A stretch of DNA of 64,000 nucleotides from Apostichopus japonicus (lineage: Eukaryota; Echinodermata; Holothuroidea; Aspidochirotida; Stichopodidae), in the NCBI RefSeq assembly GCF_037975245.1, contig NC_092572.1:3695501-3759500 (forward strand), given 5' to 3'. Shown piece by piece: positions 1 to 64,000 of the stretch. The translations under genes were made by a program, and so were the position numbers. Within the stretch, counting starts at the first letter, position 1. The number at the start of each line of letters is the position of its first letter. The notes under the pieces are model-generated. The model was not told the DNA's origin and did no database searches. It saw only the letters and a program-made list of their open reading frames with translations.

Positions 1-3000
1 AAAGTAAGTACAACATAATCATGGTTCACTTTAGGCTATATTTAAACAGAATTGAAAAATCCAACATCGAAAAACTATTACTAATTTATTAAGTTTTGCG
101 TTAAGAAAAGTTTAAACTACTGTTAATTAGGTAAAATATAGTTATATTTTCTACATGTATAAATTTCTTAAGAACACAAATCGATACTTTCTTCTTTATG
201 TCATTGAAATGGATATTAATGAACCGAAACTGCTTAACATTGGAGGTAATTGTTTAAACCCAATGTTTCAAAGGAAACTTCGTTTAATATTAAGAAGGCT
301 TTATTTCTTACTTAAAAATATTTATATTATCTTTTCAGACAGACATGATAGAAGTTGCGAATTCTCTTCCAATCGTAAAAGGTATATTTTCAAATATGCA
401 CATATTATACGTTTGACACCGTTAAAAGAGTATAGCTTTTATTGTTGTTTATTACATCTGCCCACCCGATTCTCATAGCTAGTACAGTAACTACTGTTCA
501 TGTTCCACAACCGTGCATCAGTAACTACTAGGCTGTGTTCGCATCACGGTAACATGTGTTACAGGTGGCACTGTAATTACTGCAAAGCTGTTACACGTTA
601 AGCTCCGAAAGGTGAAAATGCGCGGCCGCTGGGTAACGAAGACTACTCCCTAATTGTATACTGCATGCGAGATTTAGATGGTAGCCTCAATTTTTTTTCT
701 AATCGTATTAGTAAATCCATTTGCTTGAAACATTCTTCACGGACAGATGATAATGTGCAAGTCTCAAATAGATACAAACAGATATACAAAACGGGACCTA
801 AGGTGGGGGAGGGGGAACCTAGATTAGCCTTATGTATATATGTATGTATGTATGTAGTTCCACGTCTAAACTAGGCCTTAATATAGTAATAGTTTAATAG
901 TGTAATAGTTGTCCATTCGCGCAGTTCTTTGTCTTACATTGGAACGTGTAACAGCTTTGCAGTACTTACTCTGCCACCTGTAACACATGTTACCGTGTTG
1001 CGAACACAGCGCAGTAGTTACTGATGCACGGTTGTGAAACTTGAACAGTAGTTACTGTACTAGCTATGAGTATCGGGTGATCTGCCGTAACTGATCGTGA
1101 ACACAGCAGCAAATGTATTTCATTAATGCACGAATCGAGGAACAGTTAAAGAAGTAATAGTTCTTGACCTGGTTCAAACCTTTCCCAGTCTAATCAAAGT
1201 TAACTGTTTGTTTTAGAACTCTCTTGATGGAATTGTTAACATGTATTTGAGCCTGAACAGTTACTATATAGCTTATCACAGTATAGAGTGAACTGTACAA
1301 AGTACGAAATCGTAGCACACGTCATTCATTGACCGTTATGTCTATCCACTGCCAGGCTCGCTGTACGTCTTGACATACAGACATCGGTTGCTATACCAAC
1401 TATGCCCTTGTATAACGTCGTTATGTATAGCCTATTTTTGACCTTACCAGCCTGGATATCTTCTTTATAAAGATCCACTGTATAAAAATATCTTGTACAT
1501 TACATATACTACATAACTGTTTGATAGGTCTACTTTCAAAACTTTTTTCATGACATCACAGTCTAGATTACATATGTTGTTTCCTAAAGTTTGCAATTAA
1601 TTTTTAAATGTTGAAAGATTTCCACGCATAGCTTATTTGTTATGTTCATGATGAAATCAATCAAGCTGGTGGAAGTATAAAGGATTAACTTTCTCCGTTC
1701 TTCTTAATTCTTTTTTAACTAACGTTTATGTCGTTATAGATTTCAGAAAGAAGATGGTAACAGTGATAATGACAAGAAAGAGAGACAACAAAGTGTTTAC
1801 TATCACAATTACCCTGCAGGTATTCAAATAAGTTATATAATAAAGTTATATCGTCTACTTGTATAAATTTCCTAATAACACTAATCGATCCTTACTTCTG
1901 TATGTCATTTAAATGGATGTTAATTAACCGAAGCTGCTATACACTGGAGGTAATTGTTTCTAAACCCAATGCCTCAATAATATGTAGTAGGGTTTATTTC
2001 CAACTTCAAAATATTTTTAATATATTTTCAGACAGACACGATAGAAGTTGCGTATTCTCTTCCGAACGTAAAAGGTATATATTTATATACAACATATTAT
2101 ACGTTAGACTCAGTTAACAAATAATAGCTTTTATTATTGTATCTTACATCTAACGTTACTTATCGTGAACACAGCCACAAAGAAAATTCAAGTAATGCAC
2201 GAATCGAGAAACTGTAAACGTTATTTTCCAAAAGAAGTATATAATAGTTCTTGACCTGGTTCACACCTTTCCCCGTCTGATCAAAGTTAACTGTTTGTTT
2301 AAGAACTTTCTTGATGGAATTGTTCACCTGTATTTGTGACAGAACAGTCACTATATAGCTTTTCACAGTATATTGTGTACTGTACGAATTAATATTCGTA
2401 GCACACGTCATTGACCGTTATGTCAAATCACTGTATCGCTGTACGTCTTGACATAAACACATCCGTGTTGCTTCACCAACTATACCCGTGCGGATCTTCA
2501 TGCTGTACTACCTATTGCTGTGTACCATATTAATTTTGACCTTACCAGCCTTCGAGTGTTCTTTATACAGATATATTGTATATAGATATGTTGTACATTG
2601 CATACACTACATAACTGTACGATACATTTACATTCGAAACTTTGTTCATGCCATCACAGTCTAGATTACATATATTGGTTAAGTTTGCAGTTTATATTTA
2701 AATGTTGCAATATTTCCACGCATAGTATACTTGTTATGTTCATGATAAAATTACTATACCTGATGGAAGTATATACGATTAACTTTTATAAACCTATCTT
2801 AATATATCTTAACTTTTCTGTCGAGATAGATTTCAGAAAGAAGAGAGTAACGGAGATAATGACAAGAACGAGAGAAAACATAGTGTTCACTATGACAATT
2901 ACCCTGCAGGTATACACTGCAACCATTTTTTTTTTACTAATAATCTAAAGAAAGCACATTTTTGTCATATAAATCATTGTTTAAGCACTTTTCATGTTGG

Positions 3001-3562
3001 CTTCTTTATTATTTTGATTTTCTAACTTAAAAGTTTCATATCAGGTATCCGAACAATAGAAGTATTACTTCCTTACCCAAATGAGCACTTGGACAATATT
3101 ACTTCGAAACTTCGATACAGACGTTTTTGCTATAATTACTCATTTGCTTATATTTATTCTTATCGTGAAATGTCCTTCCATTTACTCTGCAGATATTCAG
3201 CTTCATGCAGCCACTAATTCTATATATGAAATGTATGTAACTTCGTTTATTACTTTTTTATATTTTACAATGCAAGTTTCACAAAAAACAAGTATGATTT
3301 CATATTTTGTTTGAAAGTTTTAGTAATATGACTGTCCATTATTTCAAGTATTTATACAAGTTTATAAAAATATTCGTAGTATTAGCAAAAGGCCGTAACG
3401 TATTCATGAAAGACGAATCTTTCAGTGAATTATGTTTGTAGTTTTCTCTTTTTCAATTGTTATAGTCCCAGCTGTGAGGAGGATGGGGAAATGGGATATG
3501 AGCCTTGCGTCATCGTCGATTGTGTCGCAGATTACACGTCTGGAAAAGAATATGATGTCTAA
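1..3562 (+). CDS. Ig-receptor paralogue A, cytoplasmic-tail exons (5' part lies outside the window)
   Basis: The window opens on the last three bases of an exon followed by GTAAGT; this site aligns with the end of the transmembrane exon of copies B and C. Tail exons by alignment to those copies: 339-381, 1740-1819, 2032-2074, 2830-2909, 3193-3232, 3466-3562 (stop 3560-3562). All junctions keep frame: 43-bp exons enter in phase 1 and leave in phase 2, 80-bp exons enter in phase 2 and leave in phase 1. The tail is about 127 residues, acidic and Tyr-rich. It carries the 43+80 module twice, with Tyr motifs SVYYHNYPA and SVHYDNYPA, then a segment ending NSIYEIP and a last exon containing GYEPCV and ending KEYDV. 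The YxN core is the type bound by Grb2-class SH2 domains, and the C-terminal V with Y at -2 could suit a class II PDZ domain; both are inference. It is the only one of the three copies with a full-length last exon. Confidence 0.72.
130..2930 (+). repeat. Intragenic tandem duplication of two tail exons and their introns in copy A
   Basis: About 130-1827 and 1828-2930 are direct repeats. Shared landmarks include the lead-in CTTGTATAAATTTCC (with mismatches), the 43-bp exon, an intron stretch beginning ATCGTGAACACAGC (near 1092 and 2160) and the 80-bp exon. The first unit is longer because a MITE sits in it at 463-1079. The duplicated exon pair totals 123 bp and is flanked by phase-1 boundaries, so the duplication adds exactly 41 residues without a frameshift. 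Confidence 0.75.
463..1079. mobile_element. MITE with about 135-bp terminal inverted repeats and 7-bp target duplication
   Basis: The left end starts CACCCGATTCTCATAGC and the right end finishes GCTATGAGTATCGGGTG. The arms 463-600 and 945-1079 are reverse complements with few mismatches. ATCTGCC flanks both sides (456-462 and 1080-1086). Paralogous intron positions near 2150 and 20700 lack the insert and read straight through, which proves insertion. The interior of about 340 bp has no credible coding capacity. Superfamily is unclear; a 7-bp duplication is uncommon. Confidence 0.85.
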
Positions 3563-4320
3563 ATCTGGATTAGCAACTATGGAAACAAATTTCGCTCCTT
3601 TAAATTTATATTTTACAAATACTGTACCATACTATACTGTCCTATCATACCATGCTTCAAATCACTGACAGTACGAAAAGTTTCAATAATGCTCCATCTG
3701 TCAGTTGTTTGTGTTTTCTTCCTGTTATTTGCATTTCTAAAGTAGGTGTTATAAAAGTGTAAAGTGCAATCAAAAGTGATGCTTGGCTTCTTGAAAGCTC
3801 AAACACGATATCGCATTCCTTTTTATTGTTATATATTTATGTTCCTTTTTCTAATTTTCCATGCAGCAAATATACATTAACAAAGGAAAACAATAACACA
3901 AAAAAAATTCTGTAGATAGAACAATGCACTTTATTTTGATAATTCTTATGAACATTTGTGATTTGCTAGAATTAAATATTAATATTAATTAATGAAATGA
4001 ATATTATGTTAGCGAAGGATATGTTTTCGTTTGTTTATGATAGTATTTTCAGAACGCCATCAATAGAATATATATATGCGAAGAAACTGTGTTCATTTGT
4101 TCTTGATAGCATTTTCAGAACGCCCACACTTTCAGAGGCACCATTCTTTAAAAACTCGAGAATACTTTCGTTGGTAATAATATTACAAATTAATTGCCTG
4201 AAAAGATTATATTTGTTAAAATTTTAACATATTTAAAAAGTATTCATTGTGACAAACGAGATCATTGAGAATAATTATAATTTTGTTACTTTTAGTTTGT
4301 TACTAATGATTTACTAAAGT
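3563..4320 (+). other. 3' flank of paralogue A
   Basis: No gene beyond the receptor 3' end. Segments recur downstream of B (about 15310-15750) and C (about 22600-22960), for example the shared TTCAGAACGCCA element, which occurs twice here (near 4050 and 4120). The duplication unit therefore includes a substantial 3' flank. Confidence 0.5.
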
Positions 4321-4324
4321 TAAG

Positions 4325-5665
4325 ATTGAAAGATTACCTTTTTCGGAATAATAGCAGAGCGCATACAGATCTTACCACAGCACAGAGACAGCCTTATTAC
4401 GTGTGCATAACGATTTTTTATTTGCTGCTGAGATGAAGCAGTTTTGGAATGCTGGATTATTCTGCAGCATTTGATACAATTAATCATTACCTTTTTGTTT
4501 GACCGCCTTGTAAACAGATATGGTATTGCAGACACGGCACGAAATTGGTTCAAACATATATGACTCATAGATCTCAAGTTGTAAACGAGCGGGATGCCAC
4601 AAGGCTCTGTAATCGACCCGTTTACGTTCATCATGTACACGTCTCTTCTGGAGGACATTATTCAAAGTCATGGTACCATGCTGATGATACGCAATTTACA
4701 CTCTAATGAGACACGATAAACTATTGCTATGCTTTCAAAATCGGAATCCTGTGTCAGAGATATCAAATATTGGTCTATTACAAATGATATGAAATTGAAC
4801 GATGACAACACCGAGATTATTCACCTATCATCTCGCTTCAGATGGGTACCACCTGTTTCGTATGTCAACTTCGGTAACGTTCTAATTGAACATGTGTGTA
4901 AAGTTCGGAATAAAAGGGTCATATTTGATAGCAACCTAAAGATGGATTCGCATGTAAATAACATTTGCCGTGCAGCACTTTATGCTCTTCGTAAAATCGG
5001 TAAAATTTGTAGTTTCCTCGACGGACGAACAACTGAGCGTCTTGTTCATGCATTCATCTCCTCTCGATTAGATAACTGTAACAGTTTGCTGTTTAGTCTA
5101 CCAGATCATCAATTGAGCACATTAAAACGCATTCAGAAATCTGCTGCCAGATTGGTCTCACGATGTAAGTCATGTCTCTCACATCACACCTATCCTTAAT
5201 GACCTTCATTGGCTCCCTGTCAAACTGCACATTGACTTCAAAGTCATCATGTTAACTTTTAAGTGTATTCATGGCATCGCTCCTTGTTATCTGAGTTGCC
5301 TTGTGCAAAACTACACTCCAGCGCGCCGTCTAAGGTCTAGTACAAAGTAATTACTGGTTTCACACCCGGTATCCATAAAATCATACGGCCAACGTTCCTT
5401 TCAATGTGCTTCGGCTTTTTTTTTCAATAGTCACCCAGAGCATGTCAAATGTGCTCAGTATGTTAATAACGTCATATGTTTTCACGGTTGTAGTGTATTA
5501 TATTTTGTGTACATGTTTGTTTTGTGTACAATACATCGAGACTTTGTTGTGTGTTGCGCTTTATAAGAACTGTATTATTATTATTATATTATTATTACGG
5601 TCGTCATCGTCATCATCATTATTACTATTATTAAGATTGTACACTTTCATTATTTCATCAGATTT
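4325..5665 (+). mobile_element. Decayed CR1/L2-type non-LTR retrotransposon, 3' part of RT
   Basis: Reverse-transcriptase landmarks are readable in changing frames: LDYSAAFDTINH at 4452-4487 (motif A), GMPQGSV at 4591-4611 (motif B) and YHADDTQ at 4674-4694 (motif C). A longer open piece at 4729-5199 includes ITNDMKLNDDNTEI and RLDNCNSLLFSLP, typical of the region after the catalytic core in this group. Frameshifts and stops make it a relic. The 3' end runs into ATT/CAT short tandem repeats near 5570-5640, as is common for CR1-like tails. The paralogous positions after B (about 15745) and C (about 22940) are uninterrupted, so it inserted in the A-B spacer only. Confidence 0.8.
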
Positions 5666-5669
5666 TTTG

Positions 5670-7939
5670 TAGACACAAGAGTAACAACACAATCTCCGCT
5701 ATAAAGATACACATTGTCTCTGTATTGTCTAAACTCACGTTCGTAAATTACTTTTGCTTTATTTTCTTATTGATTTTACTCCTAAGAGACTCCTGTAGAG
5801 ACTATTTCCCATTGACGACTTACACACACTGCAAACCTGTAAAAAGTTGAGGATTACCGTTTAAGACAGTTTTAGGTATATAGGTAATAAATACAATAAT
5901 ATTAGGTTAATATGGGAGAGGGAATTCCCCAGAAGAATTTAAGCGCCTGCTACGATGACCCAAATGAAACGGTGGAATTTTTATCTCCATATTTCTCATC
6001 TCTGAATTCAGCCGATACTTGTAGCTGGTACATCAACTACGGTTCATGTGCCACAACCATGCATCAGTAATTATTACTTTATGTTCGTATTAAAGTGTTA
6101 CAGGTGGTACTGTAACAACTTCAAAGCTGTTAAATTGTTCCCATGTATCTCCCTGAAATACTTTGTCATTTTCTCGAAATATTGAGAAATACTACAAAAT
6201 CGTCTTCTTTTTCTTTGCCGCTTCTGACATTGAAATGCCATTTTCTCACCTAAATCCCCCTAATGGGAACAAACATTTCTCAAATTATAGGAAGGGAAAA
6301 ACTCTCCAGAAGTAAGGCTCCTTCTGGCCCAGATCCAGGGTGTGTGGAGATTCACAACAACAACAAAATCCTAAAGGAGTATTAACATATGGTTATGATC
6401 TAATTATAGACCCAATTATAAATCAAATTATAAACCTAATTTATAGTATAAAGATGCCTCGGATTTTTGGATATCAAAGGGTTTTATTCTGGCTGATGGG
6501 TGCATAACCCCCTCCCCTCTCCCACCGACATGGCAGTCATCTTATCGATTTTATATGTATAGCAATTTGACCATTCTGCATAGCATTCTGCGATGCCATA
6601 CCGGATAACTTATTCCGTCGATGTAGGTTAGTTTCAAGACATATGTTTAGAAAACCCACGATTTGTTCTATGCAACGTTCATTGAAAACATTATGGAGGG
6701 ATTAATAATAAAGGAGACCCATTACGTTGGACATTTGTATACTAAGAGGCCATGATACAACCTACATTGTCTTTGTAGTTTAGGGTTGTATTACCTTTGA
6801 CGTAGTTAGCCAGAGCATCCATTGTCACAATTTACACTGGTTTCGCCATTTATGTGTACTGCACAGTTTACACAAAATTTCATATATATGAGGACACACA
6901 TTTGAAGAGTCGGTATAATGTTATCAATCACAGATTGATGAGTATCAAGTTAAGGTAATTCCAATTATGTATTCCATTTTAAACTTGACCGAAGCGATAC
7001 CAGAGTCGTCAATTTATGTCAACGTTTTTGACATTTGCATTTAGAAAGCAATCATATAATTATGACAAAGTACTTTCCAGAAAAATTTACAATGAACAAT
7101 TGGTAGATCCAAATCTCAACAAAAAATTCAAGACTCTGTCTTGCCTCTGTTTACCAATAATTTCATCTTTGTTACTATAGTTTTAGCCGAGACACAAAAT
7201 CTTTAGGCTGCTTGCGTCCGACGGATGGAATTTTTTTATTTTGGAGAAATACTTTGGAGAAGTACACATACTCACAACAATATAAAACATAACAAAGGAC
7301 ATTATTTTTGAATGAGCATCGTTTTTTCTTTTTCTTGAAATGCACAACTTCTTTACAAAAGTACCAACATGTCTTCCATGATCAAAAAATTGTGATGCTT
7401 CAATACCGAGCTGGTAACTTTAGATTACTGAGATTTTAATGCTAAAATAGTCTATGATGTTAGGCCATTAGGCCTTGTCACAAGTTTCGACGACAACGCT
7501 CATGGTTCTACTTTCGCATAAAATCTAAATCATTGTTTCGATCACAAATGTCATGAGTTGGGACAATTTATCAATTTTACGAGAAGCTAACATCTCCGAT
7601 GCAGAAAAGGATTTTCCATCTAACAATATGTCATTTTTCTCCCGTGAGAGTTGTTAAGGTGAACTGTGCATTCATATACCGGAAAAGTAAAAACGCGCTA
7701 AAATTGCCTAAAACAAATGATCAATAAGTTTTATAGTATTTTCTATAGCAAACGAAAGGCGGTATTTAGAACACAAACACCGTGGAGACCCTTAAATTGC
7801 TTTCACAAATCAACACAACGAGTGTTTCCTGTTAGAAGGGTTACTTGCTTAGTATGATATGTTAATATTACGTATTGTTTTCTAACTCAAATTGCCGTCA
7901 TATTACTGTGCCTTACTGACGGATCGTGCTTCTTTCACT
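5670..7939. other. Spacer between paralogues A and B
   Basis: No gene seen. The start continues the receptor 3' flank shared with C (to about 6005). About 7080-7939 aligns with 15965-16675 upstream of C, so the duplication unit also includes distal 5' flank. Between these lies the MITE half at 6008-6150 and unassigned AT-rich sequence. Confidence 0.5.
6008..6150. mobile_element. Single arm of the long-TIR MITE family
   Basis: Starts CAGCCGATACTTGTAGC and follows the left-arm consensus of the 463-1079 element (CAACCATGCATCAGTAA, GTGTTACAGGTGGTACTG). No facing right arm was found, so it is a truncated copy. Confidence 0.65.
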
Positions 7940-8183
7940 TTCAGAACCATTGTTATTTACAATAAATATTATAATAAATGCATATAGAAAGTATAATATC
8001 TATAATAATAGTCAAGTCTCGATTAATATTAAGAACAATGAATTTCAGTTTGCTTAACAGGAAAGACACTGTCATTTGCTTCCTGGAGGCAGTTATTGCG
8101 TTTTAACTGAACAGTTTTATTCAGCGTCAAGATTTGTCTTCAGTTCAACCAAAACAATTTTGTGAGAATCCTTTAACCTCCTT
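7940..8183 (+). promoter_or_regulatory. Conserved 5' flank of paralogue B
   Basis: Roughly 240 bp directly before the start codon aligns well with 16676-16918 before C, including AGTTTGCTTAACAGGAAAG and TTCCTxGAGGCAG. The facing GGAA/TTCC pair could bind ETS or NFAT-type factors, but that is inference from short motifs. No strong TATA box at a standard distance was seen. It may hold promoter and 5' UTR. Confidence 0.35.
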
Positions 8184-11100
8184 ATGGACGTAGAAACCTA
8201 TTTAATACAAGTACCGCCTTACACAAGATGGTTGCTATTCGCTTTCATAGTTTCTTTGTCAGGTAAGTGTCCAATTATTAAATTATCAAAACAGATCAAC
8301 TATAGGAACACATCTTATTCAGTAAATTATAATTCAGTTCACATATTTCCATTTCAGTTCAATCAATCAAGTATGTCACGGTTATCGCTGCTTTTAAACA
8401 ATATGGTATCGAGCAAATTAAATTTATTGACGGGAAATACTTTCCTGCTTTATATTTGATAAACAAGTTGTGACTTATACACCTAATGGTTGTGTTCAAG
8501 TTCAGCCGATACTCATAGCTTTAACAGCATCCAGTGTGCATTATTAATGACTGCTGCGTATTTGTGACACGGTAACATGTGTTACAGGTAGCACTGTAAC
8601 AACTGCAAATTGTTAACTTGTTCCCATGTAAGACAAAGAACTGCGCGACTGGACAAGGAGTCTATGAAGACAAGGAGGTACGGTACCGTTTGATTCCAGT
8701 TAACACCTCTCTTTAAATTACGCTAATTTGTCATGCCGAGAACGAAGAAAGGCCATGTTCGGGTATATCCAATACGCCTATTTATAGCATGAAACGACTA
8801 GATACGACTTCATTTTAGAATCGCGTATTATTGAACTCGCACAAAATGATCGATACAGCAACTACTGATCATGTCCCACAACGCGCATCAGTTAATACTA
8901 CTATGTGTTCGTAACACGGTAACTTGTGCAACAGGACAGTAGTCACTGACCAGCTATGAGTATCGGGTGTCAAGTTCATGATGTGTGCTATTTAAAATAA
9001 CTACCATTAAGTTAAGTATTTAAACGCTCAGGAAGTGAGCGATGAGGCACTAATTGTGAGCCAATAATATTTTGGAATACCCCTGTCTCGTTGTGAAACT
9101 TAACATGCAAACGATACTAAATATTACGAAGGGTTCTGAGTTATTGCTCCAATAGCTTAGTAGTTTTGCAAACAAATAATCGTTTCAATTCAAGGTTAGT
9201 TCCTTAGTTACATTCTTTTAATCTTCAGTATCCTATTTCTGGAGTGATACCTCAAGCCAAAGTAAATGCTTGTTCTAATTTGCAGTTTCTTTGAACGAAA
9301 GCACGGAAGTTCTTACACAGTTTGGTACCGTTGGAAAAATAGAACTAAACTTCAACACGAGTGGATATGTGCCAATCGTCACGTGGACTTTACCTCAATC
9401 GACAACCATTCAACATAATTTACAAGTGGATAACGTAGTTAAGACGACCGAAGACTACAACTCTACTGTGACGGAAAACGGCATGTTTGCTGCACTGGAG
9501 ATTTACAATGTCAACTTTCTTGATGCAGGTACATATACCTGTCGTATGGACTTTTCAGACACAGGAAGATCGTCAGAAAGATCCATTCAAGTTTCAGTAT
9601 TTGGTGAGGACCAAACATTTCATAAACTATTACTATGTAATGCAAAAGGCTATGACTCTATTTACTACTTTTCAAGTAGTTTTAACAACGTTCAAAATTA
9701 AATTCCTCTTTCTTTTTAAAAAGTTCAACGATCTTAGTCACTTTTGCTCCCGCAGCTTTTCCATCCGTTTCAATGAAAAATGGTGCCACAGAAAAAGAGA
9801 CACTTTCAGTTACATGTTGTTTATATGTGTCCCTTGAAGTAGAGGACAGCATCATGTGGACTCTTAATCAAAGTGGACATCTGCTAATTTTGCAAGAAGA
9901 GAAGAAGTATTCTACAGAGGGAGTTATGAAACATATGTGTAGTGAGATTACCTTTGAAGTACATCGTCGCTATCATCGTCAATTGTTAAGGTGTTCGTTG
10001 CGTAAAGCGATGAATGTCTACTCGGAAGTGGCAATGGACGTCCAATGTAAGTAATATAATTTGCAACATACGTTGTATAATATTTCACAGTCAAGCTCAT
10101 GAAGATGTTTCACAAAGGAAATTAGTTTTCGATATTTGTTATTACGATTGGCTAAGAAGGTGTCAGCATAGAAACTGAATCAACTTAAATGGTCATACAG
10201 GAAAATACACCTTGTTACAGTACTATGTATTCAAGTTCATTGTCAAGAGGGGCGTCCACTAGTAATTTTCTGTATATTGCCTATCTAAAGTATGTTGTAA
10301 GTCATATTACCTATATAGTTCATTACATCTCCTTTATTCAAAATCACGCTAATTTATATGATGCCACTGGATTATGGTCGGCCATTACCGCAAAACAAAA
10401 TATAAAACTTTATTAGTTAAATTACACCAAAAATCAACTTAACATGAGAAAATAGGGTACTTTATCCCGCATTCCGTCCTACTAACAACAAATGTAAAGA
10501 AGAAATAAATGAATCAGTTCAAAATAATTACTCCCGTCCGAAATAAATTCACCACTAAACCTCCGATTGAATAGACCATAAACTTGGCAATTTACCAGCA
10601 ATGTCAAGCACGCCATTTATGCGTTCTGGGGCGAGTGGTCTACATTTATTTTGATGGAGACAAAATGATTTTTGGTGTAATTTAATTATTTTATAATTTG
10701 TTTTTGCGGTAAGGGCTGCCCAAACTGAATCAGTATTTGCCTTTACACCAAATCATTGATTCCAATAGAGTTCGCCGAATGTTAAATTCATTTCCATGCG
10801 GTACACACATTAATGACGTTTGTGGGCTGGTAAGCTAAGATATCAATTCATGTTTATTGTTCGGATTGTTTATTAGACCCAGCCTCAATCAGATACGCAG
10901 AGAACGGCTTACGTTATCTAACTGTTCACCAGTTTGCCAACGTATGCTGCATTTCTGAGGGTAACCCTAGACCAAGTGTAGAATTACAATGGCTGTCAAC
11001 AGAAGGATATTGGAATATCCTATCCAACGTTACTGCATATGTTTATGATAGAGAACCATACATTTATTCAACGTTCAAGATACACGTCGCAGCGAGACAG

Positions 11101-14100
11101 CCTCTGCAAGTCAGATGCTTTGCTATTAACAAGATTCCTCCAGCTGCAACAACACAAGTATTGAATCTTGTAGCTAAATGTAAGTCTTCAATTATGAACA
11201 AGTAAGAAAATCATACAGGTGAACTTATTACAATTTTAACACTAATAGGTATCAGCTGGTTTTGTTCGTCATAGAACCGAAACTGTGTTAAGAATTTGTT
11301 CTCCACAATTCCACAACTGGGCATCGAAGTTTACGCCTGATTAAGGTTTCTTTATCAACAAAAAGGACAATAAGAAATCTTCAAAAAGAAGCTCTTAGAT
11401 TAATGTCATCTTATGTCAATTTCTCTAAAGAAAAATAACACTGCAGCCTACCGTTAACTACTGGCACCGTTTAACATTTGCAGCAAAACATAAATGATAT
11501 ATGTTCATTTAATTGTTTTGTAACAGTTCCAGCCAGTGTACGTATGTTGAGCCTCTCAACTACGATCCCCGAAGGAAGTGACATAATTATTGAGTGTCAG
11601 ACTAACGGATATCCTCCCCCTGATACAATGTTAGTTATGCTCTCGAACATGAATGGATCTGAGTGGACACACCTTCCCATAAAAGCCAAGATGATCAACA
11701 GAGGCACTACTACTTGGAAGTTTGAGCTGAAAAGCCTGGCTATGAACAATACTGGGGAATACCAGTGTGTTGCTAATAATTCAGAAGGATATGCGTCAAG
11801 TAAGACGATTGAAATAAATGGTAGGTTCGCAACTGCTTGCCGGCAGTTTCACCAAAGGTCAATCATTTTTGAAAATAACATTACATGTGTTCAAAATATG
11901 GTAGCTATAGTTCTTCTACTTTTTATTCTATGAAAGTTAAGTTTTCACGGTTATCGCTTTCAAAGACCTCAACTAGTCCATCAATCAATGTACTGAATCA
12001 ATGCTCACGGTCTGCTTAGTCACAGTTGATCTGCATATAGTATTGTGTGTATTTTATTTGATCCGTTACTGACTCTTCTCAGTAATACGTACATTCCAGT
12101 GTTCATTTTTTTCTTTGCAGTGACCACTAGGGTGTTTTTAACACGAGAATTATTAGCAATCGTAATTTTAGCAGTTCTTGCTTTCATTTTTCTGGTGGCT
12201 CTGCTAAGACAATTATTAGAAAGTAAGTATACCAAAATCTTTGTTTCACTTTTGGCTATATTTAAGACAGAATTGAACAATACAGCATATGTAAAAACAC
12301 TGTACACTCTCTAAGTTTCAAAGGAAAACCATAAAAACGATATTGCCATATATTCAACTTCCCAAAGAAAGACGATTTTGTAAGTGTTTGAATAATGTAT
12401 TATCAATTGTTTTATAAAAAAAAGTTTAAAATACTGTTGCATTAGGTACAATAAAATAATATCTTCCAATTGTATCAGTTTGTTAAGAATACAAATCGAT
12501 GCTTAATTCGTATGTTTTATGTAAATATATTTTTAATAACCGCATCTGCTATCCAATGTAGGTATATGGTTACCTCAAACGCAATGACTCGAAGGAAACT
12601 GCATTGAACTGTTAGTAGTATGGTATTTTATCCACAAAGACTGAGCTTAATTTCCAACTTAAAAGCATTTTGATTATCTTTTCAGACAGACATGATAGAA
12701 GTTGTGTATTCTCTTCTGAAAATAAAAGGTATATATTCAAGTATATAAAATGTTAAGCGTTATCATAGCTCTTATTATTGTTTGTTACACCAATAATGGA
12801 GACATATGCACTATTGGCGAAATTAATTAACACGATTGATGTTTCCTTAGTTTTAGTTTTAGTTGCAAAAAAGATCAACTCTTTTTAAAATGAATATAGA
12901 TAGCAGACACTCTTATTTCGTTAGACACCTAATTTGGCAAGCAAAGTGGAAATATCAATGTTCCATTATGGCACGAACTTAGCAACGTTGCTTTCTAAGC
13001 TGATCAGGTACAGAATATAGACATGTAGAATGTAGAATATTGTAAAAGTGCACGATAGGCCTATAAGTAGTGTAAATTAATGACCGGATATCACGTTAAA
13101 GCACAATTCTCTCTTTGTTGAGGGTAACATAGTACGTAAACCACATTATTTTCTATACATTCTTCATTAGAAAGACATAGATGTAAGGGGATTAGTAGAC
13201 AAAGGATGAAGAAAAGGGATGGAAGAGACAAGGGGTGTAATCCCTTTTCTACTATTAATCCCCTTACATCTATCTCTTTGTGTTCACCATGCTCGTTAAC
13301 CTGTCTGTATTATGTGCGTGTTTTTGTCCCTTCTGTTGGTGTTATTTGTCATTTAGCCTCTGAAGAAAATCCTGATAGGATCAAAACGTCAGGCCAACTT
13401 ACTTTTACACATTCTCTTACACAGGCTCTTTAGTGGATAAGCAGTTTGCTAACAGATTTATTTTATTTGATCTTACACTTCTACTAAGTTAAGTAAAAGT
13501 GTATGTTTTTTTCAGGTGGAGTGTATCATCTAATGATGACCTTTTCATCTTGGGAACCTTTGATTATAAAGATCTACTGTATCTAAATAGACTGTATATT
13601 GCTTACATAATTGAACTGTATGATTTTTATAAAACACTTACATCACGATCCAGATGAACTGCAGAGACACGTTTGACACAAAAAGAAAGTTGTAAGTCAT
13701 TCGAAAGGAAAAGTTTCGTTCTCAAATTTGTGTTCTATTTTCATAATTGAGGGGTTTTCCTAAAATTTAAGTACAAAATTATTTATACCTGCTTGGTTAA
13801 CATTCCATGAACAAACGTTATTACATATGCCATTTGCAAACTTGTCATAGTCATGATGAAATTACTGCATTGTTTAACTACTTTATTTGTGGTAATAAAT
13901 ACGGTTAACTTTTTATAAATCTATTTTCTTTTCAATTTTTTCTTAATTTCTTATTAGCAAACTTTTAAGTTGTACACATTTTTTTTAGATTTCAGAAAGA
14001 CGAAAGTAACAGTGATAATGTCAATAACGAGAGACAACCAGGTACTAACGATTACAATTATCCTGCAGCTAAACACTATATACATTACTCTCTTCATTTA

Positions 14101-14687
14101 ACTAACGTTAAAAGTTTCATATTAGGTATCCGAACAATATAATTACTGCTTCCTTACCCAATGAGCAATTTAACACAATGTTGATGAAAGAATTTTTAAC
14201 TTTCGTTTTTGTCTTTTGTCTACACATTTCCTTCTACAGAAACGTGTATTGCTATAACTATTTATTTTACATTTATATTTTTGTTGCACTCTTCAGGCAT
14301 TCCACTTTACGCAACCACTACCCCTAGATACGATTCGTATGTAGCTTTCTTGATTATTTTATTATTTTATTTACAATGTAATATTTACTAAACTGAAGTA
14401 TGTTTTCATATTTTATTTGAAAGTTGTTTTCATAATATGACTGTGCATTACTTCAAACAACAGAGATAGATATGTAGTGTTTGTTTGAGATTATGCGGTG
14501 ACCCTGCATATTCAACATTAGCTGTTATGTTAATAATAATATGTTAAGAATGCAATGTGGGTAGTGTTACAATTCGTCCGTAACGTATTCATGAAAAAAA
14601 AACTTTCAGTAAATCATGTGTGTAGTTTTTCTCCTTTTCAATTTTTATAGTTCCAGCTGTGAGGAGGATGAGGATTGGGAAAATTAG
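8184..14687 (+). CDS. Ig-domain transmembrane receptor, paralogue B
   Basis: Exons: 8184-8262 signal peptide (core WLLFAFIVSLS), 9286-9603 Ig1, 9756-10046 Ig2, 10877-11179 Ig3, 11527-11820 Ig4, 12121-12222 transmembrane, 12686-12728, 13989-14068, 14297-14336, 14651-14687 (TAG). Every extracellular exon is phase 1-1 and a multiple of three. Ig4 is a clear I-set fold (IIIECQTNGYPPP, then NTGEYQCVANN). Ig1 has DAGTYTCRMDF but Asn where the first Cys is expected (KIELNFN). The membrane span contains LLAIVILAVLAFIFLVALL. Likely an adhesion or immune-type receptor; the ligand is unknown. Oddities: the 80-bp tail exon ends GCAG|CT instead of GCAG|GT, so the ancestral donor is gone. An in-phase CAG|GTACTA lies 27 bp earlier (after 14041), and read-through would stop at 14140-14142. 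The last exon has an early TAG. The start is the first ATG, conserved in C. Confidence 0.78.
8358..8473 (+). other. Possible alternative or relic exon after the signal-peptide exon of B
   Basis: A good acceptor (CCATTTCAG) precedes an open stretch in the phase left by the signal exon; it reads VQSIKYVTVIAAF, later GIEQIKFIDG and FPALYLI, and stops at 8471-8473. Copy C has the same feature (17114-17241) with conserved frame. No convincing shared donor exists, so it could be an alternative terminal exon giving a short secreted product, or a dead exon. Confidence 0.35.
8503..8969. mobile_element. Long-TIR MITE copy in intron 1 of paralogue B
   Basis: The left end CAGCCGATACTCATAGC and right end GCTATGAGTATCGGGTG match the 463-1079 element. 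TCAAGTT flanks both sides (8496-8502 and 8970-8976), again 7 bp. It shares an interior stretch with the first element (AAGAACTGCGCG, reverse complement near 920). The same site in copy C holds a shorter relic, so this insertion predates the B/C duplication. Confidence 0.8.
13170..13450 (+). mobile_element. Penelope-like terminal fragment in a tail intron of B
   Basis: Contains an inverted repeat (AGATGTAAGGGGATTAGTAG near 13180 facing CTACTATTAATCCCCTTACA near 13252), then GAAAATCCTGATAGGATCAAAACGTCAGGCCAACTTACTTTTACAC-like sequence to AGTGGATAAGCAGTTTG. The 3' 100 bp recurs at 25645-25745. The small hairpin followed by GAAACGTC in the second copy recalls the degenerate hammerhead-type ends of Penelope-like elements. 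The intron is about 520 bp longer than in C, in keeping with insertion. Confidence 0.45.
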
Positions 14688-14689
14688 CC

Positions 14690-16675
14690 AGTTGCCTTCG
14701 TCGATTGTTTCGACGATTACACGTCTGGGAAAGAATATTATGTGCTAAATTGGGATTAACACCGGAGACAATTTCGCTCGTTCAAATTCTTTACAAGACG
14801 GCCACAAGTTTGCCAATGCTATAACATACTATACTCTCCTATTATACCAAGATTCAAAGTACTATTACTGATAGTACGAATAGTTCCTAAACTTTATCTG
14901 ATAGGAAAATAATATCCATCGTGCCCATTCTGTCAGTTCAAGTGTTTTGAAACAAAACATGAATAGAAACAGTGTATGCAAAGGTGTTTCACCGTTTGAT
15001 CGCAAAGACATAAAGGAAATGAACATGAACTAATACAACTAAAATTGAATATCAAATAGCTATGCATCAGTGTTATTATCCATGTGTTTTGTGTGATTTC
15101 TTCTTGTAATGTGCATTGTTATTGTTTGTAGGTGTTATTTTTGTCATTGCAATCAAAGGTGATGCTTGGCTTCTGGAAAGCTCAAAAACGATATCGCATT
15201 CCAATTTAATGTTATATATTTTGATTAATTTAACTTCCATTTTCTCCGTTCCCATGCCACCAATATACAATAATTAAAGATCAGTATCAATTAAACAGTA
15301 TTTTATATATCTGTGTATAGACAATGCACTTGTCTTTGATAGTTCTTATTAACTTTGCTATTCGCTGGAAATATATATAAGATTGTTTTCGTGCTATTAA
15401 AACTGGTACCCCAACCTACTTTAATTTTCTCTTTCATCAGCAAGCTAACTTTAGACCAATACATTTGCATTGATATTATTATTATTGTTATTGTCATTGT
15501 CATTGTCATCGTCATTGTCATTTATATTGTTATTGTTATTATTATTATTATTATTGAATTTAATGAAAATACTATTTGCAAAAGAACTATGTTTTGTGTT
15601 CATGACAGCATGTTCAGAACGCCATGGAGTTTCAGAGATACCATTCTAAATTAATAAAAGTAAATTTATTGTTATGATCGAGATCATTGAGAATATTTTC
15701 CATTTTGTTACTTCTCGTTTGTGACTAACGATTTACTATAGTAAAGATTCTACACATTCCTTATAACATGATATGTTTTATAGAGAAAAAGAGTACCAGC
15801 ACAATCTCCGTTATGAATATAAACACTTTGTTCTCTGTATTGTCTATAGTCTTATATATTGTATGAACTATGACCTCACATTCTTAAACTGTTATTGCGT
15901 TCATTTTAATTGATCTTTACTCATAAGAACGGAAGTGTAGAAGCGACAGTGTAAAACTGTACAAAAAAAAATTGTTGGCGATCCAATTCTCAACAAACAT
16001 TCAACAATGTGTCCTGCCTCTGCTAACCAATAATTCCAGCATTGTTACGAACGCAGGACACAAGGTTTTAGACAGGGACACAAAATATTTACGTTCGACA
16101 AACGGATCTTGCTGTTTTTGAGAAACAAACCCCAAGTGCACACACTCATAACTAGGCTAATGAAAAACATAACAAACACATGATTATTGAATGACCCCCT
16201 TACTTTCTTTCCTTTATAGATGCACAACTTATTTTCAATAGTACCAAACTATGTCCAATCACCATCTGTGTCAATACAGAACTGGCAACACTTGGATTAC
16301 TGAGATTTTCATAATAAGTACCTTATGGTGCTTTTACAAATTTCCAATGATTTATTTACTAACAGTCCCTTGCCCATTGTCCTCAGAACTTCTTGCATAT
16401 ACAGTGCTCAATGAGCACAGAGTATGTTTTTGAAGAACAACTACTTGTGACGTCGCTTCCACAGTGTACAGACAGAAAAGTTTGTGGTATAGGATATCAT
16501 GTTTGCATTCAAATATTACCGTGGAGACCCTATAATTGTTTTGATTAATCCATACAATGAACGTTTTCTGTTAGAAAACTACTCGATTAGTACGATGTGT
16601 TAATAATACGTACTGTTTTAAGCACTAATTGTCTTAGTATTGTGCCTAACTGACAAATCGTGCGTCTTTTACTTT
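14690..16675. other. Spacer between paralogues B and C
   Basis: No gene recognised. About 14690-15960 is 3' flank shared with A and C; about 15965-16675 is 5' flank shared with the region before B. It contains the microsatellite at 15473-15556. The CR1-like insert of the A-B spacer is absent here. Confidence 0.5.
15473..15556. repeat. ATT / ATTGTC microsatellite
   Basis: Mixed ATT and ATTGTC units; no coding meaning despite open frames on both strands. Confidence 0.85.
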
Positions 16676-16918
16676 CAGAAACCATTGTAATTGACATAAA
16701 CTAATATAATAAAGTCATATAGAAAGTAAAATATCTATAATATTAGTCAAGCCTAGTTTAATATTAAGAAAAATACATTTCAGTTTGCTTAACAGGAAAG
16801 AAACAGTCATTTTCTTCCTAGAGGCAGCTATTGCTATTTTTCAGAACAGGTTTATTCAGCGTCAACGTTGGTCTTCAGTTCTACCAAAAAAATCTAGCAA
16901 GAATCCTTAACAGTTGTT
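16676..16918 (+). promoter_or_regulatory. Conserved 5' flank of paralogue C
   Basis: Aligns with 7940-8183 before B, including AACAGGAAAGAAACAGTCA and TTCTTCCTAGAGGCAG. It may include core promoter and 5' UTR; no transcription start can be fixed from sequence alone. Confidence 0.35.
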
Positions 16919-19900
16919 ATGGACGTGAACACAAATTTAAAACAATTGTCGCCTAACACAAGTTGGTTATTATTCGCTTTCATGGTTTCTTTGTCAGGTA
17001 AGCCTCAAACTGTTAAAATTATTAAAAGAGATCAACTATAGGAACACATCTCTAAATCGCAAATATAGTTGTGTTCAGTCAAGTATAATTCAATTCACAT
17101 GTTTCCATTTCAGTTCAATCAATCAAACATGTCACGGTTATCGCTGCATTCAACAATAATGGTATTGAACAAATTCAATTGATAGACGGGACACACATTC
17201 CTGCTTTATATTTGATAAAATGTTGTCACTTATACGCCTGATGGTTAGGTTCAAGTATGCTGTTCATGTCCCACAACCGTACATCAGTAACTACTACTTT
17301 GTGCTCGTAACACGGTAACATGTTTTACAGGTCATGAACAGTAGTCACTGTAGCAGCTATGAGTGTCGAGTGTCAAGTTCATGATGTGTGCTATTTAAAA
17401 TAATTACAATTAAGTTTAACATTTAAACGCTCAGGAAGTAAGCGATGAGGCACAAATTGTCAGCCAATAATATTTTGGAATAATCCTCTCTCGTTGTGAA
17501 ACTTAACATGAAAAAAATACTTAATATTACGAAGGGTTCTGAGTTATTGCTCCAATCGCTTAGTTGTTTTGCAAACAAATAATCGTTTCAAATCAAGGTT
17601 AGTTCGTTAGTTACATTCTTTTAATCTTCAGTAACCTATTTCTGTATTTATACCTCAAGCCAAAGTAAATGCTTGTTCTATTTTACAGTATCTCTAAACG
17701 AAAACACGGAAGTTCTTACACAGTTTGGTACCGTTGGAAAAATAGAACTAAATTTTAACACGAGTGGACATGTGCCAATCGTCACGTGGACTTTACCGCA
17801 ATCAACAACCTTTCAACATGATTTACAAGTGGATAACGTAGTTAAGACGACTAAAGACTACAATTCTACTGTTGCGGAAAACGGAATATTTGCTGCACTG
17901 GAGATTTATAATGTCAACTTTCTTGATGCAGGTACATATACCTGTCATATGGACTTTTCAGACACAGGAAGATCATCAGAAAGATCCATTCAAGTTTCAG
18001 TTATCGGTGAGAACCAACATTTCATAAAACATAACTGTGTGATGCACAAGGTAAAAGACTCTTTGTAGTTTTCCAGTTTTAACTAGCTTCATCAATGTTT
18101 AATATGAACTTCACCTTTCTTTCTTAAACAAAACCGTCGATCTTAGTACCTTTTACTCTTGCAGCTTTTCCATCCGTGTCAATGGCAAATGGTGCCACAG
18201 AAAACGAGACAATATCAGCTACATGTTGTATATATGTATCCCTTACAGTAGAGGACACCATCACATGGACTCTTAATCAAAATGGCCCTCTGCTAATTTT
18301 GCAAGAAGTGAAGACGTATTCTCCAGCGGGAGTTATGAAGCATATTTGTAGTGAGATTACCTTTGAAGTGCATCGTTGCTATCATCGTCAATTGTTAAGG
18401 TGTTCGTTTCGCAAAGAGATGAATGCCTACTCAGAAGTGGCAATGGACGTCCAATGTTAGTAATAGAATTTGCACCATACGTTGTATATATTTCACAGTC
18501 AAGCTCATGAAGCTATAGAAAAATGAAAATGATTTTTTTTTTGTTTTACAAATGTCTAAGAGAGTGTGAGCTTAGAAATTGAATCTACCTATATGGTCAT
18601 ACTGGGAAATACACAATCGGTACATACTATTTATTCTATATAGTTCATGGTCAAGAGGAAGACGTCCATTTTATGTATATTGCCTTTGTAAGGTATGTTG
18701 TGAGACACATTGTATTTGATCTCTTTTAATTCAAAATTCAGGCTAACTTTGCATTATCCCACTGAATATATTTTTTTCTTTAAACCAAATCATTGATTCC
18801 AATAGCGGCTGATGAGGGTAAATTCCTTTCCATGAGGTACACACATGATTGATTTTATGAATAACTTATGTGTTGCACACGCTAATTGTGCATGATGTGA
18901 CTGGATCACTATTTTTATTTAAGCCAAATCATTGGCGGTGATTGTTAAAATTATTCAATTCTTTCAAATGCAGATCCAGCTTCAATCAGATACGCATGGA
19001 ATGACTTACTTCATATATCTTTGCACCAGTTTGCCAACGTATGCTGCATTTCTAAGGGTAACCCAAGACCAAGTGTTGAATTACAATGGCTATCAACAGA
19101 GGGAGATTGGGAAATCCTCCCCAACGTCACTGAGTATGTTTATCATATAGAACCATACACGTATTGGACGTTCAAGATACACGTGGCCGTGAGACAGCCT
19201 CTGCAAGTCAGATGCTTCGCTATCAACAAGATTCCGCCAGCTGCAACAACACAAGTATTGAATCTTGTAGCTAAATGTAAGTCATGAAATATGAACACGT
19301 AACTAAAACTACAGGTGAACTTATCACCTTCACACTAAAGGGTATCAGTTGGCTCTGTTTTACATAGTACCAGAACTGTTTTAAAAAGTTTCTTCACAGT
19401 TCCAAGTCTGTGCTACGAATTTAACTCCTAATTCAAGTTTCTTTATCAACAAAAAGGACAAGATAATTTGGTGAAATGTCAACTTATGTCAATTTCTCTA
19501 CAGAAAATAGCAATGCAGCCTATTGTTAATTTCTGGCACCGTTTAACATTTGTAGCACAGCATAATGGATATATGTTCATTTTAATTGCATTGTAACAGA
19601 TCCAGCCAGTGTACGTATGCTGAGCCTCTCAACTACGGTCCCCGAAGGAAGTGACATAACTATTGAGTGTCAGTCAGACGGACATCCTCCCCCTAATACA
19701 AGGTTAGTTATGCTCTCGAACATGAATGAATCTGAGTGGACACACCTCCCCACCAAAGCCAAGATGAACAACAAAAGCATTACTACTTGGAAGTTTGAGC
19801 TAGAAGGCCTTGCAATGAACGATACTGGGGAATACCAGTGTGTGGCTAATAATTCAGAAGGATATGCGTCAAGTAAGACGATTGAAATAAATGGTAAGTT

Positions 19901-22007
19901 TGCAACTGTGTGTTAAATAAAGGGTGAGTTTGGCAGGCAGTTTCACTAAGTCTCAATTCATTTCTGAAAATAAAATTTAAAAAAAAGGCATACTAGATTT
20001 TTTTTATTCTATGAAAGTTATTTTTCACGGATATCGTCTGAAAAGACTTCAACTAGTCCTTCAACCAATGTACTGTATCAAACTAACGGTGTGCTTAGTC
20101 ACAGTTGGGGCCTGCATGTAGTTTTGTGTGTATTTTAATTGATCCATTATTGACTCCACTAAATAATACGTACATTCCAGTTTTCTGTTCTTTTGCAGTG
20201 ACATCTAGAGTGTATTTATCACGAGCATTATTAGCAATCGTCATTTCAGCAGTTCTTGCTTTTATTTCTCTGGTGGCTCTGCTAATACAATTATTAAAAA
20301 GTAAGTACACCATAGTCATGGTTTAACTGTAGGCTAAATGTAAGACAGAATTAAACAATGCAGCTAACACTTATTGACTTATTAACTTTTGTTTCAAAAG
20401 AAACGTAGATTTATATTACATCAAGAACAGAAATCGATCCTCAATTCTTTATGTCATTGAAATGGATGTTTATTAACCAAAGCTCCTATCTGATGGAGAG
20501 TTTTCGTTTTACGACAATGACTCAAAGGAAACTGCGTTGAATATGTAGTAAGGTTTATTTCTAAATATTATCTTTTCAGACAGGCATGATAGAAGTTGTC
20601 TATTCTCTTCCGAACGTAAAAGGTATATATTCAAATATGCCACATATTAAATGTTTGACAACTTTTAACGAATTAATGTTTTTATTATGGTTTCTTACAT
20701 CTGCTGGTACTGTTCGGTAACACAGCAGCAAATATATTCAAGTAATGCACGCATCGAGGAACAGTAAAAGTCATTTTTTGAAAAGAAGTAATAGTTCTTG
20801 ACCTGGTTCACACCTTTTCCCGTCTGCTTGTTAAGGAAATCTTTTGATGGAATTGTTCACATGATGAACAGTTACTATATTGATAAGCACAGTATATTGT
20901 GTACTATACCAAGAACATACTCGTAGTACAAGTCAATGACCGTTATGTTAGTTCATTTTATTGCTGTACGTTTTGACATAAACACATCGGTTTGTGTTGC
21001 TTTACCAATTATGCCATTGCGTCAGATCGTTATGCTGTACTACTTATGTGTTGATCAATGTATAACCTATTTATTTTCCAGCCTGGATATCTTCTTTATA
21101 CATATCTATTGTATATAGATATACTTTATATTATATATACTACATAACTATGCGATAGGTTTACATTCGAAACTCTGTTCATGCCATCACAGTACAGATT
21201 ACATATGTTGATAACCAAAGTTTGCAGTTTATTTTTAAATGTTCAGTTGTAACATTTCCACGAATAGCTGGTGGAAGTATATATGATTAACTTTTATAAA
21301 AGTGATTTCCTTTCTCTTTTTTTCTAAATTTTGTTTGACTAACGTTTAAGCCGATATAGATTTCAGAAGGAAGAGAGTAACGATGATAATGACGAGAACG
21401 AGAGACAAAAAAGTGATTACTATCACAATTACTCTGAAGGTATTCAATGCAGCTATTTTCTTTACTGATAATCTAAGAAAGCACACTTCCAACATGTAAA
21501 TCGTTTTTTTAAACACTTTTCACGTTGGCTTCTTTATTATATTAACTAACGTTAGAAGTTTCATATCAGGTATCTGAACAATAAAATAAAGTATTACTTC
21601 CTTACCCAAATGAGCATTTGGACAATATTACTTTCATCTTCTAATCTCCTGGTACAGAACGTTTATGGCTATTATTATTCATTTGCTTATATTTATTCTT
21701 TATCGTTGCTTTTTCTTCCATCCTCTTTACAGGCATTCAGCTTTACGCAACCACTATTCCTACATATGAATTGTATGTAACTTCCTTCATTACTTTATTA
21801 TATTATAGAACTTAAGATTTACCCAAAAAAAGTAAGATTTGATATTCTGTTTGAAATTTTTTGTAATAAGACTGTCCATTGTTGCATACAGTGGAGATAA
21901 AGAAACCGTCGTTTAATATAGCTTTCCAAATTCAACAGAATCATGTTTGTAGTTTTTCTCTTTTTCAATTTTTTTTTAGTACCAGCTGTAAGGAGGATGG
22001 GGAATGA
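16919..22007 (+). CDS. Ig-domain transmembrane receptor, paralogue C
   Basis: Exons: 16919-16997 signal peptide (WLLFAFMVSLS), 17689-18006 Ig1, 18165-18455 Ig2, 18974-19276 Ig3, 19600-19893 Ig4, 20199-20300 transmembrane, 20580-20622, 21360-21439, 21733-21772, 21980-22007 (TGA). The sum is 1578 bp, 525 residues plus stop, with all phases matching. Ig1 lacks the first Cys, as in B. Ig4 keeps ITIECQSDGHPPP and DTGEYQCVANN. The membrane span contains LLAIVISAVLAFISLVALL. The tail has one 41-residue module with SDYYHNYSEG (YxN core), then IQLYATTIPTYE. The last exon stops after CKEDGE, although sequence downstream in the same frame still resembles the longer end of copy A. The donor after Ig2 is GTTAGT rather than GTAAGT. 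This is the most intact copy in the window. Role is inferred as an Ig-superfamily signalling or adhesion receptor. Confidence 0.8.
17114..17241 (+). other. Possible alternative or relic exon after the signal-peptide exon of C
   Basis: Counterpart of 8358-8473: acceptor CCATTTCAG, then VQSIKHVTVIAAF, GIEQIQLIDG and IPALYLI in the phase of the preceding exon, ending at TGA 17239-17241. Frame is retained between the copies although bases differ. Confidence 0.35.
17255..17371. mobile_element. Internally deleted MITE relic in intron 1 of paralogue C
   Basis: Keeps part of the left arm (CCCACAACCGTACATCAGTAA) and right arm (GCTATGAGTGTCGAGTG) of the long-TIR family, then TCAAGTTCATGATG as after the copy in B. 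Same insertion site, internally deleted. Confidence 0.65.
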
Positions 22008-22009
22008 GG

Positions 22010-23495
22010 AAATAACCCCTTGGCCTGCATCAATTGTGTCGACGATTATACGACTAAGAAAGAATACCGTGTTCTAAATCGGGATAAGAAACAATTGAAA
22101 CAATTTCGCTCGTTCAACTTCTTTATTTTGCAAATGCTGTTACATACTCTACTGTCCTATCACATCATGCTTGAAGCACTATTACTACTAGTACGAACAG
22201 TTTCTCATATTTACTTGATAAAAATATGATATCCATCATGCCCATTCTGTCATTACAAGTGTTTTGAAACCTAACACGAAAAGTAACAGTGTGTACAAGA
22301 TGTCTCAACTTCTGATCTCTAAGACCTAAAGGAAATGAATAGGAATTAATACAAATGAAATCGAATATTATATAGCTGCGCATTAGTGTAATTATCCTAT
22401 TGTTTTTTTCAGTGTCCTTTTTGTAATGTTCATTCTTGTATATAGGTGTTAACATTGCTAGTGCAATCAAATGTGATGCTTGGCTTCTGGAAAGCTAAAA
22501 AGCGACATCACATTCTATTTTATGTTATATATTTTTGATATGTTTAGCTTTCGTTTTTTTTTTCCTTTCCCATGCAAAAAATGTACGTTACCTAAAGAAA
22601 ACAGAAAGCACGTATATATCATTTGTATATATAGAGAAAATGCACTTGACTCTGATAATTCTTATTATTTTTTTGTTACTCGCTGGAAATAACTATGAGA
22701 ATTAATGAATGAAATGAAATGAAAATATTCAAAGGAACTGTTTGTGTTTGTTCATGAAATCATTTTCAGAACACCATCATTTTCAGATAAACCATTTTTG
22801 ATAAATGTAATTATTACAAATCGATTGCGTGAAATGTTTATGAGTGTTGGAATGTTAAGATATATTTCAAAGCATGTATTGTCATGATTGAGACCATTGT
22901 GAATACTTTCCGTGCTATTATTTCTAGTTTGTGACTAATGAGAGTACCAACACAATCTCTGCTATAAATGTAAACACTTTGGTCTCCTGTATTGTCTATA
23001 GCATATTATATTTTATTGTATTAGCTATGATCTCACTTTCTTAAACTATAATTGCTTCTATTTTATATTGATATTTCCTCCTAAGAACAAAAGTGCAGAA
23101 GCAACATCACATTTACGACCTACAGCACTGCAAAACTGTATATATTGAGAATTCTCGTTGACCACAGTTTTAGGTATATTCATATATTAGTTTTATAGGG
23201 GGTAGTCTCCAGCAGAGTGTAACCGCATGTCACGATGACCCAAATAAGATTATGGAAATGCCTAATTTTTAGCTCTTTACTTCTCATCTCTGAATTTCTG
23301 TACACTGCGAAAAAAACTGAGGGAGAAATGTGTAAAAAATATTCAATTATGCCGAGTAAAATGCATTCCTGTTTAACCTAAAACACTCCGAGAACAGGAA
23401 GGCTCGACGATTCTCAGTAGCGCTAAAATAACTGAAAGAGCCAGGTGTGTTAACAACTAGTGAGTATGTTTCGCATCGCCACCGCGCCGTAAGCA
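22010..23495. other. 3' flank of paralogue C and end of the receptor array
   Basis: Resembles the 3' flanks of A and B up to about 23295 (shared CATCTCTGAATT), after which the duplication homology ends. The last exon homology continues in frame past the TGA (ACGATTATACGACTAAGAAAG), so this stretch once coded for a longer tail. No other gene. Confidence 0.5.
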
Positions 23496-23500
23496 TTCAC

Positions 23501-23547
23501 CATCGTCGTCATCGTCATCGCCATCGTCATCGTCATCGTCGACGTCA
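23501..23547. repeat. CATCGT microsatellite
   Basis: Repeated CATCGT/CATCGC units directly right of the receptor array. Confidence 0.85.
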
Positions 23548-23861
23548 TTAGCAGCAGCATCATACACTGGTTCACAAATACGGGGGCCCCCAACGTTGTC
23601 TTGTATGGAAGTAACTTACAATAACATTTACAACCATATATACTAGGCTTAGCTTAAAGTTAGGCCTACATTGGGCTGTATAATTATAAGGTTGGCAGTG
23701 CTAGTGTACCTATTGTTGAGTGTATGACCGTACAAGTTTATTCGCGTATGTCATGGTGGGACCAAATATTGCACACTTAACGTTCCATACAACACTGTCA
23801 TTGCTAAGGATGACAAAGCACGTTTCTTTTCCATTTTTCTTCAGCTTTTAACGCATATGGC

Positions 23862-25400
23862 TGAATGGAAGCTCCTAGTCCCAGGATATGGTGCGGCAAA
23901 ATTCAATGCTCCCAACATCCATTGCGTAGATACAGTACTGGCATATGTCTGCCACAGATACAATTCGTACCACACAAGTACAGTTACTTCATACAACACA
24001 TCCGTGCAGTTCATGCATTAGAGTCGGGTTTTACCATTAGATGTGTGATTGGTGGTTGTGCGAAAGCCTATATTAAATTTTAATCTAACCTTATTCGTGA
24101 GCGTAGAGTGTTTATAAATGTATCAGAACAGCTTGGAGAATCAGATACTGCTGATGGAGAGGAAGATAAATTGGATAAAAACAGTTGTGATGTTTCAGCC
24201 CCACCAAATGAAACACCATATGATAGGCAAATTTGCATCCAGCATAGTTTAGGAATGATGATGTTAAAATGGCGCGAAATGTATCAAAAGCCAACATTCC
24301 GTCTAAGTGATTTACCGGTAGACGTTGAGTCATTTACGGCAGCAAATCAATCTGATCAGTTCAAGCAGTGCTTATAATTGACAATGTTCCTGGTTTAGAT
24401 TCACTTCTTAGCAGAAGTTATATCTTTCGCTTGTATTTGACAGTATGAAGACTATTCAGTTTTGTAGAGCGGGCATAACATATCTGTCTCTTCAAAGACG
24501 ACTTCGAAATATGTCAATCAATAGCACCCTTGAGGGAAAATCAAAAACGACTTATTTTGTAACATCTGGTTTGATTTCCATTCAAGAATTTGATCAGAGA
24601 TTGAATTTCTTTGGGGTTTATAGGTAATTACAAGGCTGTCAAACATGTACCAGTAAACATGGAATACTGGCAACATAGTCATCAAACAGACAGCCATGCA
24701 GATGTATTGTGTTATGAGAGATTCGCTGTTGATATTGGGTGATATTATCCCAGAGGGTGATAGCCACTGGTAGTTGTTACTTTATCTGGCATCTGTTGTT
24801 GAACTTGTGTTTGCTTCACCTCACAATAAGTCATCAATGTCCTATATACCTTCAGGGTCTCATTCGTGACTTCTTAGAACTTTATTTGGATCTCTTTAAG
24901 GATGAAATAACTCAAAATATGCACTATTTCATCTACTAGTATGCCGATCAAATATCAAATTGTGGGCCTCTTGCATACTGCATTAGCTTGCGGTTTGAAT
25001 CCATGCAAAGTTATTTCAAAACCTTAGCAAGAAAGACCAAAAATATGACAAATCTCTCCTTGACATTGGCACAAAGACATCAGTTTATTCGGTGTTGTAT
25101 ACCACGTCTCCTTGTTTCTCTGTAAGCAGATAATGTAACTTCAACACAAGGAAAGGTTATTGACATCAGTAGTTTGAATTGTATGGTAAAAGAAGCAGTA
25201 TAAGTTGACTAAGGTCTTTGTGAACAAATGGTTTGCAGAGCTTTATCTGTGTCAGTAAATGGTGTTTTGTACAGTAAACAGTCAGTCATGGTGACTGGGC
25301 TTGAGCAGGGCTTTCTCCAGTTTGCCTTTCTCACTGGTTAATTTGTGAAATCAGGGAAAATTGATTTCTTATTAGGTGAGTTTTAAACTGTGTTTTATTC
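23862..25400 (+). pseudogene. Decayed C2H2-finger gene of a multi-copy, transposon-like family
   Basis: Pieces are readable in order but in different frames. First, an N-terminal finger-like part (YFIQHIRAVHALESGF then IRCVIGGCAKAY). Next, an acidic part and SLGMMMLKWREMYQKP at 24108-24377. Then QEFDQRLNFF at about 24590, IIPEGDS at about 24745, FLELYLDLFKDEI at about 24870, and GPLAYCISLRFESMQ with SYFKTLARKTKNM and LSLTLAQRHQF at 24962-25090. I recall this order from a widespread family of uncharacterised C2H2 proteins in aquatic animals that behaves like a transposon; the family name is uncertain. Multiple frameshifts and stops mean it is dead. Confidence 0.55.
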
Positions 25401-25552
25401 AGGCTTAGCTTACCAACATGCTATTAGCTCCTTTTAGGAGTAGTATCTCATTAATCCTCTGCAATTTTTTGTATGCGATGCTACAATTTTTTTGTTAGGG
25501 TACAGTCTAATATATGCGATGACACAAAATTATCTTTTTTTTTGTGTAAAAG

Positions 25553-25745
25553 TAAGTTGGCCTGACGTTTCGATCCTAGAGGATCTTCTCCAAAAGCTAA
25601 AATGGTATATTTGTGTAATCAGTGAATATATAACCCTGAAAAAATTAGCCTTTGAAGAAGATCCTGCTAGGATCGAAACGTCAGGCCAACTTACTTTTAC
25701 ACGTTCTCCTACACAGGCTCTCTAGTGGATAAGCAGTTTGTTGAC
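25553..25745. mobile_element. Palindromic Penelope-like terminus
   Basis: Two opposed copies of one motif: GGCCTGACGTTTCGATCC (about 25559) and GGATCGAAACGTCAGGCC (about 25672), with arms of about 50 bp around a loop of about 40 bp. The right half and its tail (to AGTGGATAAGCAGTTTG) match 13355-13450. Each half holds a short GATCCT...AGGATC hairpin followed by GAAACGTC, resembling a degenerate hammerhead ribozyme core as described for Penelope-like elements. Confidence 0.5.
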
Positions 25746-25759
25746 AGCTTTATTTTGTC

Positions 25760-25985
25760 TTCTTTTTTTTGTCAGAGTTTCAATGACTAAACAGAAGTTT
25801 TACATTTGGCATACTTTCCTGTTTACCACGGGCAGTCTAAAACTGGAGAACAATTTGCCACTGCATTATAACTCTGTGGATCACGGCTTGACGTAACTGA
25901 TACCCTAATTTGTGAAGAGAGTGCTATTATGTTTGCACTTGATTGGCTTTATAACTTTTATTAATGAAGTATTAAGGAAATCCTG
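25760..25985. repeat. Dispersed repeat, copy 1 (partner 52336-52590)
   Basis: Shares with 52336-52590 the strings TACCACxGGCAGTC, ACTCTGTG(G/A)ATCACGG and TTGTGAAGAGAGTGC, in the same order and orientation. Probably part of the same decayed element as 23862-25400. Confidence 0.65.
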
Positions 25986-25989
25986 GCCT

Positions 25990-27277
25990 GTTCTTGTACA
26001 CATTATCAACAATTGTGTTTAGTACATACAGTACATCATCAAAACAGGATTATGGGGTTTCCGGCAATAATTGTTTTATAATAGGAGTAAAAAATAGAGA
26101 AGAAATCATTAGTGTTTTTCAACACAGGCCTAGCACACCTGCCAACTGCATCATTAAACAAAAGGTCTATGATAAGGAGTGGGACGGATGGATAATTCAG
26201 GAAAAATGTCCAGAATCTTCCAGGAAGCCAAATCCTTCTCCAGGAATCAACCATGCCTGTTTTTAATGCATGCATCTGACAAAGCTTGCAACATAATTCC
26301 AGACAGGTTTTGTTATTTGATCACAAACTTATTCTTCTATCCTTGATAGCATAGCACTCACTTAATGAATTATGCAGTAAAAGCATACAAATAAATGATG
26401 TTGAGCATTCAAAGCATGTCCAAGAGTGAAAATCCCATCTTTCTATAATGATGCAGTTAAGAGAAAGTTAAACTTTTTACCAACTTAAGTCACTTCAGAG
26501 ATGACATCATTGCCTTGAAATTAAAATTCATTATTTTTCTAATATTGGAATAAAGCCATGGAAATTGAGAGCTTATGATCATAAAGATATGCCGTTATAA
26601 TTATTTTAGAATTTCAATACATCGACATATTCCATTCAGAAAGCATGTGGTATCCCTTAAGCTATGGCCATTACCCTTTGGTATCCCTAGAGAGAATATA
26701 CCATCGCCGCTTCTAAAGTTTTTTCATGGCGGCCTCTTTCCAACCGAAAAGCAGTGAATAAAGATTGTCCAGAACCTTTTTGACAAAACCTCAGCATATG
26801 TAAGGTGGGCATGTCTTTCAATATGGTAAATCACAGCTATGGTTTATTTAACCATGTTTAAAATGTGTTTAACCATGTTGTTAAATACATAAATGCATAA
26901 TACAAAATACATAATGGGTAAGGCACAAGTCATTTGGGTAATGAAACTTCAAAAATACTATTTTGTTTCTTCAAACATATTTTCTGTCTCATAAATTAAT
27001 ATTATTCACATCTGTAGGGTATTGAAACTCCATTCCCGTTTACTGGGCGAATATGCCCAAAAACCCTAACACTTTGAGAAATGTGTAGGCCTATCTTCCC
27101 AACCCTTCTAGCTATAAACTTGGTTTGAGTTAGGGGGATGTTGTTGATGTTTATTTCCAAAATGTTGGTTCAAACATCGTTTTGATCAAAAAGTGTTAAA
27201 ATTCTACATATTTACCTTTTATTTATTTTACTATCTCGACTTTGAAAAAGGACAACACATTCACAAACGTTCTACAA
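25990..27277. other. Unassigned AT-rich stretch
   Basis: Nothing I can name. Open stretches of up to 90 codons occur on both strands with no supporting splice signals or recognisable motifs. Confidence 0.4.
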
Positions 27278-27869
27278 CAGGGATTCCCTAACTGGGGTGC
27301 ATGAATCCCTCCCAGAGGGTTCGTGAGACGTTTCTGACAGTCAAAACTAGATAACGTTTTCTTGAACTAAAATCTGATATATCATATGATTTAGAAATCT
27401 ACAAAAGCCGTACCTATCGACGAACTCTTTCGCGTTCCATAAGCATATGTTGCTATAGAAGTACCTTACCGTGCATGTGATAAATAACTGAATTATAAAA
27501 CAGACACAGGCCGCATGACTTTGGTGAAGTTTGTGTACGCATGACAGTACGTCGTGAAGATAAAGAGACGAGAAAGTAACTGGAAGGTTGGCCAAAGTAT
27601 TTGTTATTATTTTGAAATTCCAGATGACCTCCATTTTGCCCGACACAAAGCACAGTTAGCATTAATCCATGCTTGAAAATTGTTGTTGAGTGACAACATG
27701 CAGTCGCTAGCCTGTTGTGACATGATAAACCAGTTCAATATTACATTATGAACTTGACCTTTTACGAAGCAGTGTTATGGGTATTATAGTAGGCCTATAA
27801 TAGTGACTCAGATCGTGTCTCGAAAACTTCGGGGTTCGTGGACAACTCTGACAGCCACAGGGAGCCCTA
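27278..27869. mobile_element. Non-autonomous hAT-like element
   Basis: The left end CAGGGATTCCCTAACTGGGG aligns with the element at 51074. Shared interior includes GGTTCGTGAGACGTTTCTGA, TTCGCGTTCCATA and CGTGCATGTGATAAATAACTG. The right end is GGGAGCCCTA. No clear 8-bp duplication was found. It is longer than the second copy, with an extra section around 27520-27760. Confidence 0.6.
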
Positions 27870-28440
27870 TACATAAAAAAACTATGCTGAATAGATCAGG
27901 GCAATAGAGAATTGGACATTTGAATTATCATTGCAATATTGCCAAGAGCCTGTCCAAAAACCGAAAAACAGTTGAAACACTTTTCACTGTTTTTATAAAT
28001 CATATCTCGTATAAATATGACATTTTGTACAGGCTTTCTTACAAAAGTAAAGCAATGAATATCACCATAGCGCCACCAAAATCGTTGTGAAAACGATTCG
28101 CACAATGCAGGTACGGTGCACGTGTAGTGTACATACGTGTATCGAATATATATTGCATATGTGCTGTGCTCATTCTCATGGTAGAAATTTTAGCCTCAAA
28201 TGATAGGAAATATTTTAGATAATACTATTTTATCATAAAATACACCAAAAACAAAATGTTTCGTACTGTTGGTAGTATGCAATCCAACTAAAATAAGCTA
28301 TTTGGGACATAATTTGCATAGCCTATTTGAATACATAATTAGCCAAAAAAGTATTGAAACTCATCAGATATGTGACAATGGTTACCCTTTCTATTGATAT
28401 AAAGTTACTTGCACAACAAATCCGTCTGAATTGATGTAAA
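27870..28440. other. Unassigned stretch before the non-LTR element
   Basis: No gene or repeat recognised. Confidence 0.35.
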
Positions 28441-28442
28441 TT

Positions 28443-31190
28443 CGGCATAGTCTGATGAAATGTATCGGCATAGTCTACAGACCACCTAATGGTTCTTTAG
28501 ATGAGTTTAATGTTAATCTGGAAAATATTTTCAATATCATTTCGAATAAAAACTGTAAAACCTACATAATGGGAGATTATAATATTGATTTAACGAATGC
28601 AATCAAATCAACTACGTTTTTAAATATTCTCTATTCGAACGGATTCATCCCTACAATAACTGTCCCAACTCGTATTAGTAGCATTACTACAAGCCTGATA
28701 GATAACATCATTACAAATGATGACTCTACGATTACTTCCGGGGTTCTCATCACTGATATAAGTGACCATTTTCCGATATTTTTAAAAGTGGTAGGGAAGA
28801 AAATCAGATCTAACAACACCATCTATAGACGTAATTACAATACTAACAACATAAAGCGGTTTACTTCTGAAATAAGGGACACATATTGGGATAATGTTTT
28901 AAACGAAAATGATGTCAATTCTGCTTATAATACCTTTTTTAATTATCTCAGTTCAACTTATAATAATTGTTTTCCTATTCGCCAAATCAACCATAAACAG
29001 CGTCGTAGAAAGAAACACCCATGGATTACGAATGGTATTTTGACTTTCATTAAAAGGAAGCACAAACTTCACAGATGTCAGTTAAAGTCTCCTACAGTTA
29101 TGTACAAGTCTATGTATACAACGTATCGTAATAAGCTTAATCAAGTAATCAGACTTTCGAAAAAGCTCTATTTTGACAATAAATTTAATGAGAGCAGAAA
29201 TAACACAAACCATACATGGCGTACTATTAATGAAATGTTGCACAATAACCGTAAAGAATCATCATATCCTGCTGTTTTCATAGATGGTGACCAAGAAACC
29301 AGTGATGAAAATATCATTGCGAATAACTTCAACAATTTCTATGTAAATCTTGGACCATCGCTTGCTAGTAAAATAAATAACAAAGGTAAATCACATAAAA
29401 CCATCTATAACAATAGTCATTCAATATTCAAATTCCCAGTCACTGAAGAAGAACTAATTAAAATTGCAACTTCCAACTTGAAACCCAATAAAGCAGCAGT
29501 TTATGATGATTTCAAACCTGGTATTATAAAAATGTTATTCCTTTTATTGCTAACCTTTGACCCATATATGTAATTTATCATTTAACACTGGCGTATTCCC
29601 AGATAAACTTAAAACGGCAAAGGTTATACCAATCTATAAAAAGGGAGATTTAAATGTATATGAGAATTATCGACCGATTTCATTGCTTTCCTGTTTTTCT
29701 AAAATCATAGAACGACTTATGTTCAATCGCATATATAATTTTCTTAACCAATATAATATTCTCTGTAAAGAACAGTACGGCTTTCGACCCGAACATTCTA
29801 CTGAACTGGCTTTGGCAGATGCACTTAACAGTTTACATACTAGTCTTAATAATGGCAAAAACTGCATTGGTGTATTCCTCGACCTCTCGAAGGCGTTTGA
29901 CACGATCGATCATACCATCCTTATCAATGAATTATTTTCATACGGCATTAGAGGAACTACTCTCAACTGGCTTGAAAGCTATATTTCGAACAGATAACAG
30001 TATACCTTGTATAAAAACTCTAGATCCGATCTTGCTAAAATTCGTTGCGGCGTTCCACAGGGTTCAGTCTTAGGTCCTTTGTTATTTATTCTATATATTA
30101 ACGATAATTGTCATGTCTCCAAACTAGCCAAAATCATTCTCTTTGCTGATGACACCAGTATTTTCTTCGAGAGCGACGACATAATCACATTATCTTCCAA
30201 CGTGTCAAATGAATTAAATAAATTCTGTAATTGGTTTTCAGCCAACAAATTATCACTAAATGTACAAAAAAGTAATTACATTGTCTTTAATACTCGTAAT
30301 ACACTTATTTGGAATAAAAAATATATGTATGGATGGGAAAATAATTAAGCAAGTTTATACTACTAAATTTTTTGGTGTAAATATTAATTGTTAACTTAGC
30401 TGGCGCAACCATATTTCAACCATTTGCAGTATAATTGCACGGAATGTTGGCATATTATCTAAGTTGAAATATTATCTATCGGAAAACATACTCAGAACAC
30501 TATACCAGACCCTGGTTGTCCCGCATCTCACTTATTGTTCCATTATTTGGTCTGGTACAAACAACACCAACCTTAACAATCTTATAATACTCCAAAAGGC
30601 AGCCATTCGCCACATAACACACTCAGCCCCACGTGAGCACACCAGTCCCCTATTTAAGAAACTCATCTTACTAAAATTGCACGATCTCATTAAAGTTAAG
30701 CTTGCATTATTTGCCTACAAGACATGGAATGGATTACTACCAGCTGCCTTTGACAATTTTTTAACCAGTAACAGAGATGTACATAATCATAACACGAGGC
30801 ATGCTAATCATGCCCACTATAATCTCTAAAATACCACCATTGGAACTTTAAGCCTACAAAACCGTGCAACAAAAACATGGAATCTTCTAATGAACGATTT
30901 AAAGAGTAAAAAGTCAGTCACATCCTTTAAGAAGTGGTTTTGTAAGGAAATAATAGCTAGTTACTGACTAAAACTAAATTATACCTGTATGTAAGTACTA
31001 TATATATATTGAACATTTAATTTGTACTTATATCTATGTATGTATTCTTACACATATATATATTTTGTTTTTTCTTTTCTTTTCTTTCTTCAGGGAGTCT
31101 TCCACATTGTTAAGCTTTTAATCTTTATGGAAGACTTCCCTCCACTTTGTACTTTTGTGGCAAACAAATAAATACGGTAAATACGGTAAA
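28443..31190 (+). mobile_element. 5'-truncated non-LTR retrotransposon (CR1/Jockey group), endonuclease and RT
   Basis: Starts inside the AP-endonuclease domain: GIVYRPPNGS, YIMGDYNIDL (about 28570), SLIDNIITND and ISDHFPIF (about 28760). A basic linker follows, then RT: YENYRPISLLSCFSKI (about 29660), FLDLSKAFDTIDH (about 29870, motif A), GVPQGSVLGPLLF (about 30050, motif B), FADDTSIFF (about 30142, motif C). The post-RT region includes VVPHLTYCSIIWSGT and HNTRHA. Breaks: frameshifts near 29530-29550 and 30320, an in-frame TAA at 29995-29997, and a stop near 30394. The 3' UTR ends in AAATACGGT repeats (31167-31190), like the short-repeat tails of this group. The N-terminal half of the endonuclease and any ORF1 are missing. 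Non-functional. Confidence 0.88.
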
Positions 31191-31674
31191 TTGAGTCCAA
31201 GAAAAATCAATTTCTGCTGATACTAAACTAGGTTACGGAACATGTCCCTGTAACCTAGGTAAAGCAACAGTTTCCCCAAATTGCTGAAGTATCAGATACC
31301 AACCTTGTCTGCCATTACCAATTTACACGTTAACGCTTTTGAACAGGTGTTTAATTGTGCAATAGTTTAGGGGTTATAAGGTGTCACTGAATATTGTGAA
31401 AATGCTCCTTTCATTTGTATGTGTGATATAGTTTAATGAAATTTAGATAAATGATCTTTAAGCTAGCAACAACAAGGGAATTCAAAGAACATCAAGGAAT
31501 ATTTGAAGGTAATTTCTTAAACAGCACAAATAGGTTACATACTTTAATACAATAGTGCAATGAAATGTTGTCAAAGACTTACAAGTGAAAGGTATTCATT
31601 TTAGATCATGTAAGTTTGAATAGTCAACGTACTTCTTAGTTTGGCATGTTTAGTATCACTACATTGATTTAATA
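31191..31674. other. Unassigned stretch
   Basis: Contains a CCTGTAACCTAGG-like short palindrome near 31245; otherwise nothing recognised. Confidence 0.3.
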
Positions 31675-32190
31675 GAGCATCTGAGCTGTGTAATGCTCAT
31701 CTAGTTCTCTGTGAACTGACTCTATTTTTCAGAATAGATCATAGTAAAGTGTGGCAAAATATAATGCAGGTAATTAACCCACCTCTTTAATTCAATTCTT
31801 CAGGTATGCATTCGAAACCCATTATGATGAGGTGGCAAGGACCCTCGTTCAATGTTTTACATGTCTCGGTTTCAGTGACATTCCTGCTGTGAAACCGAGA
31901 CATGCATATGCCATATGTATCGAAAATGTCCAAAACAATATAAGCATGTCGAAAAATAATATGAGAACATGCTTATATTATTTTGGATATTTTGAAACAT
32001 ATGGCGCAAAAGTTTTGACTACAAACTTTTATTCAATTAACACATGCTTTTGAAATATGGGGGCCGAGTTGTTCCTTTGTAGGGCCACAGGTGGGACTGG
32101 GGTTGAAGGCTCCCTGGTTAGAATTGGTAAGGCCCTGAAACTCATAGGGGCTTACTGTGTTGGTTTAATAAAATATATAGAATAGTTTGC
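31675..32190. repeat. Dispersed repeat pair, copy 1 (partner 39135-39605)
   Basis: Same order of strings as 39135-39605: GCATCTGAGCTGT, TTTTTCAGAATAGATCATAGT, CCATTATGATGAGGTGGCA, TTTCAGTGACATTCCTGCTGTGAAAC and GGCTTACTGTGTTGGTTTAA. Copy 1 has a perfect hairpin (31859-31874 with 31890-31904) and a second hairpin at 31910-32006 that copy 2 lacks. Confidence 0.75.
31910..32006. ncRNA. Possible small-RNA precursor hairpin or foldback element
   Basis: The arms 31910-31949 and 31967-32006 pair over about 40 bp with only a few mismatches, separated by a loop of about 17 nt. The partner repeat at 39360-39480 has unrelated sequence at this point. Size and shape suit an animal pre-miRNA, but a foldback transposon relic fits equally well. 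No expression evidence. Confidence 0.3.
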
Positions 32191-33249
32191 ATTTCTAAGA
32201 AAGTTATTACATAGATAAACATATCTTCTGCCCCAATAATACCTATAATATGTAGTCTGCGTTGTAACGGGTATATGTAAAAGGCCATGTAGAACGGTAG
32301 TAACGTAAGAAGAAAAATATTGGCAACAAAAACAGTACTTTATATGCTATCATGACTTTCAAGCAAGCAATTGATGGTATTTATTTGTGAGATCAAGATC
32401 ATGATATTTAAGTCAAATGAAAGATGGATCAACATTATGCTTTGTAAATGAATAACATGTGGATCCGATGCCGAACCTCTGCAGTCCAATCTGCGTGTAT
32501 ATGTGTGTACCACGAGTCTGTGGACATGATATATCCAGGACTACTTGTTGGATTGATATCATACTAGATATATGTGGGTCGTGGGTAGTAGACAATACCT
32601 GTTGTTTTGGTGAATGCAACATGAATATCAATGAGTGTCATGAGTTGTCTTGTAATTGATGTAGATATATGACAGTATGCAGGTATTAATATACAATAGG
32701 GAATGATATTATCACATTAATTATTCATGAGTGGTAGCATTATTATCTAATTGTGTGTTGGATTTATATCATAATTGGTAGATCATCGGTACTGGATGAT
32801 CAATATTGATTCTAGCGCAGGTCCTATATATAGGAATAATGACCATGGCTTGCAGCCATTTCAATTTACAGTATTGTGATATAATTTGTCTCTGAATATG
32901 TATGACATAACTTAAGCCAGACTTTCTATAACATCCAGTTAATTGTAGGTTTAACATTTTGAGCATAACAGGTCAGTATAACCTCCAGTATATGGGAAGT
33001 TTGATATTCCTATATATCAGTTTGATGTTGCAAGAGATGAAAATGACAAAGAAAAATGAAAAGAAACTTCAAGAAATGATGACGTGAACTAATCACCATC
33101 GAAGAAAGTTCATCATTGAAGGGGAAATGATTTCAACAGAATTTAAGAACTCCTTCCCAGCTTTACTTGAAACAAATAAGGCAATTTGCTGTATCTTCTC
33201 TTATAAACCGTTTGGTAGTTTGGTTTTCGTGCCCAGGTTCTTTCCTGGG
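32191..33249. other. Unassigned AT-rich stretch
   Basis: No gene recognised on either strand. Confidence 0.35.
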
Positions 33250-34600
33250 TGACTCTTTCTTAAAAAGTATCTACTCTTATAAACCTGAAATATAGGGAGG
33301 TCATAAGTCATCTGAGGGATTTTGAGTTATTTTTTGAAAACGGTAAGAATACTTCTTTTTTTATATACTGCTTGGATGTTGATTAAGATCTGGGACAATG
33401 ATTCGTGTGCATTGGACAATAATTTGTGTTTGCAAAAGGGAGGTCAAAGGTCATATAAAGGTCATTTGGGGCTTAGGTTCATAAGAGGGATCAAGTGGGT
33501 GATGTTCCAGAATAACTACAATGACAGTTTGCTTTGCTGTTTGTTTAGGGGAATTTTGGATTTGAATTTCCAATCAATAGGAGCATCTTGCTTTGTTTCG
33601 CCAGTGACTATACCGGTAGGTATCATAGCCTACGTAATGCATATTAACACACCAACCTAACGTCTAACCTTGAACTGTGCATTGATGAGTGCGATCAAAG
33701 TAGACGTTAACAAGGGAAACAATGGAATAAGATTTGTAGTTATAGGAAACATTTTCTGTCATAGAAATAGTAACAATAAAATGAAACTCTACGTGTACTG
33801 TATTCTTTGTTCGATTGAAGGTGTTCATTTGAGCATTAGGTTATGACTAAAGCCTTTGATTCCTGAGAATAATTTTGCGGTAGTTTGTTCGTTGAGTTTG
33901 CCGCACTAATGCAGTACTGACATATTGTGCGGTGTAGACCTATCGAGTTGTGCAAGTGATCTTCGCCAAGTGTTGAATTGGTGGGTTTCATAAAAGTAAA
34001 CTAACAATTTGTCTCAGTCGTGATAATAAAACTTTAAGAATAGAAACTTAAAACTTGCTGTATTGAAAATGAATGTTAAAGTAATTACAGCTTTGCAGGG
34101 GAAAACATTTTCTTACAATTCTGTTGAATAATTATTATGCTGGGATGTTGAAATACCGTTTGTTCATTGCTTAAAATGTAGGAGGTGCGACACCATTCAG
34201 TGTTGTCACTCTATAGAATTGCGAATACTCGACCACAATTAAATTGGAGTCGCCTAAGCTCGATCCAACACTAACTGCAAAGTTAAGTGGGTTTAGTGAT
34301 CAATGAATATATTTAGTTGTTTAGTTTGTTACTTCGAAAGATCACATTATAATTGTCGATAATCCTACATGAACGCAATCATTAGTAATAGGATTCTTGA
34401 AGCATATTTATTGCATGTCTGTGTATGTCTGTGTATGTATGTGTGTCTATGTGACGATGCATCTTATATACATAATAACTCGACAAGGAAATTGCAATAA
34501 TTCTGCCACTGGAAGTTGCATTTCTTTCAAACTCTATCTTTGGTTGCTGGTTTCCACAAAGAGCTTGTGATATCATCATTGCCTGATGTGTCCTCTTTAA
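33250..34600. repeat. Large dispersed repeat, copy 1
   Basis: 33440-33690 matches 41600-41850 (TTAGGTTCATAAxAGGGATCAAGTGGGTGATG; ACCATACCGGTAGGTATCATAGCC-like). 33700-34370 matches 46530-47230 (TTGTGCGxTGTAGACCTATCGAGTTG; GTGATAAxAAAACT). 34400-34570 matches 47770-47846 joined to 50150-50330 (GACGATGxATCTT; GCAATAATTCTGCxACTGGAAGTTGC). This copy lacks the hAT insertion and so gives its empty site near 34455-34480. Confidence 0.7.
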
Positions 34601-35370
34601 CATCAGTAAGGACTTGAAGGAGCCACACTTAGACCCCCAGCTTGACCAACAGGTTTAACCAGACCCAGATAAAGCTGGGGTAGGACCTGATAATGTCCAT
34701 GGGGCAGCTGTCCGGGCAGATATAATTACTGATTTGTTTACCTAAATGATGGTCTCACACCATCTTCTAACCCTTCCCATATCCTTGTTAACTTTGAAAG
34801 AGGCAAATTAGTTTTGGCTGTTTTTAGTGTCAAAAAAGAATATGAATGTCATGTCAGACATACATATTGATAGTTCAGAAATGACATTCAACTCAACGAT
34901 TGTCGGCAAGGCAGTAACCTTGATCATTAATATTATCTACAACTTCCTCTCAGATGTTTGTCCAATATAAATAGTAGTACCTTAGCTTCCTTCACTTTTA
35001 TAGGCAATACAGCTACTTAGTTAAGCACCAATATATTCCACGTAGAAGAGTACACTATAGTGCAGGTTGCGTAATGATAACAGTTAGGCAGTATAACTGG
35101 CTTCTTTGGCCTGGAATGAATCTCTACAGAAATCCTCTCCAGTTTAGTTTACTTGATGACATTGTTTATGACAAGAGGATCATTAATTAATGTGACCTAA
35201 TGTTCTAAAGCCTATAAGGCAGCTGGCATGAATGAAAGGTCTTGGCAACCAGGAGTTTACTAAAGATTTCTACACACTTGTTTAACAGTAATACATAGCA
35301 ATATGATACTATAAAACCTTATCAGACACAGAAAACACTTTGGTGTGGGGGGGGGGGGAAGTATGTATTT
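34601..35370. other. Unassigned stretch with a short G tract
   Basis: No gene recognised. A poly-G run lies near 35348. Confidence 0.35.
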
Positions 35371-35379
35371 TGAAGTTAC

Positions 35380-35990
35380 TTTTCGTGACCAAGGGCTCCT
35401 GAGATGATTTGAAGTACAGAAAGAATGCCTTTTTTGCAACTTCAAATTCTCTCTGGAGAGCTCGAGCTTTTCCCTTTCAATCTTGATTATCTCTTCTTGT
35501 TGAGATATGCCTCAATTCGTTGTCAGATTGTGGGGACGTCTCAGGGGGGGGGGCATCTACAGGAGAAAGGTGTGACTGCCTGATTGGTGTCAATTCTGTT
35601 GGTGGTGAATCCTGTGATGACTCACTCATAGCAGTCAAAGGGTCGGTCACTTATGTCCCCAGAGCATTTGACACCATCTCTGGCCTGGGGACCATTGCTG
35701 TAATCAGCTTCTAGCCCTCCACCTAAAATTAAATGATATGAACAATTGTTATCAATGCGTTTTACCATATATCAAGAAAGCCATACAAAGTGTGATGGAT
35801 GTGAGTTGCCAATAAATGCATTAACTTGTTGCATGTTTAGCCCTTTGATATTTGTTGGCCAAAATCTTCAGATCTGACCACTTCTGTTTAATTTCTGAAG
35901 CATTTTTCTCTGAGACTCCTCCTGCAACCCTGATGGAATGTTCTGTTATGTTCTGCCTTTTACCTGTTTGGGTTATTTTTTTTCCAGAAT
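35380..35990 (-). pseudogene. Myb/SANT-like DNA-binding gene remnant
   Basis: On the minus strand, about 35930-35840 reads AGGVSEKNASEIKQKWSDL then KILANKYQRAKHA, typical of the C-terminal helix of Myb/SANT-like (MADF-type) proteins found alone or with Harbinger transposons. A good acceptor (AATTTTAG) lies at about 35720 and opens a Pro/Ser-rich part (SSQDSPPTELTP, SPVDAPPPETSP). An acidic-basic helix follows (EEIIKIEREKLELSREN, about 35480-35430) in a shifted frame. Family members usually carry such a Pro-rich linker and terminal coiled coil. Frameshifts and stops indicate decay. Whether it was a host or transposon gene is open. Confidence 0.5.
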
Positions 35991-35999
35991 AAATTTCCA

Positions 36000-37084
36000 C
36001 ATCTTATTTCCATTTTGTGCGATGTCAATATTTCACTTCTCTTTATCAGTTTACATTATGACATATCATGAGGTGTTATTACTGGCAATCTTTTCAGCTT
36101 CAAATAGTGTCATATCGCACAAACACTCATGGTACAATTTATATTCCAAACAGATACGCAGTATAGAACATAGTCTTAAGTCCCACAATTCTGCTGAGTG
36201 CATGTTTTAACTGCACAATGAAAGCTTGCATGTATCTTATAAAAAGGAAATCATTGTATGTTATTTACCCAGACTAAAACACACCTTTGATTGTATTCAA
36301 GTTTGGTGTGCTTAGGATTTAAAAAGTCTTACCTTCTGTTAGCAATGTCCAGCTCGACCAAACAATTTATCACGATTTTCAAATTGGCAAACTGGCAAAG
36401 CACAAACTCTTTTGTTGAGAAAATTCTTCTTTCTGTTTTTTTTTTTCTGTTGAGCTAGACGAGGAAAAATGGAAAAAATATTGTACTGTGAAAAATTGTC
36501 AAGTTATCATAACGACTCAAGAACACTGTGCTTTAAATTTAATGAGACAGCCTTGCCAATACCAGGCTAGACCCCATGACCTCTATTTTGAGTTCCAACA
36601 ATGGCTATAGGCTAGTAGCGCACACAGCTGCTCAGCCCATTGAACAGCTTTAATTGCAATAACTTAATAATGGCAGATAAAATGCCGTCAACGGCAGATC
36701 TTTCCATGTTATTGAGTCGAAACAAACAACAAACCAATGCAATAAGAACTTGCAACTGTCATTCTTGAAAAGATTGTGGTTAAATATTTATTCTGACCCA
36801 TTTTGTCTGATATTTACTCACCATTTTGATGACATATAATGCGCCAACAGGTTGTTCGCTGTGTCAAACTTTGGAGACATAAGTGACTTGAGGTCACGAA
36901 AGGCCAAAGTAGCCTCGTCCACTAACCATTTCTTAATTAAAATCAAGCGTAGCGTAAACTTGATTTTGTGGAACACGATTTTACGATCGAACTTACGCTA
37001 CGATCTATCGGATGAGAATTGAACTTAAGTTTGAACTTAATATCAAGCGTAAGTTGGTCTTTGTGGAACTGGGCCCTGGTGTGA
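36000..37084. other. Unassigned stretch with a possible transposon end
   Basis: No gene recognised. Near 36945-37078 the motif ATCAAGCGTA is repeated, followed by TTTGTGGAAC each time, ending CTTTGTGGAACTGGGCCC. This resembles terminal sequence of Harbinger-type elements (GGGCCCAGTTCCACAAAG read from outside). No opposite end was found. Confidence 0.3.
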
Positions 37085-37245
37085 CCACAGCTGCGTGTGC
37101 TATTATACTGCCACAGCTGCGCGTGCTATTTTCCTGCCACACCTGCGCGTGTTATTCTCCTGCCACAGCTGCACGTGCTATTGTTCTGCCACAGCTGCGC
37201 GTGTTATTCTCCTGTCACAGCCGCGCGTGCTATTCTCCTGCACAG
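37085..37245. repeat. 26-bp minisatellite, about six units
   Basis: Units follow CCACAGCTGCGCGTGC plus TATTCTCCTG with a few changes. Because 26 is not a multiple of three, open frames through it cycle and have no coding meaning. Confidence 0.88.
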
Positions 37246-37319
37246 ACAGTGTTTTTCAAACACTCACAGCCTAAAGAGTTGGTTATGTCACTTGTGTTAG
37301 TAGCGCGATGTGTCTGATA

Positions 37320-38340
37320 TGATAATGTATTTGTCACAAAGTAAATGATTATATGCAAAAATAACTTGGGATTTTTTTTAAGGATTGGGGGGGGGGGGGG
37401 GCTGGTAGGGGTCACTTTTAAACAGGAGATCTTGGCAAGCCTCGTGATATAAATAGACCGGGATGGATACCGACAAAAAAAATAGTCCTATATAAATAGA
37501 AATAATTGAAACAAAATTCAGCTGTTCGATATGATGAATTGAGTTGTGCTATATTTCTGTCATTGCATAACATGTCGAAACGCCATTTACACTACTATTA
37601 ATAACATCTACTGACTCAAACAAAATAACTCACATATGAGCTGTATATCAAAAGACAGTGTTTGATAATCAGGGAGACTTCATGCTGTTTTGATGTAATA
37701 TATGGCATAACTTATCACCGCCCCCCCCACCACACCCCACCCCCTCCCGTCCCCTCAAGAAAAAATGGGTGTAGTCATTTCAAACACTGCATACTATACA
37801 TTTGTTTTCATATTGTAACATGTGCCGCTCGGTGAAAACGGTGTAATATATCATAGAAAGCCATCACCACTCTGTTGATGTCATAGTATGTTATAGCTAT
37901 AAGCAATAATGGGTTGAAATGAACTAGAAGTGGTGTAATCTAAAAGAAATAATTTAGCAATTTTGTTTGTACTCTGTCCACAATCTCTTTTGCAACTGAG
38001 AAAGGCTGATGGATGTTTAAGGCCACATGCTAACAGAGTAGCTGCTTCGCAATTTTATGTTTAGATTTTTCAACAACAATATCCTACTTCACAGACATCG
38101 ACAGCCTTAACAAGACTTGCGTTGCATATCCTTGTTTTATATGATTTATTACTCAAGGAGGGACGGTTGGACGAATCTCATATTTAGTGTGTAGTTGTGA
38201 CACGTTCAGTAAAAGACGTCAAATTGTGGAATCCTTGTTTTATCAGCTACCGTATCTCCCACCTCCAGTCTATCAGATAACATGTTCGCCTGATACTAAT
38301 AGGAGGCTGTACGGTAAACAACTTTTAATATGTTATAGGC
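37320..38340. other. Unassigned stretch with G and C homopolymers
   Basis: Poly-G at about 37387-37400 and a C-rich tract at about 37720-37755. No gene recognised. Confidence 0.35.
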
Positions 38341-38346
38341 TATGCA

Positions 38347-38620
38347 TATACGCTGTGAATATTGGAACTCAAGTAAAACGAGTGTCTAGACAAAGTACCA
38401 GCATAAAAATACTGCACTTTTAATCTGATTTCATTGAAGCCCTTCAACAATGTGTAGAGATACGCTGTGAATGTCGGAAATCAAGTAACGTAACACGAGT
38501 GTCGAGACAAAATGCCAGCATAAAACATGACCTTAAAACTTATTAATTTGAACCATGAAATGATGTCTGGATATGTTGTGAATGTCGGCAATCAAGTCTT
38601 GTGGTAGCTTTCCGTAAGAT
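38347..38620. repeat. Imperfect tandem repeat of about 112 bp, 2.4 units
   Basis: Units begin near 38347, 38460 and 38571 with ATACGCTGTGAAT-like sequence and share AxATCAAGTAA, CGAGTGTC and CCAGCATAAAA. The third unit is partial. Confidence 0.65.
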
Positions 38621-39134
38621 TGTCTCAACTCATAACTTTCTGTGATAAAACATTTATTCAAATATAACGTTAACAATATCGTTAACAACGTCCTCGGGGT
38701 TGTAGCAACTATCATGTAAGTATCGTTAACAACGTGATTTTGTTCAACAAAACAGGGTGTTAACGGCATTGAAGACTCGCCCCAAGCCGCGTACCGCGCT
38801 CTGAAAAAGTTAACTTTCCGTTGCTTGCAAATGACGGTTTCTTCTTGTCGCTACAAAATGCAGACAGTAATTGAAACCTGATACCTTGTTATCTTTTATC
38901 TAGAACTGAGATTTCCATTGCTGCTATGTACACTGTGTTGTGGGTAATGACCGTAGCTGTGTGTATTGACTGTACACTAGTGTCTAATTACCGACGGTAG
39001 CAAGCTGTGTGTGTATTTTGTGGGATCGATGGTGGTGTCTAACACGTCTGTTACACCTCATTCGAAACTAGGTCAGATTACCGGCATGAGACGTTCCGTG
39101 TGCGCGAGTCTTCACACCCTTTAATAACGGATAG
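38621..39134. other. Unassigned stretch with repeated GTTAACAACGT motifs
   Basis: TCGTTAACAACGT occurs at about 38679 and 38722, with a related AACGTTAACAAT at 38666. Otherwise nothing. Confidence 0.35.
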
Positions 39135-39605
39135 CATCTGAGCTGTTTACTGCTAATCTAGTTCTCTGTGTACTGCCTCTATTTTTCAGAATAGATCATA
39201 GTGAAGTGTGCAAAAATATAAACGCAGGTATTAATCCCACCTCTTTAGTTCAATTCTTTAGGTATCCATTCAAAACCCATTATGATGAGGTGGCACGGGT
39301 TTCTTGTTCAATGCTTTCCATGTCGCGGTTTCAGTGACATTCCTGCTGTGAAACTAAAACATGTAGGTATTTAAATTGGCCTAAATATCTAGCTTGGCTT
39401 TGTATGATAGATAGCTTATAGTTATATTAATGAGAAATTTATTGACATTTTTATTCAATTCACGTAGTCATGCTTTTGAAATATAGGGGCCGAATTGTTC
39501 CTCTGAAGGGCCACATGGTGGGACTGGGGTTGAAGGCTCCCTGGTTAGAATCGGAAAGGCCCTGAAACTTAAAGGGGCTTACTGTGTTGGTTTAATAAAA
39601 TAAAT
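39135..39605. repeat. Dispersed repeat pair, copy 2 (partner 31675-32190)
   Basis: Aligned strings are as listed for copy 1. The 31859-31904 hairpin is degraded here and the 31910-32006 hairpin is absent. Confidence 0.75.
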
Positions 39606-41599
39606 AGAAAAGTTTGCAATTTATTGTAAATTTATTACATACAAAAACAAATATTCTACCACTAAAATACCTATGGTCTGCTAAGTTACCGGTTTATGTA
39701 TTTAATTGGCATTCAATATTTTGCCAGTAAATGTCAACAATGTTGGGCCTGCAAATACTGTTTTGTGTTCAAAACACCGTAAAAGGGGCTTTCAAAGTTG
39801 GCTTCTTTATTGCTTAAGAGTTTTACAAGGCAGATACTTGTTATTGTACATACACTGCTATATAATAAGCACTATTTAGGATGTACCCTCGGTGCCTAAC
39901 ACGTGGCATGCTTAAATTGTTACCAGGGGTGGGGATTGCGGTTCTATCGTGGACCTGAGTTTAAAGCCATACTTTCCTAATTGCCATGGAATCATAAAGG
40001 GTGCTAGAATTACTTAATAGTATATTGATCTTTATTTCTCATTGTAAATAACCATAATAAACAGTTCAAAATGTTTGTCAATTACAGCAGAGGCCAACAT
40101 CATTTGAGTTCATCAGAAGTCCAACACTGAAAATCCTTATCATAACTGGTATGAACATAGTATTTGGCACTGTTCTACATTGAGTAGAAAACACTTTTAG
40201 TTGGAGCAGACATTAAGAAAAGTCAGTTTAGGTAAACAGATATGAAATGTTGCATAGTAATAAAAACTTCAATGCCAAATTCGGGGTCATTCTAAGGACC
40301 TCTCTATAATATAAGTACCTCTTGGACATTTGGTAGTGTTCACAGGTGAGTGTGTTCACAGGAGAGTGAGAGCACATTCGGGACAAGAAATTCCAGAGCC
40401 TTGTGGATTTCCTTCTTGAAATGTGTCAAACAGAAACTTATGGTAATTAATATAGTAATGTAAGACTCACTGCAACATTTGTTTTAAGCAGAACTGAAAA
40501 ACCTTTTAGGTTCCATACTGGAAGTCATGGAACCTATATAGTCAGGTTAGCGTGTGTGTGTATGCGTCTGTGACACTTGCTTTGGTCCGTCATAACTCAG
40601 CAATGGAGTAAAGGATTTTTTTTCATACTAGATATGCATATGTATTCAAATGAGAAGGTGTGCCACATTGTGTTTTGCAATGACCTTATGAATACTAATG
40701 AGGTATGGGGTCAAAAGCAAAATTTTGCAATTACTCTACAAACATAAGTCGGATTGTAACAAAACTTGATATACAGTTGTTACTTAAAAACTGGTGCATG
40801 TAAGCCTTAATTGTTTGGGACCATCTGGGCCCCAAACAAATCAGGGCCCATTTTCGGACCGCGTGGGCCCAAATATAATTTCCACCTCAAATGAATTTTG
40901 GGACACATTCTTTATGCCCGATATTTTTTGAAACCAGTTTGGCCCTCTTTTTTGTGCTTCAAGATTTGGGGGCAAATATATTTTTGACCCAGTTTGTTTG
41001 GGCCACATTTTTTTGGAACCATTCAGACGCACAATTTTATCTGGACCATAGTGCCCGTTGGGCTCTCGTTTGTTAATGTTTCTCTATTCGCTGTGTGTGT
41101 GCGCGCCATCTTGCTCATATATGCATGCTGGCAATATACACACTCACTTTTTCAGCATGGCAGGGTGAAAATGACATTTAACCAGTGCATTAGATCTTCT
41201 ACGTTGTTGCTTCACATAGTATGTGTTTGTTGGTCGTTATATAATTATCTGATATTTCCAATAAAAGCTTCTAACCAATGATGTGATTGAATATATATAT
41301 ATATATATATATATAGGGAAGGTGAAAGGTCAACATTTTTCAAATATTGATAAACTATTATGTGTGTTATGTTCAATTGTCATGATTAGATTTACCATAG
41401 TGATTATGGTATTGGCCAATGATTATGGTAGGTCAACAAAATTCAAACACTGAATCCTTGTAATTTTGTGAGTGGCAAGTTGGATGAATACCACATATAT
41501 GTCTATTTGGAATAGACACAAACTTCAGTCTGCCTCTCCAAGTAGAACTTGTTATTGATTTTAACCACGGTTGACGAGGGGTTGGAAACAGATTTGGAG
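39606..41599. other. Unassigned repeat-rich stretch
   Basis: Contains a short inverted repeat GGTTCCATACTGG...CATGGAACC at 40509-40535, GGGCCC-rich text around 40830-41070, and a (TA)n run at about 41290-41314. No gene recognised. Confidence 0.35.
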
Positions 41600-41850
41600 G
41601 TTGCCTTAGGTTCATAAAAGGGATCAAGTGGGTGATGCTCCAGAATGACTACAAAGACAGTTTGCTTTGCTGTTTATTTTAAGATTATTTTAAAATTGGA
41701 ATTTCCAATCAGAAAGTACATCTTGCCTTGTAACGCCAGTAACCATACCGGTAGGTATCATAGCCAAAGTAACGCATATTTACACACAGACCTCACGTCT
41801 AACCTTGACCTGTGCATTGATGAGTGCGAGAGTCAAAGTAGACAGTTGGA
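41600..41850. repeat. Large dispersed repeat, partial copy 2
   Basis: Matches 33470-33700 including GCTTTGCTGTTTxTTT, ACCATACCGGTAGGTATC and GTGCATTGATGAGTGCGA. Confidence 0.7.
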
Positions 41851-41966
41851 AGTCTGACCTCAATATATGACCGTTACTAGCAAATTTTCGAGCACAGCTA
41901 CTTGACCCGGAAGTAATTGTTTCGCGCAAATCCGGTTCTACGGACTTCGGTTCGCTACTTCCATGT

Positions 41967-42140
41967 ATGGATGTAATCGGTAAAATTCGCAAACATCCCA
42001 ATGTCATTCGGGTTTACGAGTATCGTAGCTCGATAAAGGATACTTTAGAGACTCAAATACGATCATTTCCGGAAAGAAACGAAGATTTTACCAATAGAAC
42101 AGTGCATTTTCTTATCGACGACCAACGCAAAAACATAAAG
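41967..42140 (+). CDS. Candidate 58-codon first coding exon, gene unknown
   Basis: From ATG at 41967 the frame is open to AACATAAAG|GTAAGTCA, a strong donor, leaving phase 0. The peptide begins MDVIGKIRKHPNVIRVYEY and ends FLIDDQRKNIK. It is charged and compositionally protein-like. No family recognised and no downstream exon found. An upstream ATG at 41963 is in another frame with an immediate stop. The sequence after the donor weakly resembles 46110-46165, so the segment may belong to a repeat. Confidence 0.35.
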
Positions 42141-42144
42141 GTAA

Positions 42145-43761
42145 GTCAAATCGAGTCGACGTCTATCGTTATGTGACTTTCGCGTCTTAGACAACTTTTA
42201 ACCGTGAAAATAGCATTTTTGTAATATATAAGCTTGAATCTTACTCATATTTTTCAGAAAAGTTGTAACTCCCCCGAAAAGTGTGATTTTTTGGTCAACG
42301 AAAATGGTGCTCCTATGTGGTTTTGGTTGCCCCTAATACATGTACCCTAACGTACATAATACACATATACACGAAAGCACCGTATCCTATAACGTGCAGC
42401 CTAGCGCTATATGTCGACTATGATGTAGCTAGTGCTAGATTTGCAACGTCTCGTATTTTTCGTAATCTTTCTATTCGGCATAGATTCCCTTCATTTTTTT
42501 GCGTTAATATGGAAAAATCAGGGAGTTGATAAGTCACGGTACTACTTATGGCTACTAAATAGTTAAAATTTAAAAATTCGAGGGCATAGCGGACAGTAAT
42601 ATTACTAGTACAAGCCTAGGCTAGCCTATAGGCCTAGTACTTTTGTATTTACTAAAGTAATATACTACGACAAGTTTTTACTACAGGTAGGCCCTAGCCT
42701 AGTTTTAGTAATACTAGAATACCTGCATAGTTTAGTCCAATTTTAATAACGGACTAAGGCTTATAACCTTTAGTTCTTAGCCTACGCCTTCTTGTCCTTG
42801 TGTAATAATTCTAAGGGGCCTGTTCTTGAAAAGATTTGGACTGCATAAGATACAATTTAGTATTATTATTATTATACAAAAATTATTAGTAGTACTAGTA
42901 GACTGCCTTTGTACTATGTATAAGTTAAGATCATGGCTTATTATGAGTTTTATTAAAGCTGGACTGGGTGAAAATTTCCTCCATCCTGGGATCCATTTCA
43001 AAGTCACTTTGTTACAAGTGTTCAAGACCGTTATTAGATCCATGACTTAAGTCTAGGCCCAATTCCCTATGCTTAATATGTAGTTAGGTAGAGCAAGATA
43101 CGTAACACAGAAATAAAACTAGCTTGCTTAATACTGCTTACACTTTATACTTATTGCTATTACAGTTAGACCTACTGCTGGTACTTGAGAACAATTGCAC
43201 CTCATAGAGCCATGTAGTTGTACATAGCTACTATAATTCCAGGTGACTTAAACATTATCAGGGATCATTTTGTGACAACATGTTTTGCTGTTAATGAGAG
43301 TTTACGATCTTTTTATTGTTAAGTTGTTTTCTATGATAGGTACAGTAGTAGAAGTACTTAGTTAGTCATTCACGTACAGTCTTCCCTATGTGTGTGTGTA
43401 TGTCACACACAGATTTCTCTAAGGTGCTTTCCCATGTATATATGACCAAAAAAAAGTTATTCCCAAAAAGAAGAAAAGTTTCATTCACTATTAAATTTGT
43501 TTTGTTATGTATAATGACTAACATTGCAAAATGCAGGTCCACTGGTATTAAGTATTAGCCCAGAGAGCTTCCAGAGTTTATTACATCCCCATGTTTATTA
43601 TCCTCAAATCTGAAGTCTTCATATAAGAGTTTATTTATAGAAATCTGTTAATAAATGTAGTCTCACATTCTATTTAATACTATACATCTTTAAGTTCCTA
43701 GCTCTGTTATATGTTCCCGTAGTAAGAAGGAATGCAGCCTGTGGATCAGTTAAGTGCCTGT
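42145..43761. other. Unassigned stretch
   Basis: No gene recognised. Short TA, ATT and TG repeats only (for example ATT near 42865 and TGTG near 43390). Confidence 0.35.
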
Positions 43762-43967
43762 TGTTACAACTCTGCTCCAAACTATTGTTTGTTTAATCAG
43801 GTTGTATTATTAGTGTGCTACCTTTAAGCAATTTTGTTTTCTATATATATGTAATTTACATTTTTCCTCAGTTTCTGTTATACTCTTATAAAAAGAACAA
43901 GTTGTGTGCAGCAACAGGCTGTAATATACTCAGCAGTCTCATGCCTATTCTCTAGCTAACTCGAACA
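43762..43967 (+). repeat. Probable 5' LTR of a Copia-type retrotransposon
   Basis: Starts TGTTACAACTC and ends CTCGAACA directly before a primer-binding site. It contains a TATA-like CTTATAAAAAG at about 43884. A length of about 206 bp suits small animal Copia LTRs. The 3' LTR was not found, so the left boundary rests on the TG...CA rule and is uncertain. Confidence 0.5.
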
Positions 43968-43981
43968 GGTTATTGGCCCAG
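43968..43981 (+). other. Primer-binding site of tRNA-iMet half-molecule type
   Basis: GGTTATTGGCCCAG differs by one base from GGTTATGGGCCCAG, the site Copia-type elements use to prime from the anticodon arm of initiator tRNA-Met. It abuts the presumed LTR end and lies 127 bp before the gag start. Confidence 0.6.
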
Positions 43982-44108
43982 ACACATACACTGGAAGTTA
44001 ACTGTGTAGAATAGATTGTTGTTTGGAATTTATGTGCTGATTTTGGAACCATTTCTTGGGAAATGTCGGTACTTAAATTGGTTAATTTAGTCGTGACAAC
44101 TGACCAAT

Positions 44109-44580
44109 ATGGCTGGAACAACAGAAGATATGACGTGGAAAATTAACAAAATGGATGGCTCGAACTGGCTGACATGGAATTTCCAGATGAGACATTTGTT
44201 TCTTGCAAAAGACCTGTGGGCTATGAGGATGGCTCAGGAAAGTTGGGGGTTACTGTATGTGAGAAGTAGAAGAGTGCAAACTTGAAAAAGACACAACTGG
44301 CATTTTTCACCATTGTGCTTGCAATAGCATCTAGTCAGCTGGAAATAATTACAACAAGTGACAAACCAAGTGATGCTTAGGATGCCTTGCGTACTCTGTT
44401 TGAAAAGGATTCTCTAACCAACAAAATTCAGCTCAAGAAAAAGTACCTCAGAACTGAAATGGCAGAGGGCAAGTCAGTTGGAAATAATTTGAATTATATG
44501 AAAGGAATTATGGATCGTTGGGCTGCTATTGGTGCTCCTATTTCTGAAGAAGACCAGGTTGTTAAAGTTATATGTCAAGT
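44109..44580 (+). pseudogene. Copia-type gag remnant
   Basis: ATG at 44109 opens TWKINKMDGSNWLTWNF then QMRHLFLAKDLWAM, the N-terminal Gag signature (FxGxNWxxWKxxM) of Copia elements. After a frameshift near 44230 it continues QLAFFTIVLAIASSQ-like and IITTSDKPSDA. An in-frame TAG at about 44377 precedes TLFEKDSLTNKIQLKKKY, MAEGKSVGNNLNYMKG and IGAPISEEDQVVK, the UBN2-type capsid region. Sequence homology ends at about 44580. No protease, integrase or RT follows. Confidence 0.72.
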
Positions 44581-46529
44581 TTGGACTTATTTATTTACTT
44601 TCTAGTTTCTACTCTTACCTTTTACTTTTATATATTTGTCTTTTAATTTTAATCTTATGCTATATCTTATGCTATATGTCACAGGTATATCTCACCATTT
44701 CAAAGTTACAAAACTATCCATCCTGCCACCTGAACTGTTGTTGCTATGTCATGCCTTCACTATGCCACCTTGAAATACCCCTTCCAGTCATAATGCACTT
44801 GACATTGTGTGTGATTTTTTTTCAGACAATATTATTGTATGAAGTCTTCACAGTATGAAGTGTGTTTCATTTCAAGAAGTATTCAAATTTTGTTAAGCTA
44901 TTCCTTCCATTTGAACAAAGTATTTCACTTTGAAGTGATCGAAGTAATTTATATTTCATGCCCATATTTTCACAGGACATTAAAACATGTTTTTTCATGG
45001 AGAGTGTCACACCAAATGTTTTTGTTTTCTTTTTTCTGTTGCTTAAAGTGCCTTATTGTTACAGTTATAAAATCAATAAAAGACCAGGCAACTCTATTTC
45101 CACTGTTGACTAATGTTCTACTATGCATGTGAAAAAGAAAACAGCCCTACTCAAAATATTTGGTCAGAGTATCCATAGAACGTAATGTATCCAAACACGT
45201 CCTGTGTACTGAAAGTCCGCTTTAATTAAAGTCCCCATATGTGGCAAAACCACCTCATCCCTCCAAAATACCCTAACTCTTCCCAAAGCTGGTGAACACC
45301 ACACCCATCCCAAAGCTGGGAACCTCAAAACCCTTCCCCAAATCCGCTAAGCACCACATTCCCTCCCCCAAAACCCCTAAAAACACCACACCCCTCCCCT
45401 AAACAACCCACCCCTACCCAAGCCACAGTACTTAACTCCAATATTGACAAGTGGTTATGTAGTGTGATACATGAACCAAACAAGGATTGGTATTGACTAG
45501 AAAACTGTTAACTGATATTTATTGATGAATATAAGCAACAGATGAGTACCCAGCTTTGCAGAATCTCACTGAGTAAGGGCTACTGTGGAATTATGGTAAG
45601 TGGGTAAGTATAAATCATTTGGTATTGTAGGTATAAATCATTCGGAATTGTTGGAAGTTCCTTAGAAAACAACTAGAAATAAGGTTTGGCCTAGGCCATG
45701 TTACCTTTGTATATTCGACATGTGGTATGACCCCTTCAGTTTTGACAACAGACTCAGAAAAATTTGTGTTACCTTAATAGTTACCACCATTAATTTAGCT
45801 AGTCAGGAAACACCATCTCCCTTGCGCCCTCCCCATTTTGTCTCTCTTACCCCTCCCATACGCAGCTCTCAGTAATTTCACATTTTACGTAATCATATAT
45901 TAGAATTTGGGACAAAATTTCTTCCAAACCTTAGCACAACTTAAATTACGCCACAAAACCTAGCATTCCTAATAGACCGTACACTAAAGGAATTGGTTCC
46001 ACTACATTGAAAACGATTTGAGTGAAGTCTTGTCGGTAGTAGCCCATAGCATGCAAACGGCTTGGCGAAAGTCTACCTAATTTCAAAATGGCGGCGACAG
46101 CAACAAAATCGCCGAGTCGAGGTAATCGTTTTGTGACTGGCCGTCTTAGACAACCATTTCACCTAATCTTTACAGCATCATGTAGGAGAGTACACGATCC
46201 ACAAATGGGAGAACTTTTTTGCTGTAACTCTCTTTCGTTGGTTCGTTTTGACCTATTTTGTGTCAGTTAGGAATACATGTGTGAGGACGAAGTTGGATTG
46301 CAATCGTTGTTTCATAGGTTTTCGTTGATTTTTTCTCGGGTATCTTTGCCCTACCATACATTGGAATTACTTTTAATCCATTCTGTGAGGTTCCGGTAAG
46401 TTGTAAACTATCAATGTCTGTAAATTCTGTGAGTGAAACGTAGGACCGACTTTACGTAAAATGCGGGCAAATTCAAATTTAATGATATGCGTAATCGTTG
46501 ATCATTCTTCGAGGTCACGGGGTCAGACT
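44581..46529. other. Unassigned stretch
   Basis: No gene supported. A small GC-rich start-like segment lies at 46088 (ATGGCGGCGACAGC to GTCGAG|GTAATCG); its downstream 45 bp weakly resembles 42150-42195. A C-rich tract occurs at about 45290-45420. Confidence 0.35.
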
Positions 46530-47846
46530 CCCAACTGTAGACGCTAACAATGGAAACAACAGCATAACATATCTAGCTGCGGGCAAAATTGTCTGCCAGG
46601 AATAGTAACAATAACATGAAAGAAACTCTACGGGTACTCTACTATTAGCTCGATTGGCGGTGTTCATTGTAGCATAAGTTTATGACTATAGCATGTGGTT
46701 CCTGTGAATCATCGTGCTTTAGAAGTTGGCTACAGTATAGTTTGCACGTTGAGTTTGCCACACAAATGCAAAGCTGACATATTGTGCGATGTAGACCTAT
46801 CGAGTTGTAAAAATTCAAGGGCTCTTCCCAAAGTGTTGAATTTGAGGGTTTGATAAAAATTAAACTAACAATTTTTTTTTTTCCAGTCGTGATAACAAAA
46901 CTGTAAGAATAGAAACTTGAAACTTGCTGTACATTTAAAATGAATTTACAGTTTTGCAGGGGGAAACATTTTCTTAAAATTTTGTTAAATAATTAGTTTG
47001 CTGTGATCTTGAAATCACGTTTGTTCATTGATTAAAATGTTAGAGTTGCGACACCATTCAGGGTTGGGACTCTATAGAATTGCGATTACTCGACCACAAT
47101 TAATTTGGAGTCGCCTAAGGTTAGCTCCAAAACTAACAGTTTGTTGGTCTGTCCAGATTGACTGCAACATCAAGTGGGTTTAGTGATCAATGAATAGATT
47201 TAGTTGTTCAGTTTGTTACTTCGAAAAATCACATCCCTGTACTACAAAATACTGTACTATAGTAAGAAAATAAGTGGTGTTTTTGTATGACTTTAACTTT
47301 AATAGGGGCATCTTTCAAATATCGGTACCGTAATTCGAGTGTTACCTGTTCATAGTCATTAGAAATACCAGTACAAAATGTCTTGGTACCACACAACACT
47401 ATACTGCTGATCTCTGTATTAGCCATAATAAAAACTACACTCAGTGTCTGTATATCTTTACACCTTGTCATTATTCTGTATGATTCTTCTATAGAGCTCG
47501 ATAAGATTTGTGCCATTATGCCCCTGCATGTTAAACATGATATCGAGAAAGGACATAATATGCAAAGAAAATAGAAGCGTTTTAGCAAGATTTCTTGCAA
47601 TTTAGTTGTGCATCATAAATTAGTAATAGGTTGCTTTAAGAATATTTATTGCAAGGTGGATCAACTCTTATATCGCTTGTCATTGATGCAGTTAATGAAA
47701 CATTTTAGATACCAACTCAAAAGATATCTAGAAATTTGCCAAGAAAATTTTTCACATTTACTACATGTATGTGTGAGGGGGGAAAGGGGGGGCAGCAGTG
47801 TATGTCTGTGAGTCTTTGTGACGATGTATCTTGTAATTGTATACAC

Positions 47847-50141
47847 CATAGTTTCCCAAACCTGGGGTCAAGCAATTCTTGTGGGGTCGCAGGCTTATTT
47901 CAAAATATAAATAAAAAATCTGAGGGTACCCAAAATTTACCCGAATTTGAACGTTCGCAGTCAAAATCCTACAAAATTCACCCTGAAAACTCATATTTAG
48001 GGTTTTATTAGCGGCCGTTCTAGCGTTTTTCCTGAGTGAATCTGGCGTTTTTTGCTCAATTGTCACTTGCCACCCTGCTTCTGTATATTCACTATGTTGT
48101 TTTCACATACAGCTACAGTACTGTACTACAGGTACATGTGGGTCGAACAATATAGCGCGAGGTGTAGCGTGTAGCACTGTAGCCAGTAGCGCACAACAAC
48201 ATTGTTCGATGTTCAGAACGGGATCGCTTTCAGTTGGAAATTATAGTTCGACAATGTGTTAAGGAAGATGGCTTGGGCATCACGCGAACGACAGTATTTG
48301 GACAAATTCCTTGAACTTGGATTCTATTATGTGACGGATCGTGGAGTTCAGAAGCCTCAGTGTGTTATTTGTTATGATGTACTTTCGAGTGCATCGATGA
48401 AGCCTAACAAGTTACAACGTCATTTGACTTCGAAACATACCGCATACGCTGACCGCGACCGTGCATTTTTCGAACGGAAGTTAACCACCTTGAGAAACAG
48501 CCGGTTGGATAAACAAGGCAAGTGTAGTCAGACCAATGAACGTGCAGTGGAGGCTTCCTATCGCGTTTCGCTGTGCATTGCGAAAGCTAAGAAGCCACTC
48601 ACTATCGGAGAAGAGCTGATAATGCCATGTGCGAAGGATATGGTTTCTCTCATGATCGGAGAAGACATGGTTAACAAACTCGGAACTATACCTCTTTCGA
48701 ATAACACTGTTCATATGAGAATTTGTGACATGAGTGAGGACATTACCACGCAGAATATTGCTGCTATCAAACAGTCACCTTGGCATGTCATACAGTTGGA
48801 TGAATCCACTGATATTTCATCCTGCCCACAGTTGATGGTTTGGGCCAGGTTCATCAAAGATGATTATTTTTTTGATGAACCTCTGCTGTGCAAGTCATTG
48901 GAAACAACAACCAAAGGAGATGACATTTTCAAACGAATTAAAACATTTTATCATGAAAATGGTCTGGACTTCAACAAGCTAATTGGGTCAACTACAGATG
49001 GAGCTCCTGCAATGCTGGGAAAAAAATTCCGGATTCAAAGCCAAATTGCAACAAGTCGCCCCTAATGCGGTAACGATCCACTGCATGATCCACCGGGAAG
49101 CGTTGGCTACTCGCACACTGCCCGAAAGCTTCATGGACGTACTATCACAGGTGATAAAAATTGTCAATCACATCAAATCGAGTGCACTGAACACAAGGTT
49201 GTTCCGACTTTTCTGTCAGGAAATGGACGCTGATCACATGAACTTGCTGTTCTACACTCAAGTACGTTGCGTGAGGAGTTGAAGGAGTTCTTGCGTATGC
49301 AGCAGAAAGACTAATGGGGGTCATTGCTGGAGTCGAGTAACTGGCTAGCTAAATTGTGCTACTTGAGTGACATTTTTGAAAGGATGAATGTGCTGAATCG
49401 CACGCTGCAGGGCAAAGACACAAACCTGATGATCGCTAATGATAACATCAAAGGATTTCTCGCGACACTAGCTTTGCTGAAAAGCAAAGTGGATAACCGC
49501 CGCTTTGTATTGTTTCCTCGCCTATCCGCTCACATCGAAGAATCTGAAGGCATCGAAGTTGAGACTCTTTCTGTTGACATTGCTTAGCATATCCAGTCTT
49601 TGATCAGCCAATTCGACAAATACTTCCCAGAACTCGATGTTCCCTCGTTTGCTGTGGCACGAGATCCATTCACTGCCCCGCTAGACGCAGTGGCTGAGGA
49701 TGATATCATCGAAGAGGAGCTCGTCAGAATGAAGCAAGACTCTGAAGCGAAAACCGTGTATCAGTCTTTCTCCCTACAAGAGTTTTGGTGCAGGATGCTC
49801 AAATCCTACCCTAATGTGTCACAAAAGGCAGTGTGGCTACTTATGCCGTACCCTACTTCGTACATCTGCGAGCAGTCATTTTCAACAATGGCGGCCATAA
49901 AAACGAAGTCCAGGATCGACTGTCAATAGAATCGGACATGATTGTTGCCTTGTCAACGACAGAGCCGCGTATCGGGAAACTGGTTGCAGAGAAACAGGCC
50001 CACCCGTCACACTGAGAGAAGAACACAACGGTAAGTGAATGCCTGCACAACTTCATTATTCCGGAGACACAAACTTGGGGTCGCGCTCGGATGGCGCTAC
50101 ATGAAATGGGGTCCCCGCCTTGAAAAGTTTGGGAACCACTG
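47847..50141 (+). mobile_element. Complete hAT transposon (ZBED type) with perfect target duplication
   Basis: GTATACAC occurs at 47839-47846 and 50142-50149, an exact 8-bp duplication as expected for hAT. The left end reads CATAGTTTCCCAAACC and the right end GTTTGGGAACCACTG, giving matched short inverted repeats of the CAGTGGTTCCCAAAC type. Length is 2295 bp. The related repeat at 34455-34480 gives the empty site. The internal transposase is broken. Confidence 0.9.
48268..50015 (+). pseudogene. hAT transposase with BED finger (ZBED5/SCAND3-like), broken
   Basis: The first in-frame ATG is 48268. The BED zinc finger CVICYD...LQRHLTSKH lies near residues 30-55. The catalytic core begins VIQLDESTDIS (about 48790) and GSTTDGAPAMLG (about 48990). 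A frameshift in the A-run at 49020-49027 changes frame; the next frame continues with IHCMIHREALA. A deletion near 49270 removes the motif normally following HTEVRW-like sequence (here YTQVRC). A stop follows at about 49311-49313, another at 49585-49587 (TAG), and a frameshift near 49916 falls within the C-terminal dimerisation part (ICEQSFSTMAAIKTKSR). The original end is at 50013-50015. The family is often domesticated in animals, but this copy is dead. Confidence 0.88.
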
Positions 50142-50340
50142 GTATACACTATAGCTCGACAAGGAAACGATGGATTATTGTGTACGCTTGGTGGACGGAT
50201 GACTCAAGGTGCTCATCTCATGAATATTAATGAGTTTATTGGGTAAAAAGGCAAAATCTTTAAATTGCAATAATTCTGCAACTGGAAGTTGCATTTCTTT
50301 TAATCTCTATATTGGGTGCTGGTTTCTAGTAGGTGCATTT

Positions 50341-51073
50341 GTATGTGTTTAATCATTTGACATGCATATTAATGAGGGGTGAAGCTTCACATTATATCGC
50401 TAACGATATTTTGTATGATTTACACAATAACTTAACAAACTAATGATGAATCATTGTCATACTTGGTGGGTACTTAGCTCATATAGATAGTATAGATGAA
50501 CCTTATTGTCAAAGGTCAAAAAATGAAATTACCAAAACTTTGCAACTGGAATTCGATTTAGTTTCCTACTAATGTATTGTTATATATATGTTGATGACGG
50601 ATGCATGTTCATGTGTGGTAAATTTATATTTTATATATCTATGAAGGGCGGGGCTTATTATTGTTATATTACCATCAGTTTAACTGAATGATGGATATTC
50701 ATCATGCTAAGTATTTAGATCAACCCTATCGATTTTCCTGTTCATATCAAAATATTAAAGACCAACATTTTTACCCCACACGAAATGGTGTTCTGGTCTC
50801 TATACTTCATAGGAATATTTGAACAAAATTCAAAAGTTGCAATTGTCGCAACTATTGATATGTACCTCATGGTAATAACGCAGTGACTCGAATCAGTGAC
50901 ATGACGAGTCAGCAAAAACACCTAATTTGAGTCAATAGTGGAGTGACTTGCTTAAAACTCTCAAGATCTTTTTTTTAAATATATTTTTTTTTCGGATTTT
51001 GACAGGATGATCACACCGCTTCACCACTTTTATGGGAAGATTATAATCTGTTTTCTGCCAAGTCTCTTTATAT
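50341..51073. other. Unassigned stretch
   Basis: AT-rich with short TA and T runs. No gene recognised. Confidence 0.35.
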
Positions 51074-51463
51074 CAGGGGTTCCTAAACTGGGGTGCATAT
51101 AAGCCCCCGCAGGGGCGCGTGAGTCCATCCCAGGGGGTTCGTGAGACGTTTCTGAAAGTCAAAGCTAGAGTACTTTTCGTTGAACTAAAACCTGACATAT
51201 CATATAATTTAGTAAGGTACAAAAGTCGTACTTTACGACAAACTCTTTTCGCGTTCCATACGCATATGTTGCCATAGTAGTACCGTACCGTGCATGTGAT
51301 AAATAACTGAACTATGAAACAGACACAGGCTGTTATGTGTATTATAGTATAAAAATGACTCAGATCGTGTCTCGCAAAGTTGGGGGTTCGTGGACGACTC
51401 TGATATCCACTATGGGTTCGTGTGGGTAGGGGTAGGGGGGTGGATACAGTTAGGGAAGCCCTG
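51074..51463. mobile_element. Non-autonomous hAT element
   Basis: The left end CAGGGGTTCCTAAACTGG and right end ACAGTTAGGGAAGCCCTG form inverted repeats. The flanks CTTTATAT (51066-51073) and CTCTATAT (51464-51471) make an 8-bp duplication with one mismatch and fit the TCTA-type hAT target. It shares its interior with 27278-27869. No coding capacity. Confidence 0.8.
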
Positions 51464-52600
51464 CTCTATATAAAAGCTGAGGAAGAGAAGTTTGGAAGAA
51501 CAACAGATCTTGTATCTGACTTATCTGGTGGCTTCATTTTGGGTGTTAAAAACAAAAGGACCATCCTTCATGGAAACTGTTTTCCTGTTTACCCAAAAGA
51601 GCCCTGAGCAAACTAGTATCTAACATGAAAAGTCTGTAAAACAGTTTAGCACAAATCTTAGATATTGTGATTGACCATGCTATTCTTAACCAAGAAACTG
51701 TGCCAATCAGTGAAATTCTTAAACTAATTGGCATACAGTATAGCAGCAAAGCCACTATGCACATTTGCATTCTGGGTTTCAGTGGATACTGGTCTTCTTA
51801 TATATCTTGTGACTGCTATTTTAAAAAAGTATAAAAACTCACAGGAAGTACTTGTATGAACTTTCATTTTGTTAGTGTGCATGTTGGATTTAACAATAGT
51901 TTATAAAAAAATTCAGACACGAGACATAGTTTATTATATTTCCACCGCATTTACTGATATGGCTAATCCATCTCCTGGTTTCTTTTACATTAAAAGATGG
52001 TTAAAACAATCATTAAAATTTCTCTGCTCTTTGAAGTACTTACCTTAATGACACTTGTATCAGCATACTGTATCTGTAATTCAAACTACCAACTTGATAA
52101 GCAGGGCAGGTATAAAAAGCAAAACATTGTTTTCAAGGGGTAACACCACATAAGGTGCAATTACCATGACAGAGAAGAAAGGAAAATGGGGAGACCTATG
52201 GAAATTAGCAGACTCTTTGTATTTCATGTTCAAATCAAATTTTGCTGTATTCAGTTAATAATTAGATTCTCTGCCATTGCAGTTTTATGTATGCAATGCT
52301 GGAAGTATGGTTGCCACAGAAGCACCGTTTGTTGTCAGGGTTTCAGTAACTACCGGGACATAACTTTTTTAATTTTACATATTTTCCTGCTTCAGGTTTA
52401 CCACAGGCAGTCCAAAACACATCATTTGCCATATCCTTCAAGAAACGATAACAATTTGCCACTTTTGCATTAGAACTCTGTGAATCACGGTGTTACGTAA
52501 CTGATACTATAACTTGTGAAGAGAGTGCAATCATATATCCTTACTTCAATGGCTTTATAACTAAGATTCATTAAGTGTTAAGTAAATCCATATTTTCCTG
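51464..52600. other. Decayed element, probably same family as 23862-25985
   Basis: The end 52336-52590 matches 25760-25985. The start has an open fragment with TTDLVSDLSGGFILGV and later AILNQETVPISEILKLIG, protein-like but interrupted and not recognised. Confidence 0.4.
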
Positions 52601-53195
52601 TGCCATATTTACTCCAATCTATTTAATCCTCTATGCAGGTTAGGTGTCTTCTGTAATTTCTGTCATGTGACTAATTCTGTTGATTGAGTTATGGATTATG
52701 ATTATTTGCAAATTACTTTAACTTTTGGCGATATCATATATGAAGTGCAGTATAGGCTATGTATTTCTGTTCTCTCTTGGTTGGGACATGTAAGCCAGGG
52801 ACTTGGAATACTAATTTATACATCGTTTACAGTGCAAGAAAACTCACTTAAAGAGAACGTTCTCTCGTCCTGTCAAACAATTCATATACATATAACTGGA
52901 ATTGTGATTGGTGGATCTCCTATACATAGCAACAACTTAGCAGGCCATTTAAATAGTATTCTGGGATGACAGTACAAAGCTTTAAAGAAGCTATGAAGTG
53001 CAATCCACTTCCCTAGACTTAATTCACGTGATGCATGTCCTTTCATTCTATTCTACTATAATTCATAATTTGTCCATGGAATTTGGTAAATATTTACAAA
53101 AGTCCTGAAATTATGTGAAGATCATAAGGCAGCTGCGTGATGGCAGAGAAAATTCATACCGTGTAGTATAAATTTCAATATATATATATATATAT
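52601..53195. other. Unassigned stretch ending in a (TA)n tract
   Basis: No gene recognised. (TA)n at about 53179-53195 directly abuts the first LTR. Confidence 0.4.
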
Positions 53196-53716
53196 TGTTG
53201 CGTTCCGAGGGGCCCTAAGCACGGCCAAGAATACTGCCAGAAGATCTGTATGGAGAAATCGATGCTAGCCTGTGTATCAGTTAACCGCAGAGCAGCAACT
53301 AGAGACCAGGCCAGGTTACAAACACACAACAATAATGACTCTGCGCACAAGACTTTAGAGTGTGTGAGTGCCAGTTCTTAAGAAAAGAACAATTTTATAG
53401 GCGTTTATTTGACCGTCTCACTCTGGTCCATATACCACGCAATATAACATGGGAAGTACAATCCCTTTAACTATTTAATTAACAACAATAACATTATTCC
53501 CCCCAAACATGTGCAGACATGTCGTAGACATTTAACTTAATGATAATGTTGGTTTACTAAATCCATAACTCTCTTAATTAGACAACAAAACACATCAATT
53601 AACATTTAACCTCCCAAAAATACATCCTAAAAGATTATGAATATTCATGACATGGCTGGCTATGTAGCTAAGTGCACAGTTTACTACGGATGAGTATAAA
53701 GGCCATTCACGTTACA
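53196..53716 (-). repeat. LTR, copy 1
   Basis: 521 bp. On the + strand it starts TGTTGCGTTCCGAGGGG and ends CATTCACGTTACA, so in element orientation it runs TGTAACG...AACA with TG/CA ends. Near identical to 56503-57024 and 59816-60336. Confidence 0.85.
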
Positions 53717-53738
53717 ATATATATATATATATATATCG
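53717..53738. repeat. (TA)n tract at internal/LTR junction 1
   Basis: Lies between the LTR end and CGTTTGATTTTATCG. Equivalent tracts sit at 57025-57047 and 60337-60377, of different lengths. Confidence 0.85.
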
Positions 53739-53820
53739 TTTGATTTTATCGTTTAATTTTAATATTCCTAATACACTAGTAAAATTTCTCCCTGCACCAT
53801 TATTTTAAGCTGAAAACAAA

Positions 53821-54480
53821 TTATTTCGGTGTAGATTTCTCAATAATCAGTGCGCCACAACTGTTATCTAACAGTATCCGACCACCTTCGCGATACGTGC
53901 AATCCCCATTCTTTAGATATTTTTTGAATTTGGATACTATTTCAGGAGAAGCGGTTTGTTCAAAATCTTTCACATGCGTCAGAAAATCAAGCAGTTTTTT
54001 ATCATCGGCACTACCGTCTTCAAATATAGAAGATACATCCACAACAGTACGTAGCATAACAGTTTTAAAGTTAATACTTTCTGTTTTCAAGAACTCTTCG
54101 ACTGTTTTCGAATTAACTTTCTCAGCTGGGTGATCCGTCAACTCCGGGAATTGTTGTCGCAAGAAATCAATTCCCAGGATTCCTTCAGTCTCGATGTCCG
54201 CTACCCATACTTCGTACTGGACCAACTTTTCTTTGATAATCAGCGAGAAAGTTGCGAAGCCGTCGTAGCCTAAGGGCTGTCCATTTGCCATTCCCACTTG
54301 CACTGAAGATTTTTGCAACTTTTGCCTTAACTCTTCAGAAATGGCATTGTAGACATCTGGCCTTACGATGGTGACATCTGCCCGGTGTCTACGACAAATG
54401 ACAATTTGACGTTCTCCAATTGCCCTTCAACTGTTACTTCTCGCCTACTTTTTCCTCTTTTCGCTGACTTCACGGAGGGT
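53821..54480 (-). pseudogene. Protease and C-terminal extension, unit 1
   Basis: The aspartic-protease landmark GILGIDFL is kept (about 54165). The region coding the active-site DTGAD loop carries a one-base deletion near 54380 relative to unit 2 (GCCCGG versus GCCCCGG on the + strand), which separates the catalytic loop from the rest. After the protease, a roughly 100-residue extension (TVVDVSSIFEDGSAD, LDFLTHVKDFEQTA) ends at 53821 with SCGALIIEKSTPK. In complete Gypsy elements RT follows about here; in this element the LTR does. Confidence 0.8.
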
Positions 54481-54490
54481 CTGTTGTCCC

Positions 54491-55555
54491 CTACTGCCGA
54501 CCTTCGACCCCTAAACTCGACAGGTTGGAGTTTTCCTGTGTTGATGTTTGCATGGCCTCTTCAGGACAATCTCTAGCCCTATGACCTTGCTTGTTGCATT
54601 TAAAACATCGTCCTCTGAACTCCGCTCCACTCAGTCTGCCACTTCCTGTATATCTCTGGCCCCTGTTATTATTCTTGAGCTCGCCTTTAATTTCGTTAAA
54701 GCCGCTCTTAATAGCTTCGATGAGGGCGCTTGTCATCTCACTTTGAGTCTCCTGAGTCTGCTCTTTGGTTTTAGTCTGAACGAATTCACCGGAAGTCACA
54801 GTTTCGCCGGAAGCCACAGCTCGAACAAGCTTTCTTGCAGCACCTTTCTTCTGCTCCGCAATGGTGAAAGCCTCCATTTCAACTGCAATAGTGACAGCTC
54901 CCTGTAGAGTCGCAGGTCTAGATTGGTAAACCCGCCATCTGGTATCTGGGTCTTGCAAGCAGTCAACAAAATAATCTTTTGCCAATGCATCATGCATGGA
55001 GCTGGGAACATCAGGTTAGGCCTTAACTACTTGTCTACGCAGATCTTGTGCCAATTCTGGTAGGCTATCTGTCATTTTACGGCTTCTGTTCCGGAGTAGG
55101 GCTTTGTGCAATTCGCATTGATTTTCTGGAGCGAACCTCTGCTTTGATGCTACTGTCAGGGCCTGGTAATTTCTCCTGTACTCTTCAGGGAGATCTGCCA
55201 ATAGTGCTTGAGCTGGCCCTCTGAGATTTGCTGCCAGGTTTAATGCCATCGAAAGCGGGCTCCAGCCATGGAGTTCTGAGACTACCTCGAATTGAACGAG
55301 AAAATCTTTCCATGGGGTTGATCCGTCATATGTCGGAGTGTTACCTGTTACACGTGCTCCTGATGATTGGGGGTACCTGAACTGATTGTTGGTTCTGGGC
55401 ACATATCCATGACTTTCTCTTTGGTATGGAGTGTAGTAAAGGATTGATTCATATCCCTTTGATATAAGTCGGTATTCAGGAAAGGATTGGTCTGGTGTCT
55501 TTCTTCCTTCTGAAATGGATTCCTTGATGGCTGTGAGCTCACAGGTGACGTACAT
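54491..55555 (-). pseudogene. gag with CCHC zinc knuckle, unit 1
   Basis: The capsid part contains YDGSTPWKDFLVQFE, ALNLAANLRGPAQALL and LTVASKQRFAP, typical Gypsy Gag. The nucleocapsid knuckle CFKCNKQGHRARDC (CX2CX4HX4C) lies near the C-terminus. One in-frame TAA at 55016-55018 interrupts the frame between capsid halves; reading resumes in the same frame. The start used is the ATG at 55555; a second ATG at 55599 opens a different frame. The protease lies in the -1 frame with a short overlap, as is usual for gag-pro fusion by frameshifting. Confidence 0.82.
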
Positions 55556-55857
55556 TGGTCCATTAGCAGCCAGTGTTCACTTGAACGTGCCTCCGACATA
55601 GTTGGTGTATGCAGAGTATTTCTTGATTATTTCGGGAATAATTTGACAAGTCCGAAAGTGTTCTTTCTTCAGATACCGAAATTCCTCTCTATCAGTGGTT
55701 CAAACTCTGGTATTGCCAGACTGCATTGTAGATCAGTCAGAAAGTTCCACTTGTTGTCTGCACTATGTTCCTCAGAATGGAAAACCAAACTCTTTCCGTA
55801 AATATTACCAGACTTCTTTGTTTATAGGAGCAGAGTCTTTTCTGTAAAAATCATCAG

Positions 55858-56100
55858 AGTCCCTTGTTGTAGAGCCAATCTTTTCTGTGAGAAAACATCA
55901 GAGAGCCTTGTTGGTGAGCCAATCTTTTCTGTGAGAACCAGAGTCTTTTCTGTGAGAAAACATCAGAGTCCCTTAATGGTGAGCCAATCTTTTCTGTGAG
56001 AACCAGAGTCTTTTCTGTGAGAAAACATCAGAGTCCCTTGATGGTGAGCCAATCTTTTCTGTGAGAACCAGTCTTTTCTGTGAGGATCGTCAGAGTGCCT
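55858..56100 (-). repeat. Leader tandem repeat of about 65 bp, unit 1
   Basis: About three and a half units containing GAGCCAATCTTTTCTGTGAG and ACCAGAGTCTTTTCTGTGAG (+ strand), the latter sharing the TCTTTTCTGT core of the 21-bp repeat next to it. Confidence 0.8.
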
Positions 56101-56107
56101 TGTCCTC

Positions 56108-56430
56108 TTTTCTGTCGAACCAGTCTTTTCTGTCGGAGAGCCAGTCTTTTCTGTCGAAGAGCCAGTCTTTTCTGTCGGAGAGCCAGTCTTTTCTGTCGGA
56201 GAGCCAGTCTTTTCTGTCGGAGAGCCAGTCTTTTCTGTCGAAGAGCCAGTCTTTTCTGTCGGAGAGCCAGTCTTTTCTGTCGGAGAGTCAATCTTTTCTG
56301 TCGGAGAGCCAGTCTTTTCTGTCGGAGAGCCAGTCTTTTCTATCGGAGAGCCAGTCTTTTCTGTCGGAGAGTCAACCTTTTCTGTCGGAGAGCCAACCTT
56401 TTCTGTCGGAGAGCCAGTCTTTTCTGTTCT
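56108..56430 (-). repeat. Leader 21-bp tandem repeat, 14 full units, unit 1
   Basis: The + strand unit is GAGCCAGTCTTTTCTGTCG plus GA; on the minus strand one frame reads SPTEKTG per unit. Variants are SSTEKTG, SPIEKTG, SPTEKVD and SPTEKID. The repeat lies between the primer site and gag. Because 21 is a multiple of three, several frames on both strands stay open. Confidence 0.9.
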
Positions 56431-56484
56431 GTTCTTCAGATCCTGTGGTCTGGGGTTTAGTATTCTTCTCCAGGAGTTCAGAAT

Positions 56485-56502
56485 CCCATCGCTGCCACCA
56501 GT
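56485..56502 (-). other. Primer-binding site, unit 1
   Basis: In element orientation ACTGGTGGCAGCGATGGG directly follows the LTR end. TGGTGGCAGCG is a common start of Gypsy internal regions. The tRNA was not identified with certainty. Confidence 0.55.
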
Positions 56503-57024
56503 TGTTGCGTTCCGAGGGGCCCTAAGCACGGCCAAGAAATACTGCCAGAAGATCTGTATGGAGAAATCGATGCTAGCCTGTGTATCAGTTAACCGCAGAG
56601 CAGCAACTAGAGACCAGGCCAGGTTACAAACACACAACAAAAATGACTCTGCGCACAAGACTTTAGAGTGTGTGAGTGCCAGTTCTTAAGAAAAGAACAA
56701 TTTTATAGGCGTTTATTTGACCGTCTCACTCTGGTCCATATACCACGCAATATAACATGGGAAGTACAATCCCTTTAACTATTTAATTAACAACAATAAC
56801 ATTATTCCCCCTAAACATGTGCAGACATGTCGTAGACATTTAACTTAATGATAATGTTGGTTTACTAAATCCATAACTCTCTTAATTAGACCACAAAACA
56901 CATCAATTAACATTTAACCTCCCAAAATTACATCCTAAAAGATTATGAATATTCATGACATGGCTGGCTATGTAGCTAAGTGCACAGTTTACTACGGATG
57001 AGAATAAAGGCCATTCACGTTACG
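56503..57024 (-). repeat. LTR, copy 2 (shared between neighbouring units)
   Basis: Matches LTR 1 except for scattered changes, such as an extra A after CACGGCCAAG and a terminal CG instead of CA at 57023-57024. Confidence 0.85.
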
Positions 57025-57047
57025 ATATATATATATATATATATATC
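57025..57047. repeat. (TA)n tract at internal/LTR junction 2
   Basis: Same position relative to the LTR as at 53717, similar length. Confidence 0.85.
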
Positions 57048-57222
57048 GTTTGATTTTATCGTTTAATTTTAATATTCCTAATACACTAGTAAAATTTCTC
57101 CCTGCACCATTATTTTAAGCTGAAAACAAATTATTTCGGTGTAGATTTCTCAATAATCAGTGCGCCACAACTGTTATCTAACAGTATCCGACCACTTTCG
57201 CGATACGTGCAATCCCCATTCT

Positions 57223-57786
57223 TTAGATATTTTTTTTCAATTTGCATACCATTTCAGGAGAAGCGGTTTGTTCGAAATCTTTCACATGCGTCAGAAAATC
57301 AAGCAGTTTTTTAAAATCGGCACTGCCGTCTTCAAAAATAGAAGATACATCCACAACAGTACGTAGCATAACAGTTTTAAAGTTAATACTTTCTGTTTTC
57401 AAGAACTCTTCGACTGTTTTCGAATTAACTTTCTCAGCTGGGTGATCCGTCAACTCCGGGAATTGTTGTCGCAAGAAATCAATTCCCAGGATTCCTTCAG
57501 TCTCGATGTCCGCTACCCATACTTCGTACTGGACCAACTTTTCTTTGATAATCAGCGAGAAAGTTGCGAAGTCGTCGTAGCCTAAGGGCTGTCCATTTGC
57601 CATTCCCACTTGCACTGAAGATTTTTGCAACTTTTGCCTTAACTCTTCAGAAATGGCATTGTAGACATCTGGCCTTACGATGGTGACATCTGCCCCGGTG
57701 TCTACGACAAATGACAATTTGACGTTCTCTAATTGCCCTTCAACTGTTACTTCTCGCCTACTTTTTCCTCTTTTCGCTGACTTCAC
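57223..57786 (-). CDS. Aspartic protease, unit 2
   Basis: 187 codons from ATG 57786. The active-site loop SFVVDTGADVTIV is intact, as is the flap-side landmark GILGIDFLRQQFPE. The C-terminus is changed by an indel in a T-run near 57230, ending FEQTASPEMVCKLKKNI rather than the longer end of unit 1. It lies in the -1 frame relative to gag, so it would need ribosomal frameshifting rather than its own start. It processes Gag if expressed. No polymerase follows. Confidence 0.78.
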   Translation of the reverse strand: MKSAKRGKSRREVTVEGQLENVKLSFVVDTGADVTIVRPDVYNAISEELRQKLQKSSVQVGMANGQPLGYDDFATFSLIIKEKLVQYEVWVADIETEGILGIDFLRQQFPELTDHPAEKVNSKTVEEFLKTESINFKTVMLRTVVDVSSIFEDGSADFKKLLDFLTHVKDFEQTASPEMVCKLKKNI

Positions 57787-57803
57787 GGAGGGTCTGTTGT
57801 CCC

Positions 57804-58868
57804 CTACTGCCGACCTTCGACCCCTAAACTCGACAGGTTGGAGTTTTCCTGTGTTGATGTTTGCATGGCCTCTTCAGGACAATCTCTAGCCCTATGACCT
57901 TGCTTGTTGCATTTAAAACATCGTCCTCTGAACTCCGCTCCACTCAGTCTGCCACTTCCTGTATATCTCTGGCCCCTGTTATTATTCTTGAGCTCGCCTT
58001 TAATTTCGTTAAAGCCGCTCTTAATAGCTTCGATGAGGGCGCTTGTCATCTCACTTTGAGTCTCCTGAGTCTGCTCTTTGGTTTTAGTCTGAACGAATTC
58101 ACCGGAAGTCACAGTTTCGCCGGAAGCCACAGCTCGAACAAGCTTTCTTGCAGCACCTTTCCTCTGCTCCGCAATGGTGAAAGCCTCCATTTCAACTGCA
58201 ATAGTGACAGCTCCCTGTAGAGTCGCAGGTCTAGATTGGTAAACCCGCCATCTGGTATCTGGGTCTTGCAAGCAGTCAACAAAATAATCTTTTGCCAATG
58301 CATCATGCATGGAGCTGGGAACATCAGGTTAGGCCTTAACTACTTGTCTACGCAGATCTTGTGCCAATTCTGGTAGGCTATCTGTCATTTTACGGCTTCT
58401 GTTCCGGAGTAGGGCTTTGTGCAATTCGCATTGATTTTCTGGAGCGAACCTCTGCTTTGATGCTACTGTCAGGGCCTGGTAATTTCTCCTGTACTCTTCA
58501 GGGAGATCTGCCAATAGTGCTTGAGCTGGCCCTCTGAGATTTGCTGCCAGGTTTAATGCCATCGAAAGCGGGCTCCAGCCATGGAGTTCTGAGACTACCT
58601 CGAATTGAACGAGAAAATCTTTCCATGGGGTTGATCCGTCATATGTCGGAGTGTTACCTGTTACACGTGCTCCTGATGATTGGGGGTACCTGAACTGATT
58701 GTTGGTTCTGGGCACATATCCATGACTTTCTCTTTGGTATGGAGTGTAGTAAAGGATTGATTCATATCCCTTTGATATAAGTCGGTATTCAGGAAAGGAT
58801 TGGTCTGGTGTCTTTCTTCCTTCTGAAATGGATTCCTTGATGGCTGTGAGCTCACAGGTGACGTACAT
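57804..58868 (-). pseudogene. gag with CCHC zinc knuckle, unit 2
   Basis: Same layout as unit 1: capsid motifs, in-frame TAA at 58329-58331, then the nucleocapsid knuckle CFKCNKQGHRARDC. It differs from unit 1 by few residues (for example AEQRKGAARK versus AEQKKGAARK). The identical stop in both units shows it existed before the array formed. Confidence 0.82.
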
Positions 58869-59169
58869 TGGTCCATTAGCAGCCAGTGTTCACTTGAACG
58901 TGCCTCCGACATAGTTGGTGTATGCAGAGTATTTCTTGATTATTTCGGGAATAATTTGACAAGTCCGAAAGTGTTCTTTCTTCAGATACCGAAATTCCTC
59001 TCTATCAGTGGTTCAAACTCTGGTATTGCCAGACTGCATTGTAGATCAGTCAGAAAGTTCCACTTGTTGTCTGCACTATGTTCCTCAGAATGGAAAACCA
59101 AACTCTTTCCGTAAATATTACCAGACTTCTTTGTTTATAGGAGCAGAGTCTTTTCTGTAAAAATCATCA

Positions 59170-59415
59170 GAGTCCCTTGTTGTAGAGCCAATCTTTTCTG
59201 TGAGAAAACATCAGAGAGCCTTGTTGGTGAGCCAATCTTTTCTGTGAGAACCAGAGTCTTTTCTGTGAGAAAACATCAGAGTCCCTTAATGGTGAGCCAA
59301 TCTTTTCTGTGAGAACCAGAGTCTTTTCTGTGAGAAAACATCAGAGTCCCTTGATGGTGAGCCAATCTTTTCTGTGAGAACCAGTCTTTTCTGTGAGGAT
59401 CGTCAGAGTGCCTTG
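59170..59415 (-). repeat. Leader tandem repeat of about 65 bp, unit 2
   Basis: Same arrangement as 55858-56100. Confidence 0.8.
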
Positions 59416-59420
59416 TCCTC

Positions 59421-59745
59421 TTTTCTGTCGAACCAGTCTTTTCTGTCGGAGAGCCAGTCTTTTCTGTCGAAGAGCCAGTCTTTTCTGTCGGAGAGCCAGT
59501 CTTTTCTGTCGAAGAGCCAGTCTTTTCTGTCGGAGAGCCAGTCTTTTCTGTCGAAGAGCCAGTCTTTTCTGTCGGAGAGCCAGTCTTTTCTGTCGGAGAG
59601 TCAATCTTTTCTGTCGGAGAGCCAGTCTTTTCTGTCGGAGAGCCAGTCTTTTCTATCGGAGAGCCAGTCTTTTCTGTCGGAGAGTCAATCTTTTCTGTCG
59701 GAGAGCCAACCTTTTCTGTCGGAGAGCCAGTCTTTTCTGTTCTGT
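59421..59745 (-). repeat. Leader 21-bp tandem repeat, 14 full units, unit 2
   Basis: Same unit as 56108-56430 and the same number of units. It differs at a few units (SPTEKID for SPTEKVD at unit 2, SSTEKTG for SPTEKTG at unit 11). Confidence 0.9.
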
Positions 59746-59797
59746 TCTTCAGATCCTGTGGTCTGGGGTTTAGTATTCTTCTCCAGGAGTTCAGAAT

Positions 59798-59815
59798 CCC
59801 ATCGCTGCCACCAGT
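59798..59815 (-). other. Primer-binding site, unit 2
   Basis: Identical to the site at 56485-56502, directly beside LTR 3. Confidence 0.55.
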
Positions 59816-60334
59816 TGTTGCGTTCCGAGGGGCCCTAAGCACGGCCAAGAATACTGCCAGAAGATCTGTATGGAGAAATCGATGCTAGCCTGTGTATCAG
59901 TTAACCGCAGAGCAGCAACTAGAGACCAGGCCAGGTTACAAACACACAACAAAAATGACTCTGCGCACAAGACTTTAGAGTGTGTGAGTGCCAGTTCTTA
60001 AGAAAAGAACAATTTTATAGGCGTTTATTTGACCGTCTCACTCTGGTCCATATACCACGCAATATAACATGGGAAGTACAATCCCTTTAACTATTTAATT
60101 AACAACAATAACATTATTCCCCCTAAACATGTGCAGACATGTCGTAGACATTTAACTTAATGATAATGTTGGTTTACTAAATCCATAACTCTCTTAATTA
60201 GACAACAAAACACATCAATTAACATTTAACCTCCCAAAATTACATCCTAAAAGATTATGAATATTCATGACATGGCTGGCTATGTAGCTAAGTGCACAGT
60301 TTACTACGGATGAGAATAAAGGCCATTCACGTTA

Positions 60335-60336
<2 letters not shown>
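59816..60336 (-). repeat. LTR, copy 3
   Basis: Same start and end as LTR 2, including GTTACG before the (TA)n. Followed by the truncated third internal region. Confidence 0.85.

Positions 60337-60377
<41 letters not shown>
60337..60377. repeat. (TA)n tract at internal/LTR junction 3, expanded
   Basis: About twice the length of the other two tracts, consistent with microsatellite growth after the units separated. Confidence 0.85.
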
Positions 60378-60378
<1 letters not shown>

Positions 60379-60799
60379 TTTGATTTTATCGTTTAATTTT
60401 AATATTCCTAATACACTAGTAAAATTTCTCCCTGCACCATTATTTTAAGCTGAAAACAAATTATTTCGGTGTAGATTTCTCAATAATCAGTGCGCCACAA
60501 CTGTTATCTAACAGTATCCGACCACTTTCGCGATACGTGCAATCCCCATTCTTTAGATATTTTTTTTTCAATTTGGATACCATTTCAGGAGAAGCGGTTT
60601 GTTCGAAATCTTTCACATGCGTCAGAAAATCAAGCAGTTTTTTTTTAAATCGGCACTGCCGTCTTCAAAAATAAAAGATACATCCACAACAGTACGTAGC
60701 ATAACAGTTTTAAAGTTAATACTTTCTGTTTTCAAGAACTCTTCGACTGTTTTCGAATTAACTTTCTCAGCTGGGTGATCCGTCAACTCCGGGAATTGT
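60378..60799 (-). pseudogene. Truncated third internal region (protease C-terminal part only)
   Basis: Matches the left ends of internal regions 1 and 2 up to GGGAATTGTT at 60790-60799. A longer T-run near 60640 breaks the frame. Everything upstream in element orientation (protease core, gag, leader, 5' LTR) is missing. Confidence 0.8.
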
Positions 60800-60905
60800 T
60801 CTGGCAATTTCCAAAAACGGTTGTGATCTGTTCAATTACACAAGAAATCAAAACTATAAAAGAGAACAAAGTTAGGCAAAGTTAGGCAAAGATGAAACCT
60901 TAAAG

Positions 60906-61682
60906 TTGGATGATGCATTAGATGTAGCAAGAACCTTTGAGGCTACAAGGACACATATGGAAGCATTAAATGCACTCTCTATCTCTGTAGATTATGTGCA
61001 CAAGGGTAGTACCAAAGTCCATCCTGGAAATACCCAGAAGTGTGTTAGGTGTGGAATAAATTATCCACACAGGGGGAAGTGTCCGGCCGAAGGGACAAAT
61101 TGTAATTATTGTGGAAAGCCAAACCATTGGGAATCCGTATGTAGACAAAAGAAACGTAATGGAAAGGGTGATCATCCAAAAAGGGGAAGAGGCAGTTTTA
61201 AACCTCGTAAGCTCCAAGATGAGCGACATGTAAACGGTTTGACAAATGCACATGTAAACCAGAGTGATTCTCGTCTGAACCGAGGTGCCGAAAACCTTTG
61301 TTTTGATTCAGTATATATTTACAATATAAATGGTCCTCAGAAAATAGCTGATAATCAAGCTGTTGTCAACCTGAACATAGTTATAGGTGATCAGCCAGCC
61401 ACACTAAAGGCCAAAGTTGATACTGGTGCCGAAGGAAATGTATTGCCGTTGCGTATATTTAGACAAATGTATCCTCATTGTATTGATAAAAGTGGTATTC
61501 CACTGCCCAGATCTACTAAACCTATCGAAACTATGGTCATGGCTTACAATGATAGCATCATACGTCATTTCAGTACTCATACCCTAAAATGCGAGTTTCG
61601 TAATAGAACTATAGAAACTGAATTTTATGTTGCTGATGTCAAAGGTCCAGCTATTTTGGGATTAAACTCATCCCTATATTGA
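60906..61682 (+). pseudogene. Gypsy Gag C-terminus and protease
   Basis: Begins in Gag (ARTFEATRTHMEALN) and has two knuckles, CVRCGINYPHRGKC and CNYCGKPNHWESVC, then a basic linker. The protease follows: AVVNLNIVIGDQ, the active-site loop VDTGAEGNVLP (about 61418) and PAILGLNSSL near the end. Open for 258 codons to a TGA at 61680-61682. The RT part starts in an overlapping frame at 61679, so the original polyprotein frame is disturbed here. Confidence 0.82.
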
Positions 61683-62594
61683 AGTTAGTTACCTTGCATT
61701 GTGGAGTGTCTGTTGACACCACTAAAATTGACACTGCAGATGACTTAAGAAAGTTATGCCCTGATGGATTTGAAGGGGTTGGCAAATTAGAAGGGAACTA
61801 CCATATTGTTATAAACACAGATGTTTCACCGGTAATTCATGCTGCTCGTAGATGTCCAATACAAATAATCGATGATGTCAAGAAAGAGTACGATGACATG
61901 GAGAAACTAGGTGTAATTGAGTCTGTAACAGAGCCAACTGAATTGGTCTCTAGTGTAGTGTACTCCCAAAAAGCCAATGGGAAGTGGCGTGTACGCCTAG
62001 ACCTCAAAGACTTAAAACTCTGCCATTAAACGTACGTACCATAAAACTCCAACATTGGAGGAAATTACTCATAAGCTTGCACACAGTACCGTATTCTCCA
62101 AATTGGATGCTAGACATGGGTATTGGTCTATCATGTTGGAGAAAGAATTCAGTTTCCTAACCACTTTTAATAGTCCTTTTGGACGGTTTAGGTTTAAAAG
62201 ACTGCCATTCGGCTTGTCTGTTAGTCAGGACATATTCCAGGCAAAGATGGATCAAATTTTGGAATTATGCCCAGGTACGTTTGGAATTTCTGATGACATA
62301 GGTGTGTATGGCAAAACAGAGGAGGAACATGATCAAAACCTCCACAGGCTCATGAAAGTGGCAAGAGAGAAGGGACTTGTGTTCAATTACGAGAAGTGTG
62401 AAATCAAGAAGCCAAGTATTAATTTTTTTGGATCAATTTATGACTCACAAGGTGTGCACCCAGACCCTGAAAAGGTTAAGGCTATAGAAAAAACTGAAGC
62501 CCCAAGTAACAAGAAAGAGCTTCAAGAATTTATGGGTATAGCCACGTACATGTCACCATTTGTTCCAACCTTTCCACTTGCTCTTCACCATTAA
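61679..62594 (+). pseudogene. Gypsy reverse transcriptase
   Basis: The connector and fingers read GNYHIVINTDVSPVIH, EYDDMEKLGVIESV and ANGKWRVRLDLKDLK. After a one-base shift at about 62010 comes FSKLDARHGYWSIML (motif A), then FGRFRFKRLPFGLSVSQ (motif B) and FGISDDIGVYGKTEEE (motif C, SDD). Palm and thumb follow: VFNYEKCEIKKPSINFFG and ELQEFMGIATYMSPFVP. A second frameshift near 62565 creates the TAA at 62592-62594. Confidence 0.85.
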
Positions 62595-62599
62595 GGTCC

Positions 62600-63043
62600 T
62601 TACTGAAGGCCGATACGGAGTTCCATTAATCCCATAATCAATCCTTTAACCAGATAAAGGAACTAATTAGAAAGCAAGTAATTTTGGCATATTTTGATCC
62701 CAATAAGGAAAGTGTCATTGAAGTGGGTGCATCCATGAAAGGAATTGGATGTGTGTTATTGCAAGATTCTAAACCAGTTTATTTTGCATCAAAAGCCCTA
62801 CCTGAAACCGAACAAAGGTATGCCAACATAGAACGTGAAATGCTGGCAGTTGTACATGCATGTGAGAGGTTTCACACCTATATTTATGGGAAATCTTTCA
62901 TTGTCAAAAGTGACCACAAGCCACTTGAAATGATAAAACTGAAGAACTTAGGTGCAGCACCACCTAGATTACAGAGGTTATTATTAAGATTACAAGGTTA
63001 TGACATGAAGATTCAGTTTAAACCTGGAAAGGACATGCTTATA

Positions 63044-63045
<2 letters not shown>
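62600..63045 (+). pseudogene. Gypsy RNase H domain, 3'-truncated
   Basis: A stop near 62620 is followed by ILAYFDPNKESVIEVGAS (about 62684), GCVLLQDSKPVYFASKAL, YANIEREMLAVVHACERF and VKSDHKPLEMI. In the family the first catalytic residue lies in a VDAS-type motif; here it reads VGAS, so that Asp is Gly. The frame runs into (TA)n at 63045, giving a meaningless YIYIY end. Confidence 0.82.

Positions 63046-63083
<38 letters not shown>
63044..63083. repeat. (TA)n tract truncating the Gypsy element
   Basis: Pure TA repeats directly after the RNase H coding sequence. Confidence 0.9.
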
Positions 63084-63086
<3 letters not shown>

Positions 63087-64000
63087 CAAATTGACGAGAC
63101 GAAAAATCCATCTTACACGAGTAACAAAGAGGCCGGGATCCAATACTAGATATATTTGAATTAAATCGATTTAGAGATTGTGTAATAAAGTTTCGTTTGA
63201 TTACTTCGCAAGATCTTCATAATTTAATGTCTACCAATGACATATATCTGTCCACAGAGACAACAATTATTATTGTACATGAGGAATAATTCACTGGTAA
63301 AGGAAACCCTTTCAAGCCAGTTAAGTTTCGTTCATATTGTCTTTTCCCCATTAGTTCATGTTCTTTTGATTTACAGGTAATGAATTTGAAAGATGACGTA
63401 GAAACTTTGCGTAGCAAATTTACGATGGTTGTCTGTTACACTAAGATATGAAGACACCTCAATACGGGCCAATAGAACGATATTAAAACTTTTGCTTCTT
63501 CTTGTAGCAAAGGATTTTTTTTTTTTTTTGTGGTATGAAATCATAACATGTAAAGCTGATTAAGTTTTGTCCACTTTGTTTTATTATGATGACTTTAAAA
63601 CATATTTCAATCAATGCAACATAATGCTCGAAATTAAATTTACTCTTTGATAGTTTAGAATTCATTTTATTATTAAAATGACAATGTTACAAATAAAAAA
63701 TATATATTTAAATACATACTGCTTGTAATCGCTATTGTAAACGGCCAAAGTATTGGCCGTATGCTCCTGTTTGATATTATGAAGTAAATCATATAAAAAC
63801 AGGGAGAGGATTATAAAAGTATCGCAACAAAATAAAATAAAAATAATATGAACACAACAACAAATAAGTATTGTAATAATGCTTCAATAATGTAAACGGA
63901 AAATTCGACAAGTGCAAAAAAGACAAACTTGTAATATGTATTGCAGCAAAGTGGAAGCTGGTAAATTAGCAATCGGTGTTAGTACTGCTGAGAGTTATGT
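63084..64000. other. Unassigned AT-rich end of window
   Basis: No gene, repeat pair or transposon motif recognised. A T-run occurs at about 63517. Confidence 0.4.

Follow-up and report, generated by a model that had tools for sequence, protein, structure and literature searches.

Whether a sea cucumber, an animal without antibodies, holds a germline-encoded set of immunoglobulin-domain (Ig) receptors is the question raised by a 64,000-nucleotide stretch of Apostichopus japonicus chromosome C12 (the window), where the initial annotation had described a tandem array of three Ig receptor genes with variable tails. Analysis of the window and of the genome around it shows that these genes (A, B and C) end a tandem array of putative type I receptors, and on balance it seems somewhat probable that the family forms a germline-encoded cell-surface recognition repertoire, either immune or for self/non-self. 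An immune role would be probable, and surface expression, ligand binding, signalling and a decoy role are predictions that go beyond what the genomic sequence shows. The array genes would then be candidate immune or self-recognition receptors not previously known.

Receptor genes in the window

Gene B (8184-14687) and gene C (16919-22007) are multi-exon genes sharing exons of 79, 318, 291, 303, 294, 102, 43, 80 and 40 bp, followed in each by a last coding exon, and all of their Ig and transmembrane (TM) exons are of phase 1-1 (Table 1). The exon lengths and phase-1 symmetry described initially were thus recovered, as was the proposed end at 22007, the final base of the gene C stop codon; the one flaw is the 80-bp exon of B, which is without a canonical donor because CT, not GT, comes next. 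Regarding the claim of three paralogues on one strand, B and C stand as described, while of the third gene, A, the window contains no more than the final TM bases and the cytoplasmic exons (1-3562), the remainder being to the left. Gene A has three Ig exons versus four in B and C, and the 43-bp and 80-bp exon pair of its tail is duplicated, which is phase-neutral. Downstream of the early stop TAG of B the family tail motif persists in frame. The predicted receptor plan comprises a signal peptide, a V-like Ig1, a four-cysteine C2-like Ig2, Ig3, an I-set Ig4, one TM segment and a short tail.

Table 1. Exons of genes A, B and C, in positions of the window.
Gene	Feature	Position	Strand	Remarks
A	Last 3 bases of 117-bp TM exon, rest left of window	1..3	+	Spliced model, AG/GT at all sites
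A	Cytoplasmic 43-bp exon, copy one	339..381	+	
A	Cytoplasmic 80-bp exon, copy one	1740..1819	+	
A	Duplicated 43-bp exon	2032..2074	+	
A	Duplicated 80-bp exon	2830..2909	+	
A	40-bp exon	3193..3232	+	
A	Last coding exon	3466..3562	+	End ...DYTSGKEYDV, stop TAA 3560-3562
B	Signal-peptide exon, 79 bp	8184..8262	+	Signal peptide by eye
B	Ig1 exon, V-set-like, 318 bp	9286..9603	+	
B	Ig2 exon, four-cysteine C2-like, 291 bp	9756..10046	+	Four cysteines from B translation
B	Ig3 exon, 303 bp	10877..11179	+	
B	Ig4 exon, I-set, 294 bp	11527..11820	+	
B	TM exon, 102 bp	12121..12222	+	19-residue hydrophobic run
B	Cytoplasmic 43-bp exon	12686..12728	+	
B	Cytoplasmic 80-bp exon	13989..14068	+	Donor CT instead of GT
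B	40-bp exon	14297..14336	+	
B	Last coding exon	14651..14687	+	Early stop TAG 14685-14687
C	Signal-peptide exon, 79 bp	16919..16997	+	Signal peptide by eye
C	Ig1 exon, 318 bp	17689..18006	+	
C	Ig2 exon, 291 bp	18165..18455	+	In 7-sequence Ig2 alignment
C	Ig3 exon, 303 bp	18974..19276	+	
C	Ig4 exon, 294 bp	19600..19893	+	
C	TM exon, 102 bp	20199..20300	+	
C	43-bp exon	20580..20622	+	
C	80-bp exon	21360..21439	+	
C	40-bp exon	21733..21772	+	
C	Last coding exon	21980..22007	+	Early stop TGA 22005-22007

Extent and integrity of the array

A larger cluster to the left had been suspected, and leftward extension revealed a locally expanded family of 13 tandem units of the same plan, all on the + strand (C12:3,592,962-3,717,507), with the window at the right-hand end and A, B and C as the last three units. 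Ig exons were detected in 12 of the 13 units: four per unit in eight units, three in A and g5, five in g4 and two in the fragment g9, with none in g3. Two further relatives of the array, gY among them, are located at C12:0.64 Mb.

Exons are more conserved than introns in all four unit pairs compared (B-C, 0.898 versus 0.807; B-g10, 0.890 versus 0.788; A-B, 0.886 versus 0.814; g6-g10, 0.976 versus 0.967), and this conservation, the 13 tandem units of one plan and the Ig-exon pN/pS intervals below 1 (see below) place the array beyond chance. A collapsed-haplotype artefact was ruled out by the approximately 10% exon difference and the many intron gaps between B and C; g6 and g10 are the sole close pair (approximately 97%).

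Stops or frameshifts are present in g5, g6 and g10, and since g9 is a fragment and g3 has no Ig exon, the array is partly decaying, which counts against a recognition repertoire. No tail exons were detected downstream of g4 or g8, and just one was detected downstream of g7. These losses, together with the early stops of B and C and the lost donor of B, could also indicate a mostly decaying duplicate array with little function remaining, in which B and C would be near-pseudogenes. This is very improbable, since the ectodomain frames are open in g1, g2, g4, g7, g8, A, B and C, the Ig exons are constrained with exons of g6 and g10 included in the sets, and A and g1 are complete; once spliced, the models of g1, A and C stay open over 551, 493 and 525 aa, respectively, and every junction is AG/GT.

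Ig domains and their relatives on chromosome C12

Genes B and C are members of the immunoglobulin superfamily (IgSF), with matches to the Pfam models Ig_3, I-set, ig, Ig_2 and V-set that exceed the curated cut-offs. Ig1 matches the generic V-set only, barely above its cut-off. Ig2 is an unusual Ig domain with four cysteines, two of them adjacent; residues C20, C21, W34, C61 and C79 are invariant across seven aligned Ig2 sequences from five blocks (C and g8 included), the double cysteine having been read in these seven and not across all 86 Ig2-type loci described below. Single-exon AlphaFold2 models made without an alignment were too poor to use (pLDDT 42.7 for Ig2 and 57.2 for Ig1) and Foldseek with the Ig1 model returned nothing at E<=0.001, so no claim is made on the fold.

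Regarding related exons, five Ig2-bearing query proteins detected 86 Ig2-type exon loci on C12 at E<=0.01, fragments counted, versus three matches elsewhere. These loci are exons rather than genes, with two possible per gene; they form the union of rows with E<=0.01 over the Ig2 part of the query, including fragments and stop-bearing rows (e.g., 14396641, 11042523, 3633784) and excluding Ig3-type rows as well as the off-C12 rows C2:2258623 and C17:433751 and 435806 (repeat with stops). Similarly, 68 of 140 scored matches of the V-set model fall on C12, which represents 5.2% of the genome. On this genomic evidence, the window array is one block of a putative Ig receptor superfamily concentrated on the single chromosome C12. 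The Ig2 relatives beyond the array are only approximately 20-38% identical to the window family, which counts against a recognition repertoire. A search with the tail gave no matches within the remaining C12 blocks, and a superfamily-wide tail function is therefore unsupported. Local receptor kinases were rejected as a source: among the 139 of 1266 candidates scored, no kinase match is listed in the C12 Ig2 blocks, and those listed on C12 are at 22.46 and 27.39 Mb only.

IgSF expansions are also used in adhesion and neural wiring, and the genes might constitute an adhesion or neural-recognition set (used like Dscam, nectin or IgLON) that expanded by chance and whose variety serves cell-cell sorting, not defence. 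Purifying selection across the Ig exons agrees with this, as does generic Ig similarity, with Dscam, neurofascin and Dpr-interacting proteins first for the whole-ectodomain profile, mostly via Ig4. Among solved structures, domain 2 of CD22 is nearest to the Ig2 profile (chain E 6.5e-6, best-stretch E 0.0041), and the adhesion reading draws on the next molecule, CADM4 (E 0.004). However, the tails are short, the related genes are concentrated on one chromosome, and broken copies, varying Ig number and conflicting exon trees would imply a turnover unusual for adhesion sets. The ectodomain of Dscam has ten Ig domains and FNIII; B and C depart from that plan, each having four Ig exons and lacking any FNIII match up to an E of 1. 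An adhesion or neural role is possible but rather unlikely.

Exon trees and selection

Trees of the separate exons were compared for nine of the 12 modelled units (A, g5 and gY excluded). In cross-exon tests, AU rejects 19 of 20 at p<0.05 per test and SH rejects 12 of 20, so that the exon trees conflict and the genes look mosaic; we infer exon exchange between paralogues as the cause.

The pN/pS values of Ig1 to Ig4 are 0.36, 0.64, 0.40 and 0.50, with upper 95% limits of 0.51, 0.92, 0.60 and 0.82 (codon bootstrap), in sets that contain broken units (exons of g6 and g10), exclude g5 from Ig2 and consist of non-independent pairs. The Ig exons are under purifying selection. Fast-evolving non-self receptors often show positive selection, and its absence by pN/pS from every whole Ig exon counts against a recognition repertoire; single 20-codon windows reach 1.03 (Ig4) and 1.05 (TM). 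The TM exon as a whole has a pN/pS of 0.84 (0.49-1.57), an interval that spans 1.

Cytoplasmic tails and proposed mechanism

The tails are short and rich in tyrosine, and to this extent the signalling variants proposed initially are partly supported. The differing ends were confirmed, the differences being the exon-pair duplication of A, the lost donor of B and the early stops of B and C, which take off roughly the last 23-26 residues and are the main tail change in these two genes. As stated, however, signalling variants are not supported: six genes, represented by seven tail peptides (g2 by its last 35 residues only, B by two alternative readings), contain no canonical ITIM, ITAM, hemITAM or ITSM as these motifs are usually defined, and the pN/pS of the last tail segment is 0.80 (95% 0.38-1.88). 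Both tail tyrosines are present in all 12 tail copies compared, a thirteenth, that of gY, being excluded as out of frame. A conserved tail motif was rejected, as the interval spans 1 and gY is missing the second tyrosine. The missing canonical motif and the unsupported constraint on the tail end and TM exon both count against a recognition repertoire. A charged TM residue of the kind by which vertebrate paired receptors engage an ITAM adaptor was not seen: a pattern for uncharged stretches gave one unbroken run of 19-21 residues in each of g1, A, B and C.

If the family is a recognition repertoire, the V-C2 tip would bind ligand and the tail tyrosines would probably dock signalling or endocytic adaptors, while loss of the distal tail in B and C may yield weaker or decoy receptors. 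Copies would diversify as units duplicate in tandem, paralogues exchange exons and entire Ig exons are gained or lost.

Comparison with known systems

Linked IgSF multigene families with V-set and I-set domains, mostly on one chromosome, are described for Hydractinia and Podocoryna in the available parts of PMC11999971 and PMC13119343, with 41 genes in the Hydractinia complex and 22 Alr genes in that of Podocoryna plus eight on five other chromosomes. The likeness of the array and the 86 C12 loci to this cnidarian allorecognition complex (ARC) is an analogy of layout only: the phylum differs, the A. japonicus family has the four-cysteine Ig2, and homology is claimed for neither fold nor sequence.

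By this analogy, the C12 loci might be linked polymorphic Ig receptors for self/non-self recognition between individuals. Their linkage on one chromosome, the conflicting exon trees and the V-like tip are compatible with such a role, and a review mentions, in its available part, allorecognition by sea star coelomocytes (PMC13428168), but positive selection was not seen and, on general reasoning, a solitary animal needs fusion control less; this is improbable. Unlikely too, if less so, is a dispersed C12 Ig receptor complex, in which linked V-C2 blocks with exon exchange would form a germline coelomocyte self/non-self repertoire, a counterpart of the ARC or the leukocyte receptor complex. For the recognition repertoire favoured here, a large, linked V-C2 Ig family in a deuterostome related to vertebrates would offer a new place to seek coelomocyte recognition receptors and would test the repeated origin of chromosome-scale Ig receptor complexes.

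The predicted plan resembles CD22/Siglec and the vertebrate paired leukocyte receptors in its V-like tip, C2 and further Ig domains, single TM segment and cytoplasmic tyrosines; it differs from CD22/Siglec in the adjacent Ig2 cysteines and in having no canonical ITIM, ITAM or ITSM in the scanned tails, and the similarity is weak and confined to one domain. To our knowledge, the sea urchin Sp185/333 (SpTransformer) proteins are not Ig-domain transmembrane receptors. Their family, like the present one, is an echinoderm tandem family with mosaic members according to the available text (PMC13428168, PMC5103432). The oyster CgIgIT2, reported to recognize microbes, is likewise an invertebrate type I receptor with multiple Ig domains and a tyrosine tail, but the available text (PMC11999971) reports a classic ITAM and five Ig domains for it, and a linked array is not part of the description there.

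No publication on this Ig family was found in a literature search without most subscription journals, and a paper on new gene families in a sea cucumber genome (PMC13228809) mentions, in its available part, neither immunoglobulin nor IgSF, Ig domain or Ig-like. In the parts available, echinoderm immune repertoires are described in terms of the TLR, NLR, scavenger-receptor and Sp185/333 families (PMC13428168, PMC3659336). Among holothurians, NLRs with an Ig V-set domain are described in Chiridota heheva, six with other domains (PMC8913654, available part), so that V-set domains occur in holothurian immune genes; unlike the present family, these NLRs are intracellular and form no TM receptor array.

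Tandem array and gene structure

Scanning of 209.5 kb (C12:3,550,001-3,759,500) with the exons of gene C revealed 13 units, all on the plus strand, 12 of them with Ig exons, while these queries matched nothing in the leftmost 42 kb of that stretch or in the part of the window past C; thus the larger leftward cluster considered possible in the initial annotation is present. The window itself spans C12:3,695,501-3,759,500. The units g1-g10 precede A, B and C. Ig exons are damaged in g5 (Ig1 frameshift), g6 (TGA in Ig3) and g10 (TAA in Ig1), and the same scan found no tail exons downstream of g4 and g8 and only one for g7.

The exon lengths annotated for B and C (79, 318, 291, 303, 294, 102, 43, 80 and 40 bp) were confirmed, the Ig and TM exons being of phase 1-1 with canonical splice sites apart from one exception in B; CT lies directly 3' of its 80-bp exon, departing from a canonical donor. 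In gene A the TM exon extends to base 3 of the window and the tail exons lie downstream; among them the 43 and 80-bp pair is present in two copies, which adds 123 nt and therefore retains the reading frame. There are two signal exons in A, of which the spliced model takes the nearer. Spliced frames of A (493 aa), g1 (551 aa) and C (525 aa) have AG/GT at all junctions. Short, mutually similar stretches, several of them intronic, were seen by eye in the window in either orientation and resemble a foldback or MITE-type element.

Locations of array units, Ig2-type exon loci and other features
Feature	Location	Content
Array, 13 units	C12:3,592,962-3,717,507 (+)	
g1, g2, g6, g7, g8, g10, B, C		Ig1-4
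g4		extra Ig3 (second copy)
A	ectodomain left of window	Ig1, Ig2, Ig4; no Ig3
g5		no Ig3
g9		fragment; parts of Ig1-2
g3	C12:3614758-3617163	signal, TM, tail exons; no Ig exon
Early stop, B	window 14685-14687	
Early stop, C	window 22005-22007	
Two relatives	C12:0.64-0.65 Mb (-)	within 50-kb stretch containing 7,500 N
Ig2-type loci	C12 0.64 Mb	1
Ig2-type loci	C12 3.59-3.71 Mb	12
Ig2-type loci	C12 6.35-6.75 Mb	12
Ig2-type loci	C12 10.95-11.26 Mb	17
Ig2-type loci	C12 13.95-14.61 Mb	18
Ig2-type loci	C12 17.63-17.72 Mb	2
Ig2-type loci	C12 21.41-22.03 Mb	20
Ig2-type loci	C12 22.76-22.99 Mb	4
V-set gene	C12:10169501-10172500	three Ig-like frames, TM-like segment
V-set clusters	C12 1.1-2.6, 7.4-8.2, 9.9-10.2, 24.3-25.5 Mb	among matches scored
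Repeat	C17:429635-436699	~98-base steps, in-frame stops
Kinase-like exon runs	C18:8.70-8.85, C19:8.83-9.14, C21:13.30-13.48, C17:13.17-13.61 Mb	same kinase-model part
Short stretches	window 480-620, 900-1090 (about); near 6040, 8540, 8880, 17270	
RVT_1, RNase H	window 29554-29994 (+), 62016-63091 (+)	
~3.3-kb unit	window 53821-59888	two tandem copies

Ig2-type superfamily on C12

Whole-genome searches (671,581,487 bases, 35 contigs) with Ig2-type protein queries from the window family and the blocks at 14.17, 6.64, 21.95 and 10.98 Mb gave, in union, 86 Ig2-type exon loci on C12 at E<=0.01, fragments counted; the three rows found elsewhere at this threshold (one on C2, two in the C17 repeat) are excluded. 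This repeat, matching one Ig2 query weakly, looks like a satellite. The search method is not blind outside C12, since a generic Ig_3 search scored matches on many contigs and 72 of 140 V-set model matches lay elsewhere (68 on C12, which is 5.2% of the genome; 150 of 653 candidates scored), tandem copies making these counts non-independent.

In the stretches read from the four query blocks an Ig domain, which at 6.64 Mb is a V-set match, precedes an Ig2 that has two cysteines side by side, and TM-like segments lie downstream at 14.17 and 6.64 Mb. When seven Ig2 sequences representing five blocks were aligned, this cysteine pair, one tryptophan and another two cysteines did not vary; the sequences outside the array show 21-24% identity to the window family. 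The V-set gene at 10.17 Mb lacks the double cysteine, thus C12 houses other V-type families too.

Regarding family assignment, five Ig2 sequences were compared with Pfam: that of 21.95 Mb passed the cut-off for C2-set_2 (CD80-like) and that of 10.98 Mb the one for C1-set, the others falling below. The Ig2 profile matched CD22 domain 2 best in PDB (E 6.5e-6; best stretch 0.0041), followed by CADM4 (0.004) and antibody constant domains, and the whole-ectodomain profile matched Dscam, neurofascin and Dpr-interacting proteins. These results indicate the IgSF, but the libraries used gave no match to a named family, in agreement with the initial annotation, which recognised none.

Selection and exon trees

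Codon comparisons gave pN/pS (upper limit) of 0.36 (0.51) for Ig1, 0.64 (0.92) for Ig2, 0.40 (0.60) for Ig3 and 0.50 (0.82) for Ig4, and 0.84 (0.49-1.57) for the TM exon. From the constraint on the Ig exons it follows that their reading frames have been in use, but immunity is not singled out by it.

The closest paralogue of a unit differs between exons. When the Ig1, Ig2, Ig3, Ig4 and TM trees of nine units were each tested on the others' data, 19 of 20 cross-exon comparisons were rejected by the AU test (p<0.05), the sole acceptance being the TM tree on Ig4 data, and 12 of 20 by the more cautious SH test. We read this conflict as probable exon exchange or gene conversion between units, though the shortness of the alignments, errors in the model and unequal loss may each account for part of it.

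Cytoplasmic tails

In most copies the tail ends in DDY, five residues and YxVL; B and C have stops upstream of this motif, past which the lost part is still readable, suggesting that the stops are young. Both tyrosines are kept in 12 of 12 tail copies compared, and a thirteenth, from the 0.64-Mb relative gY, is out of frame at the tail end and lacks the second. The pN/pS of this segment, 0.80 (95% 0.38-1.88) and, when B and C are left out, 0.75 (0.34-1.66), does not show constraint. The variable tails proposed as signalling variants do differ, through the duplicated pair in A, the early stops and the CT donor, but no ITIM, ITAM, hemITAM or ITSM was found in the seven tail peptides scanned, in which YxN motifs (two in A, one each in C and g1) and Yxx-hydrophobic motifs (g1, g10 and the end of g2) occur. 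A genome search with a tail protein matched the array and the 0.64-Mb relatives only, besides one C17 row (E 2.9), so the other C12 blocks have other, or unfound, tails.

Possible function and other observations

The layout, turnover, conflicting exon trees and V-C2 tip would be consistent with a germline recognition repertoire. No report of the A/B/C receptor family was found in the literature searched; in the portions consulted, published sources describe echinoderm immune repertoires of other families (PMC13428168, PMC3659336), V-set NLRs in another holothurian, Chiridota heheva (PMC8913654), and, for cnidarians, an Ig complex of linked genes (PMC11999971, PMC13119343).

Tyrosine-kinase-like exon runs were also observed on four other contigs. 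To the right of the array, the reverse transcriptase (RVT_1) and RNase H matches are retroelement remains, and the two copies of the ~3.3-kb unit have a similar ORF pattern, one ORF with a CCHC zinc knuckle.
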